A stretch of 64,000 nucleotides of DNA. Source: Hermatobates lingyangjiaoensis (lineage: Eukaryota; Arthropoda; Insecta; Hemiptera; Hermatobatidae). The translations under genes and the position numbers were made by a program. The stretch lies in contig JAPFBL010000240.1 of the NCBI GenBank assembly GCA_026182355.1, positions 310,001-374,000 on the forward strand, written 5' to 3'. How positions within the stretch are numbered: the first letter of the stretch is position 1; each line of letters starts with the position of its first letter. The notes beneath the pieces are model-generated. The model was not told where the DNA came from. It worked only from the letters and a program-made list of their open reading frames with translations, and searched no databases. Of the stretch, positions 1 through 64,000 are shown piece after piece.

Positions 1-1055
1 TCCACTGATATAAAAGACCCAAAGTAAAGTGGTAAAACAAAAACATTATTAGTTCCACAACAGTTATTATTGCGAGTTATAACATATAAATTTATCCTAT
101 TTCGTTCATTGTTGGGTGAGCTTCACCAGATTTGGATCTCCTCCAAATACTCTTGAAAAATAGACAATATCGCAAACGATTCGAGCGTAAACAATAATAA
201 ACTTCTCGAGAAACACTTATAATTCATCATGTCATCGAAAATTACAACACCTTTTTTTATTTTTAGTAAAGACAATTATAAGAATCTTAGATCAAAGTAT
301 ATAAAAATTATTTATATTCTTTGAAGTAATCAATATAAAAAATAAACATTTTTATATTTTTTCCAAATTAATTTAAATTTCCTTGTTCTTTATTAAATTT
401 ATATATATTTTAAAAAAAATATTCTCTGTTTTCATCTATTTGGCTTTTTGATTGATTTTGTCTAACATGTCACTTGGCCATCTCCTTTTCCTATTAGCAG
501 GAAGTTAGTTTGTAGATTCGAATCTCTCACTCTGAAGATCGTGAATATCGAGACTGCGGTTCACTTTAACGATATATGTTTGAAAGAAGACCTGCTGCTT
601 ATATATACCCAAAATGTTTTAAAAAACAAAAGTACATAAAACTCCGATGATCATTACAAAAATCGGGAGATGGAAACATTTTGTAGAAATAAATTACCTC
701 TTACTTATATGACTGGTAAGTGTAATGTAAGTTACACTCGTATAATTTCAATTGTTACAACATTACTTATTGAATGGCAAGTAAAATTGCATTGTATTGA
801 ATGCTTAGAAATTCTCACTTTGCATAGATGTTGAGTCACGTCTGGTAATAAGATATTTCTAAATACAGATCCGTTTGTTCCATTAAGTTGCATTATTCAA
901 ACCCTTGGTGCTTAATATGTAAGTTTCTTTCAATCATGGGCGAGCCGCTTCCTTGGTTGATTCTATATTCAGCTTTCTAGTTTATGTCTTCTTCCAGTTT
1001 ATAAAAAAATTCAGAAATTTTTACTATATAACTAAACAAAAGACTAAACTAAATA
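1..1055. other. AT-rich unassigned DNA
   Basis: I see no convincing coding frame, tandem array or recognisable transposon here. The stretch is AT-rich with short poly-A/T runs, and 440-560 is slightly less AT-rich. It ends where the minisatellite begins. Confidence 0.6.
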
Positions 1056-2225
1056 ACTAAACAAAAAATGTATGCCACATCAGTTTGGTATACACAAGAG
1101 GGGCAGAAAACACAAGTAGAAGCAGCATAGTCAAGGATGGCAGTATATGTACATAAGTTGGAGTAGCATACACAAGGGGGGGGGGGGGGGGGGTAGAATA
1201 CACAAGTAGAAGCAGCATACACATGAAGGAGCAGAATACACAAGTAGAGGCAACATACACAAGAAGAGCAGTACATGTACATAAGTTAAAGCAGCATACA
1301 CATGAAGAGCAGAATATGTAGATAAGTTGGAGTAGCATGCACAAGTAGGGGCAGAATACACAAGAAGGAGCAGAATACACAAGTAGAGGCAACATACACA
1401 AGAAGATTAGTACATGTACATAAGTTAAAGCAGCATACACATGAAGAGCAGAATATGTAGATAAGTTGGAGTAGCATGCACAAGTAGGGGCAGAATACAC
1501 AAGAAGGAGCAGAATACACAAGTAGAGGCAACATACACAAGAAGATTAGTACATGTACATAAGTTAAAGCAGCATACACATGAAGAGCAGAATATGTAGA
1601 TAAGTTGGAGTAGCATGCACAAGTAGGGGCAGAATACACAAGTAGAAGCAGCATACACAAGAAGGAGCAGAATACACAAGTAGGAGTAGCATACACAAGA
1701 AGGAGCAGCATACACAAGAAGGAGCAGAATACACAAGTAGAAGCAGCATACACAAGAAGGAGCAGAATACACAAGTAGGGGCAGAATACACAAGTAGAAG
1801 CAGCATACACAAGAAGGAGCAGAATACACAAGTAGGAGTAGCATACACAAGAAGGAGCAGCATACACAAGAAGGAGCAGAATACACAAGTAGAAGCAGCA
1901 TACACAAGAAGGAGCAGAATACACAAGTAGCAGTAGCATACACAAGAAGGAGCAGCATACACAAGAAGGAGCAGAATACACAAGTAGAAGCAGCATACAC
2001 AAGAAGGAGCAGAATACACAAGTAGGGGCAGAATACACAAGTAGAAGCAGCATACACAAGAAGGAGCAGAATACACAAGTAGAGGCAACATACACAAGAA
2101 GGGCAGTACATGTACATAAGTTGGAGCAGCATACACAAGAAGAGTAGTTTATGTACATAAGTTGGAGCAGCATACATAAGTTGGAGCAGCATACACAAGC
2201 AGGAGTAGCATAGAAATATAGGGGT
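1056..2225. repeat. 1.2-kb minisatellite with higher-order structure
   Basis: The array is built from 18-19-bp submonomers of the type GCAGAATACACAAGTAGA and GCAGCATACACAAGAAGGA. A block including CATGAAGAGCAGAATATG recurs at 1301, 1440 and 1579, giving a 139-bp higher-order unit. A second, differently ordered block fills about 1640-2100, and ends are diverged (ACATAAGTTGGAGCAGC variants). Several minus-strand frames of up to 295 codons stay open across it because the unit lacks stops in those frames. They read as Leu/Cys/Tyr-rich repeats and I do not treat them as genes. Confidence 0.95.
1176..1193. repeat. Uninterrupted 18-G tract inside the minisatellite
   Basis: Eighteen consecutive G residues replace part of one submonomer. 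Such a run can form a G-quadruplex and is prone to length change, and its exact length may be a sequencing estimate. Confidence 0.9.
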
Positions 2226-3690
2226 GAAAAACAAAAGTTTCAATAAAAAGTTCATTTTCTGATTGTCACTCTCTCAGATTCATAAATTTGGATCAAATTG
2301 AAAATGCATTAGCCACATTTTACACTCTTTTGTGCATTATTCATATCAACGAAAACAGTCCTTTAAGAATTCGTATATTATCATTCCAAAACAGCTTTTT
2401 AAAGTTCCCAATCTCAAGAACTATTTCTGCAACGACTTCTGCACATTAAATTTTATGCAAAATTAAGAATCAGAAACATGTGGATATAATTTATAATTTT
2501 TATGAAATGCTAAATAACAATTTTTTCCCCTTAGGAAGTATGGTGTATCAGTCTATATGTATTTGTGGTAGATACACAATAAAAATAAAAATACTACAAA
2601 AAAATAGTTTGTGCAAGACTATAATTATAAAAAAAAAAAGCAAGTTGTTTTAAAATTCAGCTTAGACCGCTATGTAGTAAACAAGTATTTCCCACGCTAA
2701 TCAAAATACAAGACATTTATATATAACAAATACCAGTCGTCCTAACAAGAGAAACGTCAATAAAGCGAATCTTGAATGTAATTGAACACCATAGGTGCAT
2801 CTGAAGAACAAGTTATAACTCCTTGCAACCGGCTAATTGATTGAAACGGTTTATTATTTTTACCCACTTCCAAGATGTTATCTCTACTTTAGTGAAAATA
2901 AAGAGCTCCTGAATTCCTGAGATGGCTGATAAGTGTGCTCAGGGTTGTTAATTGGATTTGTGTTGGGGCGACACCGTAAGTCTTCCACTTCTTGCCTATA
3001 TCTGCGAAGGATATCTCGGGACTTCTTCTTCTTTTTTTCATCCTACTGACATGAGTACAGAAAGACAAGTCAAGTAAAAGCTTTCTAAATCAGATTATTG
3101 AAAGAAAATTTACTTTAAATTATTTTAAAAAGAATGTAATCGTGTCAATACATCAGTTATAAGCTAATACTTCAAAATTACCTTTTCCTTACTATAAGGT
3201 TGCGCAGGAATTTTTAAAAAAGTGACAGAAATTTTTCTGTTAAAATTACAAGAAAACAAAATATTATAATAGAATTCCTACCAGAATATGTATTTATCAT
3301 TTTAAATAATTTTTATTATATCTTCACGTGCTATTTTTTTTCTACTCTTCTTTCCCATTTTTCCAGTTTTCTTATAAATGTCAAAGTATATTTAAATATC
3401 TCTTTTTTTCCAAATCGTTAAATTTTTTAGATGTTTAACGTCTAAACGTTTTAAAAATATTATTATTTTGTTTTAATACAAGTCACTATTAAGAGTCTCC
3501 TTTCAATACATGCATACTTATTGGTAAGATAAATATTTCTAGAAGAGAATTTAAAATAGCTCTTTTGACGTGTTATTGAGATTCACTATGTGTGCTTGCT
3601 AAGTTTTGTGCATTCTTTTTATGTCTTTTTTCGCAATCTCGATTGAGGTCTATATATATTTAGTATATACTAAATACTATATTTTATACA
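2226..3690. other. AT-rich unassigned DNA
   Basis: No open frame of note. The region about 2700-3010 is slightly less AT-rich and looks single-copy within the window. The remainder is poly-A/T-rich. Nothing here matches the repeat families seen elsewhere. Confidence 0.5.
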
Positions 3691-3695
3691 CTAAA

Positions 3696-3930
3696 TGATC
3701 AAACCACAATATGAAAATGGGAAAACAAGACTAAGATCTTTCAACCGTAATAAGCGGTCTTCGTCAGAGTCAAAAACCCAACTAAATCCAACCCAACTCA
3801 GTTGGTTTTTGAGTTTGACGAAGACCGCTTGTTACGGTTGAAAGATCTTAGTCTTGTTTTCCCATTTTCATATTGTGGTTTGATCATTGATTGTTATTTC
3901 ACCTGTTTATGTGAAATCTTTTTATTTATA
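3696..3930. repeat. Foldback repeat family A, copy 1
   Basis: This is an inverted dimer. The left arm begins TGATCAAACCACAATATG and runs through CTTTCAACCGTAATAAGCGG to CGTCAGAGTC. The right arm is its reverse complement and ends in GTGGTTTGATCATTGATTG plus a GTGAAATCTTT tail. A short spacer of ACCCAAC/GTTGG repeats joins them. The core GACGAAGACCGCTTGTTACGG pairs ACCG with CGGT and is followed by TGAAAGATC. I infer derivation from a PLE-like element. Confidence 0.9.
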
Positions 3931-4033
3931 CACTAAATACACAATATAGTATACTTAATAGTATATACCAAATACGAGGTGTGTAAATAAAGTAGTGAGA
4001 CTGATTTTTTTTAAATTTTCTATTCAAATATAA

Positions 4034-4366
4034 TTACAATGTGATATTGTCACCTTCAAAATAGTTCCCTTCGGAAGCCACACAGCGCTGGAGACGGTCC
4101 TTCCAATCATTGTAGCATTGCTGGAACTCGGATTCTGGAATGGCCTTCAGCTGGTCGGTTACAGCAGTTTGTATGTTTTGTAGTGTCCCGAAATGAGTTC
4201 CCTTGAGGTGATTTTTCAATCTCGGGAAGAGGAAAAAGTCACAAGGACTCAAGTCTGGTGAATAAGGAGGCTGAGGAGCAACAGGAATGTTTTTACTGGC
4301 CAAAAACTCGTTTATTGAGATGGCAGTGTGACAGGGCGCGTTGTTTTTTCGGAACCATTTTCGCAC
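4034..4366 (-). pseudogene. Mariner transposase, C-terminal catalytic fragment
   Basis: After a junction-derived MRKWFRK, the family sequence resumes at NNAPCHTAISINEFL and continues through PPYSPDLSPCDFFLFPRL to the natural C-terminus GNYFEGDNITL. The Asp of SPCDFFLF is the third residue of the mariner DD34D triad. The first Asp is lost in the deletion, and the second, normally in DNAPCH, reads Asn at the junction. It is out of phase with the N-terminal fragment, so the protein is both truncated and catalytically dead. Confidence 0.93.
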
Positions 4367-4733
4367 AAATTTTTCTCATCTCCAATTCATTAGTCAAAAT
4401 GTGATGAACGGAGGTGTGATTCAAATTCAACTGTTCCCCGATCATTCTGACTGTCAAGCGTCGATCTGAACGCACAAGGTTCCGTACTCTGTTGACATTT
4501 TCATCGGTGTTTGCACTTGAAGGCCTTCCGCTTCGTGGTTCATCTTCAATCGACTCTCTTCCTTCTGAAAATTCCTTAAACCACCGAAAAACCTGTGCCC
4601 TTGATAAAACACGTTCTCCATAGGCCTCCTGAAGTTTTTCAAAAGTTTCGGTTGCATTATGTCCAAGTCTGAAGCAAAATTTGATTGCACACCGCTGCTC
4701 AACTTTGAGGTCACTAATTTTTAAAACGCTCAA
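4293..4733 (-). pseudogene. Mariner transposase, N-terminal DNA-binding part
   Basis: The frame starts with MSVLKISDLKVEQRCAIKF and continues through the paired helix-turn-helix region typical of mariner transposases: RAQVFRWFKEFSEGRESIEDEPRSGRPS lies near residues 45-72 (shown here as RAQVFRWFKEF then DEPRSGRPS), and VRMIGEQLNLNHTSVHHIL follows. Near residue 125, at KMVPK, homology stops and the frame runs out-of-phase to a stop. The catalytic core that should follow is missing. This matches a deletion that removed the central domain. The start chosen is the Met conserved in the family. Confidence 0.93.
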
Positions 4734-4910
4734 GAAAAAACCATTTCACGAAAACCAACGCTACGGACAAACAAATGACTGTGGCGAGTTCAGATTCATA
4801 CTGGAGGCGCATCACACGTGCACCTGACGCTACTCAAGGCCACGCGTCTCCAGCGTTGCCAGATCGAAAGCGACGTTGCCAGTCTCACTACTTTATTTAC
4901 ACACCTCGTA

Positions 4911-5735
4911 TATCCTACACTTTGTAGTGCACCATCATATTATCAATTTTTATTAATCTTTTATAATTTTAATAATTAATTATGAAAATTAAATAATAAT
5001 AATAAAATAAACATAATTAGAATTAATAATAATTTGTATTATTTTTATAATTTCTTTATAAACAGAAGTTTCTATTTTCCTTAAAATAACATGACAAACT
5101 TCGATAGTTTTCAAAAAAAAAAAAACAAAATTATAAACAAGCAAAATTTAATAATAATAAATCGGAATTCGTGACAGAATCTGCTTCCTTTGATCACTAG
5201 TCTGGCTGATTTATAGTGACATTGTCAGCCAGTAATTTTAAACTTTTCAAACGAATTGCTTTTTCGTTTAAGATATTTGATCACGATTTGACGCAGCTTC
5301 TGTAGCTGAAAGCACAGATAAAAAAAAAAGGTATGATACATTTCTGATTGCTTTACAATATATTGTATTTTTTAACCAAAAAAAATATAATATTTATTAT
5401 CAATAAATAATATTTTGAATATATGGTTGAAAATAGACTACAATTGTAAAACAGGAACGGTATAAAAATTAGTAGTTTATAAATTTAAAATTAGGTAAAA
5501 ATTTGGAAAGTTTATAAGTTATGAATCCTAGACCAGAGGCCATAACTATAGCAGGGTTCATAAATTGTGAGTGACAGGAGGTAAAATGCAACCAGAAGAT
5601 GATGAGATAAGTTAATATCAACGGATAAGAACCAGCTTTGATGCCTAAAGTTCTCATTACAGTAAATTTTAATTTTAGAGCTAAGTAACAGCTTAATTTC
5701 AGTTAAAAAACATATATAATAATCATTAGTTGTGC
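4911..5735. other. AT-rich unassigned DNA
   Basis: Poly-A runs and ATT-rich DNA. A short frame on the minus strand around 5469-5829 overlaps the start of the family E repeat and shows no recognisable domain. Confidence 0.5.
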
Positions 5736-6445
5736 AATCAGCAATTGTGTGGTATTTACTCATTCTGAGGTAAAATGGATAAACAAACAAAAGTCTACAC
5801 ACAAACGAAGTTTTATTCAACAACAACAATGCGTTTCGAACACTTTGTGTGTATAATCAGGAAGACACTATAATACAAATTATATCTAATCAGTTACAAA
5901 GTTAGAGTGAAATAATACAATTGAATTAAGAGAATTAAAGACATTAACAAGGATGTGGTGCTGAAGGGTTGGATCAACTGGTGCATCCAGTGGACCATAT
6001 AGTGTCTTCCTGATGACGAACACAAAAGTGTTCGAAACGAGTTGTTGTTGTTGAATGAAACTTTATTTGTGTGGAGACTTTTGTTTGTTTATCCATTTTA
6101 CCTCAGAATAAATAATACTACTGGGATAAATGGATAAAGCAAGTCTCCACATAAAGAAGAAGCCTTTTTATTCTACGCTTTTCTAAAACGTTCGTGTTCA
6201 TCGTCAGGTAAACTTGCAGTGGAAGGAGTGGAGGACCGATATTAGTTCACAGAACATGTGAACGTTAGACTGTTCATTCATCCAATTCTTCCATTGAAAA
6301 TTTATCTGATGATGAACACTCTAGTGTTCAAAATGCGTAGAATACAAAGGCTTCCTCTTTGTGGGGAGAATTTGTTAAACACTTTATCCCAGTATAAGTG
6401 AATACCACATAATTACGGATTGTACAACTATGAGATAAATAATAA
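5736..6445. repeat. Family E hairpin repeat cluster (four motif copies)
   Basis: Alternating inverted and direct copies. Hairpin cores lie at 5832-5862 (minus), 6009-6040 (plus, CTGATGACGAACAC...GTGTTCGAAAC), 6177-6209 (minus) and 6306-6340 (plus). Each is followed, in its own strand, by TTGAATAAAACTTCATTTGTGTGGAGAC and TATCCATTTTACCTCAG (two conserved blocks), ending near GAGTAAATACCACACAATT. The cluster therefore contains two foldbacks side by side, using slightly different subfamilies. It is probably PLE-derived. Confidence 0.85.
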
Positions 6446-6654
6446 TATTTAATTAATAAAAATAACTAAAAAAAGAAATAAAAGAAAACTAAATATAAAT
6501 ATTAAAACACAAATCTTGATATTATAAAACATTGAAAAAAAATTAACACCAAGTGTAATAATTAGTAAAATAATTAGCTCATAATTAATTAAACTAGTAA
6601 TAAATTTAATTATTGATGACATAATGATATAAACATTAGTAGTTTGAACTCTAT

Positions 6655-6885
6655 GTTTATATATATGAACTAAATTCACAGAAAGAGCACATATAAAAGA
6701 GATGACAAAAACTCACTTCTATATTTCGACTGCTGCGTCATCACGTAGAAAGATGTGAGTCTCTCCGAAGACAAGTGACGGCATCTTTCGAAGCGACTTA
6801 GATATTTCTATTTGATGACGAGGCATTACAAATATAGCGGGAAGTTTTTGCAAACTCTTTTCTGTGAATTTAGTTTATTTAGTAC
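6655..6885. repeat. Foldback repeat with GAAATATAG-type hairpin
   Basis: The left edge GAACTAAATTCACAGAAAGAG is inverted at the right edge as CTCTTTTCTGTGAATTTAGTT. Internally, TATATTTCGACTGCTGCGTCATCA (minus) and TTGATGACGAGGCATTACAAATATAG (plus) are the two hairpin cores. The spacer includes CTCCGAAGACAAGTG. It is the same architecture as the other foldbacks but a distinct sequence family. Confidence 0.75.
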
Positions 6886-7599
6886 GTAGAATCGTTTAAA
6901 TTAATGGCATAATATCAAATTTTGCTTTCAAAATCTTTTAAAATTATTTATTTAAACTGCTAATTGAGGATTTATTGTTTTTAAATTTCTCCGTTTATTT
7001 TACTTGCTATTTCTAGTTATTTATTTGTTTAAATTTATTGACCAATACTATAAAAAAATTAAATATATCTGGATTCAAACAATTTTCAAAGTGTTGGCAT
7101 TTTATTTTATTCACTAATATTGTAGTATATTTGATATTTTGCTAGGAAGATTCGCACTGAAAAATTTATGTTTATATTATCTCTATGAAACCGTACTGTT
7201 ATGAATTATTACATTCAAAATGGAAAAGCATGCATTATTATAAAGTATAATAATATTATAGAGTATTCTAATGTAGTGCAATCAGTTATTATGTGGTATT
7301 TACCCTACAATGATTATAGAGTATGCTAAAATAAAGTGAAGTAAGAAAGCGAAATAACATACGCACGCACGCACGCACGCACGCATACATACATACACAC
7401 AGATATTTACGCAGATATAATGAATATTACATTCAAATAAAACACAATAAATTTAAAAGAAATTCTAGAGTAATTATTTAATCTGATTTTAAATTGTATT
7501 AATTTTAATGAAATCTTCAGTATTTAATATTCTAACAAATTAACTGTATGCATTGATAGTTACATATTATTACAATATTAAAATTAGTAGCTTATTTCT
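6886..7599. other. AT-rich unassigned DNA with (ACGC)n microsatellite
   Basis: The only structured feature is (ACGC)n at 7361-7384 grading into ACAT and ACAC repeats. The rest is AT-rich with no recognisable domain. Confidence 0.6.
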
Positions 7600-8030
7600 A
7601 ACTAGCTGATCTACCCGGCGTTGACCGGGCGGTAGATTATGCCCGGTGTTTTGGTTATGGGCGGTAGATTATGCCCCGGTGTTTTGGTTATGGGCGGTAG
7701 ATTATGCCCCGGTGTTTTGGTTATGGGCGGTAGATTATGCCCTGGTGTTTTGGTTATGGGCGGTAGATTATGCCCCGGTGTTTCGGTTATGGGCGGTAGA
7801 TTATGCCCCGGTGTTTTGGTTATGGGCGGTCGATTATGCCCCGGTGTTTTGGTTATGGGCGGTAGATCCCAAAAAAGGACCCTGATCAAAATAAAAAAAA
7901 CTGTAGTCAGTCTCCCGAAAAAAAGTTATGTAAGATCCATATGTTTCTTTGTATCTAAATGTCTCCAGTTTTATTTCTATAGCGGACAGACAGACAAGCT
8001 TTGTATTTTACATATACAGATAAACTACTC
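7600..8030 (+). mobile_element. Dispersed repeat carrying a 33-bp minisatellite
   Basis: The element seems to start at CTAGCTGATCTACCCGGCG and to end at GCGGACAGACAGACAAGC followed by ATATACAGAT. From memory, both resemble the ends of a repeat widespread in invertebrate genomes, but I cannot name the superfamily. Between 7629 and 7868 a 33-bp unit (GGTAGATTATGCCCCGGTGT then TTTGGTTATGGGC) is repeated about seven times. The unit lacks stops in several frames, so open frames on both strands across it are artefacts. Confidence 0.7.
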
Positions 8031-8321
8031 ATTTGGATTTGACCTTTAATAGGTAAACAAACCCGCCAAGTGGTTCCACCAGTGACCAGTAGTTACCAAG
8101 GACGTTTGACTTTTATAAATAAAAATAAAATTCAGAAAACATTTATTTTTTTTGTATCATTTGTATAATGCAGACTTTTGCTGTTTGCAGTAATCGAATA
8201 GCAAGGCAGTGTGTTTAGCTAGGGAGGGTTATTATTAAAATATAGATGTTTGTTGTATTGAAAAAGAGTATATGTCTCTATTGGGACTACCTCTTTTGGG
8301 TCATATATTATGATACTAATA

Positions 8322-8940
8322 CAGGGTGGCCCAAATAAAAACGGGCCCCGTGTACACTTTATGTGATATCTCCTTTATTTATTCACTTCAAGAGTGAGCT
8401 CCAGATCCTTTACCGTCGCTCATGAGCAAGTTCTGGTTCCAGCAAGACGGAGCAAGTTCTCACAACTCAAACCTGTCCCGAGATTGGCTGAAAGAGAACT
8501 TCGGAGGCTGAGTGATCAGTCTCAAGATTGATTTTGAGTGGGCACCCCATATAATACCCCATATATTCATAGCCCGGATCTAAGCCCTCCAGATTTTTTT
8601 CTTGGGGGCTATCTTAAGGACGGAGTCTATGCAGGGAACCCAGAATCATCACAGAACTCAAGGAAGCCATCAGGGAGGGGATGAGAGCAATTAACAATTC
8701 AGTCTGTAAGAACGTCATGGACAACTTCGTGTTGTGCCTCAAGTAATGCACGGAGCTAAATAGAGGCCATCTAGAACACATGCTGTAGAACGAAGAAAAA
8801 AAGGCCAAAGACCCTAGTGTTTTGATGTGATGTTTTGAATATAATAAACTAGTTATGACCAAAGTTTCATTTCATTTGGAAAAACACTAAGAAACGGGGG
8901 TTAATTAGAGTTGGAGTTCGGTTTTTTTCTTGGGTCCCTG
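8322..8940 (+). mobile_element. Deleted mariner-like (IS630/Tc1 superfamily) element
   Basis: The left end begins CAGGGTGGCCCAAATAAAAA. The reverse complement of the right end begins CAGGGACCCAAGAAAAAAAC, giving imperfect TIRs. TA dinucleotides at 8320-8321 and 8941-8942 are consistent target duplications. Only about 619 bp remain, containing the C-terminal transposase remnant. It is older and more decayed than the element at 3975-4908 and belongs to a different mariner lineage. Confidence 0.85.
8422..8800 (+). pseudogene. Mariner-like transposase C-terminal remnant
   Basis: Translation from the ATG at 8422 gives MSKFWFQQDGASSHNSNLSR then WLKENFGG and a stop. The FQQDGASSH segment matches the second catalytic Asp block of this superfamily. 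Beyond the stop and frameshifts, FEWAPH, a block corresponding to SPDLSPPDFFLWGYLKD (now split by a frameshift) and YAGNPE can be followed, then a Lys/Glu-rich end near 8790. The gene is broken by stops and indels, so no protein is expected. Confidence 0.85.
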
Positions 8941-8942
8941 TA

Positions 8943-9400
8943 TATGAACCCCCGATCTATCGATCCAGAGACGATCACGAGCCAATGGACTCTCTTGGCT
9001 TCTTTACCGAAAGTTACTACATTTAGACATGTCTACGGATATGGGTTAATATTTGTGAAAAGATTATTTTATTTTAATACTTTCATAAGTTGAATAATAC
9101 TAAAATGTAACAATAAATAAAAGAATATATCTAACATGTTGTCGGGTAAAGATATGCTTTCAGTTAATGTCCTATAACGTAGTCAAAAATTTGACATGAA
9201 CATGATACCTGATTAAAAAAAAAGAAGTTTTTCTGACCATGACTAGAGAAAATCCATGTAAGTAACAACAGAAAAGGACAAATGAATCTGTGAACTTAAA
9301 ACAAATGTACGATATAAAAAAACTTGCAATAATATGTCATTGTATTAATATATATTTGCAAATATTCTTCTTCTAGAGCAAAAGTGGGGAACTCATTAAT
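8943..9400. other. AT-rich unassigned DNA
   Basis: No repeat or frame recognised. The stretch starts directly at the TA duplication of the preceding transposon and runs to the next hairpin repeat. Confidence 0.5.
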
Positions 9401-9870
9401 TGTGCAATTCATAATTGGGTGGTTTTTATACATTCTGAGATAAAGTAGTTATACAAAAGTCCCCACATAAATGAAGTCTTATTGTATTATTGTAGTGTCT
9501 TCCTGATGATGAACATAGGGTATTCGAAACGCGTTGTTGTTTAATAAAAAACTTCATTTGTGCGGAGACTTTTATATAACCAATTTACCTCAGAAAAGTA
9601 GGGAAATTAAAGGTAACAAGCGGTCTTTGTCAGAGTCAAAAACTCAACTGAGCCTCAAAAACCCTCAGAGCCGGTCCAGAGTAGAAGACCGACCAGAGTC
9701 TAGAGTTCAACTCATTCATTCATTTGCAAGTTTACCTGACAATGAACACGAAGTTTTCGTGATGCGTTGAATAAAAAAGCTTCCTTTTTATGTGTGGAGA
9801 CTTTGATTTATCAATTTACCCCAGTATGAGTAAATACCATACAATTATGGATTGCACAACTAATGAGTTA
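9401..9870 (+). repeat. Family E hairpin repeats, chimeric with a family A fragment
   Basis: Cores at 9502-9531 (CCTGATGATGAACATAGGG then TATTCGAAACGCG) and 9734-9769 (CTGACAATGAACACGAAG) each precede an AATAAAA.CTTC and GTGGAGACTTT block. The end GAGTAAATACCATACAATTATGG matches the end at 5736-6445. Between them, 9606-9660 carries AACAAGCGGTCTTTGTCAGAGTC from family A, so two families are joined. Confidence 0.8.
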
Positions 9871-9934
9871 GTGCTTTATATTCATAGTTGAAATTTCATC
9901 AATATACGATTAGTTTTTAGCTTTAGGAACGTAA

Positions 9935-10060
9935 AGTAGCTTCGCAGGTACGCTTGGTGTCTCTATCTCTTCTCTCCTGATGACGGTTAAACCGAAAATT
10001 AGAGACTGTAAGTGTGCTTCTCTATTTACTGTGTACCTGTAGTTTACTCTAATATATTAT
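9935..10060 (+). repeat. Family B hairpin repeat, single arm
   Basis: The core TCCTGATGACGGTTAAACCG pairs CGGTT with ACCG and is followed by AAAATTAGAGACTGTAAG. Upstream is CGCTTGGTGTCTCTATCTC. The tail TACCTGTAGTTTACTCTAA is shared with the copy near 36365-36555. Confidence 0.8.
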
Positions 10061-10190
10061 TGAATATATTAGTTGAATATATTATCAAATGTAGTTTACT
10101 CTAATACATTGAACTGTATTTGTCCATTTTGGATCGTATTTTCATCGAAAAAGTGTTATATATATATATATATATATATGTAATCGATAA

Positions 10191-10352
10191 AAAGATTTCA
10201 CACAAACACGTGAAATAACAATCAATGATCAAACCACAATAATAAATGGGAAAACAAAACTACTCAGTTAGGTTTTTGACTCTGACGAAAACCGCTTGTT
10301 ACGGTTGAAAGATCTTAGTCTTGTTTTCCCATTTCTTATTGTGGTTTGATCA
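10191..10352. repeat. Foldback repeat family A, copy 2
   Basis: Starts AAAGATTTCACACAAACACG, passes TGATCAAACCACAATA and turns round at ACTACTCAGTTAGG into the complete right arm, GACGAAAACCGCTTGTTACGG to GGTTTGATCA. The left arm is truncated compared with copy 3. (TA)n lies on both sides (10157-10179 and 10354-10374), as if inserted within a TA microsatellite. Confidence 0.9.
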
Positions 10353-10375
10353 CATATATATATATATATATATAA

Positions 10376-10495
10376 ACTAGAATTTAAAAAAAGAACACAG
10401 AGAGAGGAAACCACTGAATTCACTACTATATTTCGATGTCCTCGTCTTCAGGAAAAGAAGTGAATCGCTCCAAAGGCTGATAACGACTGATATAT
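10376..10495 (-). repeat. Hairpin repeat, GAAATATAG type
   Basis: On the minus strand, CCTGAAGACGAGGACATCG is followed by AAATATAGTAGTGAATTCAG and a block matching CTCTCTCTGTGTTCTTTTTT. The same AGAATTTAAAAAAGAACAC edge reappears reversed around 40925-40970, indicating another fragment of this family there. Confidence 0.7.
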
Positions 10496-11105
10496 ATATG
10501 TATTTGGTTAATAATCTTACTCTGCTTGACCTGGTAGTGTATGCGTGTGTGTGTGTGTGTGTGTTATATTAAAAGAGTTTAATTATCAAATTTCATTTCA
10601 TCTTTATATTGCTGGGCATAACGAAATAAGAGCAGTAAGCATGATATTAATATTGTACTTTCTTTAGGAGTATGATATATAATATATGAAGAAAATTACA
10701 GTTTTCTGAAATTGATTAGAATCTGTTCATACGAATTTGATCAAAATTTCTGTGCCCTGGATTTTTGGTTGGCATTTAATATGTACCCGGTGCGATACAG
10801 TAAAAAATTTCCTTAAAAATCAGAAGTATTGACAATTTTTTTGTAGGGATGAATTAACTATCAACGTGCTCAGATTAAATAGGTATGGATGTTAAACAAA
10901 ACGCAGTAAAATCTAGATAATGCATATTAAATTGGTTACGTTTAATATGATAGTTACTTAATTAGTACAATTCTTCGTAAATGCAACAATTCGTTGTACT
11001 GTTAGGCAATATCAAAATGAAATAAACATATAACACGTATATCCATAAATGTACTTCAAAAGTTGAGCTACCTTTAATTGTTATATTGTTTTAAGTTATT
11101 CAATG
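10496..11105. other. AT-rich unassigned DNA with (GT)n
   Basis: (GT)n runs from 10544 to 10564. The remainder is AT-rich without a recognised frame or repeat. Confidence 0.55.
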
Positions 11106-11425
11106 TATACTTGAATGAGGTAAGCGAGAGTGTGTGGCCAGGCATTCTAAGGATTGAAGCAGACGCGGAGTGTGAACTGGGACGGCTAGCAGCGCAGGGT
11201 TGAGGCGGACAGACCAGAGTCTGACCCTAATGAATGGGTTAGAAGCAAGTCAGTTTGGCCGGATGGTTTTAGGGTCCTTCACTGCCCACTTGGCTCTTTT
11301 TGATCAGCCGACTACAGACCTCTCTGGCGCCTCGTCCACAATTAGTTCAACTTGGAGTTTTTGCAAAAACCTCTTCCTTCTTCAATCTTCTAACAAAACA
11401 CACTCACATTCTCTGCTAAATTAGC
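11106..11425. other. GC-balanced island, possible conserved non-coding or exonic DNA
   Basis: Base composition changes abruptly to nearly balanced (for example GGACGGCTAGCAGCGCAGG near 11180 and CTCTCTGGCGCCTCGTCC near 11320). A 74-codon plus-strand frame (11200-11424) crosses it but shows no recognised domain. No match to other repeats in the window was noticed, so single-copy host sequence is plausible. Confidence 0.35.
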
Positions 11426-12174
11426 AAAAGGGGGAAAAAAATTACACAAGCCGGAACACTCTTTTACCTGAACTCAAATTAATCTGTCTCCTCGTTTCAA
11501 ACAGGAGCAGTCTGCATTTAAAAACAACATTCCACTTAAACGCAATTATATCAGTTCAATAAACCTCTTTCTCAGTAACTGCAGCTCCCTGAATTGATCT
11601 TCTTCAATAAAATTTACATTTCAAAATACATGTAAAATACTGCAAAAATCGTTTTAACAGTTGATTTAATAAGAAAATCATCTTTCAAAATGTATTATTT
11701 ACCATTATAATAAGAAACTAAGAAATTATAAATGTATGTTTATAGGGAAACCAGAAGACAAATTTAAATTTAAAACGATGTTGCATTAATAAATTGCAAT
11801 TTCAATAATTCTAGATTTAATAAAAAAAACCCACATTTTTACAATAGTAAATGACTAAAAAGTAGCACCAAAAAATAATCTCTAGATAAATGCAACTCTA
11901 AAAAGAAAGGTTCTTCGAAACGTATTCATAACTTTACTTTCTACTTCCAATAGTGAGAGAGTATAATCCATCACGAAATTTTAGCAAATGATTCATTAGA
12001 GATATAGAAAAAACATTATTCCTATCCATACAACTTCATAAAAAATAAACCAAAAAAACAATGACAATGACAACAATGATAGTCAATGTTCATTCAAACT
12101 AGACAGTTGTGGAAATCCACAGAATATTTTTCTTAGTAAAATAATCTTTAATGTGATATTTAATTTTTCTGCTC
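11426..12174. other. AT-rich unassigned DNA
   Basis: Nothing recognised beyond short poly-A runs and ACAATGACA-type short repeats near 12060. Confidence 0.5.
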
Positions 12175-12300
12175 CATAATTGTATACTTCTGCCTATGAA
12201 GAAGGTTTTAAATATGGAGAAATGTTGGCAATGATAGTTTAATTTGAACCTGAAGAATTGACCGAGTCCTGATAAAATTTTGTATATATAAATATAATTT
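12175..12300 (+). repeat. Family I hairpin repeat, single arm
   Basis: GCCTATGAAGAAGGTTTTAA leads to GAGAAATGTTGGCAATG, followed by TTTAATTTGAACCTGAAG and ACCGAGTCCTGATAAAATTT. It is the same family as 40304-40735 and 37735-37850, where the hairpin reads GGTTTTAAATAAAACC before GAAACGTTGG. Confidence 0.75.
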
Positions 12301-12398
12301 TGATATAGATATAATTTTGTATATAGATATAAAACCAATTAGATGAAACGATATTTTAAACTGAATAAAGTTAGGAATAAATAAAGAATAAATATATA

Positions 12399-12401
<3 letters not shown>

Positions 12402-12437
<36 letters not shown>

Positions 12438-12815
12438 GAGGTTGGTAGCAATCCTTCTTAAAATCATATTTCTAAAAATTTTATGCTTGGTTACCTTTTA
12501 GAGAGTTTAGTCGTAAATTTTATACTTTTATACTTTACACTTTATCCTATACCCTATACTTTAGTCGTAAGCTTGGCTTGATGATGGTCTACGAGGCCGA
12601 AAAATGTCGTTGTTTTATTGAAAATAGTATTTAGTTAGTTATTTAATAGTGTTAGATATAAATAGTGTCACAATGTGTATTTGTGAAAACAAAAGTTTGG
12701 GCCAGTTGATTTTTATATTCCCCGAGCAACTGAGAAGAGCCTGTAGGACATTAGAGAAACTCTCTAAAAAGGTAACCAAGCATGAAAATGGCATACAATT
12801 TTTAGAAACATATAT
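12402..12815. repeat. (TA)n followed by a foldback with a TTGATGATGG hairpin
   Basis: (TA)n at 12402-12433 precedes the left arm (GCTTGGTTACCTTTTAGAG, about 12485-12505). The inverse, CTCTCTAAAAAGGTAACCAAG, lies near 12760-12782. Between them is the core TTGATGATGGTCTACGAGGCC followed by GAAAAATGTCGTTG at 12577-12612, in which GGTC pairs with GGCC. Confidence 0.7.
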
Positions 12816-12819
12816 ATAA

Positions 12820-13060
12820 AAAGATTTCACATAAACACGTGAAATAACAATCAATGATCAAACCACAATAAGAAAATGGGAAAACAAGACTAAAATCTTT
12901 CAACCGCAACAAGCGGTCCTCGTCAGAGTCAAAAACCCAACTGGTTTTTGTTGGGTTTTTGATCCAACTGTTCAGTTGGGTTTTTGACTCTGACGAAGAC
13001 CGCTTGTTACGGTTGAAAGATCTTAATCTTGTTTTCCCATTTTCTTATTGTAGTTGATCA

Positions 13061-13062
<2 letters not shown>
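12820..13062. repeat. Foldback repeat family A, copy 3 (nearly full)
   Basis: Both arms are almost complete. AAGATTTCACATAAACACG and AATGATCAAACCACAATAAG head the left arm, and the right arm ends TTCTTATTGTAGTTGATCA. The spacer is made of CCAACTGG/TTGGGTTTTTGA elements. A long (TA)n follows immediately. Confidence 0.93.

Positions 13063-13063
<1 letters not shown>

Positions 13064-13119
<56 letters not shown>
13064..13119. repeat. (TA)n microsatellite, about 56 bp
   Basis: Pure alternating TA next to the preceding foldback. It illustrates the constant association of the foldbacks with TA arrays. Confidence 0.97.
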
Positions 13120-13122
<3 letters not shown>

Positions 13123-13320
13123 GTTTAAACCACAACGGAAAAAGGAAAAAAATTAATTTAATTTAAACAACTACTTTAATGGTTTTTTTATTTTCTTCAA
13201 AATAAAAGGATGATGAGAAGGAGGAATTATTTAAACAACTAGAAAAACAAATGAAGAAAACAACTTCAAAGAAATCTGATAAATTATTTTATGAAAGATA
13301 TATATTTATATAAAAACTTT

Positions 13321-13321
13321 A

Positions 13322-13370
<49 letters not shown>

Positions 13371-13507
13371 CATATTCAGATGCCGACTAAGAGTCACCGC
13401 CCTGCATTCCTGCTGGACTCTTCACTCTTCGCTCTTCACACCTCCTGAGGACGACGATGGTCCAAATATCGATGTGTTATGTCTGTGTCTTTCCTTCGTT
13501 TTGAATT

Positions 13508-13549
<42 letters not shown>

Positions 13550-13555
13550 TTATTA

Positions 13556-13598
<43 letters not shown>

Positions 13599-13600
13599 AT
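13321..13600 (+). repeat. (CT)n/(TA)n arrays flanking a hairpin repeat
   Basis: (CT)n then (TA)n to 13365, then the repeat 13377-13511, then (TA)n at 13513-13544 and 13561-13596. The repeat contains CACACCTCCTGAGGACGACG followed by ATGGTCCAAATATCGATGTG and ends TCCTTCGTTTTGAATTTATT. It is a single arm of the foldback present at 30244-30488. Confidence 0.88.
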
Positions 13601-13635
13601 CAAACCACAATGTTTATGTGAAATCTTGTATACAT

Positions 13636-13765
13636 ATAACAAGGTTTTAAAATAAACACGTGAAATAAAAATTAACCCCTAACCACAGCAAGAAATCTGA
13701 AAAAAAGATTACGATCTTTCATCCGAAACTTGTTGTCTTCGTCAAAGTCAAACTAATACTGAGAT
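13636..13765 (-). repeat. Degenerate family A arm
   Basis: TAAAATAAACACGTGAAAT, CTAACCACAGCAAG, ACGATCTTTCATCCG and GTCTTCGTCAAAGTC track the family A left arm in order with many substitutions. It is clearly older than copies 3 and 5. Confidence 0.75.
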
Positions 13766-13774
13766 ATATATATA

Positions 13775-14032
13775 CCATATATACTTTTTCGTTGATAATA
13801 CGATCCGAAACGGACAAATATAGTTCAACGTAGAAAAGAAACATAGAGAAATCAATAGCACACACTTATAGTCTCTAATTTTCGGTTTGAACCGTCTTCA
13901 GGAGAGATAAGAGAGGGAGTGCGCTTGGTTTCCCTCTCTTATCTCTTGTGAAGAGGGTTCAAACCGAAAATTAGAGACTGTAAGCGTGTGTTTTGATTTC
14001 TCTATGTTTCTTTTTCTACATTACACTATATA
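13775..14032. repeat. Foldback repeat family B
   Basis: The left arm starts CTTTTTCGTTGATAATACG and includes AGTCTCTAATTTTCGGTTTG. The right arm returns with TTCAAACCGAAAATTAGAG and ends at TCTATGTTTCTTTTTC. The turn is near 13922 (GTGCGCTTGGTTTCC). The hairpin core on either strand is the CTGAAGACGGTTCAAACCG type, followed by AAAATTAGAGAC. Confidence 0.88.
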
Positions 14033-14033
14033 T

Positions 14034-14238
14034 AAAAAGATTTCACATAAACACGTGAAATAACAATCAATGATCAAACCACAATAAGAAATGGGAAAAC
14101 AAGACTAAGATCTTTCAACCGTAACAAGCGGTCTTCGTCAGAGTCAGTTGGGTTTTTGACTCTGACGAAGACCGCTTGTTACGGTTGAAAGATCTTAGTC
14201 TTGTTTTCCCATTTCTTATTGTGGTTTGATAATTGATT
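14034..14238. repeat. Foldback repeat family A, copy 5 (near-perfect palindrome)
   Basis: Left arm from AAAGATTTCACATAAACACG through CAAGCGGTCTTCGTCAGAGTC; the mirror arm runs to GTGGTTTGAT. The two arms match almost exactly over about 85 bp with a spacer of only around 10 bp, so transcripts would form a long hairpin. (TA)n follows at 14245-14293. Confidence 0.94.
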
Positions 14239-14239
14239 A

Positions 14240-14296
<57 letters not shown>

Positions 14297-15304
14297 AATA
14301 AACAAATGATATAAAAATCAATCGATATTATCTCATTCTGCATACGGGGTTTTCCAGAATGAGTAAAATCGATGTCATCAATTTATGCAAATAATTGATA
14401 ATACTCTTATCACAATAATCAATACAAAGAATGCAGTACGTAACTTACAATAACATTTTAATTATACTTTTAAATTAACACTAGATTCCAATATAAATTC
14501 TGTAAAAAATCCTATACAATTTGCACTTGAAATAAGATGAGAAATATTTAGTTCTAAGAAGTGGTAAAAGTCGCATACCCACCGTCACTTCTTTCCCAGA
14601 GATGAAAGGAAGACATGTCCTTTCTTTTCCCGTCCTCCAAGTGGTGCTCTTGTGACCAAATTTCGCTCTCATTCTAAAAACCCTTCAGGTAGTCTACAAG
14701 ACTAACCGACCGTAACTCAGTAAATCTCACGTTTAGCCGCAGGCTGTCAACACAATTCCTCTTAAATTTTACTCCATTAAATAAAATTCAATACGGTTTT
14801 CAACCATTCATCTTCACCTCTTTCTTTTTTTTTCACTTTTTTTTTATTAATAGTCATAACCTCAGCTGTCCTGTTTTTCTTTTGTCAAAATTGAATCCCT
14901 CTGAATACATTACATATTTGAACTATACAACTATGTTTGAGTTTAAACAATACATAGTTTCTGAGGAGACAGATGTGATTACGAATACAAACCTGGGATT
15001 CCAGATAACTACCAGGTATGTAAGGACAACCTTACTATGGTATGTAAGATTAGTTACCAAGTAACTAATTCTAAAAGCATACAATTTTCGTGAATTATAC
15101 ATCATTTTGATCATGAAATGGCAAAGCATATGAATGATATAATCATTTGTTTCTAAAAAAAAGAATTTACAATTAACAAAAATACAGCTTGCATGAGACT
15201 CAAAAGAGGACTTAAAGTACTCACTAGCTTTGCATGTTTGTCACACTTCCCATAAGTTTACATTATTTGAATGATTTCCAATAATTAAATTATTTTTATT
15301 TATT
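14239..15304. other. (TA)n, then unassigned DNA with a GC-balanced island at 14560-14780
   Basis: (TA)n occupies 14245-14293. The island near 14560-14780 (CACCGTCACTTCTTTCCCAG, TTTAGCCGCAGGCTGTCAAC) is less AT-rich than its surroundings and carries a 63-codon minus-strand frame without a known domain. The rest is AT-rich, and overlapping short frames at 14882-15129 on both strands are not convincing. Confidence 0.4.
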
Positions 15305-15657
15305 ATTATAGTATAACTACCTACAAAGGGGTAACAAGTAATAGTCTTGACAGTTAGCATTGCTGAGTAGATCTCGGGGCCAACATCTTTTTAGCCTCCT
15401 CTTAAGGAATGTAGTGGGATGATATTTGTTGAATGAAAGAATTTAGGTTGGAGGGTAATGATTCATGAAATTTGCGGTATCGTGATCGGATTTCCTGGTG
15501 GACAAAAAGGATTTTCAAATCGTTATGGATGGTATCGTTAGAAACATAAAAGAGAGCTTGTACAGTTTTGCGAAGGATTTTGGATTGGGTTGATTGGATT
15601 ATTTGGATATTTGTACGTTTGGTTGATCCCCAGATTTCAAATCCACAAGTCTAAATC
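15305..15657 (-). pseudogene. Jockey-group LINE, 3' end of reverse transcriptase ORF
   Basis: Reading the minus strand from 15655 gives TCGFEIWGSTKRTNIQIIQS, then QSKILRKTVQALFYVSNDTI and HNDLKILFVHQEI. These match the thumb/C-terminal region of Jockey-clade LINE ORF2 (YGIqlWG...N.eiiQr.QsK.LR...aP.Yv.N..ih.Dl). Further on, in another frame, RRLKRCWPRDLLS matches the terminal RRLKRR.P.DL motif near 15395. Stops and frameshifts show that it is dead. The 3' end sequence recurs at 62703-62878, so both belong to one family. Confidence 0.88.
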
Positions 15658-15990
15658 GGTTTCAGTTAAAATTTATTCAAACTGTTTATTTAAAGTTAAA
15701 ATTGTGAAACCCTATTCGCTTAAAGGATATTAGTAGTTCTCATGTTCAAAACTATCTAATTTATTATATTGACGGAACAATCTGTTTGTTTATTATGAAG
15801 ATCAAGGAACAGACCGAACAGTATATCAATTATAGTATCCAACGGCTTCAACAGTTTCAAATCCCACTTGACCAAAAACTTTGTCATAAATAATCACTAA
15901 TTTCACCCTAATTTTAAAATGTTAATTATGAATTATAATTTTTGACAGTTACGAGCAAGCCTTATGAGATTAACAAATCCAATATCTAAT
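15658..15990. other. AT-rich unassigned DNA
   Basis: Upstream of the LINE remnant on its strand. I could not extend the LINE homology here and no repeat was recognised. Confidence 0.45.
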
Positions 15991-16520
15991 TGAACTTAGT
16001 GAGGAAAAATACATGAAATCTTCACCACAAGGATTTAATTATACAACGAGTTTCGAACACTTCTTTTCCATCATCAGGTACATGTTGTCATGTACTCCTG
16101 GAAGTGGAAACAGTAGAACTGGAGGCGTAGTTGTGGGAATGTAGCGATAGAATCACGGCCGTCTTTATACCGTTTGACAGAATAGATAAACTCTCTCCTC
16201 CTGCAAGTCGAAAAGACACTCTAGCAGGCTTGGATTACCTCTGATCGTGTGTCTGTCGACACGGACGTTGGCAAGTCTCAGAGTCCCACCGCACACTTTT
16301 GCTGGTTGCCTCCATTTGAATACCACCATACCACCTGACGCTGGGATGGCTCTAATGTCCTTATTAAATACGCCAGACATTCACAATACACTATCTCTCA
16401 ACATTTACTAGTTGCCTAAGCGTGAATCTTACATACTTTCAGTACGATTCACGCATTAGTCATGTATTTCTCCTCACTAAACATGAGTAAATACCACACA
16501 ATACATCTTGCATAACCGTG
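15991..16520 (-). repeat. Family E-like repeat enclosing an unrelated insert
   Basis: The inner motif ACAACGAGTTTCGAACACTTC...CATCATCAGGTA (16043-16080) is a minus-strand CTGATGATGG...GTGTTCGAAAC core. The left edge GAACTTAGTGAGGAAAAATACATG is inverted at the right edge as CATGTATTTCTCCTCAC near 16460, then AACATGAGTAAATACCACAC as in other E copies. Between them, 16090-16380 has balanced composition and an open frame, described separately. Confidence 0.75.
16165..16380 (-). other. 71-codon open frame inside a foldback repeat
   Basis: The frame begins MSGVFNKDIRAIPASGG and continues VVFKWRQPAKVCGG to a stop. Its GC content is near 50%, unlike the neighbours. I do not recognise the protein. 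It could be a captured host exon, a piece of another transposon, or chance. No start context or splice sites decide this. Confidence 0.25.
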
Positions 16521-16814
16521 AGATAATTAAACTTTTTTGCAAAAATGAGCTATCTCCAAATTTCTTTAGTGTTCACATATTCCTGAGCATTACTAATAAA
16601 GACCTATCACTTCCTTCAATGGTACTAATTATAATACAAAACTCTTTTGCTCTTCCAGCTCTTTAAATCGTAAACACGGTCTGCAGACCGTAATTTACTA
16701 CAGCCTATCCCGTTCTGTCATCTAACTAAAAGCAAGTGTGTCTGTTTTACCTTGCAAATTTCAAAATGTAATTTTATATTTAACAAGTTGATACCATGTT
16801 ATAAAGTTTTATTA

Positions 16815-16900
16815 TACGATAACATGAAGAAGAGAACTAAGTGTTTTGAACGGGTTGTTTTCTCAATAAAACATCTTTATGTGGAGATTTTTTCCTTAAT
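16815..16900 (+). repeat. Degenerate family E hairpin arm
   Basis: AACATGAAGAAGAGAACTAAG then TGTTTTGAACGGGTTGTTTT, AATAAAACATCTTTATGTGG and AGATTTTTT retain the order of family E with an eroded hairpin. Confidence 0.6.
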
Positions 16901-18121
16901 TCTAATAATTTACAAAAAAAAATTATGAAAGGAGGGATATTTATGTGGAAGTAAGTAGAGACTTCGTATTTTTTAGGTAATTAATCAATGATTATTTCGA
17001 TCGTTTTGAATATTTTGCTAAGTGGTTATGTTAATAAAGATCTCTGCGATGGGCGATAACCGGTTTTCCCTTTTTGCAAGCTGCATCTATCGCTGGATAT
17101 TGGGCAAAAGCTATCCTCCCTTTTGATTTGGTAGTTTCTCCCTCAAGTCTGTTGGAGCGTACCAACAGGCAGCCTAATATGACATTAAGGAGTCGGCATG
17201 CCACAAATCACCCTAATAAATAACTCTCGGGTCCTCAGCTTCTCAATGGACTCCTGCCATCACAAAGGAGCACCGCTGCGTCCCCATTCCCCTATTATCA
17301 ACCAGTCCCTTAATCCCTCCATCTTTTTTTTATTCCCCCCCCCCCCCCACCCAGCATCCCTTCCATTATCAACAATTTGTTCCTTCACTGGAAATGACTC
17401 TTCATTCGATTCCAGTCCGTATTTCGTATTCAGTAAACATTAGTTTTGGTTGGTATGCTTTATATTATGCCCCTATTAGTCACACTTTATGAATCCACAC
17501 ACATCTGCTTCTATCCTACCAATAAATATCAATATATTTCTTTTTCTAATCCTCAACGAAAAAACTACTTTAAATAATTCTTTGTGGCGTAATCTGTAAT
17601 GAATTTTTATAGCTTGTGTCCACCATTATAAGAAGCCTAATAAAGTTTAATTAAAAGATAGGAATACGTTTATCTGAATTAATTGTGCATTAGAAATTGT
17701 GGATCTGAAAAAAATGCTGATCCACCCTGACGTCGAAAAGTTTATCTTATATCTATAGTTCAATATGAGTAAAGATACACAAATAAGAAAAGACCAGCAC
17801 CTAGAGTTCTAGAGTTTCAACCTTTCGGCAGCAATAAATAGAGGGGTCTCGTATCACGGTGGTGCAGAGACATTTCAAAACCAATACTGCAGCTACACAC
17901 ACTCCCATTTGAAAGGAGAGGAAAGGAAAAGACCAATTATTCTTAAGAAAAAGGGTGAAAAAAGAAAAATATTTGATAAGAAACAAAGGAACTTATAAAT
18001 ATAACTGAGGGGAAACTATATAACTGACAAAACTGTAAGGTACACATGACTAAATTAAAAGCAAACAACAGGATGAAAAAATTGGATGGAAAAGAAAAGA
18101 TAAAAGCAAAACAAATATTGA

Positions 18122-18125
<4 letters not shown>
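16901..18125. other. Unassigned DNA with a GC-balanced island (17040-17300)
   Basis: The island includes GCGATGGGCGATAACCGG and TGGAGCGTACCAACAGGCAG, looks non-repetitive and has no recognised domain. A C-rich tract lies at 17334-17349. The segment 17790-17900 is also less AT-rich. The remainder is AT-rich. Confidence 0.4.

Positions 18126-18170
<45 letters not shown>
18126..18170. repeat. (TA)n microsatellite
   Basis: Alternating TA of about 40 bp. The 81-codon minus-strand frame across it is an artefact of the repeat. Confidence 0.95.
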
Positions 18171-18175
<5 letters not shown>

Positions 18176-18718
18176 TATAAGGTATAAATTAGAAAATTAA
18201 ACAAATTCATATAAAAAATATAAATATAAAAAAATGAAATAAAATATCTATAAATATTATTGAGACATTTTATAGGTCTAAAAGTATACATATTAATCAC
18301 AATATTTAGAATTGTAATGATTTATGAGTTACATTTTTGCATTTGATGGGTGTTTAATAGTTCGTTGTATGATTTCATTTTAAGTAAGTACCAAATATTT
18401 TCAACAAAACTTAATCTTTGGCTTTTAAAGCCAAAGAAACCAATTTCTGATCTACTATTGATCCATATGATTGTATACAAGTAAATACAAAAAAAATATT
18501 AACATCTTATTTCATATTTTTCCTTCCTTAATCAATAGTTTTATATCTTTCGTCCATCTTTCAGAGTGGAGCAAAAGATCAGATGAACAACATCAGAAAT
18601 CGGCCGAGCAAGGAAAGAAATTTACGACTCAGCTCTTTCAATGTATTTTAATTGCTATTATCAGCCTCTGTGGTGCAAATAATCATAATATAACATATGT
18701 AATTATTATCAAACGATT
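18171..18718. other. Unassigned DNA with a possible exon-like patch
   Basis: A pyrimidine-rich run TATCTTTCGTCCATCTTTCAG ends at 18564 (20 of its bases shown would read as an acceptor). The following 120 bp encode EWSKRSDEQHQKSAEQGKK in frame. I do not recognise the sequence, and without a matching donor or homology it remains a weak exon candidate. Confidence 0.25.
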
Positions 18719-19010
18719 ACAAGAAAAGAACACGTAAATACAACACACAACACGCTTCAATATTTTGACCTCCTCATCAGTAGAAGGAGGAGAAGAAATG
18801 AATTCTGCTCGGCTGGCAAACAGCAAAACAACAGTTGCAAAACAGCTTGGCTGTTTGCCAGTCAATCAGAACTCATCATCATCATCGTCGTCGTCATCAT
18901 CATTATCATTATCACTATCACCATCATCACCTTCTTCTCCTGATAACAATGGCATCGAAATATTGAAGTGATTTGTATGTTGTTTCTATGTCTTCTTTTC
19001 TTGTAGTCAT
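18719..19010. repeat. Foldback repeat with GAAATATTGAAG hairpin and (TCA)n spacer
   Basis: The left arm CAAGAAAAGAACACG...CGCTTCAATATTTTGACC is mirrored on the right by GGCATCGAAATATTGAAGTG and CTTCTTTTCTTGTAG. The plus-strand core is CTCCTGATAACAATGGCATCG followed by AAATATTG (18937-18968). The spacer has a perfect inner stem, GGCTGGCAAACAGC/GCTGTTTGCCAG, and a (TCA)n/(TCG)n tract at 18870-18930. Confidence 0.8.
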
Positions 19011-19194
19011 TTGATATGTTGTCCCAGCTGACTGTTTTATATTTGGAATATGTAATTATTAATCACTTTTGACCACTACTTTCATTCTGTTGCTAACTTG
19101 TATTTTTATATATGATTACAAGGAGATATATATGTATACAAATAATGATTAGTGACTAATAAAATAAGAGTTTCTGTACGTCAAATTGAATTCG

Positions 19195-19880
19195 ATTATT
19201 CGGCTGTTGAAAATGAACCCAGTTAAAGCATCCTCACAATTCTCTATGTTACAATTATATTTACATACGACGTTGGTTTGTTAGAAGGTTGATTTCTTCT
19301 GTATATTGTTTCTGGCTACCACTCTTAACGTTGTTCAGCCTGAATAATGAATTCTGAGTTTTGACTTGGGTCTTCTGGATTGAGATAAGTTGTGCTGTTC
19401 TTGATTATACCCTTTAGTATGCGTTCATCTATTTTATAGGACTTTCAGTACTGATTTTTGCCGTAAACTGTCTTTGTTGCACCTGTGGTTTGTAGGACAT
19501 TTTGAAGCTTATGACTATACAGTCAACATATAGAGTTTTTTATTTAGATAGAGTAGAAATAAAAGCTGTTAATAAAAGCACTTGTTTAGCTCTTTTGTCT
19601 CTTGCATAAGCATTGAAGATGCTTTATATACCTTATGAATGAGTGTCACGATCATTCCATTGTTGTACATTTCAGAGCAATTGTTTCTAGAGTTCAGATG
19701 AATTTTGCTGTTGACTTCAGAAGCTTTTCTCACACTACTTGATCAACTCTTTTAGTTCCTTTGTGACAAGAGATCCTTGTAAATTCTACTTACTTATCTT
19801 TAATCTAGAGGCACATCAAAGGCTCTTGTATACCTTCTGTAATGCATACCGTAGATGAAGCTTTTAGTGGTATAATAATT
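19195..19880 (-). pseudogene. Penelope-like element remnant (RT end and GIY-YIG start)
   Basis: Minus-strand translation shows VYKASSMLMQETKELNKCFY near 19570-19640, which resembles the segment after the PLE reverse transcriptase. Closer to 19200 it shows VVARNNIQKKSTF, a stop, then QTNVVCKYNCNIENCEDAL. The latter aligns with the entry of the PLE GIY-YIG domain (IRNN...TNVVY.Y.C....C), seen more fully at 29207-29479. Stops and frameshifts are frequent. The identification rests on pattern recall, so it is moderately certain. Confidence 0.6.
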
Positions 19881-20226
19881 AAATCAAATAAAAAAGATTG
19901 ATACTGGTTGTTTATTCTGGTCGATATCTAATAAATTCATCAATAATTGATCAGTTATAATATGACTAGAAAACTATATTCAAATTAAGCAAATAACTTA
20001 TAAAACCTCTTTGGGTCTGAAAATGATATCTAAAGCTTTGAAATAGCAGACAAATTCACTATAGGAGCAGCATCATTTATGATTTTTTAAATTTTCTCGT
20101 GTAATGAGTTGGCAGTTGATCGTTTCCTTGTTTCAGGTATGCGGCACCACGTGCAAGTGATCAACTCTACATCTTCAGAGATATTTCTAGGATCAGTTGT
20201 AGTTGCCCTCCGCAGAGCAGGTTTCA
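19881..20226. other. Unassigned DNA
   Basis: AT-rich at first, then a more balanced patch around 20090-20226 directly before the SINE. A 66-codon minus-strand frame spans the patch and the SINE start and is not convincing. Confidence 0.4.
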
Positions 20227-20490
20227 ATGGTTGCAGTTCCACAAGGGAACACATATAGTCCGAACGTTGGGCCCTTTGTGATACCATACAATGAAGATTG
20301 ATTCTACATTGGCAATCCTAAATTATGGCTAACTGAAGTGTCTTTAGAGTAGAGATCTTTAACGAGGAGCTGATATCGTACAGGCTAGAGACCGATGGCT
20401 TAACGTCCTCTCCAAGGGACGACGTGCTGAGATTTATTCAACTCTCACCTGAATAAATTGAGACCAGAGTGGGTATTATCCTGGAAATCC
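20227..20490 (-). mobile_element. tRNA-derived SINE, 5'-truncated or degraded copy
   Basis: On the minus strand the body reads ATTTATTCAGGTGAGAGTTG, GACGTTAAGCCATCGGTC, AAAGATCTCTACTCTAAAGA, ATGTAGAATCAATCTTCATTG and GTATGGTATCACAAAGGG, then AACGTTCGGACTATATGTG. It matches the SINEs at 33188, 35102 and 52037 in order, but the tRNA-like head is mostly lost (only GTGGGTATTATCC-type B-box debris at 20476). Confidence 0.85.
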
Positions 20491-20669
20491 AACAATCTGG
20501 TGGGCAACCTGGAAATCCTTTTTAATCAGGTTATACTTTTCGTTGAGCCAAAATCAATATTTGTGGCTGTTTTTCTCAAATAAAGCAACTAAATAAAACT
20601 TAAAAGTGTCCTATAGGGGAAAAAAGTATTGTGATATGATCCAGTTTTCAAAATAATATTGCAATAAAT

Positions 20670-21180
20670 TTCACGTCACATCAGAATGGTGACAATAAAC
20701 AAGCGGATAAGTTAGCCAAGAATGGGTCCATTCTACCCCACTTAGACACCAACACCTTTCTGGGCTCGGCATACTTAAATTCATGTGGCTATGGGAAAGG
20801 TCTGAAAAGAAGTGGCTGCAGGACAGGAGTAGCAGCGCTCTACTATTCATCTGTGTTGAAAAGTCTCCCTCGTTCTACTGGTGTAGTGATTTTCTATTTC
20901 GTCAAGAAACATGATTCCGTCTAGCCTCACACTACACCTAATCGTTCTAGCCTAGCCGATAGATGTAGATGAAGCTCAAATTTCACAGTTACACAATATT
21001 AATGTGAACCGCGAATATTAATGCAACACATCCAGAATGCATGAAGAGCCATATTATTACTTGTTCATAGCTTGAAATCGTCGAGAGCGATCTGGTTATC
21101 ATATCACCTAGGGTAGCTTGCCAGACACTGGATGGAAATGACAATGCCAATGGAAAGTGTAGTACACTTGTTGAAACCTA
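20670..21180 (+). pseudogene. LINE RNase H domain and C-terminal remnant
   Basis: The plus strand reads SHQNGDNKQADKLAKNGSIL from 20676. GDNKQADKLAKNGS corresponds to the GNEKADELAK motif of RNase H domains found in I/R1-group LINEs. Downstream fragments in shifting frames resemble the usual C-terminal region, including HPECMKSHIITCS near 21035, reminiscent of a CCHC knuckle. Multiple stops show decay. Confidence 0.65.
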
Positions 21181-23085
21181 CTAAACAATTCGAAATATTT
21201 ATAATATTCCAGGATTAGTGTCTGAAACCTTCAGATCAAATTTAAATCTTCACAGATAATCTCTATTCAGTGACATCATTTCGATAGATCATATTTTTTT
21301 GGAAATCGTAAATTGTTCATAGTTAGTAAAACATTTAGTTCTTTGATATTTCAAAGAATGGTAGTTAAGTACAATATTAATATGATCTTGCAGTAACATT
21401 GACATGATTTTGTTTTTGTATTTGTTATTGCCTGCGGGTGGTTTAGCTTTAGCTTTAATGTAGATTACTTAAGTATGAATGGCTGATAGATACCATTAAT
21501 TTAGTCGTTTGTTTATGTACTTGAATGCTATTCTTTAACCCTCATATTATTACTAATGAGTTTGAAATAAGTTGATTCCTATGTTTATTGATTGGTGACT
21601 AAAGCATATTTTTTTTTTTTTTTTGTAAACATGACTGTTATAAAAATACATGCTATTTGATTCAAGTGGTCGAGAAAGGGTTAAGATGGCCTTATGTAAA
21701 GCTGTTGGGTAAAATGGCTGGAGGCCAAGGCAGGCCCGGCCAACCGTTACAAATGATACTCCGTCATTAGTCATTTTACAGCTCCCAAAGCCCAATCGCC
21801 AGGGATTAAGTAATTCTCAAAGTCCTCTTTAATCCCAAATTACACCTCTCCATGTTGATTTACACTGGCTTGATTGAGACGTTAAATTTGAATAATGAAC
21901 CTCACCTTCAAAGCGCTCCTCTATTAAGGAAATGATAATTTTTCAAAGATAAATTGGTTTTGTCAGTAATTTATTGTCAAGAGCTACAAAATAATTACTA
22001 CTAAAGGTAATTGAAAGCTATCAAACTAATTTAGATGAAGAAGTTGGAGATTATAAAACTGGACATTATATAAGAACATCCATCACTTCTTCAACTAATG
22101 ACAACCAATTGAGATTTAATAGAGGCTTTGTAAGGAGAAATAATATTTCCAATACATAAAAATACTAGGACGCTAAATTAATTTATTCATCTCACTATTC
22201 CGACTTCTAATTTAAAATTAACAATTAATTCCTTTAGAACCTTCTCTATTTAAAAATACTTAATATCTTCGTTCCTTTTCAGTTAAACAAATTAAATTAA
22301 TTTTTTGCTATATATGTTCAAGAAAATAATTTTAATTAAATCCTTATGGAAATATTTAATTCAATTTAAATTCATTAGAAAAATAAATATATAAATATAT
22401 AGTGCAGCTCTAATATTTAATTAACAAAAACACAATATCAGGAATAAATTATTGATGATGACGATGAAGTGCCATATTATTCATTGGATGATAAATCAAA
22501 AGAAATTATTAAAAATTGTGCACATCTAGACAAAAATGCTCCTAAATACATCTAAAACGCATTTTTTTTTTTTTAATGGTGTTCTTTTTTTTGTTTCCTA
22601 TTAAAAATTTATTTCAAAATTTTTAAATATATATACTAGTTTTAAAAATATGTTTATATCAATAACAATTAAAGTTCAAAGATTTGTTTTTATAATGAAA
22701 ATGTAATGTAAAAAAACTAACGGTAGATATTCATATTATTAAATGTGACTATTTTTAAAAGTATATTGTCAAATAGTGTTTGTCCTGGGGTATTTATTGG
22801 CTTTGCTGATATGTCAGTTTTTGTCATTTATCACACTTAGCTGACAGGACATTAAAGGTCTTGTCACGAAGTAGTGAAGCTGTCAACTCAACTGAATGTA
22901 GTCAAACTACTTATGAAGAAATATGTTTTCAGTTTAAACATATAATTGCTTGACATAAACAAACTATTACATAATAACGGGGGGGAACGATAATTCAAAA
23001 TGTTTCCATAAAAGAAGTGTTTTGTTTTTAAGAAATAGTCAAAATGCGACTTTTCGAATTTTCAGTAGTCGCCAGTCCTCCACTG
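21181..23085. other. Unassigned DNA with a GC-balanced island (21680-21880)
   Basis: The island (GGCCAAGGCAGGCCCGGCCAA, then CTCCAAAGCCCAATCGCC-like sequence and CACACTGGCTTGATTGAGAC-like sequence) is non-repetitive within the window and could be conserved non-coding DNA. The rest is AT-rich with poly-T tracts (21610, 22562) and no recognised frames. Confidence 0.4.
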
Positions 23086-23087
23086 CT

Positions 23088-23238
23088 CATAATGGAAGTT
23101 TACCTGATGATGAACAGCAAGTGCTTGAAACGCGTAGTTCATGAACAAACAAAAAACTTCTATTCTCTGGAAACTTTGAACTATCTTTTCTACCAGCATT
23201 AGTAAATACCACATAACAGATTGCACTATTTAACGAGA
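23088..23238 (+). repeat. Family E hairpin repeat, single arm
   Basis: The core ACCTGATGATGAACAGCAAG then TGCTTGAAACGCGTAG lies at 23101-23137, followed by AAAAAACTTCTATTCTCTGG, AACTATCTTTTCTACCAGC and TTAGTAAATACCACATAAC. The order is identical to copies at 5736-6445 and 9401-9870. Confidence 0.82.
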
Positions 23239-24594
23239 TAAAAACTATTACATATAATAAGGTCTATTTTATGTTTTTCTTCTACCATCTTTTAGGTAGG
23301 ATATAAAAAGTTTAGAGCTAAGATTAGTGAGTCTCCCATCAATTGACTAAAGAATATTATATCTATGAACTCAAAATATGCAGAAAGCGCATCCATATGG
23401 CTTTTGCAGTGGTCAAGGTTTTTGATTATTATTTGTAGTGCATTGTTGAAAAAAGTAACTGCAAGTAATATTTTTTTTTTGCATTTTCAGTTGATATTTT
23501 AGTTGTTATTGGCGCCAAAAACAGTACTTTTAATTAAAGAATATACAAAATTATTTATGAAATTAATTGGAATTGGTTATCTGGAAATTATGTATAAAAA
23601 TAATTCAATACTGAACAAACAAACAAACAAGCAAAAATAAATAAAATTCATTTCTGAAAAAGAAGAAAAGGAAACACAATTGTTTTTCTAAGAGTTAAAA
23701 TCCTTTTATCTCTAAGTCGTCAAGTCTTCAATATAAAGTTGTCAAGAAGCTCCAAATATTGGCTGAATTGAAAAATGTATTGTAATTGGCATGTCAAACA
23801 GATATAGGAAAGAGTATCATAATCAATAAAGCAATAACAGATTTTGACTCACAAGCATAGAAACGAATTCTCTAAGATGCAATTCTTTTAACACTATTAT
23901 ATCCACATGCAGTTTGGTGCTAATAAACTTAACCTATAAACTAATAAACTTAACCGAGTGCAACAAACATATTACCGACAATCATTGGAGGATATTACTC
24001 AATATCATATAATACACTTAAACTCTGGCAGGAATGGACGCATCGATATGGAATATGATCAGTGGTTGAATTATGAAAACAAAATCCAGTATACAACATT
24101 GAAACTCCTCTTCAATAGAAAAACTATCTTCATGCCGGTGTTATTGAAGATGAAGTAGAAGGAGATATCAAGGAGCTCGATAATGATATAATCATAGATT
24201 GGAATACGATAAATGACTAAATAGAGTGTCAGAAATTTTTCTGACATGTAGAATTGAGACTCCTGGTGTCGTAATACCATTGCTTGACAGCAACAAGCAA
24301 CATCATGCAAAGGCTCCAAGATATTGAAAATGAAGAAAACTAATAATATTTAAACGGAGATCCGAGTAATAATTTAAAAATTAAATAAAAACAGAAACAT
24401 CATGGCGCATTGGTGTAGAACATTACAGCAAACTTAAGTATACTTAGAAACATTAAACTGCAAAATTAAGTTTGGCTTTGATACATGTCAGTTCTGACTG
24501 ATTAATCAGCAAATGTAAAAGTAAAGAAAGCTCCTGAAGATGAAAAAACTATTCTTTTACATGAAATAATAGCAATTTATTATGAACTTGCAGA
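23239..24594. other. AT-rich unassigned DNA
   Basis: No domain recognised. A 66-codon plus-strand frame (23958-24158, MQQTYYRQSLEDITQYH...) and following Asp/Glu-rich codons could be debris of the neighbouring Helitron, but I have no motif to support this. Confidence 0.4.
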
Positions 24595-25725
24595 TGAACC
24601 TGTCTTTGACGTTATTTTACAAAACTTCAGAGGTGATACGTGGTATTTCAAAATATTATTAGAAAAATTATAGAATAGGAAAAAATATATTATTAGCACA
24701 GTGTTAAGTAAGTGCCTCTGTATAGATCACATTAGCTGTCTGCTCTTCAGGTGCATGGAAGAACAGAGTTAGAACCCCTGACTCTTGAGCAAGCACCATA
24801 CAGTTGACCAGGTGAGAAACACTTAGTTCACTCACTTCAATTCCTACCGTAGACATAGTTTGGTCTTGCGACTTATTTTCCGTCTTTGCGAAACAGACGC
24901 TGACGGGAAATAGCAACCGTTTGAATTGAAAGGGACAGTTGCTGGGTATCAATAGTACGCGTGGTGTAAAAACTGACTCCCCAGTACTACACCCAGTCAT
25001 AATGTCTATCTCTATGGTGTATCTGTGCAGAGCAAGAATTCAGAGTCATGTCCGTTGCACATTTTTGGGAGACTCAAGTTTCATAACAACATGATTGGTG
25101 CTCCTACTTTAAGTTTTATACTCATGTGCAGGCCGTCCAGGAGGAGTCACGGAGTCAAGAAATGCAATTGGATTATGAACTGCTTCCTCATAAAATAATC
25201 ACTTTGTTTACTGACTTGTAAGTTCTTTCTTCAGCTTGATATAGCGTAAGAACTTGTTTGTTGATTTTTCCAGCCTGTTTATTCGTAAGGGTTGAGAATT
25301 GCTCGTTCACAAAGCCAGTTATTCTGAAGAGATGGCAGATCTTGAACTTCGGGAAACACCTTGTCAATTATCTCTTACTGGGAGCTTAAATGCAAATGAA
25401 ATTGAAATCAACTAATAATACCTACTTGTTATATCTGTATATTTTCAAAAGAAACATATCTGTTTAGTTAGTTAAAGACAGCTTAAAAGTTCATATCTTC
25501 GCTTCTACGTTGAATTGTCATTCCAATCAAAGCTTAGATTTTAAGTTAGCATACACGAACCAACTTTCAAAGTTTCTGCTTGCTTATGGTGGCTCATTTT
25601 ACTTGTTACAAAATTTTGCGGACAAACCGACAGACAGAAATTTTTCTAAAGGTGGATTCGGTTTCTCTAATGAATGAAACGTAAAGGTAACTTCAAATGA
25701 GTCAGTTGATAGTCTATCTATAACT
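24595..25725 (-). mobile_element. Helitron copy, 3' half, decayed
   Basis: It contains helicase remnants on the minus strand (24704-25295). The flanks (24600-24703 and 25370-25720) each have a homologue in the same order at 57285-57380 and 57540-57870. Shared blocks include TACGTGGTATT.AAAATA on one side and TTTTTCTAA.GGTGGATTCGG on the other. I did not identify the 5' TC end or a 3' hairpin-CTRR end with confidence, so element boundaries are approximate. Confidence 0.75.
24704..25295 (-). pseudogene. Helitron helicase (Pif1-like), C-terminal part
   Basis: Minus-strand translation runs INKQVLTLYQAEERTYKSVN, EEAVHNPIAFLDSVTPPG, HMSIKLKVGAPIMLL, a stop, NLSLPKMCNGHDS, then MTGCSTGESVFTPRVLLIPS, FQFKRLLFPVSVCFAKTENK, SQDQTMSTVGIEV and the C-terminal HAPEEQTANVIY. 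This is the order of Helitron RepHel helicase ends (LKVGAPIMLLRNL...LCNGTR...ITG...FPVR..FAMTINKSQGQT). The GQ of SQGQT is changed to DQ and the final SR-containing motif is lost. At least one stop and two frameshifts make it non-functional. Confidence 0.93.
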
Positions 25726-26638
25726 TGATTTATATAGATAGCAATCATTGAAATTCAACATATGCAATTGTTTGTATATTCAACTGGACGTTCTATGACC
25801 AAACTTGATACCGGATAACAACATCTATAACAAAGAAGAAGATACCACATAGTATAAAACTACAATTCTTGTAACTTAATTTGCCAAAGAAAAGCTTATT
25901 ATGCTAAATTCAAAATGACAACCTAGCTATACAAAGAAGAGCATAGATACAGGTATCAGAACATACAATACAGATACTGGTATAACCCCATATGAATGTC
26001 GAATTTACTACAGACAAAGGTCGATTTTCATAAAACAAGTAAGTATACAAAATGGAAAGTGGTCAATGATTGAAGTATACTTATAACTAATAAAACAGCT
26101 CAATTTATTATTTTCGTATGTTTTATAGAAATCCCAAACTTACTAAGATTAAAGTAAGTTTGTTACTTATCTTTTGTTAAATTCAAACATGATTCAAATA
26201 TTAAGGTTTTTTTTTTTAAATCTTTATATGTTCATAATTCTAATCCACATTTTTTACGAACATGAATTTATTTTATATAATTTATAAATTATATGTTATG
26301 TAATTTAAGTGTGTAATCCTGAAACATATACCCGTAGTTTATGAAAGGGAACCTATCAATAAATTCCTATTTACAGTTTAACTGAATAAAAAAGAAAAAA
26401 AAATTCTTTTTTTTTCACTGTCGAATCGAATTCCCGATGATCTGAAAAAATTAGAAAATATTTTTTTTATCAAAAAAAATTGAAATTTTTAGTATCAAAA
26501 TTTGTTTTGAAATAGTTAATCTTTCTATTCAACATGTTGTAAATAATCTATTTTGTCTCACACGTCAGAATTTTTATATTTTATTGGCAAACTATTTCTT
26601 TTTCATTATTGAAAAATCTTCCAGTGGTGAATTCACGA
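25726..26638. other. AT-rich unassigned DNA
   Basis: Includes poly-T runs at 26206 and 26404. No domain or repeat family recognised. Confidence 0.5.
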
Positions 26639-26639
26639 G

Positions 26640-26893
26640 AGAACAACGTAGGCGAAAGATTAACCCTTTGTGATACCATGCAATGAACATTGATTCTATA
26701 TTTTAACTAACTCAAGTGTATTTAGAGTAGGGATCTATAATGAGTACCTGACATCGTAAAGGCAAGGGACAGATTGCATCAACGTCCACAAATTTATTCA
26801 TCTTCCGCGTGAATCAAGGATCAAAGTGGGTATTGAACCCTGGGCCTGGCAGTCTAAAAGCGAGAACGTTGTCACTGGGCTAGCCTGACTCAT
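26640..26893 (-). mobile_element. tRNA-derived SINE copy
   Basis: On the minus strand the head reads GAGTCAGGCTAGCCCAGTG (A-box-like), followed by the B-box region GGGTTCAATACCCAC. The body reads AAATTTGTGGACGTTG, GATGTCAGGTACTCATTATAG and ATCCCTACTCTAAATACAC. The 3' tail is lost near 26650. It is the same family as 33188-33511. Confidence 0.85.
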
Positions 26894-26949
26894 ATTGAGA
26901 GAAAAGAAGAATATACATACTGATCATTATCATTATACATATATATATA

Positions 26950-27092
26950 TGGTATATAAACGGTGACTGAGTGTTTGTCAAAACTCACGAGTTCTGATGT
27001 CTGAATGGACTGGAGCGTTGTCGTGATGAAAAAACCAGCCTCCACTCTTCCTAATTTCTGGCCACCTCTAACCATCTCGTACAAACATCAAC
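26950..27092 (-). pseudogene. Mariner-type transposase fragment
   Basis: In one minus-strand frame, WFFHHDNAPVHSDIRTREF followed by a stop matches the second catalytic Asp block (HHDNAP.HTA) of mariner-family transposases. Eroded residues resembling the linker to PPYSPDL follow. No TIRs were found. It sits directly upstream of a SINE and (TA)n at 26936-26950. Confidence 0.75.
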
Positions 27093-27647
27093 AAAAAATA
27101 AAGTTGAAAATAGATTTAAAGGACTTCAAAACGAGTACAAATCCATTAGAGATCCGAAATATTTTTCAATGACAAGTACTAGTAACAAAGAAGAAAAAGT
27201 AAAAATTATTTATTATCATAAATTTTCTTTCTTAAAAGTGAAGAAGTAAGTACCAATGTTATCAATCATATAATCTTACAAAAAAGATGTGAGTTTTTAA
27301 ATTAAAAGTCATTCTATTTAAAATTCTAACTGAAATTTTTTATAATAAATTTCTTCAGAGATTAAATTACAGTACTTTAAAAATCATGATTTTGTGTTAT
27401 ATATTATATATTCGTACTTCAACTAATTAATTCATTGTGGATGGTTTTTAATTACAAATTCATACAAGAAATATCGTTTCTAGGTGTAGAAGCAAAATTT
27501 AAAACTTTGGAAAAGTTACTCTTTATCCTATTCTATCAAATAATCTATTTTCCCAATAAACGTTTAAATTTTCACTCATTCAATCATAAATCTATAGACA
27601 TTCCTTATTAAAGGTTTAGTTATGTATACAAATTGAAGTAAAGTAAA
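27093..27647. other. AT-rich unassigned DNA
   Basis: No frame or repeat recognised. Confidence 0.5.
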
Positions 27648-27803
27648 TCAAAAGTTCATTGACCCTTTTTCGTTGCAACATGCAGGTGCTCCTCCTGCGA
27701 CTCGGTAACCTTGAGTAGACCCAAAGCACTTGCTCTGGCCAGAAACGGAAGACCCGCACTTCAGCAAAGCGCCATCAATTAAAGGATGCATTCCCTTCGA
27801 CAT
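27648..27803 (-). other. GC-balanced 51-codon open frame, possible small gene or exon
   Basis: In an otherwise AT-rich area, about 130 bp rise to over 50% GC. The minus-strand frame starts MSKGMHPLIDGALLKCG and ends ACCNEKGSMNF then stop, with four Cys. I recognise no family and see no signal peptide. A poly-A-rich run upstream in its sense and AT-rich flanks give no clear splice sites. It could equally be a fragment of a structured RNA or transposon. Confidence 0.3.
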
Positions 27804-28018
27804 CTTCAATGCATTTTTTTTTTTTTAATTAAATAATTTAACAGAATCAAGGTAGAAAATGTAATAAAATTTCTTTTTGTGTAAAACATAACGAAATGAA
27901 CAAAGTAATGAAGTTATATTTTCAACAGTAAAATATCCTAGAGGATTTTATTTACCTTTTATATGATCAAATAATGTCCACCAATGTGATTCTATACACA
28001 CACATATATTAGTGTATT
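27804..28018. other. AT-rich unassigned DNA
   Basis: Poly-T and poly-A runs, with short (CA)n/(TA) near 27995. Confidence 0.5.
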
Positions 28019-28263
28019 TGGGGAGCAGGCCTTCATCTATACAAGTTTTATTAAAACTTAATGCCTATTTCTAATTTCACACCTTTTCGAGTTAATTTTT
28101 CCCATCTTCTGACCTCTGGCTTCCAAGAGTTCGGGACTAGATATATTAATTCTCTTGGAGAATTAATCTTGGCTTCCCGAACTCTTGGAAGCCAGAGGTC
28201 AGAAGATGGGAAAAATTAACTCGAAAAGGTGTGAAATTAGAAATAGGCATAAGTTTTAATAAA

Positions 28264-28264
<1 letters not shown>
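28019..28264. repeat. Foldback repeat family H
   Basis: The left arm (AACTTAATGCCTATTTCTAA through CTCTGGCTTCCAAGAGTTCG) and right arm (CGAACTCTTGGAAGCCAGAG to AGAAATAGGCATAAGTTTTA) are nearly perfect complements of about 100 bp, around a short spacer at 28141-28172. The motif AGAAGATGGGAAAAATTAAC followed by TCGAAAAGG is the family's version of the hairpin core. Confidence 0.9.

Positions 28265-28310
<46 letters not shown>
28265..28310. repeat. (CA)n then (TA)n microsatellite
   Basis: (AC)n to 28290, then TA to 28310, between two different foldbacks. Confidence 0.95.
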
Positions 28311-28485
28311 AAGATTTAACATAAACACGTGAAATAACAATCAATGATCAAATCACAAAATGAAATGGGAAAACAAGACTACGATCTTTCAACCGTAACA
28401 AGCGGTCTTCAACAGTGTCAAAAACCCTTTCGTATTGTGGTTTGATCATTGATTGTTATTTCACGTGTTTGAGTGAAATCTTGTT
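28311..28485. repeat. Foldback repeat family A, copy 6 (asymmetric)
   Basis: The left arm is complete (AAGATTTAACATAAACACG to CAAGCGGTCTTC). The right arm is truncated to TATTGTGGTTTGATCATTG plus ATTTCACGTGTTTGAGTG. (TA)n lies on both sides (28291-28310 and 28486-28501). Confidence 0.9.
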
Positions 28486-28499
28486 ATATATATATATAT

Positions 28500-28735
28500 A
28501 TTTATATTGTTTTATATATTTTGGGAGCTGACCTTCTTTTAAACAGATTTTGTTTAATGCACAGGTTATTTTTAATCCTGTACGTGTCCTTAATACTTTT
28601 ACTAGTTTTCTTACACAAGTTTTCCACTTCTCTGGTAAAATATAAATCAATTCATCAAATGATTTATTTTTAAGATTGACGAAATTCCCGACGTTTCAGT
28701 TGGAATTGAACTAACCATTTTGAAAAAGAAACCAT
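28500..28735 (-). repeat. 3' region of a PLE-like repeat with GAAACGTCGG hairpin
   Basis: On the minus strand, AGTT and AACT pair immediately before GAAACGTCGGGAATTTCG (28688-28712). It lies downstream, in the same orientation, of the GIY-YIG frame at 29207-29479. The adjoining part near 28515-28560 (GGGAGCTGACCTTC, then CAGATTTTGTTT) resembles 28019-28060 (GGGAGCAGGCCTTC). This is the best local evidence that the hairpin motif is the 3' end of PLE-type elements. Confidence 0.65.
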
Positions 28736-29034
28736 TAACAAAATGTAAATTATTTGAAAAACTAATAACTATTATTAAAAATAACTAATAACCTATAACT
28801 GATAAACCTAATAATTAATAAACTAATAACCAATAACTGTATAAACTAATAAATTAAACTAATAAACTAATAACCAATTATAAAATCTGAAATATACGTT
28901 TCACATTCACTTAAAACCTATACATAAACTTTACATCAACAGGTTTAATCAGGTTTTGAACAGGTTTCTCTTTATTACACTATCTAATTATTATGTTCTT
29001 TTTACGTGTGTGACTTTAAAATTCTAGAAAAATA
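28736..29034. other. AT-rich spacer with AACTAATAA tandem units
   Basis: Short imperfect repeats of AATAACTAATAAC/AAACTAATAA at about 28755-28880 separate the GIY-YIG remnant from its presumed 3' hairpin. No coding signal. Confidence 0.6.
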
Positions 29035-29720
29035 AGTCGTCTGATCGTTAAGGTTTAAGGTTTGGTTTCTTCTCCTTTATACCTAACGATTCCATCATAT
29101 ATAGCCTCCTGTAGTCTTTTTCATGATATAATGCTTGAATATTGTCCTCTAGTGTTATTCGGTCTAGTTTGAACTTATGTATGTATAGTTATTGGGTTAG
29201 AGGTGGTTAGTATGGATGTTCTTGCGGTACTCCGGCAGCCAAGTGCATCGTAAGTCGGCGTGAAAGTGTAGAACCAATATAGCTTGCCTTAAGGAGCACA
29301 CACTCTCCTATGGTACAGTTGTAACTGTACACTATATTGGTTTTCTGTAGTTTCATTCTTTGTTGCAAGTTGTTCCTAATTATAAGATATACAGTGGTCG
29401 AATAGCTAGAATAAACGCTAAAGTTTACCTTGCCTGCAGAGTTAACACATGCTGTATTTGATTTAATTATCGCCTTCAAAATTCATTCGTCCTTCTTAAA
29501 TTCATTAGCAAATTAGTTCCTGTAATATACAGTTTGAATTCTTCTTTCTTCAGGCAGCTGATTATCCTGAACGTTTCCTTGATATTAAATTGATAATGTA
29601 TTTCTTTAAAAATATTGTCGAACTGTTTGTTGCTGTAACCATTGTTAACCAATAATTATTTTATCTTTTTACTGCTTAGTGAAAGAAAGAACAGTCAAAT
29701 GCCGTCTTGAAAGCTCTATT
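29035..29720 (-). pseudogene. Penelope-like element, RT-to-GIY-YIG remnant
   Basis: The minus-strand frame at 29207-29479 reads VYLIIRNNLQQRMKLQKTNI, VYSYNCTIGECV, SYIGSTLSRRLTMHLAAGVP. This is the zinc-site and GIY-YIG entry of PLE endonucleases (Y.C....C......YIG.T...L.RRL..H...G), which nick DNA for target-primed reverse transcription. Upstream in sense (29480-29640), NNGYSNKQFDNIFKEIHYQF leads in from the RT end. Downstream (29060-29140), IQALYHEKDYRRLYI matches the endonuclease C-terminal part. Stops at several points show decay. Confidence 0.85.
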
Positions 29721-30213
29721 TTATGGAAATATCAAAATGCACAAACCAGGCGACCCCTTACAAAATATAATTTATAAAAACAACTTTGTTTTTAAGTTGT
29801 TTAGTGGTGCCAATTATGTGTTTAATGTGATTTTTCCCTTTGTAATTGTCTTATCAATCTGTTGGAAAGTTTTGTTTTATTAACATTATTACTCCTCTAT
29901 TATTGAAAAAATTTATATTTTTTTTCAAAAAATCTTATTTCCTTGAGTTCATTTGCAATATCTCAGTTACTTATACTAGCATCATTTCAGACGTTGCAAT
30001 AAACTATTATTCTTGTGTATATATCTTTGTTTGATAATATTTGATTTTCTTGTTTTCCACTGTTTTATAGACACATGGAAAAGGTTTTAGCAAAAAACTA
30101 AACGTCGAAATTTGAAGGTTTGATTTTGAACTGAAGAAAAAGAAAACATTTCCCTATTTATTTTATTAGACGGTCGTTTATATCAACTGAAATAGTTCAT
30201 AGGAGATAAACAT

Positions 30214-30214
<1 letters not shown>
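29721..30214 (-). other. AT-rich DNA, possible eroded PLE reverse transcriptase
   Basis: By position this should encode the RT of the adjacent PLE on the minus strand, but I can follow only scattered residues and no catalytic YxDD box. Two short plus-strand frames here are unconvincing. Confidence 0.3.
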
Positions 30215-30245
<31 letters not shown>

Positions 30246-30490
30246 AATAAAATAAATTCAAAACGAAGGAAACACACAGAAAGACACAGACATAACTCAC
30301 ATCGATATTTCGACCATCGTCGTCATCAGGAGGTGTGAAGAGCGAAGAGTCCCGCAAGAAGTCACCGCCCTGCCTTCTTGCGGGACTCTTCGCTCTTCAC
30401 ACCTCCTGATGACGACGATGGTTGAAATATCGATGTGAGTTATGTCTGTGTCTTTCTGTGTGTTTCCTTCGTTTTGAATTTATTTTATTT
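30215..30490. repeat. Foldback repeat, GAAATATCGATG type, in (TA)n
   Basis: After (TA)n (30215-30243) the left arm starts AAATTCAAAACGAAGGAAAC and the right arm ends GTTTCCTTCGTTTTGAATTT. The arms are about 110 bp and nearly perfect, with a centre of GCGGGACTCTTCGCTC/GAGCGAAGAGTCCCGC. The core CTCCTGATGACGACGATGG then TTGAAATATCGATGTGAG is at 30401-30441. The relative at 13377-13511 has only one arm. Confidence 0.93.
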
Positions 30491-30513
30491 AAAAAAGTCT
30501 TCTGGACCGTTTC

Positions 30514-30514
<1 letters not shown>

Positions 30515-30552
<38 letters not shown>

Positions 30553-30572
30553 TATATATATATATATATATA
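30515..30572. repeat. (TA)n microsatellite
   Basis: Interrupted TA array of nearly 60 bp. Confidence 0.95.
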
Positions 30573-30829
30573 AAATGAGAAGAATGATTAATGCAAAAGA
30601 AGAAAAAGCTCTACTGCTACTCCTCCTTGGAGACTATGGTTTAAGCTATTAATACGGTAACATAAAAACCAACAAACCTGGCAACCCGCTTCGACCGATC
30701 ATTAGCCGAGATTCCTACCCCTGCATACCAACTGGAACAGTTCCTTAGTTCCTTAACAACTTGCTTTCTCCATTTGTCCCTAATTGGTTTCTCAGTGCAT
30801 TAGTTTTGCATAAATTGTTTCCACTCAAC
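30573..30829. other. GC-balanced island, unassigned
   Basis: 30620-30790 (GGCAACCCGCTTCGACCGAT, CTACCCCTGCATACCAACTG) is non-repetitive in the window and without an obvious frame. It is a conserved-element candidate, or 5' PLE sequence. Confidence 0.3.
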
Positions 30830-31700
30830 GCAAAATCTTTATTTACCAACATCTGAATGGATCAAACAGTAGATTAAATTCTTAAAATAAGCTTATCCAG
30901 ATGATAGTCTGATACGTTGTATTTGCAAATCTGTACCAAAAAATGCATTTCATTTTTTTTTTTTTTAAAAAAGTCGCTTTTTCCTTCTCTTGATGAATAA
31001 ATGTAGCAGCAAACTTATGGAATACCCATGGCATCACCCTTGAGGGCAATTTATAAACTCATTCATATCATTGAGAACAAAATTTTCTTAAACACATGAT
31101 AGTCTGTCACCTATGTCAATTATACCCTTCACTTGTTTTTTCTTTTTTTTGATTAAAGAGAACTAGAAGATACTAGACCTTGACTTCAAGGTTGAACGTA
31201 GGAACAAAAGCAAAATACCATTTCTTGATTTACTTATTAGCAGTAGAGGATTATTTTATAACCAGAATATGAACAAATATATATTAATTCAGAGAGTATT
31301 CTGACAGATATAAAGAGACTATATTTTCAATCTATGAAAAAAAAATCCCCTTACGGATTGTACCTTTTTCTTTTTAGAAGCTATCGTTTCAACTACATTA
31401 CATTAATAAATCAACACTTTGAAGAGATATAAAGAGAACACAAATATTTTTTATTCAAATAAAATTGCTTGATAATCATTATTGTTGAAAAACTTGCACT
31501 AGCTGACAAGTGAGTACCAAAATTTTAACAAAAAACAGATAAAGGAAAAGAAGTAATATATCTTCAGTATAGCACCAACCATTTGGTTTCCAATCAGTTT
31601 GAACTACCTTGGGCCTTCCCAAGGTGAACTTAAATTAAGAAATAAAATTTTATTAAGATGGATAAAGCCAATCGGGAATGCATATTAAACAATCGACAGG
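30830..31700 (+). pseudogene. Penelope-like reverse transcriptase remnant
   Basis: Plus-strand pieces in order: SLYLPTSEWIKQ (RT motif 2-like region), MASPLRAIYKLIHIIENKIF (equivalent of the GxxMGSPL...LANIFM motif B), SVTYVNYT where the catalytic YVDDT stood, and LDFKVERRNKSKIPFLDLLI (equivalent of FT.E.E.N..LPFLDLLI). Loss of the DD pair and the frameshifts make it dead. The assignment is by motif order; sequence between the motifs is poorly conserved. Confidence 0.6.
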
Positions 31701-33187
31701 TACTTGTCTGAGAAACAACTGTTTTCTCGTCTTATTAAATGTTTTGTTCTATATATTTATTTAAAATTATTTTTATTTCATTATTATGTATTCCTTAGTA
31801 TATGCCATGATTTAAAGTTAAAATCAAATAATTGTTAGACATTCATTTATTTATTTTTAGTTAGTTTGTTTTGTAATTAGTACAGGCACTCTAATATATT
31901 GACTGGACTAAAACCAAATACAAATATTTTCGAAGTCCTTTCAAAAGAATTAGGTACATTAATTTATAGAATTTAATAAACTTAAAAAAAATATCTTAAT
32001 TATTTGGTGTATTAATTAAAACCATGCTCTTTCAAATCAATGTTTTTTTAACTTTCCAATTCAGTGTATTTACAGTTAAGCGCAGAAAAGTGAATTCCCT
32101 CGCTAGTAATCATTAATACGTCCGTTATTACAGTCCGCAAAGTGAACAATTTATTACGCTATTTCTTGCCGAGATTAATGGTAATAGTTGCGGTGTATAA
32201 ATTGTTTTCTTTCGTCCCCAAATGGGTTTATTGCATAGCGGAGACCGATAACTCTGATTTATTACAGGTGAAAATGTTTCGATCCTAACCTGATAGGGTT
32301 ACGAGTTTTTTTTTCTGTTTTTGCCCGCCCCCCCCAAACTTTTTTTTGTTATTTTTACTTTTCCGCGTGATTCAATCAAGTGATTTTTGATTTGGGGTGA
32401 CATTTATCGGGAATTTCTTTTTTTTTTTTTTTTTGAAAGCACTTGTAGAGATAACGTTTTTCCAATTCCATTCACTCTGTGACCACTAAAAAAGTTGATA
32501 TACTGTCAATTGCTTTTCAATTCCCTTGAAACCCTGTTTGAACAATGACTATCATTCAATTGCTAAAACCTTAGTGTAACGTCTAAATTGGCTTTTATAA
32601 AATAAATAAATATTTTATACCAAATAATTTTTTTTTTTTTTGTTAAATTAATTTTACTGCATTTGAGCCCTTCCCTCAATGAATCTATAAACTCTATTCC
32701 CCTATTAACAAAATAAGAACCATTTTAAAACAAAATGCTATTGATCAAAGTGCCATATACAGGAAAAATTAATGTTTTTTTCAATGACTCCCCCTCGAAA
32801 TACGTTACATTTATTTCACCAGCTCTTTATTTTTATTGCTTCTTTATAACCAAATTTAGATAAAGAGGGACCATATTCTCAATGTAAATAATTTCTGATC
32901 TTTCATAGGAATTATAATTATAATGAAATTTACTAAAAATATTTTTTTATTTAATCTTATCCCGGGAAGGCTCGGGCTAATAGTTTCAAGATTTCTAACT
33001 TTCCGGTGGAAAACCGGAATGATAGATTAGAGGTAGTTTAATAAATTTTAACTCTGAACCCTGTGACATGAGGCAACCAAGTTAACCTCTAAAAGCATCC
33101 CAAAAAGTGTATATTCAAACACTCTTCCTTTATAAATGTTGGTAATATTTCCGCCAAATGGTTTTAATGATACAATAAGTATACGTT
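31701..33187. other. AT-rich DNA with a GC-balanced island (32085-32310)
   Basis: The island contains CATTAATACGTCCGTTATTA, GCAAAGTGAACAATTTATTACG and GTTTATTGCATAGCGGAGAC-like sequence, with several TAAT-type sites. It resembles conserved non-coding DNA rather than a repeat. The remainder is AT-rich with poly-T (32420, 32626) and a C-run at 32327. Confidence 0.4.
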
Positions 33188-33511
33188 AAGTTATGTTGGG
33201 TTGCAGCGGCAGTCACTCAAGGGAACACACGTAGGCCGGACATTGGCTCTTTGTGATACCACACAATGAAGATTGATTCTACATTGTGAGTCCTAAAGTT
33301 TGCCTAACTCAAATATATTTAGAGTAGGGATCTTTAACGAGTACCTGACATCGTACAAGCTCAGGACCGACGGCTTTGCATCCTCTCTGAGGAGCGATGT
33401 GCCCAGAATTATTCATCATCCGAGTGAACAGATCGAGAACCAAAGTGAGTATTGAACCCCGGACCTACCAGTCCAGAGGTGAGCACGTTGCTACTGGGCT
33501 AACCTGGCTCC
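33188..33511 (-). mobile_element. tRNA-derived SINE, near full length
   Basis: On the minus strand: GGGAGCCAGGTTAGCCCAG (A box TTAGCCCAGTAG), GGTAGGTCCGGGGTTCAATA (B box), ATTATTCTGGGCACATCGC, GATGTCAGGTACTCGTTAAAG, CTTCATTGTGTGGTATCACA, then CGGCCTACGTGTGTTCCC and a TGCAACCCAACATAAC end. Pol III boxes in the head are expected to drive transcription of active members. Confidence 0.92.
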
Positions 33512-35101
33512 CTTAGAATAATTATAAATTAACCAGAATTCCCAAATTAGTGCACTTTCTAAATCAACAAATTAATGTAATTTTAACCTATTTTTTTCAT
33601 TCTAAGCCATGTAGTTATAATTCATAGACTCGACTAGAAAATAGCTTACATGTTATTTATTATAAGCTATTAATGCCCAATTCATTTAGCCATAATCAAA
33701 TCATGTAACCTGTTAGTTATAAGTTTGCGGTACTTAATTTTATATTGTACCCAATTATTTTTATTTACTATAATTCAACTATTTTTTTTTCTAAGATGAA
33801 AATTAATACAACGGTTTGAGATCATCTAATTATCTCATTTTTTTCTTAAATAGAATGCAAAAAATGTATATTTCCTAAAATAGAATAAAAATAGACTTAT
33901 TTTGTTCTGTTGTGAAATTTACTCTTACTTATTTCAAAGGCTCTAGACTACATACATTGGTTAAATTATTTCAAAAAAACACACACTTTTAAAAAAAATG
34001 ATCAATATTTTAAACATTTAATTTTCGTTTAGTACTGAAAAAAACAGTAAGTTTCTAACAAAGTATTTCAAAGCCTGCGGCCAACATCAGCTAGATAGAA
34101 AGAATAAATAGCGAAATTATTATAATTTAATAGCGTTCCCTCCATAAATCTTCAGTAGTGTTCAACTTAAATATATCTAAAGAAGACTAAATTCTCGAAC
34201 AGGTTTGAATCAAAAGAGATTTATAAAATAATATGACATTTAATTATAATAATTTTTCAATCAAGAACATCATTTGCATAAAACACGATATAAATCAAAT
34301 TTTATGATGAAAAGAAATACAAGTTTTAATATTATATTTAAATAAGAACAGTCTTTGCTTATACTTTGTATTTGAATATCTATCCAGTAAGTGTTTAGAG
34401 TAGAAATGACAAATCAAGTTTAAGCAGTTATGTACCAAAATGGATAATAGAATTTTAAAATTTACAGCAGATGGAAAAAATTCACTTTTCATCACACAAA
34501 ATACACTTTTTTCATATTTTAATAAATTAAAAAAAACTATAGTTTCAAGCAAAAAAAAAGTCGAGCGAAATTTACACTTGTAAATTATATATCATAATAA
34601 AAAACTTTTATTTGTTTTAATCATAGTATATGTAGGAATCACGTTCATTTCTTAATAACTCAAACGCAAATTTTTACTCTGAAGTTATTTTTTTCCAAAT
34701 AAAGTTAATGTTTCCAAAATGTTAATCCCTAGAATAAATCGAAAGAAATGGGTACATTTTTTATCAACTAAACATCCAAAACACACTAAGAAAGCAGAAA
34801 AATGAATAAGATCTTTCACCCGTAACCGTAAATCTGATACCAATTGATTTCTTAGTAGTTTATTTGAAAGCCGTTGGTTTTAAGTGTGTATTGTGAAATT
34901 TTGTTATTAACAGCAAATACTTCTAAAATTAAAAAGGCTTGTAAGATATTTAAGCTGATAATTTTTTTAAGCTTTTAAGGTAATTAATTAGTATTCTTAT
35001 ATTTCAGTTGTGTTTTGATATACTTGTGGAATACTTTTCAAGGATTGGGGGAAGTATTAAGTCTCCACACACTTTTCAAGGAGAACTTAAAGGTGTATCT
35101 T
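33512..35101. other. AT-rich unassigned DNA
   Basis: No convincing frame. A short family A-like trace, AAGATCTTTCACCCGTAAC, at about 34808-34826 suggests a very decayed foldback arm. Confidence 0.45.
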
Positions 35102-35418
35102 AGGGGGTCACGTTAGCGCAGTGCAACATACTCGCCTCCAAAGAAGTAGGTCCTGGGTTCAATACCCACTCTGCCTCTCGATTTATTTACTTCGAAGGTG
35201 AATAAATCTGAGTACATCATCTCTCGGACAGGATAGGTCCCGAGCCTGTACAAAGTCAGGTACTTGTTAAAGATCTCCTTTCTACATACACATGAGTTAG
35301 GCATAATTTAGGACTCCCAATGTAATATCAGTCTTCTTTCTGTGGTATCACAAAGGGCCAATGTTTGGCCTATGGGTGTTCCCTTGTAGGGGACGACCAC
35401 TGCCACCTAACCTGTACT
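35102..35418 (+). mobile_element. tRNA-derived SINE, near full length
   Basis: Head GGGGTCACGTTAGCGCAGTG with B box GGGTTCAATACCCAC, body TTTACTTCGAAGGTGAATAA, GGTCCCGAGCCTGTACAAAG, AATTTAGGACTCCCAATG, GTGGTATCACAAAGGGCC, ending CCACCTAACCTG. Same order as the other copies. Confidence 0.93.
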
Positions 35419-36364
35419 AAGATTTCCTTAAGTATGTGAGAAAATGAGCTCACAATATCCTATTTCCAGATATCGGCTTGTAACTAACTTTGACGTGATT
35501 ATCCTTATTCATATACATTCCTCGTCATTTAAATTTCATAAATTTATCCACAATGTCTCATAATAGTTAGTTAATTCATTTTACAAATGACTGTCCTCAA
35601 CATTTCATTTCAATATAAACGTAGTTGTCATCGATGGCCTTAAATAAAGTTAAGTTTTGTCACGTTTATATAAAACTAAAACATGAATTTATTTAGTTTA
35701 ATATAGTTCGTTTTTTTAAACATTACAACATATATTGTAATATTTGATGCAAAGATACAACCGATAGATAGAAAAGAAAGTTAATGAAAGATTTTTTTTT
35801 CTCCTAAAAGTAACAATTGTTCAGCTAATTTTAGCCCCCCCCCCCCTCGCACCCACACAATATATAGCAGATCTACTTCATTCAATGAATAATATCAATA
35901 ATTTACGAAATATTTGTTCAAAAATTTGTTAAAATATATATAGCCCTTATCTTCCAAAAAAGAAATAAAATTTCATCAAGAAATAAAATTTAAAATATCA
36001 GAAATTAGTCTTTCAACCCTCCCCCTTCAATATATCCAACTTTAATAAAGTTGTAGTTTATGAATTATTAACAATAAACAATGTGGAAAATTAATTAAAA
36101 TTTAAAATATGTAAATAATGTGAAACAATATTTCACTTTTGTTTTTACTCATTGTGACAGTAAAATTCTCTCCTTTACCTAAATATAGACCAATTTTTTA
36201 CTAAATTTCAAACTTTTTTTTAAAAAAATAACAGCAGTTTTTACGATTCCTTTTTATTTAGAAGTAAAATTATTTATCCTATGACCATGCATTTCAAAAT
36301 ATAATTTTACTATAAAGTAAACGATCCACAAAGGATAAAAAATATTTCAGAGTGAACAATGGGT
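35419..36364. other. AT-rich unassigned DNA
   Basis: C-run at 35837-35846. No frames or repeat families recognised. Confidence 0.5.
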
Positions 36365-36556
36365 ACACAGTAAATAGAAAAACACAATTACCGTATCTAA
36401 TTCTCCGTTTAACCGCCATTAGGGGAGAAGAGATAGGAACACGAAGCGCACTTGCGAAGCGACGGTCAGGTCCCTCCTGATGACGGTTAAATCGAGAATT
36501 AGAAACTGTAAAGTATGTTTTTCTGTATACCGTGTACCTATAGCTTACTCTAAAAT
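36365..36556. repeat. Foldback repeat family B
   Basis: The left edge GGGTACACAGTAAATAGAAA is inverted at the right as TTTTCTGTATACCGTGTACC. The plus core CTCCTGATGACGGTTAAATCG followed by AGAATTAGAAACTGTAAAG lies at 36474-36511. The tail TATAGCTTACTCTAAAATAT equals that of the arm at 9935-10060. Confidence 0.85.
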
Positions 36557-37394
36557 ATAATTTTAATCATATTATTTTTTATCATAACTTATATTACCAT
36601 AATTTCTTAAGGTATAGAAAATTTTAAAGGATTGCTGAATTCCTTTGTAAGGTTAAATGCTTGATAAAGCAAACCAATATAAATGTTGTATTTTGAAAGG
36701 TTAGACATAAATAATGTAATGGCAGACTCAGGTTGTTTAACAAAAGTTAATTCAAACAACATTAATCTACATTAAAGGGGATAGAGGTCCAGGTGGAGTT
36801 AAAATGTATTCTAGATTTAATATTATAGCAAAAAATTTGTAATGCTTTGATAATGGGTGAATTGAAATAACTTCTTGAATTCTGTTATTTGTTATTTGTG
36901 ATGGATCTAGAGGAGATAATGCAGGCTGCAGGTGGCTACTGGCAGAACAGGTCGGTAGGAAATGCAACTTGAAAATGTAATCCCACAGAAGATACTGCCA
37001 GGTGTGCGCTTTTCCCTCCCGCATCGATACGTCCAGTTTTAAATGTTTCTAATCTATCTTTAAATTATTAATTACAATTAATAGATAAAGTAAGTATAAA
37101 AGATTTCTTTTATCTTACATTTACTATGTTATATGTTCAAAAAAATATATATAAAAATATTTTATTAACAATAATACCTCTAAAATTAAAAAAAACGTAA
37201 TAGTTGAAATAATCTTGAATGCTTAGCAGAGAAATGTTAGCATTCACTTATATGAAATCTCGCAATCGAATCTGATTTCAGTTTATAATAGTTAAAATAT
37301 AAGAGCACAATATATGCTCAAAAAAAAAAAAAAAAATAATGTCATTAACACTGTATGATTTCCTTTATTGCTGAGCCATTTAAGATTACTCTGT
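36557..37394. other. Unassigned DNA with a GC-balanced patch (36890-37035)
   Basis: The patch (GCAGGCTGCAGGTGGCTACTG, CTGCCAGGTGTGCGCTTTTCC) is non-repetitive. An 85-codon minus-strand frame (36767-37024) crosses it with no known domain. The rest is AT-rich, with a poly-A at 37320. Confidence 0.35.
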
Positions 37395-37562
37395 TACTTA
37401 TATATATACACTTTTTCGTTGGAAATACGATCTAAAACGGACAAATATAGTTCAATATAGACAAAGAAACATAGAGAAATCAAAAGAACACACTTACAGT
37501 CTCTAGTTTTCGGTTTGAACCATCTTCAGGAGAGATAAGAGAGGGAAACCAAGCGCACTAGT
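37395..37562 (-). repeat. Family B hairpin repeat, single arm
   Basis: CTTTTTCGTTGGAAATACG, ACAGTCTCTAGTTTTCGG, AACCATCTTCAGGAGAGATAAG and AACCAAGCGCACT reproduce the left arm at 13775-13905. (TA)n lies nearby (37670-37689). Confidence 0.85.
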
Positions 37563-37667
37563 TTAGAGACGGTTGGAGACCTCCAAATTAAAGACAAAAT
37601 TTCGTAATTTGAAAAAATATAAGACGAAATTGAACAAAGTGTAAACAGACATTCAGTTTTTAAAAGC

Positions 37668-37698
<31 letters not shown>

Positions 37699-37734
37699 GC
37701 AGATTCAATAATATATCGACCGTTTGATAGAACA

Positions 37735-38015
37735 GGTGTGCTCTCTAATCGGGATTCGGTCAATTTTCTAGGATAAAAAATCAAACTCTCAGTGCCAACG
37801 TTTCGGTTTTATTTAAAACCTTTTTCATAGGCAGAAGTAAGAATTGTTTAACTCAGAAAATGAAATTTACATTATTTAAAGAAACAACAATGTTAACCGG
37901 ACAAAAACTTTCGACTAGACTGTCTAGTTTTTGTTTGGTTGTTTCATTTAGTTCTCTGATGATGTGGTGACGAAAGGCCTTAGAGAATTTTAATTAATAT
38001 ATAATGTTTATTGTG
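37735..38015. repeat. Family I (minus) and family C (plus) hairpin arms
   Basis: CAGTGCCAACGTTTCGGTTTT...ACCTTTTTCATAGGCAG (37790-37835) is a minus-strand family I core (GGTTTTAAATAAAACCGAAACGTTGG in sense, shown elsewhere in parts). The plus core TCTCTGATGATGTGGTGACG followed by AAAGGCCTTAGAG (37953-37986) is family C. Two families are adjacent. Confidence 0.75.
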
Positions 38016-38029
38016 GTATTTAATTCATA

Positions 38030-38120
38030 TATATATAACAGTTGGGATTTGCTCTGATGAATACCACTTGTTACCGTTGAAACATCTTCTTTCTCACTTC
38101 TTATTGTGATTTGAACGTTG
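38030..38120 (+). repeat. Degenerate family A right arm next to (TA)n
   Basis: CTCTGATGAATACCACTTG, TTACCGTTGAAACATCTTC and TTCTTATTGTGATTTGAACG follow the family A order after a short TA run. Confidence 0.7.
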
Positions 38121-40180
38121 TATAATGTTTTTTTTTTGTAGAACTTGTTTAAAATTATTTTTCTCTAATTTGACTCATTATGCATATTAGTTCACATATG
38201 TAAAACGTATGCAAATTATATTTTTTTTTCTTTTACATGATTTTGTATATATTATTAAATTATTGTATTATTTTTTAATCCAAAAAGACATTAGAAATAA
38301 CTAATAGTTTAAAGCAATTTTAGAATATCCTTGATAAAGCTTTAAATCACTGTCTGTGAAATGTTGAAAGCAGTATTTTGCAAGCTTGATTAGGTTTTTG
38401 TGGATAAAAGAACAAAGATGGGTGCGTGGAAAGGATATATGTTCATGATTTTGAACAAATGATATGTGTTGCCGAGTTAAAACCGGATTCTAAACCAAGA
38501 ACACAACTCTGTTAGGCCGGCCTTAAATAACGAGTCCAATAGCTATAATTCAGATCGGCTAGCTCTGAGTTCTCGTCTAATTATCAATAATAATAATTGT
38601 TGTTCAGGACAAATGATAGAGAGCTCTGAGGCAAAGAAGCCGCCTCTAATGGCCTGCCAAGCACCGACACTCTGATAATTCAAAACGATTGATTTATAAT
38701 TTAATTTAAAACTAATTAAATGGATAAGTTTATACTGATATCCGTAGGACTGGAAGCCAAAGAGGCTAGCCATTCTAATGTAGCGATCAACCTGTGATCG
38801 TGTTTCTTTGCCTGCAAGCCGCTAGAACTTCCAATTCGTTTCCCCTCTTAGTAAGGCATTTGTTTCCTTCCCAAGTAATATAAATATGCTAATAGGTAGA
38901 TGAAACTATTTTTTTCTTTTCTTTTTTCTTTTTTATAAAGTCAGAAGCTAATGAAAGAAGCATCTGCTCCTCTTTTACTTGTAATGTACCTCTTTCTTTA
39001 CCAGCCCATTTTACCAAACCAATAAACTACCTTTGCTGTTGACCTCAAACTGAGATGTCCAACATAATTCCCTTTATCTGATACCAGAACCGCATCCTCA
39101 ACTCTAACGCATAACAACGTACGAGCAAAAGTACTCAGCGCTTCTCGCAAAAAAATCAAAAAGACATATAAACATGTCACGTATAAAAAAAATAATATAA
39201 TGCAACTGAAAAATATTAATTTTAAAATATTATTTACACGTGAGACAACAATATGTTAATCAATCAAATGATCATCTTCGCTAACATTTTTAGGTAAATT
39301 ATTATTTTTTTTAAATTATTTCTTTTTCCTTTAACCGATAGTTCTTGATGTTTTGAAGCGTTTTTTTTTACTTTACATCAAAATTAATTATAATTTTTTC
39401 ATTATGCAGAATAATTGTCGTAACTGATGATTTTCTATCCCACAATACAAGCAAATACCAAATTCATTCTGGATGATATGATTAAAATATATTTTTCCAA
39501 ATTTATGTTTTGCTTAAATATATGATTCTGTATAAATAAAATACACATTTAATTTTTAATTTTTTTTTTTGCATGGAAAAAAAAAGTTGTACATTCCGAA
39601 ACTTATCGAGATAAATAACTTTAAGTTATAACATCAAGCGTATTGGTCAAAATAAAATTTATGATTAAATTAATCTTGAATCAAGAATTTAAATTTGTTT
39701 TACTGACTCAAACACCATCATAAGATATATAATTTCATATTTTTCATATTGTTGTGTTCATAATTGTATTTAAAATAAGAAACGTTTTGATATGTTTCTG
39801 GAATACTTTTCCAGGAGAGGTATGTGTTAACATAAGTAATAGAACTGCTGGAAGCAATATATGCAATAAAACATGAATTAAAGAAGAGTGATCTTCAAGT
39901 ATATATACATTATCAGAAAAAATAAGTAGAAACAACATTAACAAAACTTACATATAAGTTTTTCAGATACTGATATTTGAAGTCAACGCTTCTTATCCTG
40001 ATGGCGACGGCTGTTATGTATAATTATAATAATTTATTATTGTCTCAAAGTTAAATTATAATGATGCACATGTATAATATGACCACAAGAACCTTTTGAG
40101 AGCTTGAAAAAAATTATAACAGGAAACGGAGTTGGAAAACGCTGTCGTAGATATTCCAACAGAGTTTAACATCAATCACT
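38121..40180. other. Unassigned DNA with two GC-balanced patches
   Basis: 38510-38840 (TCTGTTAGGCCGGCC, AGGCAAAGAAGCCGCCTC) is less AT-rich and has no known domain. 38998-39180 is a minus-strand frame of 60 codons ending VVYWFGKMGW. Within it, a pyrimidine-rich run before GCGAG and an AAAGGTAGTT could act as acceptor and donor of an exon of about 115 bp (roughly 39029-39150). That is inference only. The rest is AT-rich. Confidence 0.3.
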
Positions 40181-40295
40181 AGATAGAAAACGGAGGAAGC
40201 GAGGGAGAGAGTAAGAGGGGAATATCTTCTTGACTTGTCTTCTCCTGATAACGAATCACTGTTGAAAACATACTAAGTGCTTATCTTTTTTTTTA
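40181..40295 (+). repeat. Hairpin repeat fragment, CTGATAACGAAT type
   Basis: GAGAGAGTAAGAGGGGAATA then TCTTCTCCTGATAACGAATC and TGTTGAAAACATACTAAG. Similar in plan to family B with an altered hairpin. Confidence 0.55.
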
Positions 40296-40303
40296 CATAT
40301 ATA

Positions 40304-40735
40304 TATAACAAAGTAAAAGTTTATCAGGACTCGATCAGTTCTTCAGATTCAAATTAAACTCTCATTGCCAACGTCTCAATTTTAATTTAAACCATTTTTC
40401 ATAGGCCAACAAAACAGATGAAATAGAAGAAATAATACAATCATTCAAAAATTAAGCATACATAAAATCAAAATACATAAAAAATAAACATACATGAAAG
40501 AGCAAAAAGTTACAAATAAGAAAATGCAATAGAAATTTTGACAATAGATTAGTGAGAAAACTACAGAAGTACAAAATTATTGAAACAGAAAAACTTAGTT
40601 TAATTAGAAATTTTTTAAAAAACACTTTGCGAATATCAGCAACGAAACGTTGGCATTGAGGGTTTAATTTGAACCTGAAGAACTGACCGAGTTCTGATAA
40701 ACTTTTACTTTGTTTTTTCTTCACGGTCGATACTT
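40304..40735. repeat. Foldback repeat family I with long spacer
   Basis: The left arm AACAAAGTAAAAGTTTATCAG, ACTCTCATTGCCAACGTCTC and CCATTTTTCATAGGCC is mirrored by CGAAACGTTGGCATTGAG, ACCTGAAGAACTGACCGAG and AAACTTTTACTTTG. A spacer of about 200 bp (40420-40635), AT-rich and with no recognised domain, separates them. Related single arms lie at 12175 and 37735. Confidence 0.85.
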
Positions 40736-40749
40736 TTATTAGTGTATAA

Positions 40750-40915
40750 ATATATATATATATATAAAGATTTCACATAAACACGTGAAATAACAATCAA
40801 TGATCAAACCACAATAAGAAAATGGGAAAACAAGACTAAGATCTTTCAACCGTAACAAGCGGTCTTCGTCAGAGTCAAAAACCCAACTTTGATCATTGAT
40901 ATATATATATATATA
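40750..40915. repeat. Family A copy inside (TA)n
   Basis: TA repeats, then AAAGATTTCACATAAACACG to CGTCAGAGTCAAAAACCCAAC, then a junction to TTTGATCATTGA and TA repeats again. Only the outermost part of the right arm remains. The element is cleanly bracketed by the microsatellite. Confidence 0.9.
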
Positions 40916-40967
40916 CAATAATAAAAAAGTTCAGTGGTTTCCTTTCTATGTGTTCTTTTTTAAATTC

Positions 40968-40973
<6 letters not shown>

Positions 40974-41010
<37 letters not shown>

Positions 41011-41231
41011 TTTCACAATAAACAAGGGAAACAAAAATTAACATCCAAACCACAGTAGGAAACGAGAAAAAAGATTAAGACTTTTCAACCGTAACAAGCA
41101 GTCTTCGTCAGAGTCAAATCTCAACTGATAATATTGCTATCAGTTGAGATTTGACGCTGACGAAGACCGCTTGTTACGGTTGAAAAGTCTTAGTCTTTTT
41201 TCTCATTTCATACTCTGATTTGGACTTTGAT
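40974..41231. repeat. (TA)n then family A, divergent subfamily foldback
   Basis: (TA)n 40974-41008, then GATTTCACAATAAACAAGGG, CATCCAAACCACAGTAGG, CAACCGTAACAAGCAGTC, spacer CAACTGATAATATTGCTATC, and the mirror arm to CTCTGATTTGGACTTTGAT. It differs consistently from other A copies (AAAAGTCTTAG instead of AAGATCTTAG), so it is a subfamily. Confidence 0.92.
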
Positions 41232-41261
41232 ATATATGTATATATATTTTAAATATAAAAT

Positions 41262-41495
41262 CGGAAAGCCAATCCAAACTGGACATAATATGAGTTCAAC
41301 ATTGAAGAAGAGTAACACACAGAATAAAGAAACACAGAAACTCAAATTGAAGCCAATCCCGGTCGGCTACTTGCTGTTGCGTCTACATCATACTTAGTCT
41401 CCCTCTCTCTTTTCTCCTAAAGACGGATTCCCCGAGCCTGCAAGTGTGTTTCTTTACTCTGTGTGTTACTCTTCTTCACTGATGGTAAATGAAAC
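41262..41495. repeat. Family B-like foldback, diverged
   Basis: GAAGAAGAGTAACACACAGA is mirrored by TCTGTGTGTTACTCTTCTTC. Inside are TCTCCTAAAGACGGATTCCCC and GAGCCTGCAAGTGTG, where the hairpin core has decayed. The centre has GCTACTTGCTGTTGCGTC. Confidence 0.75.
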
Positions 41496-41663
41496 AAACA
41501 ACTTAAGTTTGCAGAATACCATATATCTTCCCATCAACTGTTTATATTTTGTATCTAATTATGCTCCTTGAGTATGGCATGTAGCATATTTATAAAAGTA
41601 TTTAAGAACGTAAATCTCTCCATTCAGGCAGACATATACTCCGAATGAAAGTTAGTATAATCT

Positions 41664-41960
41664 GGAGGGCCAGGTTAGCACAGTGGTTCACGTACTCGCC
41701 TTTGGGCTGGTCAGTCCGGGGTTCTACCCCCATATTGTCCTCGATTTATTCACGCAGAGGGTGAATAAATTTGAGTACGACGTCCCTCTGAGAGGACGTT
41801 AAGTCGTCGGTCCCAAGCCTGTACGATGTCAGGCTTTTAATCTGTTAAAGATCCCTTGATCTTTAAGATGTGCTTGAACTAGGCTATAATTTAGGACTCC
41901 CAATGTAGAATCACCGATAAAACAAAATGCCGTTAAACGGCTGATAACCCGCTGGGGATC
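41664..41960 (+). mobile_element. tRNA-derived SINE with an alternative 3' end
   Basis: Head GGGCCAGGTTAGCACAGTGG (A box) and GTCCGGGGTTCTACCCCC (B box), body ATTCACGCAGAGGGTGAATA, GGACGTTAAGTCGTCGGTCC and TTTAGGACTCCCAATGTAG. After this it departs from other copies into ATGCCGTTAAACGGCTGATA and CCCGCTGGGGATCGG. The end may be a different SINE subfamily tail. Confidence 0.9.
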
Positions 41961-42975
41961 GGTTTAAACAATAAAAAAAGAAAAAATATATATAATCTGA
42001 AAACCAATTCTTAATGTGATTACTATTTTTTAGTTATAGTTATATAAAAAGAAATAGCTATCTGTCTTGAATTTAATATATTTCAGATTGTTTATTATAA
42101 ATTTATATAAAGAAGTTATAAATAATTTTTTTTAGTTATTTCCTTTTTTAGTTCAGTTGTAAAACTCCATTTAAATATTCATATTTGGCTTTAATTAGAA
42201 TTATCGAAATAAATTAAATTGGAATGAACATAATGCATTAAGAATAGCCTATAAATAACCTTTATGCTCTGCTCCCAATGAACTGGGTAAGATGCAATTT
42301 CGTAAAATATCGAGGGCTAAAATGGAGGAGACCATTAAGTTTGTAAAGATGTTTGAATTTAGAGTAACTTTAATAAATCCTACTGAATCATAATAAAGGT
42401 GGATACGTATGTGTGTATATATTTGGTTGGAACTACATTATGGAGTTTATAAGGAAATGAATTCCAGTTTTAAAGGGTATTTCAGAGTCATCATTCTGTT
42501 CTCTTTCAATTTCCTCTTGTATTATACGATTCCCCAGAACTACTGTTATTTCTCATATGTAACTTTCAAGTTGAAATTCTCTGTTTTGTATAATAAAGAT
42601 TTCCTAGGGCGTGGAGAAAATGTTTTTTTTTTAAGAATAGCCTTCTAAACCATATTAATTTCAGTAATTGAAATATTACAAGTAATAAGCGGAGAGCAAA
42701 AATTACATATTTTGAAAATGTCTTGAAATAATTATTTCTTTATGCATATTGAACATAATACCACCAAAACTTATCGTAGTTACTCAGTAATTTGAGTACT
42801 TGTAAACACAAACAGTTGCTCTCTTGCCAGAAACGAAGTTCAGCATCACTATTCCAATATCCATTGGTTTATGAGTGACACTTGTACAGGTTGCTTTCAA
42901 CAACATTAATGTAAGTGTGTGTGAGTTTGTACATACTCGTATAAGTAATATATGTGTGTAATATGAGTAATGCAT
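41961..42975. other. AT-rich unassigned DNA
   Basis: A 79-codon plus-strand frame (42409-42648) has no recognised domain and is aromatic-rich like random AT-rich translations. No repeat family recognised. Confidence 0.45.
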
Positions 42976-43290
42976 GTGAGTGTGTGTGTGAGAGAGAGAG
43001 AGTGTGTGGTGAGAGAGAGTGTGTGTGGTGAGAGAGTGTGTGTGTTTGAGAGAGAGTGTGTGAGAGAGAGAGTGAGTGTGTGTGAGAGAGAGAGTGTGAG
43101 AAAGAGAGTGTGTGTGTTAGAGAGAGACAGTGTGTGTGTGTGAGAGTGAGAGATAGTGTGTGTGAGAGAGAGAGAGAGTGTATGTGTGAGAGAGAGTGTG
43201 TGATTTGTGAGAAAGAGAGAGTGTGTGTGAGTGCGTGAGAGACCCAGAGTGTGTGTGAGAGAGAGAGTGTGTGTGAGTGTGTAGCGTGTG
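42976..43290. repeat. Mixed (GT)n/(GA)n low-complexity array
   Basis: Irregular alternation of GTGTGTG and GAGAGAG blocks over about 300 bp. The 129-codon minus-strand frame across it (THTLSLTHTLS repeats) reflects a purine/pyrimidine bias rather than a gene. Confidence 0.95.
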
Positions 43291-43828
43291 CACATTGGTC
43301 TGAGTGTGTTATAACAGTTAGTACTTAAATTATCCTCATATGTTATATGTTGCCACTTGTATCAAAAATTGAGAGTTTTATCAATCTATACAAATCATAA
43401 ATACAATATACAATAATAATAAATAAATACAATAATAAATAATATATACAATCTATAACAAATAAAATGAGATCAAACTTTAATTTGGATTCTGATTAAC
43501 AACTCATACTAGTCAAAAGGTTTTAGACCCATTTGATGATTTTATATTTTTTTTCATAGCTTATCGATGTTAATTGCTTTTAAAACCTCATATATATCTT
43601 TAAATATCTTTATAAGATATTGAGTGTGAAATATAGTAAACTATACCACAAATATATAGATCAATCTATTAGGACCAAATTAAACTTTCATAGTCGATGA
43701 TTCAGTTTAACTTAAAACCTTTTCTATAGTCATTTAAGTTTAAACTTTAGTTTAGATGTTCACAATTTTAGATGTTCCCATTCATGTCCAATACAATTAC
43801 GAACTCTATCAAAAAAAAGAATTTTTAA
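43291..43828. other. AT-rich DNA with a decayed family I arm
   Basis: (AATA)n-like DNA at 43400-43460. GGACCAAATTAAACTTTCATAG and AACTTAAAACCTTTTCTATAG near 43670-43735 resemble family I. Otherwise nothing is recognised. Confidence 0.5.
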
Positions 43829-44069
43829 CACTTTTTCTTCTTCTCGGAATTTGGTCAGGGTTAATATTTGGAATCACCTTTTCACCAACGTTTCGTCTGA
43901 ATTTTAAGAGATCCTCAGGGCTATAAATCAAGGCTAGCTTCTAATACCGAGTTTCTAATAGCCTTGATTTATAGCCCTGAGGATGTCTTAAAATTCAGAC
44001 GAAACGTTGGTAAAAAGGTGATTCCAAATATTAACCTTGACCAAATTCCGAGAAGAAGAAAAAGTGTTT
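43829..44069. repeat. Foldback repeat family D, near-perfect
   Basis: Left arm ACTTTTTCTTCTTCTCGGAA...CACCAACGTTTCGTCTG; right arm CAGACGAAACGTTGGTAAAA...TTCCGAGAAGAAGAAAAAGT. The plus core is GCCCTGAGGATGTCTTAAAA then TTCAGACGAAACGTTGG (GTCT pairs with AGAC). The arms are about 95 bp with very few mismatches. Confidence 0.94.
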
Positions 44070-44399
44070 ATTAGTAATTGTGATCAAGAAAACAATACCT
44101 TATTATAAAAAAAATTTTATACATTTTTTGACACTTCGATGGTAATTTCACGAAATTTATCTGACAATGTATTAATTAATTCTGGAATTATTTTCGGTTT
44201 AAGAATGTCAACTTTATCTTTAGGTGCAAGCTACAAAAAAATGTGAACAATTAATTCATAAGATAGTACAACTAAATTGTTTTAAATCTGTGTTAATTTT
44301 TTAATCTCATGGTTTTATGAAATATCTGATAAAATAAATATTCAGCAAATTAATTCAAGAAAATATTAACAAAATGAACACCAAATAGAACAAAAAAAT
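44070..44399. other. AT-rich unassigned DNA
   Basis: Nothing recognised. Confidence 0.5.
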
Positions 44400-44500
44400 T
44401 GTTATAATCGATATTTCGAACCACAGTTCGTCCTCAGGAGAAGATTCGAAAAGAAGGTGAAGAGGTGAGAAGTTTGCAGGTGAACGCTTCTCTGTATAGA
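44400..44500 (-). repeat. Hairpin repeat, GAAATATCG type, single arm
   Basis: In minus sense the core is TCTCCTGAGGACGAACTGTGG then TTCGAAATATCGATTATAAC, with CGAAC pairing GTTCG (44402-44440). The remainder leads into a GAGA-rich region. Confidence 0.75.
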
Positions 44501-45384
44501 GAGAGAGATAGGAAGAGAAGGAGAAGGGGAGGATGAGATAGCTAAAGAGAGGTATATAGATAGGGTGAATAAGGAAAGAGTGAAACAGAGTGAGAGGAAG
44601 AGATGTAAAGTTCTAAGTGAGGTGAAAAAGTTATAAGTCAGGGAGGGTTGAAGTCATTAATGAATACATTATGAAGGGAGAATTAACTGAGAAGACACAC
44701 AATATCCGGGCTTGCTAATCTTTCTCGCAGAGTTGAACAGAATGGGAACAATCATATAGGAGTTGTTATATAATAGGCCACCCTCTGAATTGAGCCCTTG
44801 CAAAGGGAGGGATGGAGAAGGGAGGGGTGGGGGGAAGGACGAGAAGCTTATCAGAAAATGGGTAAAATGGGCCATTTTCCTTGGAAGCCCTTGTGGGTCC
44901 CGCTGTAGAAGGACAGGCCAGGAAATTGGAATAAGAAACTCAGCGGCGTAAATGAAAGATAGCCCTCCGGGGTAATTTCCACCAACCCAACCTCCAAACA
45001 CCACCTCCCCCCCCCCCGCCCAACCCTCCCACCAACCAAACAACTCGACGACCATAAAACCCATTTTAGGGAAAACACCCTCTAAACCGACAATAACGTT
45101 TATACAACATAATTTGCATTCATTCCGCAATACCACTCAAACCAATAACCACTTGCCACTTATCTCTCTATGAGAAATGATTCTAAATCGTATGTTATAA
45201 CTTTTGTATCCTATTACCTACAGTTTTAAATAACCTCAACTCTTACTGACCGCTGGTTTTTTCATGTTAATATGTGTATTGCAAATCACCTTTTTCATTA
45301 ATGTTTACGACATTAACACGTATTCTAAAACTGAAAAAATGTATAATTGAACGAGACAATGTGAATTTCCATATATATATATAT
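44501..45384. other. Purine-rich tract and GC-balanced region, unassigned
   Basis: 44500-44640 is A/G-rich. 44680-45130 is compositionally balanced, with G-rich (44818-44836) and C-rich (45005-45017) runs. A 155-codon minus-strand frame (44669-45136) is Gly/Trp/Pro-skewed, overlaps shorter frames on both strands and has no recognised domain. It could be regulatory DNA or chance. I do not call a gene. Confidence 0.35.
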
Positions 45385-45545
45385 ATAGGTTTCAGAGTAA
45401 AGTATAGAGACACAGTAAATAGTAACACACATTTACAATCTCTAATGTTAGGTTTTCGTCATCAGAAGAGAAGAGATAGGGACGCTAAGCGCACTTACCT
45501 AGCAAACAAATGTTTGTTGACCTTTGTGGATCGTTTTGTTGATAA
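45385..45545 (-). repeat. Family B hairpin arm next to (TA)n
   Basis: GGTTTCAGAGTAAAGTATAG, TTTACAATCTCTAATGTTAGG, TTTTCGTCATCAGAAGAG and ACGCTAAGCGCACTTACC follow family B order. TA repeats flank it at 45372-45386 and 45545-45558. Confidence 0.75.
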
Positions 45546-45588
45546 TATATATATATAGAAAATTGTCACAATAACACGTGATATAAAT

Positions 45589-45951
45589 ATTCAGGTAACT
45601 CACCACAAATTAAAGAAGATAGTCGCTCTAAGGCCTTTCGCTCTCACGTCGTCAGAGAGCAAGTGAATACAAGTTGTAAGCAGGTTATGAATTTTGATTT
45701 AAAGAAGGAGTGAGATTGGCATCATTGACAGTATTTTTCCCTATAACTGTTGAAATATCAAATTATCAAACAAATCAAGACTATTTCAACAGTTATAGGG
45801 AAAAATACTGTCAATGATGCCAATCTTACTCCTTCTTTAAATCAAAATTCATAACCTGCTTACAACTTGTATTCACTTGCTCTCTGACGACGTGAAAGCG
45901 AAAGGCCTTAGAGCGACTATCTTCTTTAATTTGTGGTGAGTTACCTGAATA
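45589..45951. repeat. Foldback repeat family C, about 168-bp arms
   Basis: The longest hairpin in the window. Arms 45589-45757 and 45783-45951 differ at only a few positions, around a spacer of about 25 nt. The outer ends are TATTCAGGTAACTCACC and GGTGAGTTACCTGAATA. The plus core is CTCTGACGACGTGAAAGCG then AAAGGCCTTAGAGCG. (TA)n lies on both sides. Confidence 0.95.
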
Positions 45952-45965
45952 TATATATATATAAC

Positions 45966-46035
45966 ATTTGGAAACAGTTCTTTGTTTAAACATATTTCAT
46001 TGAATCATGTACTGTATATTGCAAAAGTAATTTGT
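45966..46035. other. AT-rich spacer
   Basis: Short AT-rich stretch between the TA array and the next foldback. Confidence 0.5.
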
Positions 46036-46716
46036 TTCATTAGTTTTTCTAGGTCTTTAAAAAATGTCTACTTTCCTTCAACGTTGAAGAATGAATACTT
46101 GTTAGGGTGAACCAGACATGTTCATCTTGCATCCAATCATATTCCGTGTAAGTACAAAAATGAAGTAAACATATTAATACTTGCCCCGAAGATGACTGGA
46201 GGTCAGTCGAAACATGTCGGATACACCAGTGGTTTCCAAACTTGATGTTACTACGCCTCCCTTAAAAATATTTAATCATTTGGTGCCCCCCTCCCCGCGG
46301 AAGATTTCATAAAATAAAAACACAAACATTTTTGCTCTTATAAAATTTATTTATTTAAACTAATGGAAAAAGATATTTATAATTGTTTCCAATGAGATGG
46401 ATGTGCTTGTCTAATAGCATAAAGTTTATCAAATCTTGGTGTTTGTGACGATATAGCTACTCGTAGCTCTTTTTCTACAACTAAACAAGCTCGATATTTG
46501 GATTTCATTGCAGCCAAGTCAGAAAATCATTTTTTAAATAGAAAACTTTAGTATTAATTTCGAAAATTCTTCACTGTGACTTTTTTCGCGGCTCCCTTTA
46601 GACTAGTCCGCGCCTCCCAGTTTGGAAAACGCTGGGATACACCCTAACAGATATTCTTCAACGTTTCGGTGAAGAAAAGAAGAAATTATTAGAAACCTAC
46701 AAAAACTAATTAAGAA
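46036..46716. repeat. Foldback repeat family J, interrupted by a hAT-like element
   Basis: The left arm TTAGTTTTTCTAGGTC...AACGTTGAAGAATGAATAC...GTTAGGGTG is mirrored by CACCCTAACAGATATTCTTC and ACCTACAAAAACTAA. The core CCCCGAAGATGACTGGAGG then TCAGTCGAAACATGTCGG (GACTG pairs CAGTC) is at 46182-46220. Without the nested insertion at 46227-46634 the foldback would be about 265 bp. Confidence 0.85.
46227..46634. mobile_element. hAT-superfamily non-autonomous element (MITE)
   Basis: Ends CAGTGGTTTCCAAACTTG and, inverted, CAGCGTTTTCCAAACTGG form imperfect TIRs of about 16 bp of the CAGTGGTTC.CAAACT type seen in hAT elements. The 8-bp direct repeats GGATACAC at 46219-46226 and 46635-46642 are the expected hAT target duplication. 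At 408 bp there is no transposase frame. Near both ends, GCGCCTCCC/GGTGCCCCC-type sequence is typical of such elements. Confidence 0.93.
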
Positions 46717-46719
46717 AAT

Positions 46720-47029
46720 GATTTAAACAAAATACGGTGAATTATTAAATGAAATATATATAAAGAGTTTATTATGGTTTAATAGTATCTTCTAAACTAA
46801 TTATAAAATATTGAGGACCTGATTAAAGAGAGAAACCAACACGTTATACTTTTGATAAATGCAATTCCGATATCAATCTTGATTTCAGCTTTAAGAAGTT
46901 CATGAAGTAAATTGTTAAATGGTACTCAATTATTATGTTTTAAATAAAGAATAAAAGAACTGAACTACTTTAGAGAAAATAATTTGTTTTGTAAGCACGG
47001 GGTGTGTCTTTAATAACCTTTCTTGTCAA
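46720..47029. other. AT-rich unassigned DNA
   Basis: Nothing recognised. Confidence 0.5.
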
Positions 47030-47990
47030 GATCATAAATCAGCGATTACAAGAACTATAATATTCTCCTATGTATCAGCTACCTACATAATTACATCAGT
47101 AACTCTTCCCCGCATTATGTTCTCTAATATACTTTGTAATTATAGAGCTAACAATTAGTGACTTCTTAATATCATGAACAATAATCAGTGATTATGAGAA
47201 CAGTAATCTTCTCTCATTATAATAATACTTCATAGTATTAAAATCAGCAGTTAGTGACTTCTTAATATCATGAACAATAATCAGTGATTATGAGAACAGT
47301 AATCTTCTCTCATTATAATAATACTTCATAGTATTAAAATCAGCAATTAGTGACTTCTTAATATCATGAACAATAATCAGTGATTATGAGAACAGTAATC
47401 TTCTCTCATTATAATAATACTTGATAGTATTAGAATCAGCAATTAGTGACTTCTTAATATCATGAACAATAATCAGTGATTATGAGAACAGTAATCTTCT
47501 CTCATTATAATAATACTTGATAGTATTAGAATCAGCAATTAGTGACTTCTTAATATCATGAACAATAATCAGTGATTATGAGAACAGTAATCTTCTCTCA
47601 TTATAATAATACTTGATAGTATTAGAATCAGCAATTAGTGACTTCTTAATATCATGAACAATAATCAGTGATTATGAGAACAGTAATCTTCTCTCATTAT
47701 AATAATACTTGATAGTATTAGAATCAGCAATTAGTGACTTCTTAATATCATGAACAATAATCAGTGATTATGAGAACAGTAATCTTCTCTCATTATAATA
47801 ATACTTGATAGTATTAGAATCAGCAATTAGTAACTTCTTAATTTTAATGAAAAATAACCAGTGATTAAAAGAACAATAATCTTCTCCAATTTTACAGCTG
47901 TCTACATAAATACAACTGCAATTCGTCCCCACATTATTTTCTCTCACATAATTCACACTATTGGAGATAAAAATTAGTGAATTTTCCGAA
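47030..47990. repeat. 96-bp tandem array with longer diverged end units
   Basis: GACTTCTTAATATCATGAAC recurs at 47160, 47256, 47352, 47448, 47544, 47640 and 47736, an exact 96-bp period, with a diverged unit at 47832. Both flanks (47037-47155 and about 47858-47975) contain an extra block of around 55 bp (ACCTACATAAT...CCCCGCATTATGTTCTCT / TCTACATAAAT...CCCCACATTATTTTCTCT) that the inner units lack. The inner unit therefore looks like an amplified deletion derivative of a longer ancestral unit of about 150 bp. Confidence 0.95.
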
Positions 47991-48609
47991 CGGACAACAA
48001 TAATAAGTTATTGTTTTTTTCATTGAATTTCCGTCATTTTCATAAGTAACACAGTTGATATTACTGTAGTTTACATGTTAAATAAACTGTTTAAAAAAAA
48101 TATCAACATAAATTTAACTGTAATATTTACTAAAAATGGCTTAAATATTTTATTAAGATTCACCAACAAATATCATAAATATAATATACATAAATAATAA
48201 ATACCAATAAATATTTGAAATCATATTGATACTATAAACAATGTTTTAACCAATATATATTTTTATATTTTTAAAGAACGTGTAAAAAAGTTAAAAGAAC
48301 ATTGAAAATAAGAGAGTTCATTGAAAAGATGGAAGCAATATTAGACGTAACACAGGTGTTTATTGTAATATAAGTGAAACAATAATATTCGTGTTTTAAT
48401 GTTATTAACACGAATTAAGTTGCAGTTAAGTCCAACAGTTAAGTTTGAGGGAAATTCAGTTAAGAAATTAAATGTTCATCTGATATTTGTAGTGGTAAAT
48501 CAAAGGGCTTTTCAATAGCTTACTGTATATATTTACTACAGTCATGAAGAATAATAGAATCACACATATACTATACTTTTATGCAATAAACACTATTCGT
48601 ATATGGAAT
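47991..48609. other. AT-rich unassigned DNA
   Basis: Nothing recognised. Confidence 0.5.
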
Positions 48610-49075
48610 GTTCATCTTGACGAGATAGGCACCTTCTTATCCACTAATCCAGTCTGATATGACCTACAGAAGAACACAATGTGTTCGAAAAGCGCCGTTT
48701 AAATAAACACACACACACACACTTCTGTAACTATAGTTCGTTAATAATACTCAGAAGATGGTATGTATAGGCCGAAACATACCATAAATATCAATGTGTT
48801 CGAAAAGCGTTGTTTGTATAAAACACACACACTCACACACTTCTGTAACTATAGTGCGTTAAAAATACTCAACATTTGACGAGACTACTATTAATATCAA
48901 TATCTTCAAAAAGCGTTGTTTGTATAAAACGCATATACACACACGTCTGTAACTATAGTTTGATAATAATAATCAGAAGATGGTATTTATAAGCTGAAAC
49001 ATACCATCAATATCAATTTGTTCGAAAAGCACTGTTTATTTAAAATATTTCTATGCAAGTCTTTTTATTATTCTT
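48610..49075 (+). repeat. Tandem array of hairpin-containing units (about 104-118 bp)
   Basis: CTGTAACTATAGT recurs near 48724, 48842 and 48946. Each unit has GTTCGAAAAGCG.TGTTT, a (CA)n stretch, CTGTAACTATAG, then AATACTCAGAAGATGGTATG and CCGAAACATACCAT. The latter pairs GGTATG with CATACC around a GAAAC-like core. A single related copy is at 51360-51445. Confidence 0.85.
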
Positions 49076-49394
49076 CCGAACATGGTTTCGCTGAAGTATA
49101 TTTTCTTCTAACATGTAAAATATGATATAAATGTTGTTTATTTAGAAATGATTGATGTTTAAAATGGAAAATCGTGGATAAGGGAGAAGTTTTGGGAGAA
49201 GTCGTGGGAGGGGAGAAGGCGTCAATTTCCTGAAGTCAGTCTTGAGTTAAGTGGCTTTGAGCACAGCCGAGGCGCTTCGTCATCACAAATTACTATTCCT
49301 TTCAAATTACTTCTCGCCCCCCCCCCCCGCTCCCTTCTTCCTCCACTTCGCTCAGCTGATGATTTCTCTTTAATTGACAGTATTTGCTTTTCAT
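49076..49394. other. Unassigned, GC-balanced island 49185-49380
   Basis: Contains GGGAGAAGTCGTGGGAGGGG, GTGGCTTTGAGCACAGCCG and a C13 run (49316-49328) followed by CTTCGCTCAGCTGATG. Non-repetitive; a conserved-element candidate directly abutting the 140-bp array. Confidence 0.35.
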
Positions 49395-50985
49395 TTTATG
49401 CAGAGTCAGCATTGGTTAGCTTCCTTGGAGTTGCTAACAAAGATACAAGACAATCTTGGGAATAATCCAGATTTTGAAAGTGGAAGATCGAATAATTTGA
49501 TTGAAGAATGCATTAAACTTGCAGTTAGTAAGTACTTTCCAAGTAAGTTACTTGGATTTTACTTTCTTAGAGTCACCAAGAAAGGTACAAGATTAATTTG
49601 GGAATAATCTAGATTTTAATAGTAGAAGACTGAATAATTGAATTGAAGAATACATAAACGTTGTAGTTAGTAAGTACTTTCCAAGAAGCTACTTGGATTA
49701 CTTTCTTGAAGTTAGTAAAGAAGGTACTGGATAGTCTTGGGAATAATCTAGATTTTGAAAGTAGAAGATTGAATAATTCAATTGAAGAATGCATTAAACT
49801 TTGAGTTGTAAAGTACTTTCTAAGTAAGTTCCTTGGAGTACTTTCTTAGAGTTACTAAGAAAGATACAAGATTAGTATGGGAATAATCTAGATTTTGAAA
49901 ATGGAAGATCGAATAATTGAATTGAAGAATACATAAACCTTGTAGTTAGTAACTACTTTCCAAGTAAGTTACTTGAAGTACTTTCTTAGAGTTACTAAGA
50001 AAGGTACAAGGCTAGTACGGGAATAATCTAGATTTTGAAAGTGGAATATCGAATAATTTAATTGAAGAATGCATTAAACTTGGAGTTATAAAGTACTTTC
50101 TAAGTAAGTTACTTTAGTACTTTCTTAGAGTAACTAAGAAAGATACAAGATTAGTATGGGAATAATCTAGATTTTGAAAATGGAAGATCAAATAATTGAA
50201 TTGAAGAATACATAAACCTTGTAGTTAGTAACTACTTTCCAAGTAAGTTACTTGGAGTACTTTCTTAGAGTTACTAAGAAAGGTACAAGGCTAGTACGGG
50301 AATAATCTAGATTTTGAAAGTGGAATATCGAATAATTTAATTGAAGAATGCATTAAACTTGGAGTTATAAAGTACTTTCTAAGTAAGTTACTTTAGTACT
50401 TTCTTAGAGTAACTAAGAAAGATACAAGATTAGTATGGGAATAATCTAGATTTTGAAAATGGAAGATCGAATAATTGAATTGAAGAATACATAAACCTTG
50501 TAGTTAGTAACTACTTTCCAAGTAAGTTACTTGGAGTACTTTCTTAGAGTTACTAAGAAAGGTACAAGGCTAGTACGGGAATATTCTAGATTTTGAAAGT
50601 GGAATATCGAATAATTTAATTGAAGAATGCATTAAACTTGGAGTTATAAAGTACTTTCCAAGTAAGTTACATGGATTACTTTCTTAGAGTTACCAAGAAA
50701 GGTATAACATTAGTTTGGGAATAATCTAGATTTTGAAAGTGGTATATTGGTACCGATGCGTGACGTAGTATCGTGTGAGCCCGCCTCCGCGAGGTCCACC
50801 TCGGACGCTCCAAGGTTCTGTTCAATCCCTGGAGTGACTAAAGGACAGTAAGTTAAGCATCGGCCTGGTTTAATTTCGTGTCATGGTTAAGAAGCCCTAG
50901 ATAAACTAAAATCAAAACAAATTTTATAAGTGGAAGAGTAGGTAATTGAATTGAAGATTGCATAAAACTTTCCATACTCTGTAAC
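49395..50985. repeat. 140-bp tandem array with 279-bp higher-order period
   Basis: The block AATCTAGATTTTGAAAGTGG recurs with spacings of 139-142 bp at 49470, 49612, 49751, 49891, 50031, 50170, 50310, 50449, 50589 and 50729. From 49891, alternating units (ATTAGTATGGG versus GCTAGTACGGG variants) give a dimeric period of about 279 bp, so recent expansion was by dimers. A partial unit (TGGAAGAGTAGGTAATTG) at 50928-50980 continues after an inserted SINE-like element. Confidence 0.95.
50748..50922 (+). mobile_element. Second SINE type, inserted in the 140-bp array
   Basis: GGTACCGATGCGTGACGTAG and TCGTGTGAGCCCGCCTCCG resemble an A-box head, and TTCTGTTCAATCCCTGGAG a B box. The body ends GTTTAATTTCGTGTCATGG and AGAAGCCCTAGATAAACT. 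GC-rich against its AT-rich host array, it separates the last full unit from a partial one. tRNA-derived SINE is my best reading, but the family is not recognised. Confidence 0.6.
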
Positions 50986-51354
50986 AGTTTGTACGTGAAT
51001 ATCTTCTACCCTATTAACCTTGAACAAATTTAAAACTAGTGATTCTGTAATAAGGAAATCAACCGTAATATATAAATCTTAAAAATCTCTTGGATATGTT
51101 AATACGAATATAGAAATTGCAAAGCAGTGCGGTCAATAAAAACATTACCTATTTTGTCCCTTGATGACGATAGTGTTGAAACAATGACTGAATGTAATTC
51201 ATCGTTTTCTTTTATTTTTTTGTGTTTCTACGAGAATCGAAACACCCAAGACTAATAAAACAAAGGTTTGGGTGTAAGGTCTTATTAAATTAACATTGAA
51301 AATTATAAAAGTGATCTATGTATGCAAATCGTATATAACAAGTAAGAATAGTTA
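50986..51354. other. AT-rich DNA with an eroded hairpin motif
   Basis: CCCTTGATGACGATAGTGTTG then AAACAATGACTG at 51159-51190 resembles the hairpin core. The rest is unassigned. Confidence 0.5.
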
Positions 51355-51445
51355 AAACAGACAGGCACATGCATAGCCCTGTAACTATAGTTTATTAATA
51401 ATAGTCAGAAGATGGTCTGTAAAGGCCGAAACATACGATTAATAT
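51355..51445 (+). repeat. Isolated unit of the 48.6-kb hairpin array
   Basis: CCTGTAACTATAGTTTATTAA, ATAGTCAGAAGATGGTCTG and AGGCCGAAACATACG reproduce the 48610-49075 unit 2.5 kb away, so the unit moves as a dispersed repeat. Confidence 0.8.
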
Positions 51446-51546
51446 AAATAAAAGGGTAATTATTTGTTGTATTAATATAAAGATTTTCTTTTGTAAAATA
51501 AAAATAACTATTTTCAGTAACATATTTACATTACCTCCGGTAAATA

Positions 51547-51607
51547 GAATTTGAGTTTATAAGTGTGTCTCTTTCTCTGTCTGTTGCTTTTCTTCGTTTT
51601 TGCGCTG

Positions 51608-51664
<57 letters not shown>

Positions 51665-51765
51665 AAACAGTAATGAATTGTCGACCGTGGGACAGATATG
51701 TAACATAAAAAGGATAAATCCGGAAACTAATAACAAGATTTCGCATAAACACGTGAAACAACAAT
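51547..51765. repeat. Composite hairpin-arm/(TA)n/family A segment, copy 1
   Basis: AGAATTTGAGTTTATAAGTG, CTGTTGCTTTTCTTCG, (TA)n at 51609-51662, then ACAGTAATGAATTGTCGACC, AGGATAAATCCGGAAACT and AAGATTTCGCATAAACACG. The same order occurs at 56066-56247 with a shorter TA run, showing duplication of a composite rather than independent insertions. Confidence 0.9.
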
Positions 51766-51856
51766 CAATGATCAAACTATAATATGAAATGGGAAAAAAA
51801 GACTAAGATCTTTCAACCACAACAATCGGAATTCGTCAGAGACAAGAACCGAACTT
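51734..51856 (-). repeat. Family A left arm, diverged
   Basis: AAGATTTCGCATAAACACG, TGATCAAACTATAATATG, AAGATCTTTCAACCACAAC and ATTCGTCAGAGACAAG follow family A. No right arm is present. Confidence 0.8.
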
Positions 51857-52036
51857 AAGTATATAAATATTAATAAAAGATCGATCGTGAAGTAGAATCA
51901 AAACAAAATTTATCAGGACCTGATAAATTTTATTTTGTAAGTATATATGTATATATACTTATTATCAAATTTTCAGAGTGCTTCAAAGGAAATAAGTTAA
52001 TAAGCAGATTGAACATATTAATAAGCATATTCCACG
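51857..52036. other. AT-rich DNA with a family I tail trace
   Basis: GATCGATCGTGAAGTAGAATC and AAAATTTATCAGGACCTGATA resemble the outer end of family I. Confidence 0.45.
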
Positions 52037-52385
52037 AGGAGGCCAGGTTAGCTCAGTGGTTAACGTATTGAGCTGGTAGGTCCAGAGTAGGCTCTTCCCT
52101 GAAATGGTAGGTCAGGGGTTCGCCTCTCTCGCCCTCGATTTATTCACATGGGAGCACTTCGTCCATTGAATTCATTGAATCAATCTGAGCACGTCGTCCC
52201 AGAGAGAGAACTTTAAACCGTGTGTCCCGAGCCTATACCATGTCAGGTAATATTTAAAGATCCCTACTCTAAATACACTTCAGTCAGGAAAAACTAAGGA
52301 CACTTTGTGTATTATATCACAAAGGGCTAAATGTTTGGTCTATGTGTATTCACATGTGCGACTGATATTGCAACTTAACCTAAGC
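52037..52385 (+). mobile_element. tRNA-derived SINE with internal head duplication
   Basis: Head GGCCAGGTTAGCTCAGTGG, then GCTGGTAGGTCCAGAGTAGG followed by a second AATGGTAGGTCAGGGGTTCG, so the B-box side is partly duplicated. Body TTTATTCACATGGGAGCAC, GAGCCTATACCATGTCAGG, ATTATATCACAAAGGGC, ending GCAACTTAACCTAAGC. Confidence 0.92.
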
Positions 52386-52544
52386 ATACTTGAGATAAGT
52401 ACATTGTGGAAGAAGGGCACTTTGGTTGCTATTCTGGGAATAAGTACAGTAAAATTTATTTAAACGATATGATAATTATATGGATGGTACAATAATAGAA
52501 TACTGAGTTAGTTTTACCATTCAAGATAAAAAAAAAATGACAGG
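52386..52544. other. AT-rich spacer
   Basis: Nothing recognised between SINE and LINE remnants. Confidence 0.5.
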
Positions 52545-52945
52545 CGATACAAAGACTTTTAGACAGATAATCAAAACACACTAACAGACAGACTCCACAT
52601 ATACAATACATTATTTAAGCCTTGTTGGGGTTATGGCATAGAACTTAATTTGAGGGTTCTGTCAAACCATCAAATATACGTCCTACAGAAGCTATTCAAT
52701 CAAAAATACTTAGAAAACTATCACATCTCTCATTTTACGTTCCAAATACTATATATGCAATGTTTGCATAGTGGTTCTCGACTAAGCAAAAGACCGCTAT
52801 AAACTATTCAACAGTAAACTCTCAACTGAGCCAAACCCACTTACCCAAAATTTTTCCTTGCTAGTAATCCCCACAAATCCCCAAAGACGGTTAAAACGGC
52901 AATGATCACGTGACCTACTATCGTATTAAAGGATGCATATAGTTA
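52545..52945 (+). pseudogene. Jockey-group LINE, RT C-terminal remnant
   Basis: Plus-strand translation includes LTDRLHIYNTLFKPCWGYGI, ELNLRVLSNHQIYVLQKLFN and KYLENYHISHF, then NPLTQNFSLL and RRLKRQ, a stop, RDLLSY. This is the ordered C-terminal signature of Jockey-clade LINE ORF2 (iYk.iikP.w.YGi.lwG...N...iQr.qnk.lR, then HPNPLA..L and RRLKRR.P.DL). Stops and frameshifts show it is dead. Confidence 0.88.
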
Positions 52946-53257
52946 CGGAGTGACACCCGATTCCCGCTATAAAATCAAACAGTTAAAGAACAAACTCTGA
53001 ACCGTAATTATTGATACATACATACATACAATTTTAATCCAAGTAATGAAAAATACAAAAAATACATAAAATGTTAATATTTGTATTTATATTTCTACTA
53101 AAAATAAAACATAGTATTGGTAAGAAAGTCCTTTATTTACAAGAGGTCTAAAAACTTTCACAGTTTGCTTCATGTTTACTAAGTGATAGAAGTTAAACAG
53201 GAGCTTATTTCGCATTTTTTTTTGCCAATTGACCTTCTAATTGTTCTTTTGTTGAAA
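52946..53257. other. AT-rich unassigned DNA
   Basis: Probable LINE 3' untranslated sequence at first, then AT-rich DNA. Confidence 0.4.
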
Positions 53258-53515
53258 TTATAAATACGTTTCAAACTTGTTTCTTGCCAAGATGGTTGCT
53301 CTCGATATTCTAACATGCAGTAAATTTGCGCTATCGATGCCAAGGCCTTGAAATAGGATCATGACTACCCACATAATAGGCCCGCTAATGCGACAACTGA
53401 TGAAATGACTGCAGTTTGTAGCAGGCATCTCCTTGGACCCGCACACCTGACAGATCTCAAAGGTGCTGGCTCTTCTCACTAGGACAATGTCTTAAGATCT
53501 TTATCTTCGACAGCG
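53258..53515 (-). pseudogene. Possible LINE zinc-knuckle (zf-RVT) fragment
   Basis: The minus-strand frame reads FEICQVCGSKEMPATNCSHF then ISCRISGPIMWVV. The Cys-X2-Cys...His-X3-4-Cys spacing and the following IxW resemble the zf-RVT domain after reverse transcriptases of some LINEs. GC is near 48%, unlike the flanks. The homology is weak and a host zinc-binding exon cannot be excluded. Confidence 0.35.
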
Positions 53516-54094
53516 CAACTCAAACAAACCAGGTGTTTCCATTGGGTTACACGTAGTAAGGTACGACTTTGTGCTTCACTATGGGGAATACAATAGGCGG
53601 AATATCAATAAATTTTGCTTTTAAGAACATGTATATAAATAAAACAAAGGTTTTGCCGGTACATTGCTTAGAACTGACTCATTTCAAGTTTCATACATTA
53701 GAGCAAGCACGTTTGCTAGTAATCTACAGAATAACTCTGAATCAATTGATGATCTGTAGCAGTGTGCAAGACAAAGCCCCTTCAAACAGATAATCTGTTC
53801 ATTTAGACATAAAGAAGAATTGAAACGAATGAACTTATTTTTCTAACATCCCCAAGGTCGCAACTCACGAAATTTGTAATTAAAATCTAGGATATTAACG
53901 TTCTTAGAAAGATCAAAACTATGTTTTCCAGAGACTAAATGTTTTCCAAAGTGTGAGAAAATTATTGTTATTATTACTGTTATTTATTGTAAGTAAAAGT
54001 TCTTTGAGGATGCAGTGTTGGTTCAAACAAAATACATCAAGAAGATCAATGACCTTTCATTCCGCCTGTCAGCTTGCAACCGAAGGAACCTTCA
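53516..54094. other. Unassigned DNA
   Basis: A 74-codon plus-strand frame (53569-53793) has no recognised domain. Otherwise AT-rich. Confidence 0.4.
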
Positions 54095-54140
54095 AAGAGC
54101 CCTGATGACGAAAAATAGGTCAAAACATACAAAGTATAAG
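54095..54140 (+). repeat. Eroded hairpin motif
   Basis: GAGCCCTGATGACGAAAAATAG then GTCAAAACATACAAAG keeps CTGATGA and an AAAAC-type end with a minimal stem. Confidence 0.45.
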
Positions 54141-54469
54141 ATTATATTTACTGAATACAGTAACTGCATGAAAAAGTAAATATTATTACTTAATAAACTA
54201 TTAAGCATTAAAAATAAATGCATTTATATTATTGTCTCAAATGTTTGCAATGTCTTAAAAACTTATTTTAGCAATAAAAATATACAAACTTATAGTTCTA
54301 TATTAAGAATTATTTTAATAATATTCTTATGTAAAAGTATTCTAGATTTCATATATGAAACTATATACTATTCAGTATATTACTAAATTTACTATTAATA
54401 AAAAGTTAAAGCTGCTCGTCTAACAGTTCTGCACTCAGTTAATATTAAATGAATTCTTCACAATTATAT
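54141..54469. other. AT-rich unassigned DNA
   Basis: Nothing recognised. Confidence 0.5.
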
Positions 54470-54640
54470 TTTTTTATACAACTGGTTTCAGATTGTTTCA
54501 AACAACTGGTGCTATTCTTCAGATTGCATCAACTGTTGCTATGAAACAGTTTGTTGAGTCTTTTTATCATCACAACAGTTTTTATGCAATTTGAAGAATA
54601 GCCATACATGTTTGAAATGTGTTGTTTTTTATAGAATATT
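54470..54640. repeat. Foldback-like repeat with TGAAGAATAGC motif
   Basis: GGTGCTATTCTTCAGATTGCA on the left is inverted in TGCAATTTGAAGAATAGCC on the right, with ATGTTTGAAATGTGTTGTTT following. The middle contains AACTGTTGCTATGAAACAG. A small member of the foldback class, family not otherwise present. Confidence 0.6.
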
Positions 54641-55576
54641 TCTTGTTTGAAGACTCAAACTATTTTCCCAGTTTACTGCTAATTTTGAGCGTAGAGCAGT
54701 CAGATCAGGGAAGGATGACTGTTTTTTATTGGGCTGCTCGCCAGAGAGTCTCAAGACAGGTGGCATTCAAAAAAAAAACTAACCTCTTGATACTGTTTTT
54801 TGTGAATTGAATTTTATTCACAACTTCCAACATGTCAGTTTTAAGCTCTACTAGCCATTTTAAATAGACTGTTCTCTGTCTTACGACAAAAAAACCTGCT
54901 GTTTTTCGCTGTAACAATATCATTTTTAGAATGCATTTCTATTAAAGAAATCATATGAAATCCTGATTTAATATCATTTGTTTATTGCAATCAAATTTTA
55001 AATTGTTTGTTTCCATCTATAACGAATATTTGTAGAAGGTTTTCAGCTTTTTTTAATTATCTAATGAATATTATTGGTACCGAATTTCCAACATAACTGC
55101 CTACTTAAGCATATGAGATAATGTGATCATATTTGGAAGAAGTTGTTAAGTTTTTACCTAAATATAATGATCCAAACAAACTACTCCAATTGTACATCTT
55201 CATCATTCAGTTTTATATCTACATTCTTATATAGTACAGCAACATGAATATAACATTCGTGCCTCATATTTATAAAATTTACAAGAAATTCAGGGTTAAA
55301 CTTTTATTTAATTTAAATTAAGTACAAGTAGATTGAATACGGTAATAAAATATGGTAGGCAAAAGTTACAAGTTAATATATTTGCGCTAATAAAGGTAAT
55401 TTAATATTATTTTTATATTTAAATATTATTTAAGTCTATCACTATAATAAATAAGGCTGGAAAGAGTTAAACAACGGAGATAGGCAAGTTGATTTTACAA
55501 GGTCAAATGAAAAATGAAATTGTCGACTAAACCGCCAGAGTACAAGCTTTGGTTATTGAAAAGACATCTAAAGCTC
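54641..55576. other. AT-rich unassigned DNA
   Basis: Overlapping short frames on both strands at 54619-54923 are not convincing. No repeat recognised. Confidence 0.45.
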
Positions 55577-55897
55577 GGACAGCAAGCTTCGGGTGATATG
55601 TAATTAGTTACAATTCAGAAATTACATATATATGGATTAATTTACCATAATGAAACAAATTTTGGAAACAATGATCTAAGGCCTTTCATCAACACATCGT
55701 CAGAGAGCAAGTGAACTAAAAAATAATAAATACTTGTTAACCTGGTTGATTGAAGTTTCTAGAATTGTTGGTAACCCTGAATGTGTTTAATGATGAAGAA
55801 GTCTTCATCTATTTAATTATCCCGCTAATCAAAACTTCATCTAGGACTTTATAGAGTCCTAGGCTATTATTCAATTGCTATTGAACAATGTATATAC

Positions 55898-55929
<32 letters not shown>

Positions 55930-55941
55930 ATATATATATAT

Positions 55942-56130
55942 CACTCAAAATTCGAAAAAAACGATCCTAACTGGTCGCAAAACAGCTCAAAAACGAAGAA
56001 AAGCAACACACAGAGAAAGAGACACACTTACAAACTCAAATTTTCAGATGCTCCGTCTTCAGGAGAAAATTTGAGTTTATAAGTGTGTCTCTTTCTCTGT
56101 GTGTTGCTTATTTTCGTTTTTGAGCTGTTA
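55942..56130. repeat. Foldback repeat with CCGTCTTCAGGAG core
   Basis: The left arm ACAGCTCAAAAACGAAG...GACACACTTACAAACTC is mirrored by GAGTTTATAAGTGTGTC and TTCGTTTTTGAGCTGT. The centre is TTTTCAGATGCTCCGTCTTC. (TA)n on both sides. Confidence 0.88.
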
Positions 56131-56247
56131 TATATATATATATACAAAACAGTAATGAATTGTCGACCGTGGGACAGATATGTAACATAAAAAGGATAAA
56201 TCCGGATGCTAATAACAAGATTTCACATAAACACGTGAAACAACGTA
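56066..56247. repeat. Composite segment, copy 2
   Basis: Matches 51547-51765 in order, including AATGAATTGTCGACCGTGGG and AAAGGATAAATCCGG, then ends inside family A at ACACGTGAAACAACG, where the 26-bp flank begins. Confidence 0.9.
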
Positions 56248-56406
56248 GGACAGCAAGCTTCGGGTGATATGTACTGAGAGCTATTTCTTGGGGTTAACAA
56301 ATAGAGGTGATGCGAACACCAGTTTCAGAGAGTTTTATCTCAATTGAAGACGTATTTGTGGTTTAAAGGACAGGGCCGGTTCAAAAGCAGTTATCTAAGC
56401 AGACTA

Positions 56407-56950
56407 CCGTCTTTTTCCGAAAATAAGACACTGTCTTACTTTAGTTGTAAGTCAAAATCCGTACCAGGGCTTATTCTTGGAGGAAGGCTTCAAGTACATT
56501 AAGTAGATTTCCATATTTTTGTTTAATATTTTTTTTTATACAGAAATTTAAATTTATTCGATTACAGCCATATGTCGTCTTCTGGAACATCGTCATAAAT
56601 TATCAAAATTTTAAATTCCGTTCTCATTTTCTTCCAAACATATTTTCTGTAGAATCATTGGTCTGAATCTCTGATATCTTGCAATACAGCTGTGGTTAAA
56701 TTAATACTTCTTGTCTAAGTAGCCTAGTTAAAACGAACTTCAGAGGTAAACAAGGAATTTCATGGAATATTTTTTTCCAAAGAATTCTCTGAAATATTAC
56801 AACAGCTAGAGATACCTACTACATTCAACAGTAATTTTTTAACGAATTATATTTTTCACATTATCTTAACTAGGGCCTATTTTCAGGGGAGGGCTTATAG
56901 TCCAAAACGCCCCAAAAATGACGCTAGGACTTATTTTCGAAAAAAGACGG
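56407..56950. mobile_element. Non-autonomous TIR element with CCGTCTTTTT ends
   Basis: Left CCGTCTTTTTCCGAAAATAA and right (inverted) CCGTCTTTTTTCGAAAATAA form TIRs of about 23 bp with a TA on each outer side (56405-56406, 56951-56952). Internal blocks AGGGCTTATTCTTGG and GGGCCTATTTTCAGGGG are the familiar GAAAATAAG-type terminal region of a widespread animal DNA transposon family. No transposase frame. The superfamily is left open. Confidence 0.85.
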
Positions 56951-56952
56951 TA

Positions 56953-57284
56953 TATATAATAAATTGTGACTTTATTCACTGCTTTCTTTTAATTAGAGGT
57001 AACTTAACTTAATCAAAGAACTGACGAAAGTAACGAATAAAATATTGATATAGTTTCTTTACAACTGATTTATCAAGAACCCCTTCTGTGAACATGGTAA
57101 CGAATAAAGATGATATCAATGAAACCTTTCTCAGAGAAAAGGCAGGTAATGTAGTAACTATAATCAAAAATTAGTTACTTTATAGAGTTACGGGTTCTAT
57201 ATGAGATTGTACAAAAAGGCGAAAACGGAAGTACCTGATTTTTTTTCTTCTCTAAATTATTTAGAACAAGCAAAAGTGTCCATA
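56953..57284. other. AT-rich unassigned DNA
   Basis: Nothing recognised. Confidence 0.5.
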
Positions 57285-57870
57285 TTTTGGCAGGAATTTT
57301 ACCAAAATTACGAGATAGTACGTGGTATTCTAAAATACTATTAGAAGTTATAGAATAGTAAAAATATCATTATTAGTACAGTCCATTAATATTTCAATAT
57401 ATAATAGATATAACTAGACAATTGTATCCATTGCCATTAAATCTGGAATTTCTTTTGCATTCTGCAGCTTTAGTACTGGGTACAAATTTGATTTTATTCT
57501 AAACATATTTCTTCTTTAGCACGCGAGTAGATAGGACTTACTTTTTTAAAGCGAGTAAATTATGATAAACGCAAACGAAATTAAAATCAACTAACAATAC
57601 CTACTTGCTACATTATCAGGCACCTAAAAATACCTGTATAACGTAGAATTCCCTATCCATTCGAATCTTAGATTTAAGTTAGACATAAAAAAATCTACTG
57701 TCAAAGTTTCAGCTTGCTATAAATTATAGTGGCTGAATTTACCTATGAAAAAAATTTTTGGACAAACAAACAGAGAGAGATTTTTTCTAAGGGTGGATTC
57801 GGTTCCTCTAATACGAGTGTATAAAATGTATAGATAACTGGAAATGAGTCAGTTCTAAGTAACATGCAGA
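57285..57870. mobile_element. Deleted relative of the 24.6-kb Helitron-associated repeat
   Basis: GATAGTACGTGGTATTC and ACTATTAGAAGTTATAGAATAG match 24625-24680. ACTAACAATACCTACTTGC, TCAAAGTTTCAGCTTGCTAT and TTTCTAAGGGTGGATTCGG match 25410-25680. The helicase-coding section present in the first copy is replaced by about 155 bp of unrelated DNA here. Probably a non-autonomous derivative. Confidence 0.75.
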
Positions 57871-60353
57871 CGAACCCTTTCTTTTATTTATAGAAGTAAA
57901 TCAATGTTTTATATTACTATTATATTTGTATTTATTTATTTATAGTTTACATTGTTTAATCATATTTCATGCCTAAGTAGGCAATACGCTTTTATAAGAT
58001 AAAGAAACAAAAATTTACTTTAATCTTTATATAATTTTCCACCCTATAAACTCCACCACTCTAGTCACTTAACTGCTTTTACTAGAAAAAAAAATTGAGC
58101 CGATTAGTTCTATCCGGTTTCTTTTAAAAAACAATGCATAAAGACAATGCTATTTATGCAATCAGTCAAGAACTACGCCTTTTATATCACCGTTGTTCCA
58201 TAATTGTACGTATAAGACAAACACGTCCTCAATTGGAACATAATTCTCTTGAACTAAAAAGAACTATTTTTAAAAGAAAACCAAAATTAAAATTGATTTA
58301 TATTGCCAAAATTATTGGACAAATATTGTTTCCTCCCAAACAATTATTTTAATAAAAGAAAAAGTAAAAGTCGGTAACTAGTAGCTGGCTGGTTTACAAA
58401 ATATTAATTTTGAATAAATTTTATTGACGACTTTGAGTTGAACGGTTTTAAAAAAAAGATAAAATAATGTTGTTCGGTTTGTCCTCGAATCAAGTTTGCA
58501 TAATATTTTCAACAAACTAGAACCTGTTTGGTTGAGTATTTACAAACGATCTTAGTACATAGTTATTTACTGTTTCTTTAAAAAAAAAAAAAAATAAAAA
58601 AGGAAATCTAAGAAACTGAAAAAAAAATTGTGATTTGCAATGGATTAGTTGGAAGGTGGCCAAAAAAAAAGAAAACAGCTACATCTATAAGATATCTGCG
58701 ATCACAAGAATCAAAAGGAATAATTTAAAATCGGCACTTGGCTAAAAAAAAACTAAAGCAACAAGACGTAATAGAGATCGGTATGATATAAGTGCGATTT
58801 GTCAAAACACATAGACAACCTCTAAGTTAACACTCATTAGCAACTTGAAAAAATTTCCATTCCCTGAAATTGGAAAATAAAAGTTTTTTTTCTAAAAAAA
58901 AATTATCTAGCAATAAGTTGAAGGTACTATAAACAAAAATATTATAATACACTACAACTACAGTTGCTGGTCTCTTTGAGGATTATCCAAAACTGAACTC
59001 TGTCTTCCGAAAATGCATATGTTCATTATCAAGGCTACAAGAAAATAAATAATTTATGATTATTAACTAAAAAACATTGGTTAAAACATAGAAAAATGAT
59101 AATTAAGCATACTTTACAATAAGAATAGGAGCTAAAAACGGTAGGTTCTACTGACTCAGGCTATGAACTGAGACGGTTATATAGTTGTTACTAGATAGTT
59201 TGAGAATTAAATAAATAGTCCAGCAACTTTAATAGTTGTAATGTATTATTACTTTTAACTGGTCTTTAATAGAAGATAACCGAAAAAATATTATATTTTG
59301 AATAAACAAAGAACTTTAGTTTCTTCATATCAAAAATAAACCCCAGAAAAGTATACCCATTATTAGAAATAAAGAACAATTAATTTAATTAAAGTATTAT
59401 TCATATAATTTGCTACTGAATTTTGCCAATTATGATTATCATGTAATTGGCATGACTTCTTGCAAAAATTACTAAACTTTTGAACAACTGTGATTTAATA
59501 AACAAAGATTACGGTTACAATTAGGAACGATTTAATGCCGTGATTAAGCCATTTAAATTGTCACTCATAAAATAAGACATGAATACTAATAAGTTTGTTT
59601 TGAAAACACATATTACAAATCAAATCATTAAAAATAATAAGAGTGATTCGTAATGTCATCTAATGGATTATCAATTAAGACCAGTAGATAAAGGTTATTA
59701 ATTATATTGGCTACTTGTTTTATTTATCATTTTCAAGAGATTATAAAAGCAACATTTAAAAATTAAATATACCTAATATTTTTTAGAGTACATTTTATTG
59801 TAACATTACAATGAGTTCTCTAATGATTTTTAACTATTTACATAAAGTTTAAATTATTTATTTAAAGGTTAATAATTTGTTAATTTAAATTGTTTATTTA
59901 ATTTGTTTAAATAGTATAATTAAAGATTAATAATTTGTTCATTTATGTTCATTTTTGGATTTGATTAATAATTTTAAGGAGAAATTCACTTGAAATAAAT
60001 TAGTGATTTTACCTCTGAGATTTTAAAAAATTCAAGTAAAAAATTTCGACAAGTGACTGCAGGTAGAACGTGACTAACTCTTTTCAATATTAAATGGCTG
60101 ATACAAATTGAATAAATATTTTATCATTAGATCTTTATATTAAGGGGATGTGAAATAAATAACTTTGAAAAATACCAATAAGAGTGGAACAAAAAATTAA
60201 AACTTTTCGGATATCAATCGATAAATTATCTTTGCAATAATTCAATATTGTAGAAACACAATAGACCTATTTTCCTTCTCAACAACTAACAACTTTTGAA
60301 TTTATTCGGATCTGCAAAAAATTGCTACTTGTAGTGTTAAGACAAAATATTCA
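57871..60353. other. Long AT-rich unassigned DNA
   Basis: Poly-A runs (58579, 58662, 58748). A 72-codon plus-strand frame (58134-58352) is Lys/Arg/Ile-rich without a known domain. I find no foldbacks, SINEs or tandem arrays here, making this the quietest 2.5 kb of the window. Confidence 0.5.

Positions 60354-60385
<32 letters not shown>
60354..60385. repeat. (CA)n microsatellite
   Basis: Sixteen CA units. Confidence 0.97.
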
Positions 60386-60387
<2 letters not shown>

Positions 60388-60534
60388 ATCTCTCACTATC
60401 TTTACAAAAACGACTTCTTATCTGAAAAGAATTTCGGTTTTAAACTGGAATCGAATACACTTCATTGACTCAATCGAGCAATTACTTTGGATATCTGAGA
60501 ATACGACAATATTCCTTACCTCCAAGAAATTTTT

Positions 60535-61310
60535 AGAGACGGCAATACAACTGGACCCCAGGTTGGTAGATCTTTTGTGGCGTATGAAAAAAATACTCTC
60601 AGAAAAAAACTATAGATTAACTGAAGAATGCTCAAACAACAGATTGAATTTTTTAGAGCCATTAAAAGCCATCAATTGAGTACAACAATATGTAAATATA
60701 AATACAACCATTAGAGAAAATACAGTAAAATATCGACAGATATTTTAAGCAACAATATAAATCACAACCCATTAAATTAAAAACAGAATAAGTACTGAGA
60801 ACCTTAATGAACAGTGTCAAAATCACGTTTACATGGGTAAAGGCACATACAGGGTATCACAGGAAATTAAATAAACTACCAACTAGCCAAAGGATAAACT
60901 ACCAACGGATACAAACAATCTAGAGTACAACTTTCATTAACAAAAATTAGCAAAAAAGGGAATACAGAGATTATGAAAGGCACAATGACAGAATACAATG
61001 AAAGCAAAGCAAACAAACTACTTTTTCCCAACAATAAGCAAACGGTAACTATCAACAAATCTTCATATAACTTGGAAATTATCCAGTTCTACACAGAGCA
61101 AGGAAAATTAATTGATCTTCATCTTCATCAAATTGGAGGTAGGATTTTGAATATTACAACTATGTAGAAAACCACCCTCATAAACATCTTATACACATGA
61201 CACAGAAAAGAAAGGTCTCAACTATGTAAAAAACTCGTCACGAAAGAATGGCCTCCAACAAAGCAAGACCTCGTAGATGAAGAAATAGTCCAACTATTTG
61301 AGACTTTTGT
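60535..61310 (+). pseudogene. LINE RNase H domain remnant
   Basis: Plus-strand pieces: QIEFFRAIKSHQ near 60636 (equivalent of the QAELLAI segment around the second acidic residue) and VKITFTWVKAHTGYHRKLNK near 60820 (equivalent of V.F.WVKAHvGi.GNE.AD). Lys/Asn-rich C-terminal debris extends to 61300, including HERMASNKARPRR. RNase H domains like this occur in I/R1-group LINEs. Many stops. Confidence 0.65.
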
Positions 61311-61747
61311 GAAGTGTGTGTATAAAGAGTATAGATTTGAATATAATCTGCATAAAAAAATAGCTTAAAATGATGAGAAAGATACGTAAAATTGAAAATA
61401 ATTAGCATTATTAAAATGTATATGTAAATATTAATGTAGTGAGAATAGTACGAGTATTCGTACAAAAATAGTACATATATATATGATTCCATCATCCAGT
61501 AAAGAAAACTGAATATATCAAATGAAAACAATTATGTAAATATTTTGTAAAACAAAATTGTAAAATATAATTTTAGAAACATAAACTATACTAAAATGAC
61601 AATACGTAATATACTGTAACGGACGTAATATACTGTATCTGCTTTTAACAGAGCATACTGGTGAAATAAATTCCTTTATGGAAGAGATGTAAGCAATCTG
61701 TATATCTTTTATACTGCAGAAAACAAACGGGCATACATACGTATATA
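61311..61747. other. AT-rich unassigned DNA
   Basis: ACGTAATATACTGTA occurs twice at 61604-61637. Otherwise nothing recognised. Confidence 0.5.
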
Positions 61748-61824
61748 TGATCAAACCACAATATGAAAATGGGAAAAACAAGACTAAGATCTTTCAACCG
61801 TAACAAGCGGTCTTCGTCAGAGTC

Positions 61825-61856
<32 letters not shown>
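61748..61856. repeat. Family A single arm plus (TA)n
   Basis: TGATCAAACCACAATATG to CGTCTTCGTCAGAGTCA-type end at 61825, directly followed by (TA)n to 61856. Confidence 0.9.
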
Positions 61857-62076
61857 AAGATTTCACATAAACACGTGAAATAACAATCAATAATCAAACC
61901 ACAATAAGAAATGAGAAAACAAGACTAAGATCTTTCAACCGTAACAAGCGGTCTTCGTCAGAGTCAAAAACCCAACTGCAGTTGGGTGTCAGTTGGGTTT
62001 TTGACTCAGACGAAGACCGCTTGTTACGGTTGAAAGATCTTAGTCTTGTTTTCCCATTTCTTATTGTGGTTTGATC
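61857..62076. repeat. Foldback repeat family A, near-perfect palindrome
   Basis: Left arm AAGATTTCACATAAACACG ... CAGAGTCAAAAACCCAACTG; right arm CAGTTGGGTTTTTGACTC ... ATTGTGGTTTGATCA. The arms are about 95 bp with a minimal spacer, and (TA)n lies on both sides (61825-61856 and 62077-62094). Confidence 0.95.

Positions 62077-62112
<36 letters not shown>
62077..62112. repeat. (TA)n-(TG)n microsatellite
   Basis: TA to 62094, then TG to 62112. Confidence 0.95.
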
Positions 62113-62204
62113 ATTGAGACTGTTGGTCTCAAAAAAAAATTTGTGTTAGTTCTCTATGTGAGTTGTACTCGTAGATTGTTTTGGTAAATGTATATAGTTC
62201 TTAC

Positions 62205-62335
62205 TCTAATTTTAGCCCTGAAGATGATGTACAAATACATCGAAACGTCGGCCTAGGAAGGAGTTTATTTTCTTTTATTTGACCTAGCCCTCAATAACAA
62301 AATATAGAATATATATATATATATATATATATACA
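62205..62335 (+). repeat. Hairpin repeat family F with GAAACGTCGG, then (TA)n
   Basis: CCCTGAAGATGATGTACAAA then TACATCGAAACGTCGGCC (GATGTA pairs TACATC) lies at 62214-62255. ACCTAGCCCTCAATAACAAA and (TA)n at 62311-62333 follow. It has the clearest form of the hairpin core in the window. Confidence 0.85.
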
Positions 62336-62702
62336 CTCGCATACACAGACACACATCTACAGATCTTCAAAAAAATCATCAAACAGATACATTGGATCTT
62401 AATAACGAGTAAATATGTCAAAATCTGAAAATATGTTTTTTTCTTTTTTCATCAATATATTTTAGTTATAGTTAAATAAAGATATAAAAACAAATTGAAA
62501 ATAATAAAATACATTTGGAAAGTTACTTTCTATAAACCACATCCATTAACCCATGATCACACTCTAAATACGTATCTTCTACTACAGTTCTTCGTTTACT
62601 TCTACTACTACTACTACTATAGAGCTAATTAAGTTATTCAGAATCTACGAAAATAGTTATCGAATTTCATAATACTCTCACTTCTTTTTATATTGTTTTA
62701 AC
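62336..62702. other. AT-rich unassigned DNA
   Basis: (CTACTA)n-like repeats at 62600-62620. Otherwise nothing recognised. Confidence 0.5.
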
Positions 62703-62878
62703 ACATTACAACTTACCTTAGTGGGGTAAGAAGTAATAGTGATCCATGCTACACAATGAAATACAAGAGTGGAGAAACTACCCATTGGTAGCACTCCATA
62801 TTCTGAACTGTTTTGTTCACTTGTAATTAGTTAACAATGCTAAGTAGATCTCGGGGTCAACATCTTCTCCTACTAATA
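62703..62878 (-). pseudogene. Jockey-group LINE 3' end, same family as 15305
   Basis: TAACAATGCTAAGTAGATCTC then GGGGTCAACATCTTC corresponds to TAGCATTGCTGAGTAGATCTC then GGGGCCAACATC at 15355-15392, which encodes the RRLKRCWPRDLL end. The 3' untranslated part, GGGGTAAGAAGTAATAG versus GGGGTAACAAGTAATAG, is also shared. Strongly 5'-truncated. Confidence 0.85.
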
Positions 62879-63941
62879 AATAAAAATTACCTTTAAATTG
62901 AAATCAAATCATTTATTTTTTAAATCATTATCAGTTTTTCTCTAATATTACTATTTTTCGGTTTACTTTTCATATGTTAATCTCTCCCTACCCTACCCAA
63001 CCAAAGAGTAGTCTGAATTATAATATGTTACTAATTCAGTTCAATTATTATTTTTTTTATTCACTATAGGGAGCCTTAGGTCAAATGACAGTTATTAACA
63101 AAATAGGTATATTCCTATGAAAATAAAAACTAGTTGCATATATGTAAAAAATTTAAAAACCCTAAACAAAATTAAATCTTGGTATAAAAATAGACAATTT
63201 AAGTCAAAAATGACATGACGAAAATACATTGTCATTAGGAAAAATGAATTAAAGAAGCAAGCAGGATATTTAACTCGATAAAGGGCTCGTTTTCATCTTC
63301 TTTACATTACGTTTGTTAAACGAGCCCTCCCGTTTTAGGACAAAAAGCTCCCCCCCCCCCCTCCCCACGGGCCTCTCATGTGTCGCTCTTTCCTTCCTCT
63401 GACGTTTCTTATCGCAAATGTTTTCAATTATTTTATACTTTAACTGGAAGTTTAATTCAAAGAAGTAACATTATTGTATAACTTTCAACTTCATGTGAGT
63501 CATGATGTTTGAATTAGCTTAAAATTCAACCTAAGGGGGAAGATTTTATCAAATTTTATTTTATAATTTATCAATATTGAAAAAATTTTTGATATTGCTA
63601 AATGTTCCTGCACTATTCTAAAAGGAATGTTGAGCATCTACACGTACTAATATATCTATTTAGTTTGCCACAAAGATATAACATACGTTAACTACATATG
63701 TATACTTGCATATATAGTTTGTTATCACTATTTGTTTAAGTTAACAGTATTCGACATAATAATAATTCAAACAAATTTACTGTATAACATATTTCATATC
63801 TGTTATTGGAATATTTATGCTTAAGAAATTTGAATTTTACAGCCACAGAAAATTGTCTGCATGCTACAATCACAGTACCAACAATTCTTTCCCTATTTTT
63901 CAGTTTGAGTGAAATCACAAGAATTCTAGCAACTATATGTA
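62879..63941. other. AT-rich DNA with an 11-bp-stem hairpin and C-run
   Basis: AGGGCTCGTTT (63282-63292) and AAACGAGCCCT (63318-63328) are perfect complements around a 25-nt loop. A C12 run lies at 63350-63361. 63270-63420 is more balanced in base composition. No frame recognised. Confidence 0.5.
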
Positions 63942-64000
63942 TTTTAGGTTAGGTTAGGTTGCATTGGTAGTTTCACAGGGGAATAGGCCGAGCATTAGCG
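63942..64000 (-). mobile_element. tRNA-derived SINE, 3' end, cut by window edge
   Basis: Minus-strand sequence ends GGCCTATTCCCCTGTG then CCAATGCAACCTAACCTAAC, the tail of the SINE family. The A/C-rich AACCT repeat tail here has three units. Confidence 0.85.

Follow-up and report, generated by a model that had tools for sequence, protein, structure and literature searches.

Probable minimal type I hammerhead ribozymes with loop-less, palindromic helix III in Penelope-like elements of Hermatobates lingyangjiaoensis

The in vivo function of the hammerhead ribozymes of Penelope-like elements (PLEs) is still termed a mystery in a review of the field (PMC7761336). In Poseidon_Ac (PAc), from Anolis, the reading frame begins at the edge of stem II, with C3 and G8 before the start codon, and the cut falls 26 bp into the frame; two nearby reverse-transcription start sites yield a 30–40 bp tail, targets are AT-rich and both strands are extended (PMC11167929). 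The same account reports that cleavage required protein, that no RNA-seq ends mapped to the cut site and that hammerhead mutations had no effect on in vitro insertion, for which the first 172 nt of the frame are the RNA needed, so that a role in transposition is only putative (PMC11167929).

Here we describe a hammerhead-like motif that recurs every few kilobases in a 64-kb stretch of the Hermatobates lingyangjiaoensis genome (the window). Its families differ in their stems, their palindromes and even a covarying catalytic pair, and amount to a natural mutational scan of what selection keeps: the 3–8 pair, H17, the palindrome and an extra nucleotide. We consider it very probable, judging from sequence, that the motif sites are minimal type I hammerhead ribozymes of several PLE families, a kind already known that is very common here and seems suited to pairwise action.

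The motif and its conserved parts

Both strands of the window together hold 39 matches to CTGANGA-N{8,30}-GAAA, against a mean of 3.31 and a maximum of 8 in 100 dinucleotide shuffles, indicating that the recurrence noted in the original prediction is real. Eight of its nine examples contain an exact CTGANGA core 1–5 nt from the start given (at 6010, 9977, 23104, 30406, 37956, 43977, 45884 and 62218; 23104 has one helix II mismatch); the exception, 46182, reads CCGAAGA at 46186 (U4C) and keeps the claimed GACTG/CAGTC stem and GAAA. Fitting the whole motif with a helix II of at least 2 bp gave 23 window sites (shuffle mean 0.1, maximum 1, n=60), 17 of which had a helix I of at least 3 bp (0 in shuffles). 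The type I core C3U4G5A6N7G8A9 plus G12A13A14, or a compensated 3–8 pair, is present, with U4C at one window site. Across 264 kb the pattern gave 103 matches in 21 clusters, of which we read about 8 as ribozyme-bearing and the remainder as chance matches; several families thus exist, but the predicted 'at least ten' was generous and 'unrelated' too strong. The sites in the window are as follows (CM, covariance model).

62215..62252, + strand: minimal type I hammerhead; helix I GCC/GGC, CTGAAGA, extra T, helix II GATGTA/TACATC, GAA, loop-less helix III ACGT, H17 C; CM E=2.5e-4, a training row of the model
43974..44011, + strand: minimal hammerhead; helix I GCC/GGT, CTGAGGA, T, helix II GTCT/AGAC, helix III ACGT, H17 T
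43873-43926, - strand: inverted partner of 43974..44011, helix II mutated
9973..10005, + strand: minimal hammerhead; helix I TCTC/GAGA, CTGATGA, C, helix II GGT/ACC, helix III AATT, H17 A
13872..13905, - strand: family of 9977; helix III AATT, H17 A
56035..56065, - strand: minimal hammerhead in the middle of a long palindrome; helix I CTC/GAG, helix II GGA/TCT, helix III AATT, H17 T
30302..30331, - strand: left arm of an inverted pair; helix I TC/GA, helix II GAC/GTC, helix III ATAT, H17 C; short 3' end
30404..30433, + strand: right arm, partner of 30302..30331; helix II GAC/GTT, helix III ATAT, H17 C; long 3' end
44408..44439, - strand: minimal hammerhead; helix I TC/GA, helix II GAAC/GTTC, helix III ATAT, H17 C; top CM match of the window, E=1.9e-6, a training row
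10426..10452, - strand: weak member; helix I 1 bp, helix II GA/TC, helix III ATAT, H17 A; CM E=2.6e-5
45623..45662, - strand: left arm of an inverted pair; helix I TTGCTCT/AGAGCGA, helix II GT/GC, helix III AGGCCT, H17 T; long 3' end
45877..45916, + strand: right arm, partner and family of 45623..45662; short 3' end
37952..37985, + strand: AGGCCT family; helix I TTCT/AGAG, helix II GT/AC, H17 T
55675..55706, - strand: AGGCCT family; helix I TCT/AGA, helix II GT/AT, H17 T
14103..14145, - strand: AGATCT family, the commonest, left arm of an inverted pair; helix I GACT/AGTC, helix II GACCG/CGGTT, helix III AGATCT, H17 T; long 3' end
14158..14200, + strand: AGATCT family, right arm, partner of 14103..14145; short 3' end
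3729..3771, - strand: AGATCT family copy
10278-10320 (+), 12888-12930 (-, AGATTT), 12989-13025 (+), 40834-40876 (-), 61782-61824 (-), 61923-61965 (-): further strict AGATCT copies
9502..9536, + strand: GAACAC-type family; helix I 1 bp only, helix II GAA/TTC, helix III ACGCGT, H17 T; CM E=5.1e-4
6002..6052, + strand: GAACAC/GTGTTC copy of the original prediction; helix III mutated (ACGAGT), without a valid triplet
23102..23138, + strand: related family; helix II with one mismatch, helix III ACGCGT, H17 A; CM E=0.12
46178..46223, + strand: relative of the intact PLE's ribozyme; core CCGAAGA (U4C), helix II GACTG/CAGTC, helix III ACATGT, H17 C; CM E=0.017
37794..37832, - strand: deviant core UAUGAAAA, read as U3-A8 with one inserted A; helix I GCC/GGC, helix II GGTTTT/AAAACC, helix III ACGT, H17 T

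The fold of helix II is kept while its letters vary. In an alignment of 30 copies from a single superfamily (29 of the rows distinct; 3 pairs), helix II cells are paired in 88.5% of cases, compared with 67.0% in shuffles, the covariation score is 0.724 (shuffled, 0.315) and 26 cells are changed on both sides (shuffled, 9.1). None of 500 shuffles was as high on any of these three measures, and all six slid registers were lower on all three. The other two of five measures, both-side-changed pairs and further pair types, did not exceed shuffles, and one slid register surpassed helix II in pair types (9 versus 7). Covariation is therefore significant in this superfamily, the reverse of what a fold without conservation was predicted to show. 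The extra nucleotide before helix II, which had been claimed for most copies, proved even more regular: it occurs in 64 of 67 strict sites in 264 kb. Among the first 100 genome matches listed, four helix II pairs form with one extra nucleotide in 81 of 99, and with zero extra nucleotides in 1 of 100. By its title, a 2001 paper by De la Pena and Flores concerns an extra nucleotide in a viroid hammerhead core.

The original prediction had seen no helix III with a cleavage triplet, whereas most sites have both: after GAA comes a self-complementary palindrome of 4–6 nt, which would form helix III without a loop, then H17 and helix I. The palindromes include AGATCT, ATAT, AATT, ACGCGT, AGGCCT, ACGT and ACATGT, and the palindromic sites have the A15.1–U16.1 pair of helix III and an NUH triplet. 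Of 70 sites, 55 carry a palindrome directly after GAA, and so do 27 when only the 41 distinct ones are counted. Of 17 other offsets, 15 give 0–9 of 70; the next offset downstream gives 36 of 70, nested inside the 6-nt palindromes, and one upstream offset gives 23 of 70, as TCGA from stems ending in TC. None of the 67 strict sites has G at H17, where the score used counted against G; among the 27 distinct palindromic sites, taken without selection at this position, one has G. In these 27, the first and second pairs of helix I form 22 and 24 times, against no more than 9 and 18 in any of eight slid registers; the third and fourth, in 15 and 17, show no excess over slid registers (up to 14 and 17). 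In the ACGCGT families helix I is just 1–3 bp; this weakness of helix I slightly lowers our confidence in the ribozyme reading. Several copies have lost the palindrome. In a fresh 40 kb, fetched only after the model had been fixed, all four CTGANGA sites with a one-nucleotide gap had a palindrome and an H17 other than G; the remaining two CTGANGA sites had no palindrome. Without a loop, helix III could not close as a hairpin within one motif, or only as a 1-bp stem with four loop bases, and we infer that the full helix forms only between two copies.

The core itself also covaries. At the 3–8 pair (n=87), C-G occurs 63 times, U-A 13, C-A 0 and U-G 2, and C3-G8 is replaced by U3-A8 in other PLE families of the same genome, in several copies that span three or more stem II families. 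No further U3-A8 ribozyme turned up in the fresh 40 kb (three T-A rows, none with a fitting palindrome); among its other cores, 4 of 23 rows had some palindrome, one being a decayed AGATCT copy. Rfam hammerhead families matched nothing in the whole window at the gathering score or E<=5, nor in two short slices at E<=10, which we take as a probable consequence of the loop-less helix III and the extra nucleotide; with 0 window sites matched, this suggests that the standard models overlook this form.

Element context and insertion ends

PLE remnants and end structures in the window are as follows.

29039..29688, - strand: PLE reverse-transcriptase (RT) remnant; tblastn to PLE proteins in two pieces, E=6e-27 and 2e-25
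30572..31087, + strand: PLE RT remnant; tblastn E=1.5e-19, starting at the (TA)n that bounds the 30406 copy
30521-30572: TA array bounding the 30406 copy
28516..28665, - strand: PLE N-terminal coding piece ending at LPKY near an AT run, an end read as a typical insertion 3' end
490..609, + strand: PLE N-terminal coding piece, FNDICLKEDLL
30497..30507, + strand: 30406 copy, small hairpin GTC/GAC within its long 3' end (tail), just before (TA)n
45566..45581, - strand: 45655 copy, hairpin TCAC/GTGA within its long 3' end
14041..14060, - strand: 14141 copy, hairpin TTTCAC/GTGAAA within its long 3' end (tail)

Elsewhere in the same genome lies an uninterrupted PLE frame of 856 codons, the one intact frame seen. 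Its ATG is inside a ribozyme core, the predicted cut falls 27 nt into the frame, and an identical ribozyme lies 2,635 bp downstream; in some families an ATG at this position soon meets a stop. Scanned frames yielded the RVT_1 and GIY-YIG Pfam domains that together characterise PLEs, although no single scanned frame gave both, as homologs such as P0015 do. Of 142 listed GIY-YIG loci, 20 were fetched and 18 read as PLEs. Among these 18, a ribozyme core lies downstream of the endonuclease domain in 12, only a deviant core in four (L045, L046, L048 and L049) and no core in two (L035 and L037); a scan of the 20 loci for CTGANGA alone gave two, about the chance expectation by our estimate from core density. 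Where surroundings are readable, the ribozyme follows one copy's endonuclease frame and stands at or shortly before the next copy's RT–endonuclease frame. Pseudo-LTRs (pLTRs) occur in direct and inverted arrangement, as in PLEs, and because the ribozyme sits in this repeated terminal region, a head-to-tail array would carry one per unit.

Copies of the AGATCT family end 3' at one of two places roughly 30–37 nt apart, like PLE 'tails'; their hairpin is thus at a fixed distance (one of two) from the end, and not at random positions. An optional 30–40 bp tail on one inverted end and AT-rich targets, both PLE traits, were also found. By our reading, 16 of the 21 nearest inverted pairs clearly have one short and one long end, and one is contrary. 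Inverted pairs with 3' ends outward are common, and 18 of 30 AGATCT copies fall in the nine nearest pairs. Where both are visible, the 3' end lies about 35–160 nt downstream of the predicted cut. The motifs had been predicted to be hammerhead-like 3' recognition structures of PLEs: the elements and the hammerhead-like core hold, but a recognition function is doubtful because copies end well past the cut and hammerhead mutations had no effect on insertion by PAc, the single PLE examined in vitro (PMC11167929).

Cleavage, binding or dimer linkage

The fold would comprise helix I closing on CUGANGA (or UUGANAA), the extra nucleotide, helix II, GAA, helix III and H17, with covariation in support. 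Most likely, two copies of the ribozyme, lying in tandem within a single transcript or on separate transcripts, would pair through their palindromes into a double hammerhead, and both would cleave after H17, resolving multimeric transcripts into units. The element's protein would probably assist, as for Poseidon from Anolis. By analogy with that element, insertion may be a separate step in which the protein nicks AT-rich DNA and reverse transcription starts downstream of the ribozyme, about 35–160 nt past the cut, before or after the small hairpin.

An unlikely alternative, though the strongest, is that the motifs derive from hammerheads but are catalytically dead, their fold conserved for PLE protein binding. 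The Anolis hammerhead cleaves in vitro only with protein and its loss leaves insertion unchanged (PMC11167929), the telomeric Terminon hammerhead is described as a characteristic 3'-terminal fold exposing the adjacent repeat (PMC6431247), some families have lost the triplet and Rfam models find no match. Yet binding alone needs neither an H17 other than G, nor a Watson–Crick 3–8 pair, nor a palindrome in the place of helix III, all of which are kept, and where ends were seen, copies do not end at the predicted cut. That these features and the extra nucleotide are retained argues for catalysis, probably as dimers, rather than for binding alone.

It is more doubtful still that the palindromes serve mainly as RNA dimer linkage, with cleavage secondary: two templates would be held in one dimeric protein complex, both cut target strands would be extended, and inverted pairs would result. 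The loop-less palindromes vary between families and remain self-complementary, outward-facing inverted pairs are common, and the Anolis enzyme, modelled as a dimer, cuts and extends both strands (PMC11167929). Linkage alone, however, does not need the conserved 3–8 pair, GAA and H17, dimerisation is putative, and the Anolis enzyme is active in vitro with hammerhead mutants (PMC11167929). No more probable, in our view, is a combined role in which the palindromes license cleavage in pairs of units only and also join two template RNAs in a dimeric RT complex that extends both target strands at once; if true, it would explain the many inverted-pair insertions with one 'tailed' and one 'tailless' end. 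Finally, chance, or the shared ancestry of one repeat family without conserved structure, is taken as refuted: many copies are recent and near identical, so that raw counts overstate independence, but distinct helices keep pairing with significant covariation and shuffles average 0.1 whole-motif sites. Cleavage by dimers, to which the loop-less palindromes point, remains our preferred reading.

Comparison with known systems

Retrozymes and the newt and axolotl satellite hammerheads are likewise type I, have a weak helix III and act better as dimers, one axolotl family having a palindromic loop; as described, they are small, tandem, non-autonomous repeats with loop–loop tertiary contacts (PMC7229834), whereas here the ribozymes belong to PLE copies. 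The present copies lie dispersed or in inverted arrangement, with RT/endonuclease frames linked to several of the families, unlike small tandem non-coding retrozymes with canonical hammerheads, an identity that we rejected. Perreault et al. (2011) described natural C3-G8 to U3-A8 covariation and, in their Figure S8 legend, dimer-compatible palindromic stem III/loop III (PMC3088659); in the present genome alone, U3-A8 is found in several copies, with three or more PLE stem II families represented. Bdelloid Penelope families have inverted pLTRs with a tail on one of the two, as here, and the main text of that paper contains 'hairpin' and 'secondary structure' 0 times each (PMC3846280).

PAc (PMC11167929) resembles the present elements in a frame that starts at the ribozyme with C3 and G8 ahead of its start codon, in its cut position (27 nt here, 26 bp there), in 3' ends at two places, in AT-rich targets and in the extension of both strands; it differs in host and families, some ATGs here are soon stopped, and the present elements are known from sequence. 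The minimal type I hammerheads of PLEs (Cervera & De la Pena 2014, via PMC6155905, PMC7761336 and PMC7229834) share the element class, the pseudo-LTR location, a reduced helix III and the proposed action as dimers; the comparison follows the descriptions in these citing papers, at the level of words for the extra nucleotide, the loop-less palindromes and the U3-A8 core.

Loop-less helix III and a proposed hammerhead architecture

Within the window, CTGANGA-N8–30-GAAA has 39 matches against 3.3 expected. The exact core is found at eight of the nine sites named in the original prediction; the ninth, 46182, reads CCGAAGA. In hammerhead numbering, we take CTGANGA to be C3–A9 and GAA to be G12–A14. 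Straight after GAA stands a tetramer or hexamer that is its own reverse complement, with A as its first base and T as its last (AGATCT, ATAT, AATT, ACGCGT, AGGCCT, ACATGT, ACGT or AGCT), followed on its 3' side by H17, the nucleotide before the predicted cut, and then by bases complementary to those directly 5' of C3. This palindrome is the helix III that had been reported missing; it was overlooked because it has no loop. For the same reason an ordinary hammerhead that folds as one molecule, with helix III formed as a hairpin, was rejected: the families read have no loop there. A box C/D or k-turn reading was considered but not adopted.

A scan for the whole architecture with a helix II of at least 2 bp returned 23 window sites, whereas 60 shuffles averaged 0.1; also requiring a helix I of at least 3 bp left 17 sites, and none in the shuffles. 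As a control, 51 letter-shuffled core heptamers used as anchors gave 865 sites and 4 parses, one of them with a 3-bp helix I. The window and 200 kb of sampled genome together hold 67 architecture sites; the window accounts for 24 of these, under slightly wider scan rules than those behind the 23. H17 is T in 45, C in 11, A in 11 and G in none of the 67, under a scoring that penalised G. Raw counts are inflated by near-identical copies, and distinct counts are quoted where known.

Selection without regard to helix III or H17 (core, helix II of at least 3 bp and GAA) yielded 74 sites, 70 of which have a gap of one nucleotide before helix II. A Watson–Crick palindrome lies exactly at the helix III position in 55 of these 70 (27 of 41 distinct). 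At 15 of 17 control offsets, 0–9 of the 70 have one; the next downstream offset reaches 36 because it is nested in the 6-nt palindromes, and one upstream offset reaches 23 because stems ending in TC give TCGA with the following GA. Of the 27 distinct sites with a palindrome, 22 and 24 form helix I pairs 1 and 2, against maxima of 9 and 18 over eight slid registers, and pairs 3 and 4 form in 15 and 17, with no excess over slid registers (up to 14 and 17). H17, here unselected, is T in 13, C in 7, A in 6 and G in 1.

A fresh 40 kb, sampled after the model was fixed, contained six sites with CTGANGA, helix II and GAA. The four with a one-nucleotide gap all have the palindrome, with H17 being A, T, T and T; neither of the two with a gap of 0 or 2 has one. 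Among other cores in this sample, some palindrome occurs in 4 of 23 rows, one being a decayed AGATCT copy, and none of three rows with a U3–A8 core pair has a fitting palindrome.

Across the assembly (909.9 Mb, 1,629 contigs), CTGANGA-N8–30-GAAACG has 22,536 + 22,502 matches, against 947 + 1,015 for a backwards-read control. Outside the window, the 200 kb of sampled genome holds 43 strict sites and the fresh 40 kb holds 4, densities that extrapolate, very roughly, to 180,000 sites in the genome.

Covariation in helix II and in the core

The extra nucleotide noted originally before helix II is a single one in 64 of the 67 architecture sites, and the proposed conservation of pairing over letters is borne out. 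In 30 copies of the AATT/ATAT superfamily (29 distinct rows), 88.5% of helix II cells are paired, against 67.0% after shuffling, with a covariation score of 0.724 against 0.315; slid registers fall below the true one in both. Two of five helix II measures on these copies, two-sided-change pairs and further pair types, show no excess over shuffles. Among 21 cluster representatives, chance hits included, pairing is seen in 40 of 63 cells with the one-nucleotide offset, a count reached by 2 of 2,000 shuffles, against 24, 17 and 23 at offsets 0, 2 and 3. Among the first 100 genome matches listed, four base pairs form at gap 1 in 81 of 99 and at gap 0 in 1 of 100, and on this ground a hairpin that joins the core with no gap was rejected; their helices II include GAAC/GTTC, GTCT/AGAC, GACA/TGTC, GATG/CATC, GATA/TATC and GGTC/GACC.

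Helix II pairs were counted on alignment A2. The MAFFT alignment A1, on which covariance model R1 was built, has two AATT rows off by one column. R1 (16 representatives) gives 34 window matches at E < 0.01, training rows counted in, and at least one (27320, 15% GC) is taken as chance. MicroRNA and sRNA matches in the window, the strongest of which fall on long inverted repeats, were likewise taken as chance.

The core 3–8 pair covaries. In 316,535 bases we found 87 full-architecture sites, with C–G in 63, U–A in 13 (one, L020 8307, weak-looking), A–A in 5, U–G in 2, G–G in 2, C–U in 1, A–G in 1 and C–A in none, figures that are not genome frequencies because loci were selected by endonuclease or CTGANGA. 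Eleven of the 13 U–A rows come from loci picked for endonuclease; L001–L008 were picked by CTGANGA, and L013 is a random sample. Stem II of the U–A rows falls into three or more families (GCCAAA, GGTC and GGTCA). Aligned on helix I, the five A–A rows (GCC-UAUGAAAA-N-GGUUUU..., one at window 37828, minus strand) would, in our reading, be U3–A8 with one inserted A. A fold that served binding alone would have no obvious need for 3–8 covariation. The same change from C3–G8 to U3–A8 is seen in natural variants described by Perreault et al. (PMC3088659), who cite in vitro activity.

Penelope-like elements and their ends

On one strand of contig C25 of the same assembly, an endonuclease frame ends and is followed by a ribozyme at 311293, a long frame, a second, identical copy of the ribozyme at 313928, an N-terminal piece and, last, an AT run; to the left of this intact copy lies an inverted one with the same ribozyme (308932, minus strand). 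The stop-to-stop frame is uninterrupted for 861 codons (311284–313866) and matches RVT_1 in Pfam (E=3.5e-12); Pfam matching did not extend to its GIY-YIG part, which was assigned through homologs of the frame's end piece. Its ATG at 311299 (856 codons up to the stop) coincides with A9-U-G10.1, so that the start codon of this family supplies the extra nucleotide as its U, and the predicted cut falls 27 nt 3' of the ATG's A. Other families differ: loci of the L031–L043 type have an ATG at the equivalent place and an early stop, and the ATG of the L026 frame is 122 nt 3' of the core. In the AATT/ATAT superfamily (for example, window 9977 and 30406), a 5' splice-site-like GT[AG]AG[TC] occurs in 22 of 30 copies aligned in A2, 9–14 nt after G12 and about 1–6 nt beyond the predicted cut; in this clade, an intron may precede the start of the frame.

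From 9,198 first-look candidates, 150 of them scored and 142 listed, we hand-picked 20 GIY-YIG loci, which we read as 18 Penelope-like elements (PLEs), one SLX1-like host gene and one UvrC-like piece (L034, C1502:3325–3519), probably on a bacterial contaminant or symbiont contig. A ribozyme core lies downstream of the endonuclease domain in 12 of the 18, with U3–A8 in eleven (L031, L032, L033, L036 and L038–L044) and C3–G8 in L047; the cores of L038 and L042 have a damaged helix I and were located by string search or eye. A scan for CTGANGA alone had made PLE endonuclease loci look devoid of the motif; the U3–A8 core became apparent once the sequences were read. L045, L046, L048 and L049 have only a deviant core, near GCGAACGAAGATGGACAAGATCCGAAAGCGCTCCAACG, that keeps the palindrome AGCGCT and a C at H17 and in which CTGANGA is not legible; their endonuclease family is abundant, with many 30.3-bit matches and frequent inverted neighbours. 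No core was found at the other two, L035 and L037. AGATCT and ATAT ribozymes also have endonuclease remnants upstream (L014, L021, L022 and L027). Named PLE homologs among the matches listed are nearly all crustacean. A receptor-like exon gave no homologs.

Most AGATCT copies reach AT repeats about 70–80 or 105–107 nt after the core start; by our reading, the script's short and long labels are wrong for L014 5249 and window 41111. Of the 24 nearest inverted head-to-head pairs, judged by eye in all families, three cross-element pairs were left out, and 16 of the remaining 21 clearly have a short end on one arm and a long end on the other. One more is probable (L025, whose core sequence is changed), three are unclear (L018, L021 and window 6207/6306) and one is contrary (43918/43977). 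Within 800 bp, all nine AGATCT pairs listed combine short and long arms, a tenth, cross-element pair being left out. The extra piece of the long end contains a small hairpin (TTTCAC/GTGAAA, GTCC/GGAC, TCAC/GTGA or GAAG/CTTC), the last of which sits within the coding motif FNxxCLKEGLLPxYTN. It fits the optional 'tail' on one of the inverted terminal repeats (pLTRs) described by Arkhipova et al. (PMC3846280), which Frangieh et al. (PMC11167929) attribute to two reverse-transcription start sites. Copies end at least about 35 nt beyond the predicted cut, so the ribozyme does not occupy the first-copied end.

GAACAC-family copies at 5736–6430 and 9393–9867 do not end at (AT)n. Nested inverted arms, TAGTTGTGCAATC...TGTGGTATTTACTCAT...CTGAGGTAAA, surround the inverted copies there and are perhaps the true insertion boundary of these families. 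Parts of this flank are found again near 7277, as well as in several of L003–L008. The window also contains the following features.

4034–4745, minus strand: Mariner-type transposase pieces (HTH_48, E=3e-12); a longer frame is present in L009
7627–7867: 33-bp tandem repeat GGGCGGTAGATTATGCCCCGGTGTTTTGGTTAT, 7.3 copies, 96% matches
49420–50742 and 47152–47886: two tandem arrays, with periods of 140/279 and 96 bp

Proposed mechanism and known hammerheads

A 4-nt palindrome allows no hairpin, and a 6-nt one allows at most one A–U pair with a four-base loop. Helix III could simply be built between two ribozyme copies, which tandem units would place on a single transcript. Newt and viroid hammerheads are reported to form helix III between two copies in this way (PMC6155905), and hammerheads with a palindromic stem III are drawn as dimers in the Figure S8 legend of PMC3088659. 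We infer with moderate confidence that the primary role is unit-length processing; our confidence is only moderate because, according to PMC11167929, the Anolis ribozyme requires the element's protein in vitro and its loss has no effect on insertion.

Minimal type I hammerheads in PLEs, suggested dimers and many families per genome are already known; in Acropora, for instance, type I motifs of the minimal or canonical kind exceed 6,000 and belong to 16 families (PMC7229834). In the literature searched, outside which a key PLE-hammerhead paper lies, we did not recognise the extra nucleotide, the palindromes or U3–A8 as described for PLEs. New as data are these families and the site density, together with the near-universal extra nucleotide, loop-less palindromes as the rule and U3–A8 in several PLE families.
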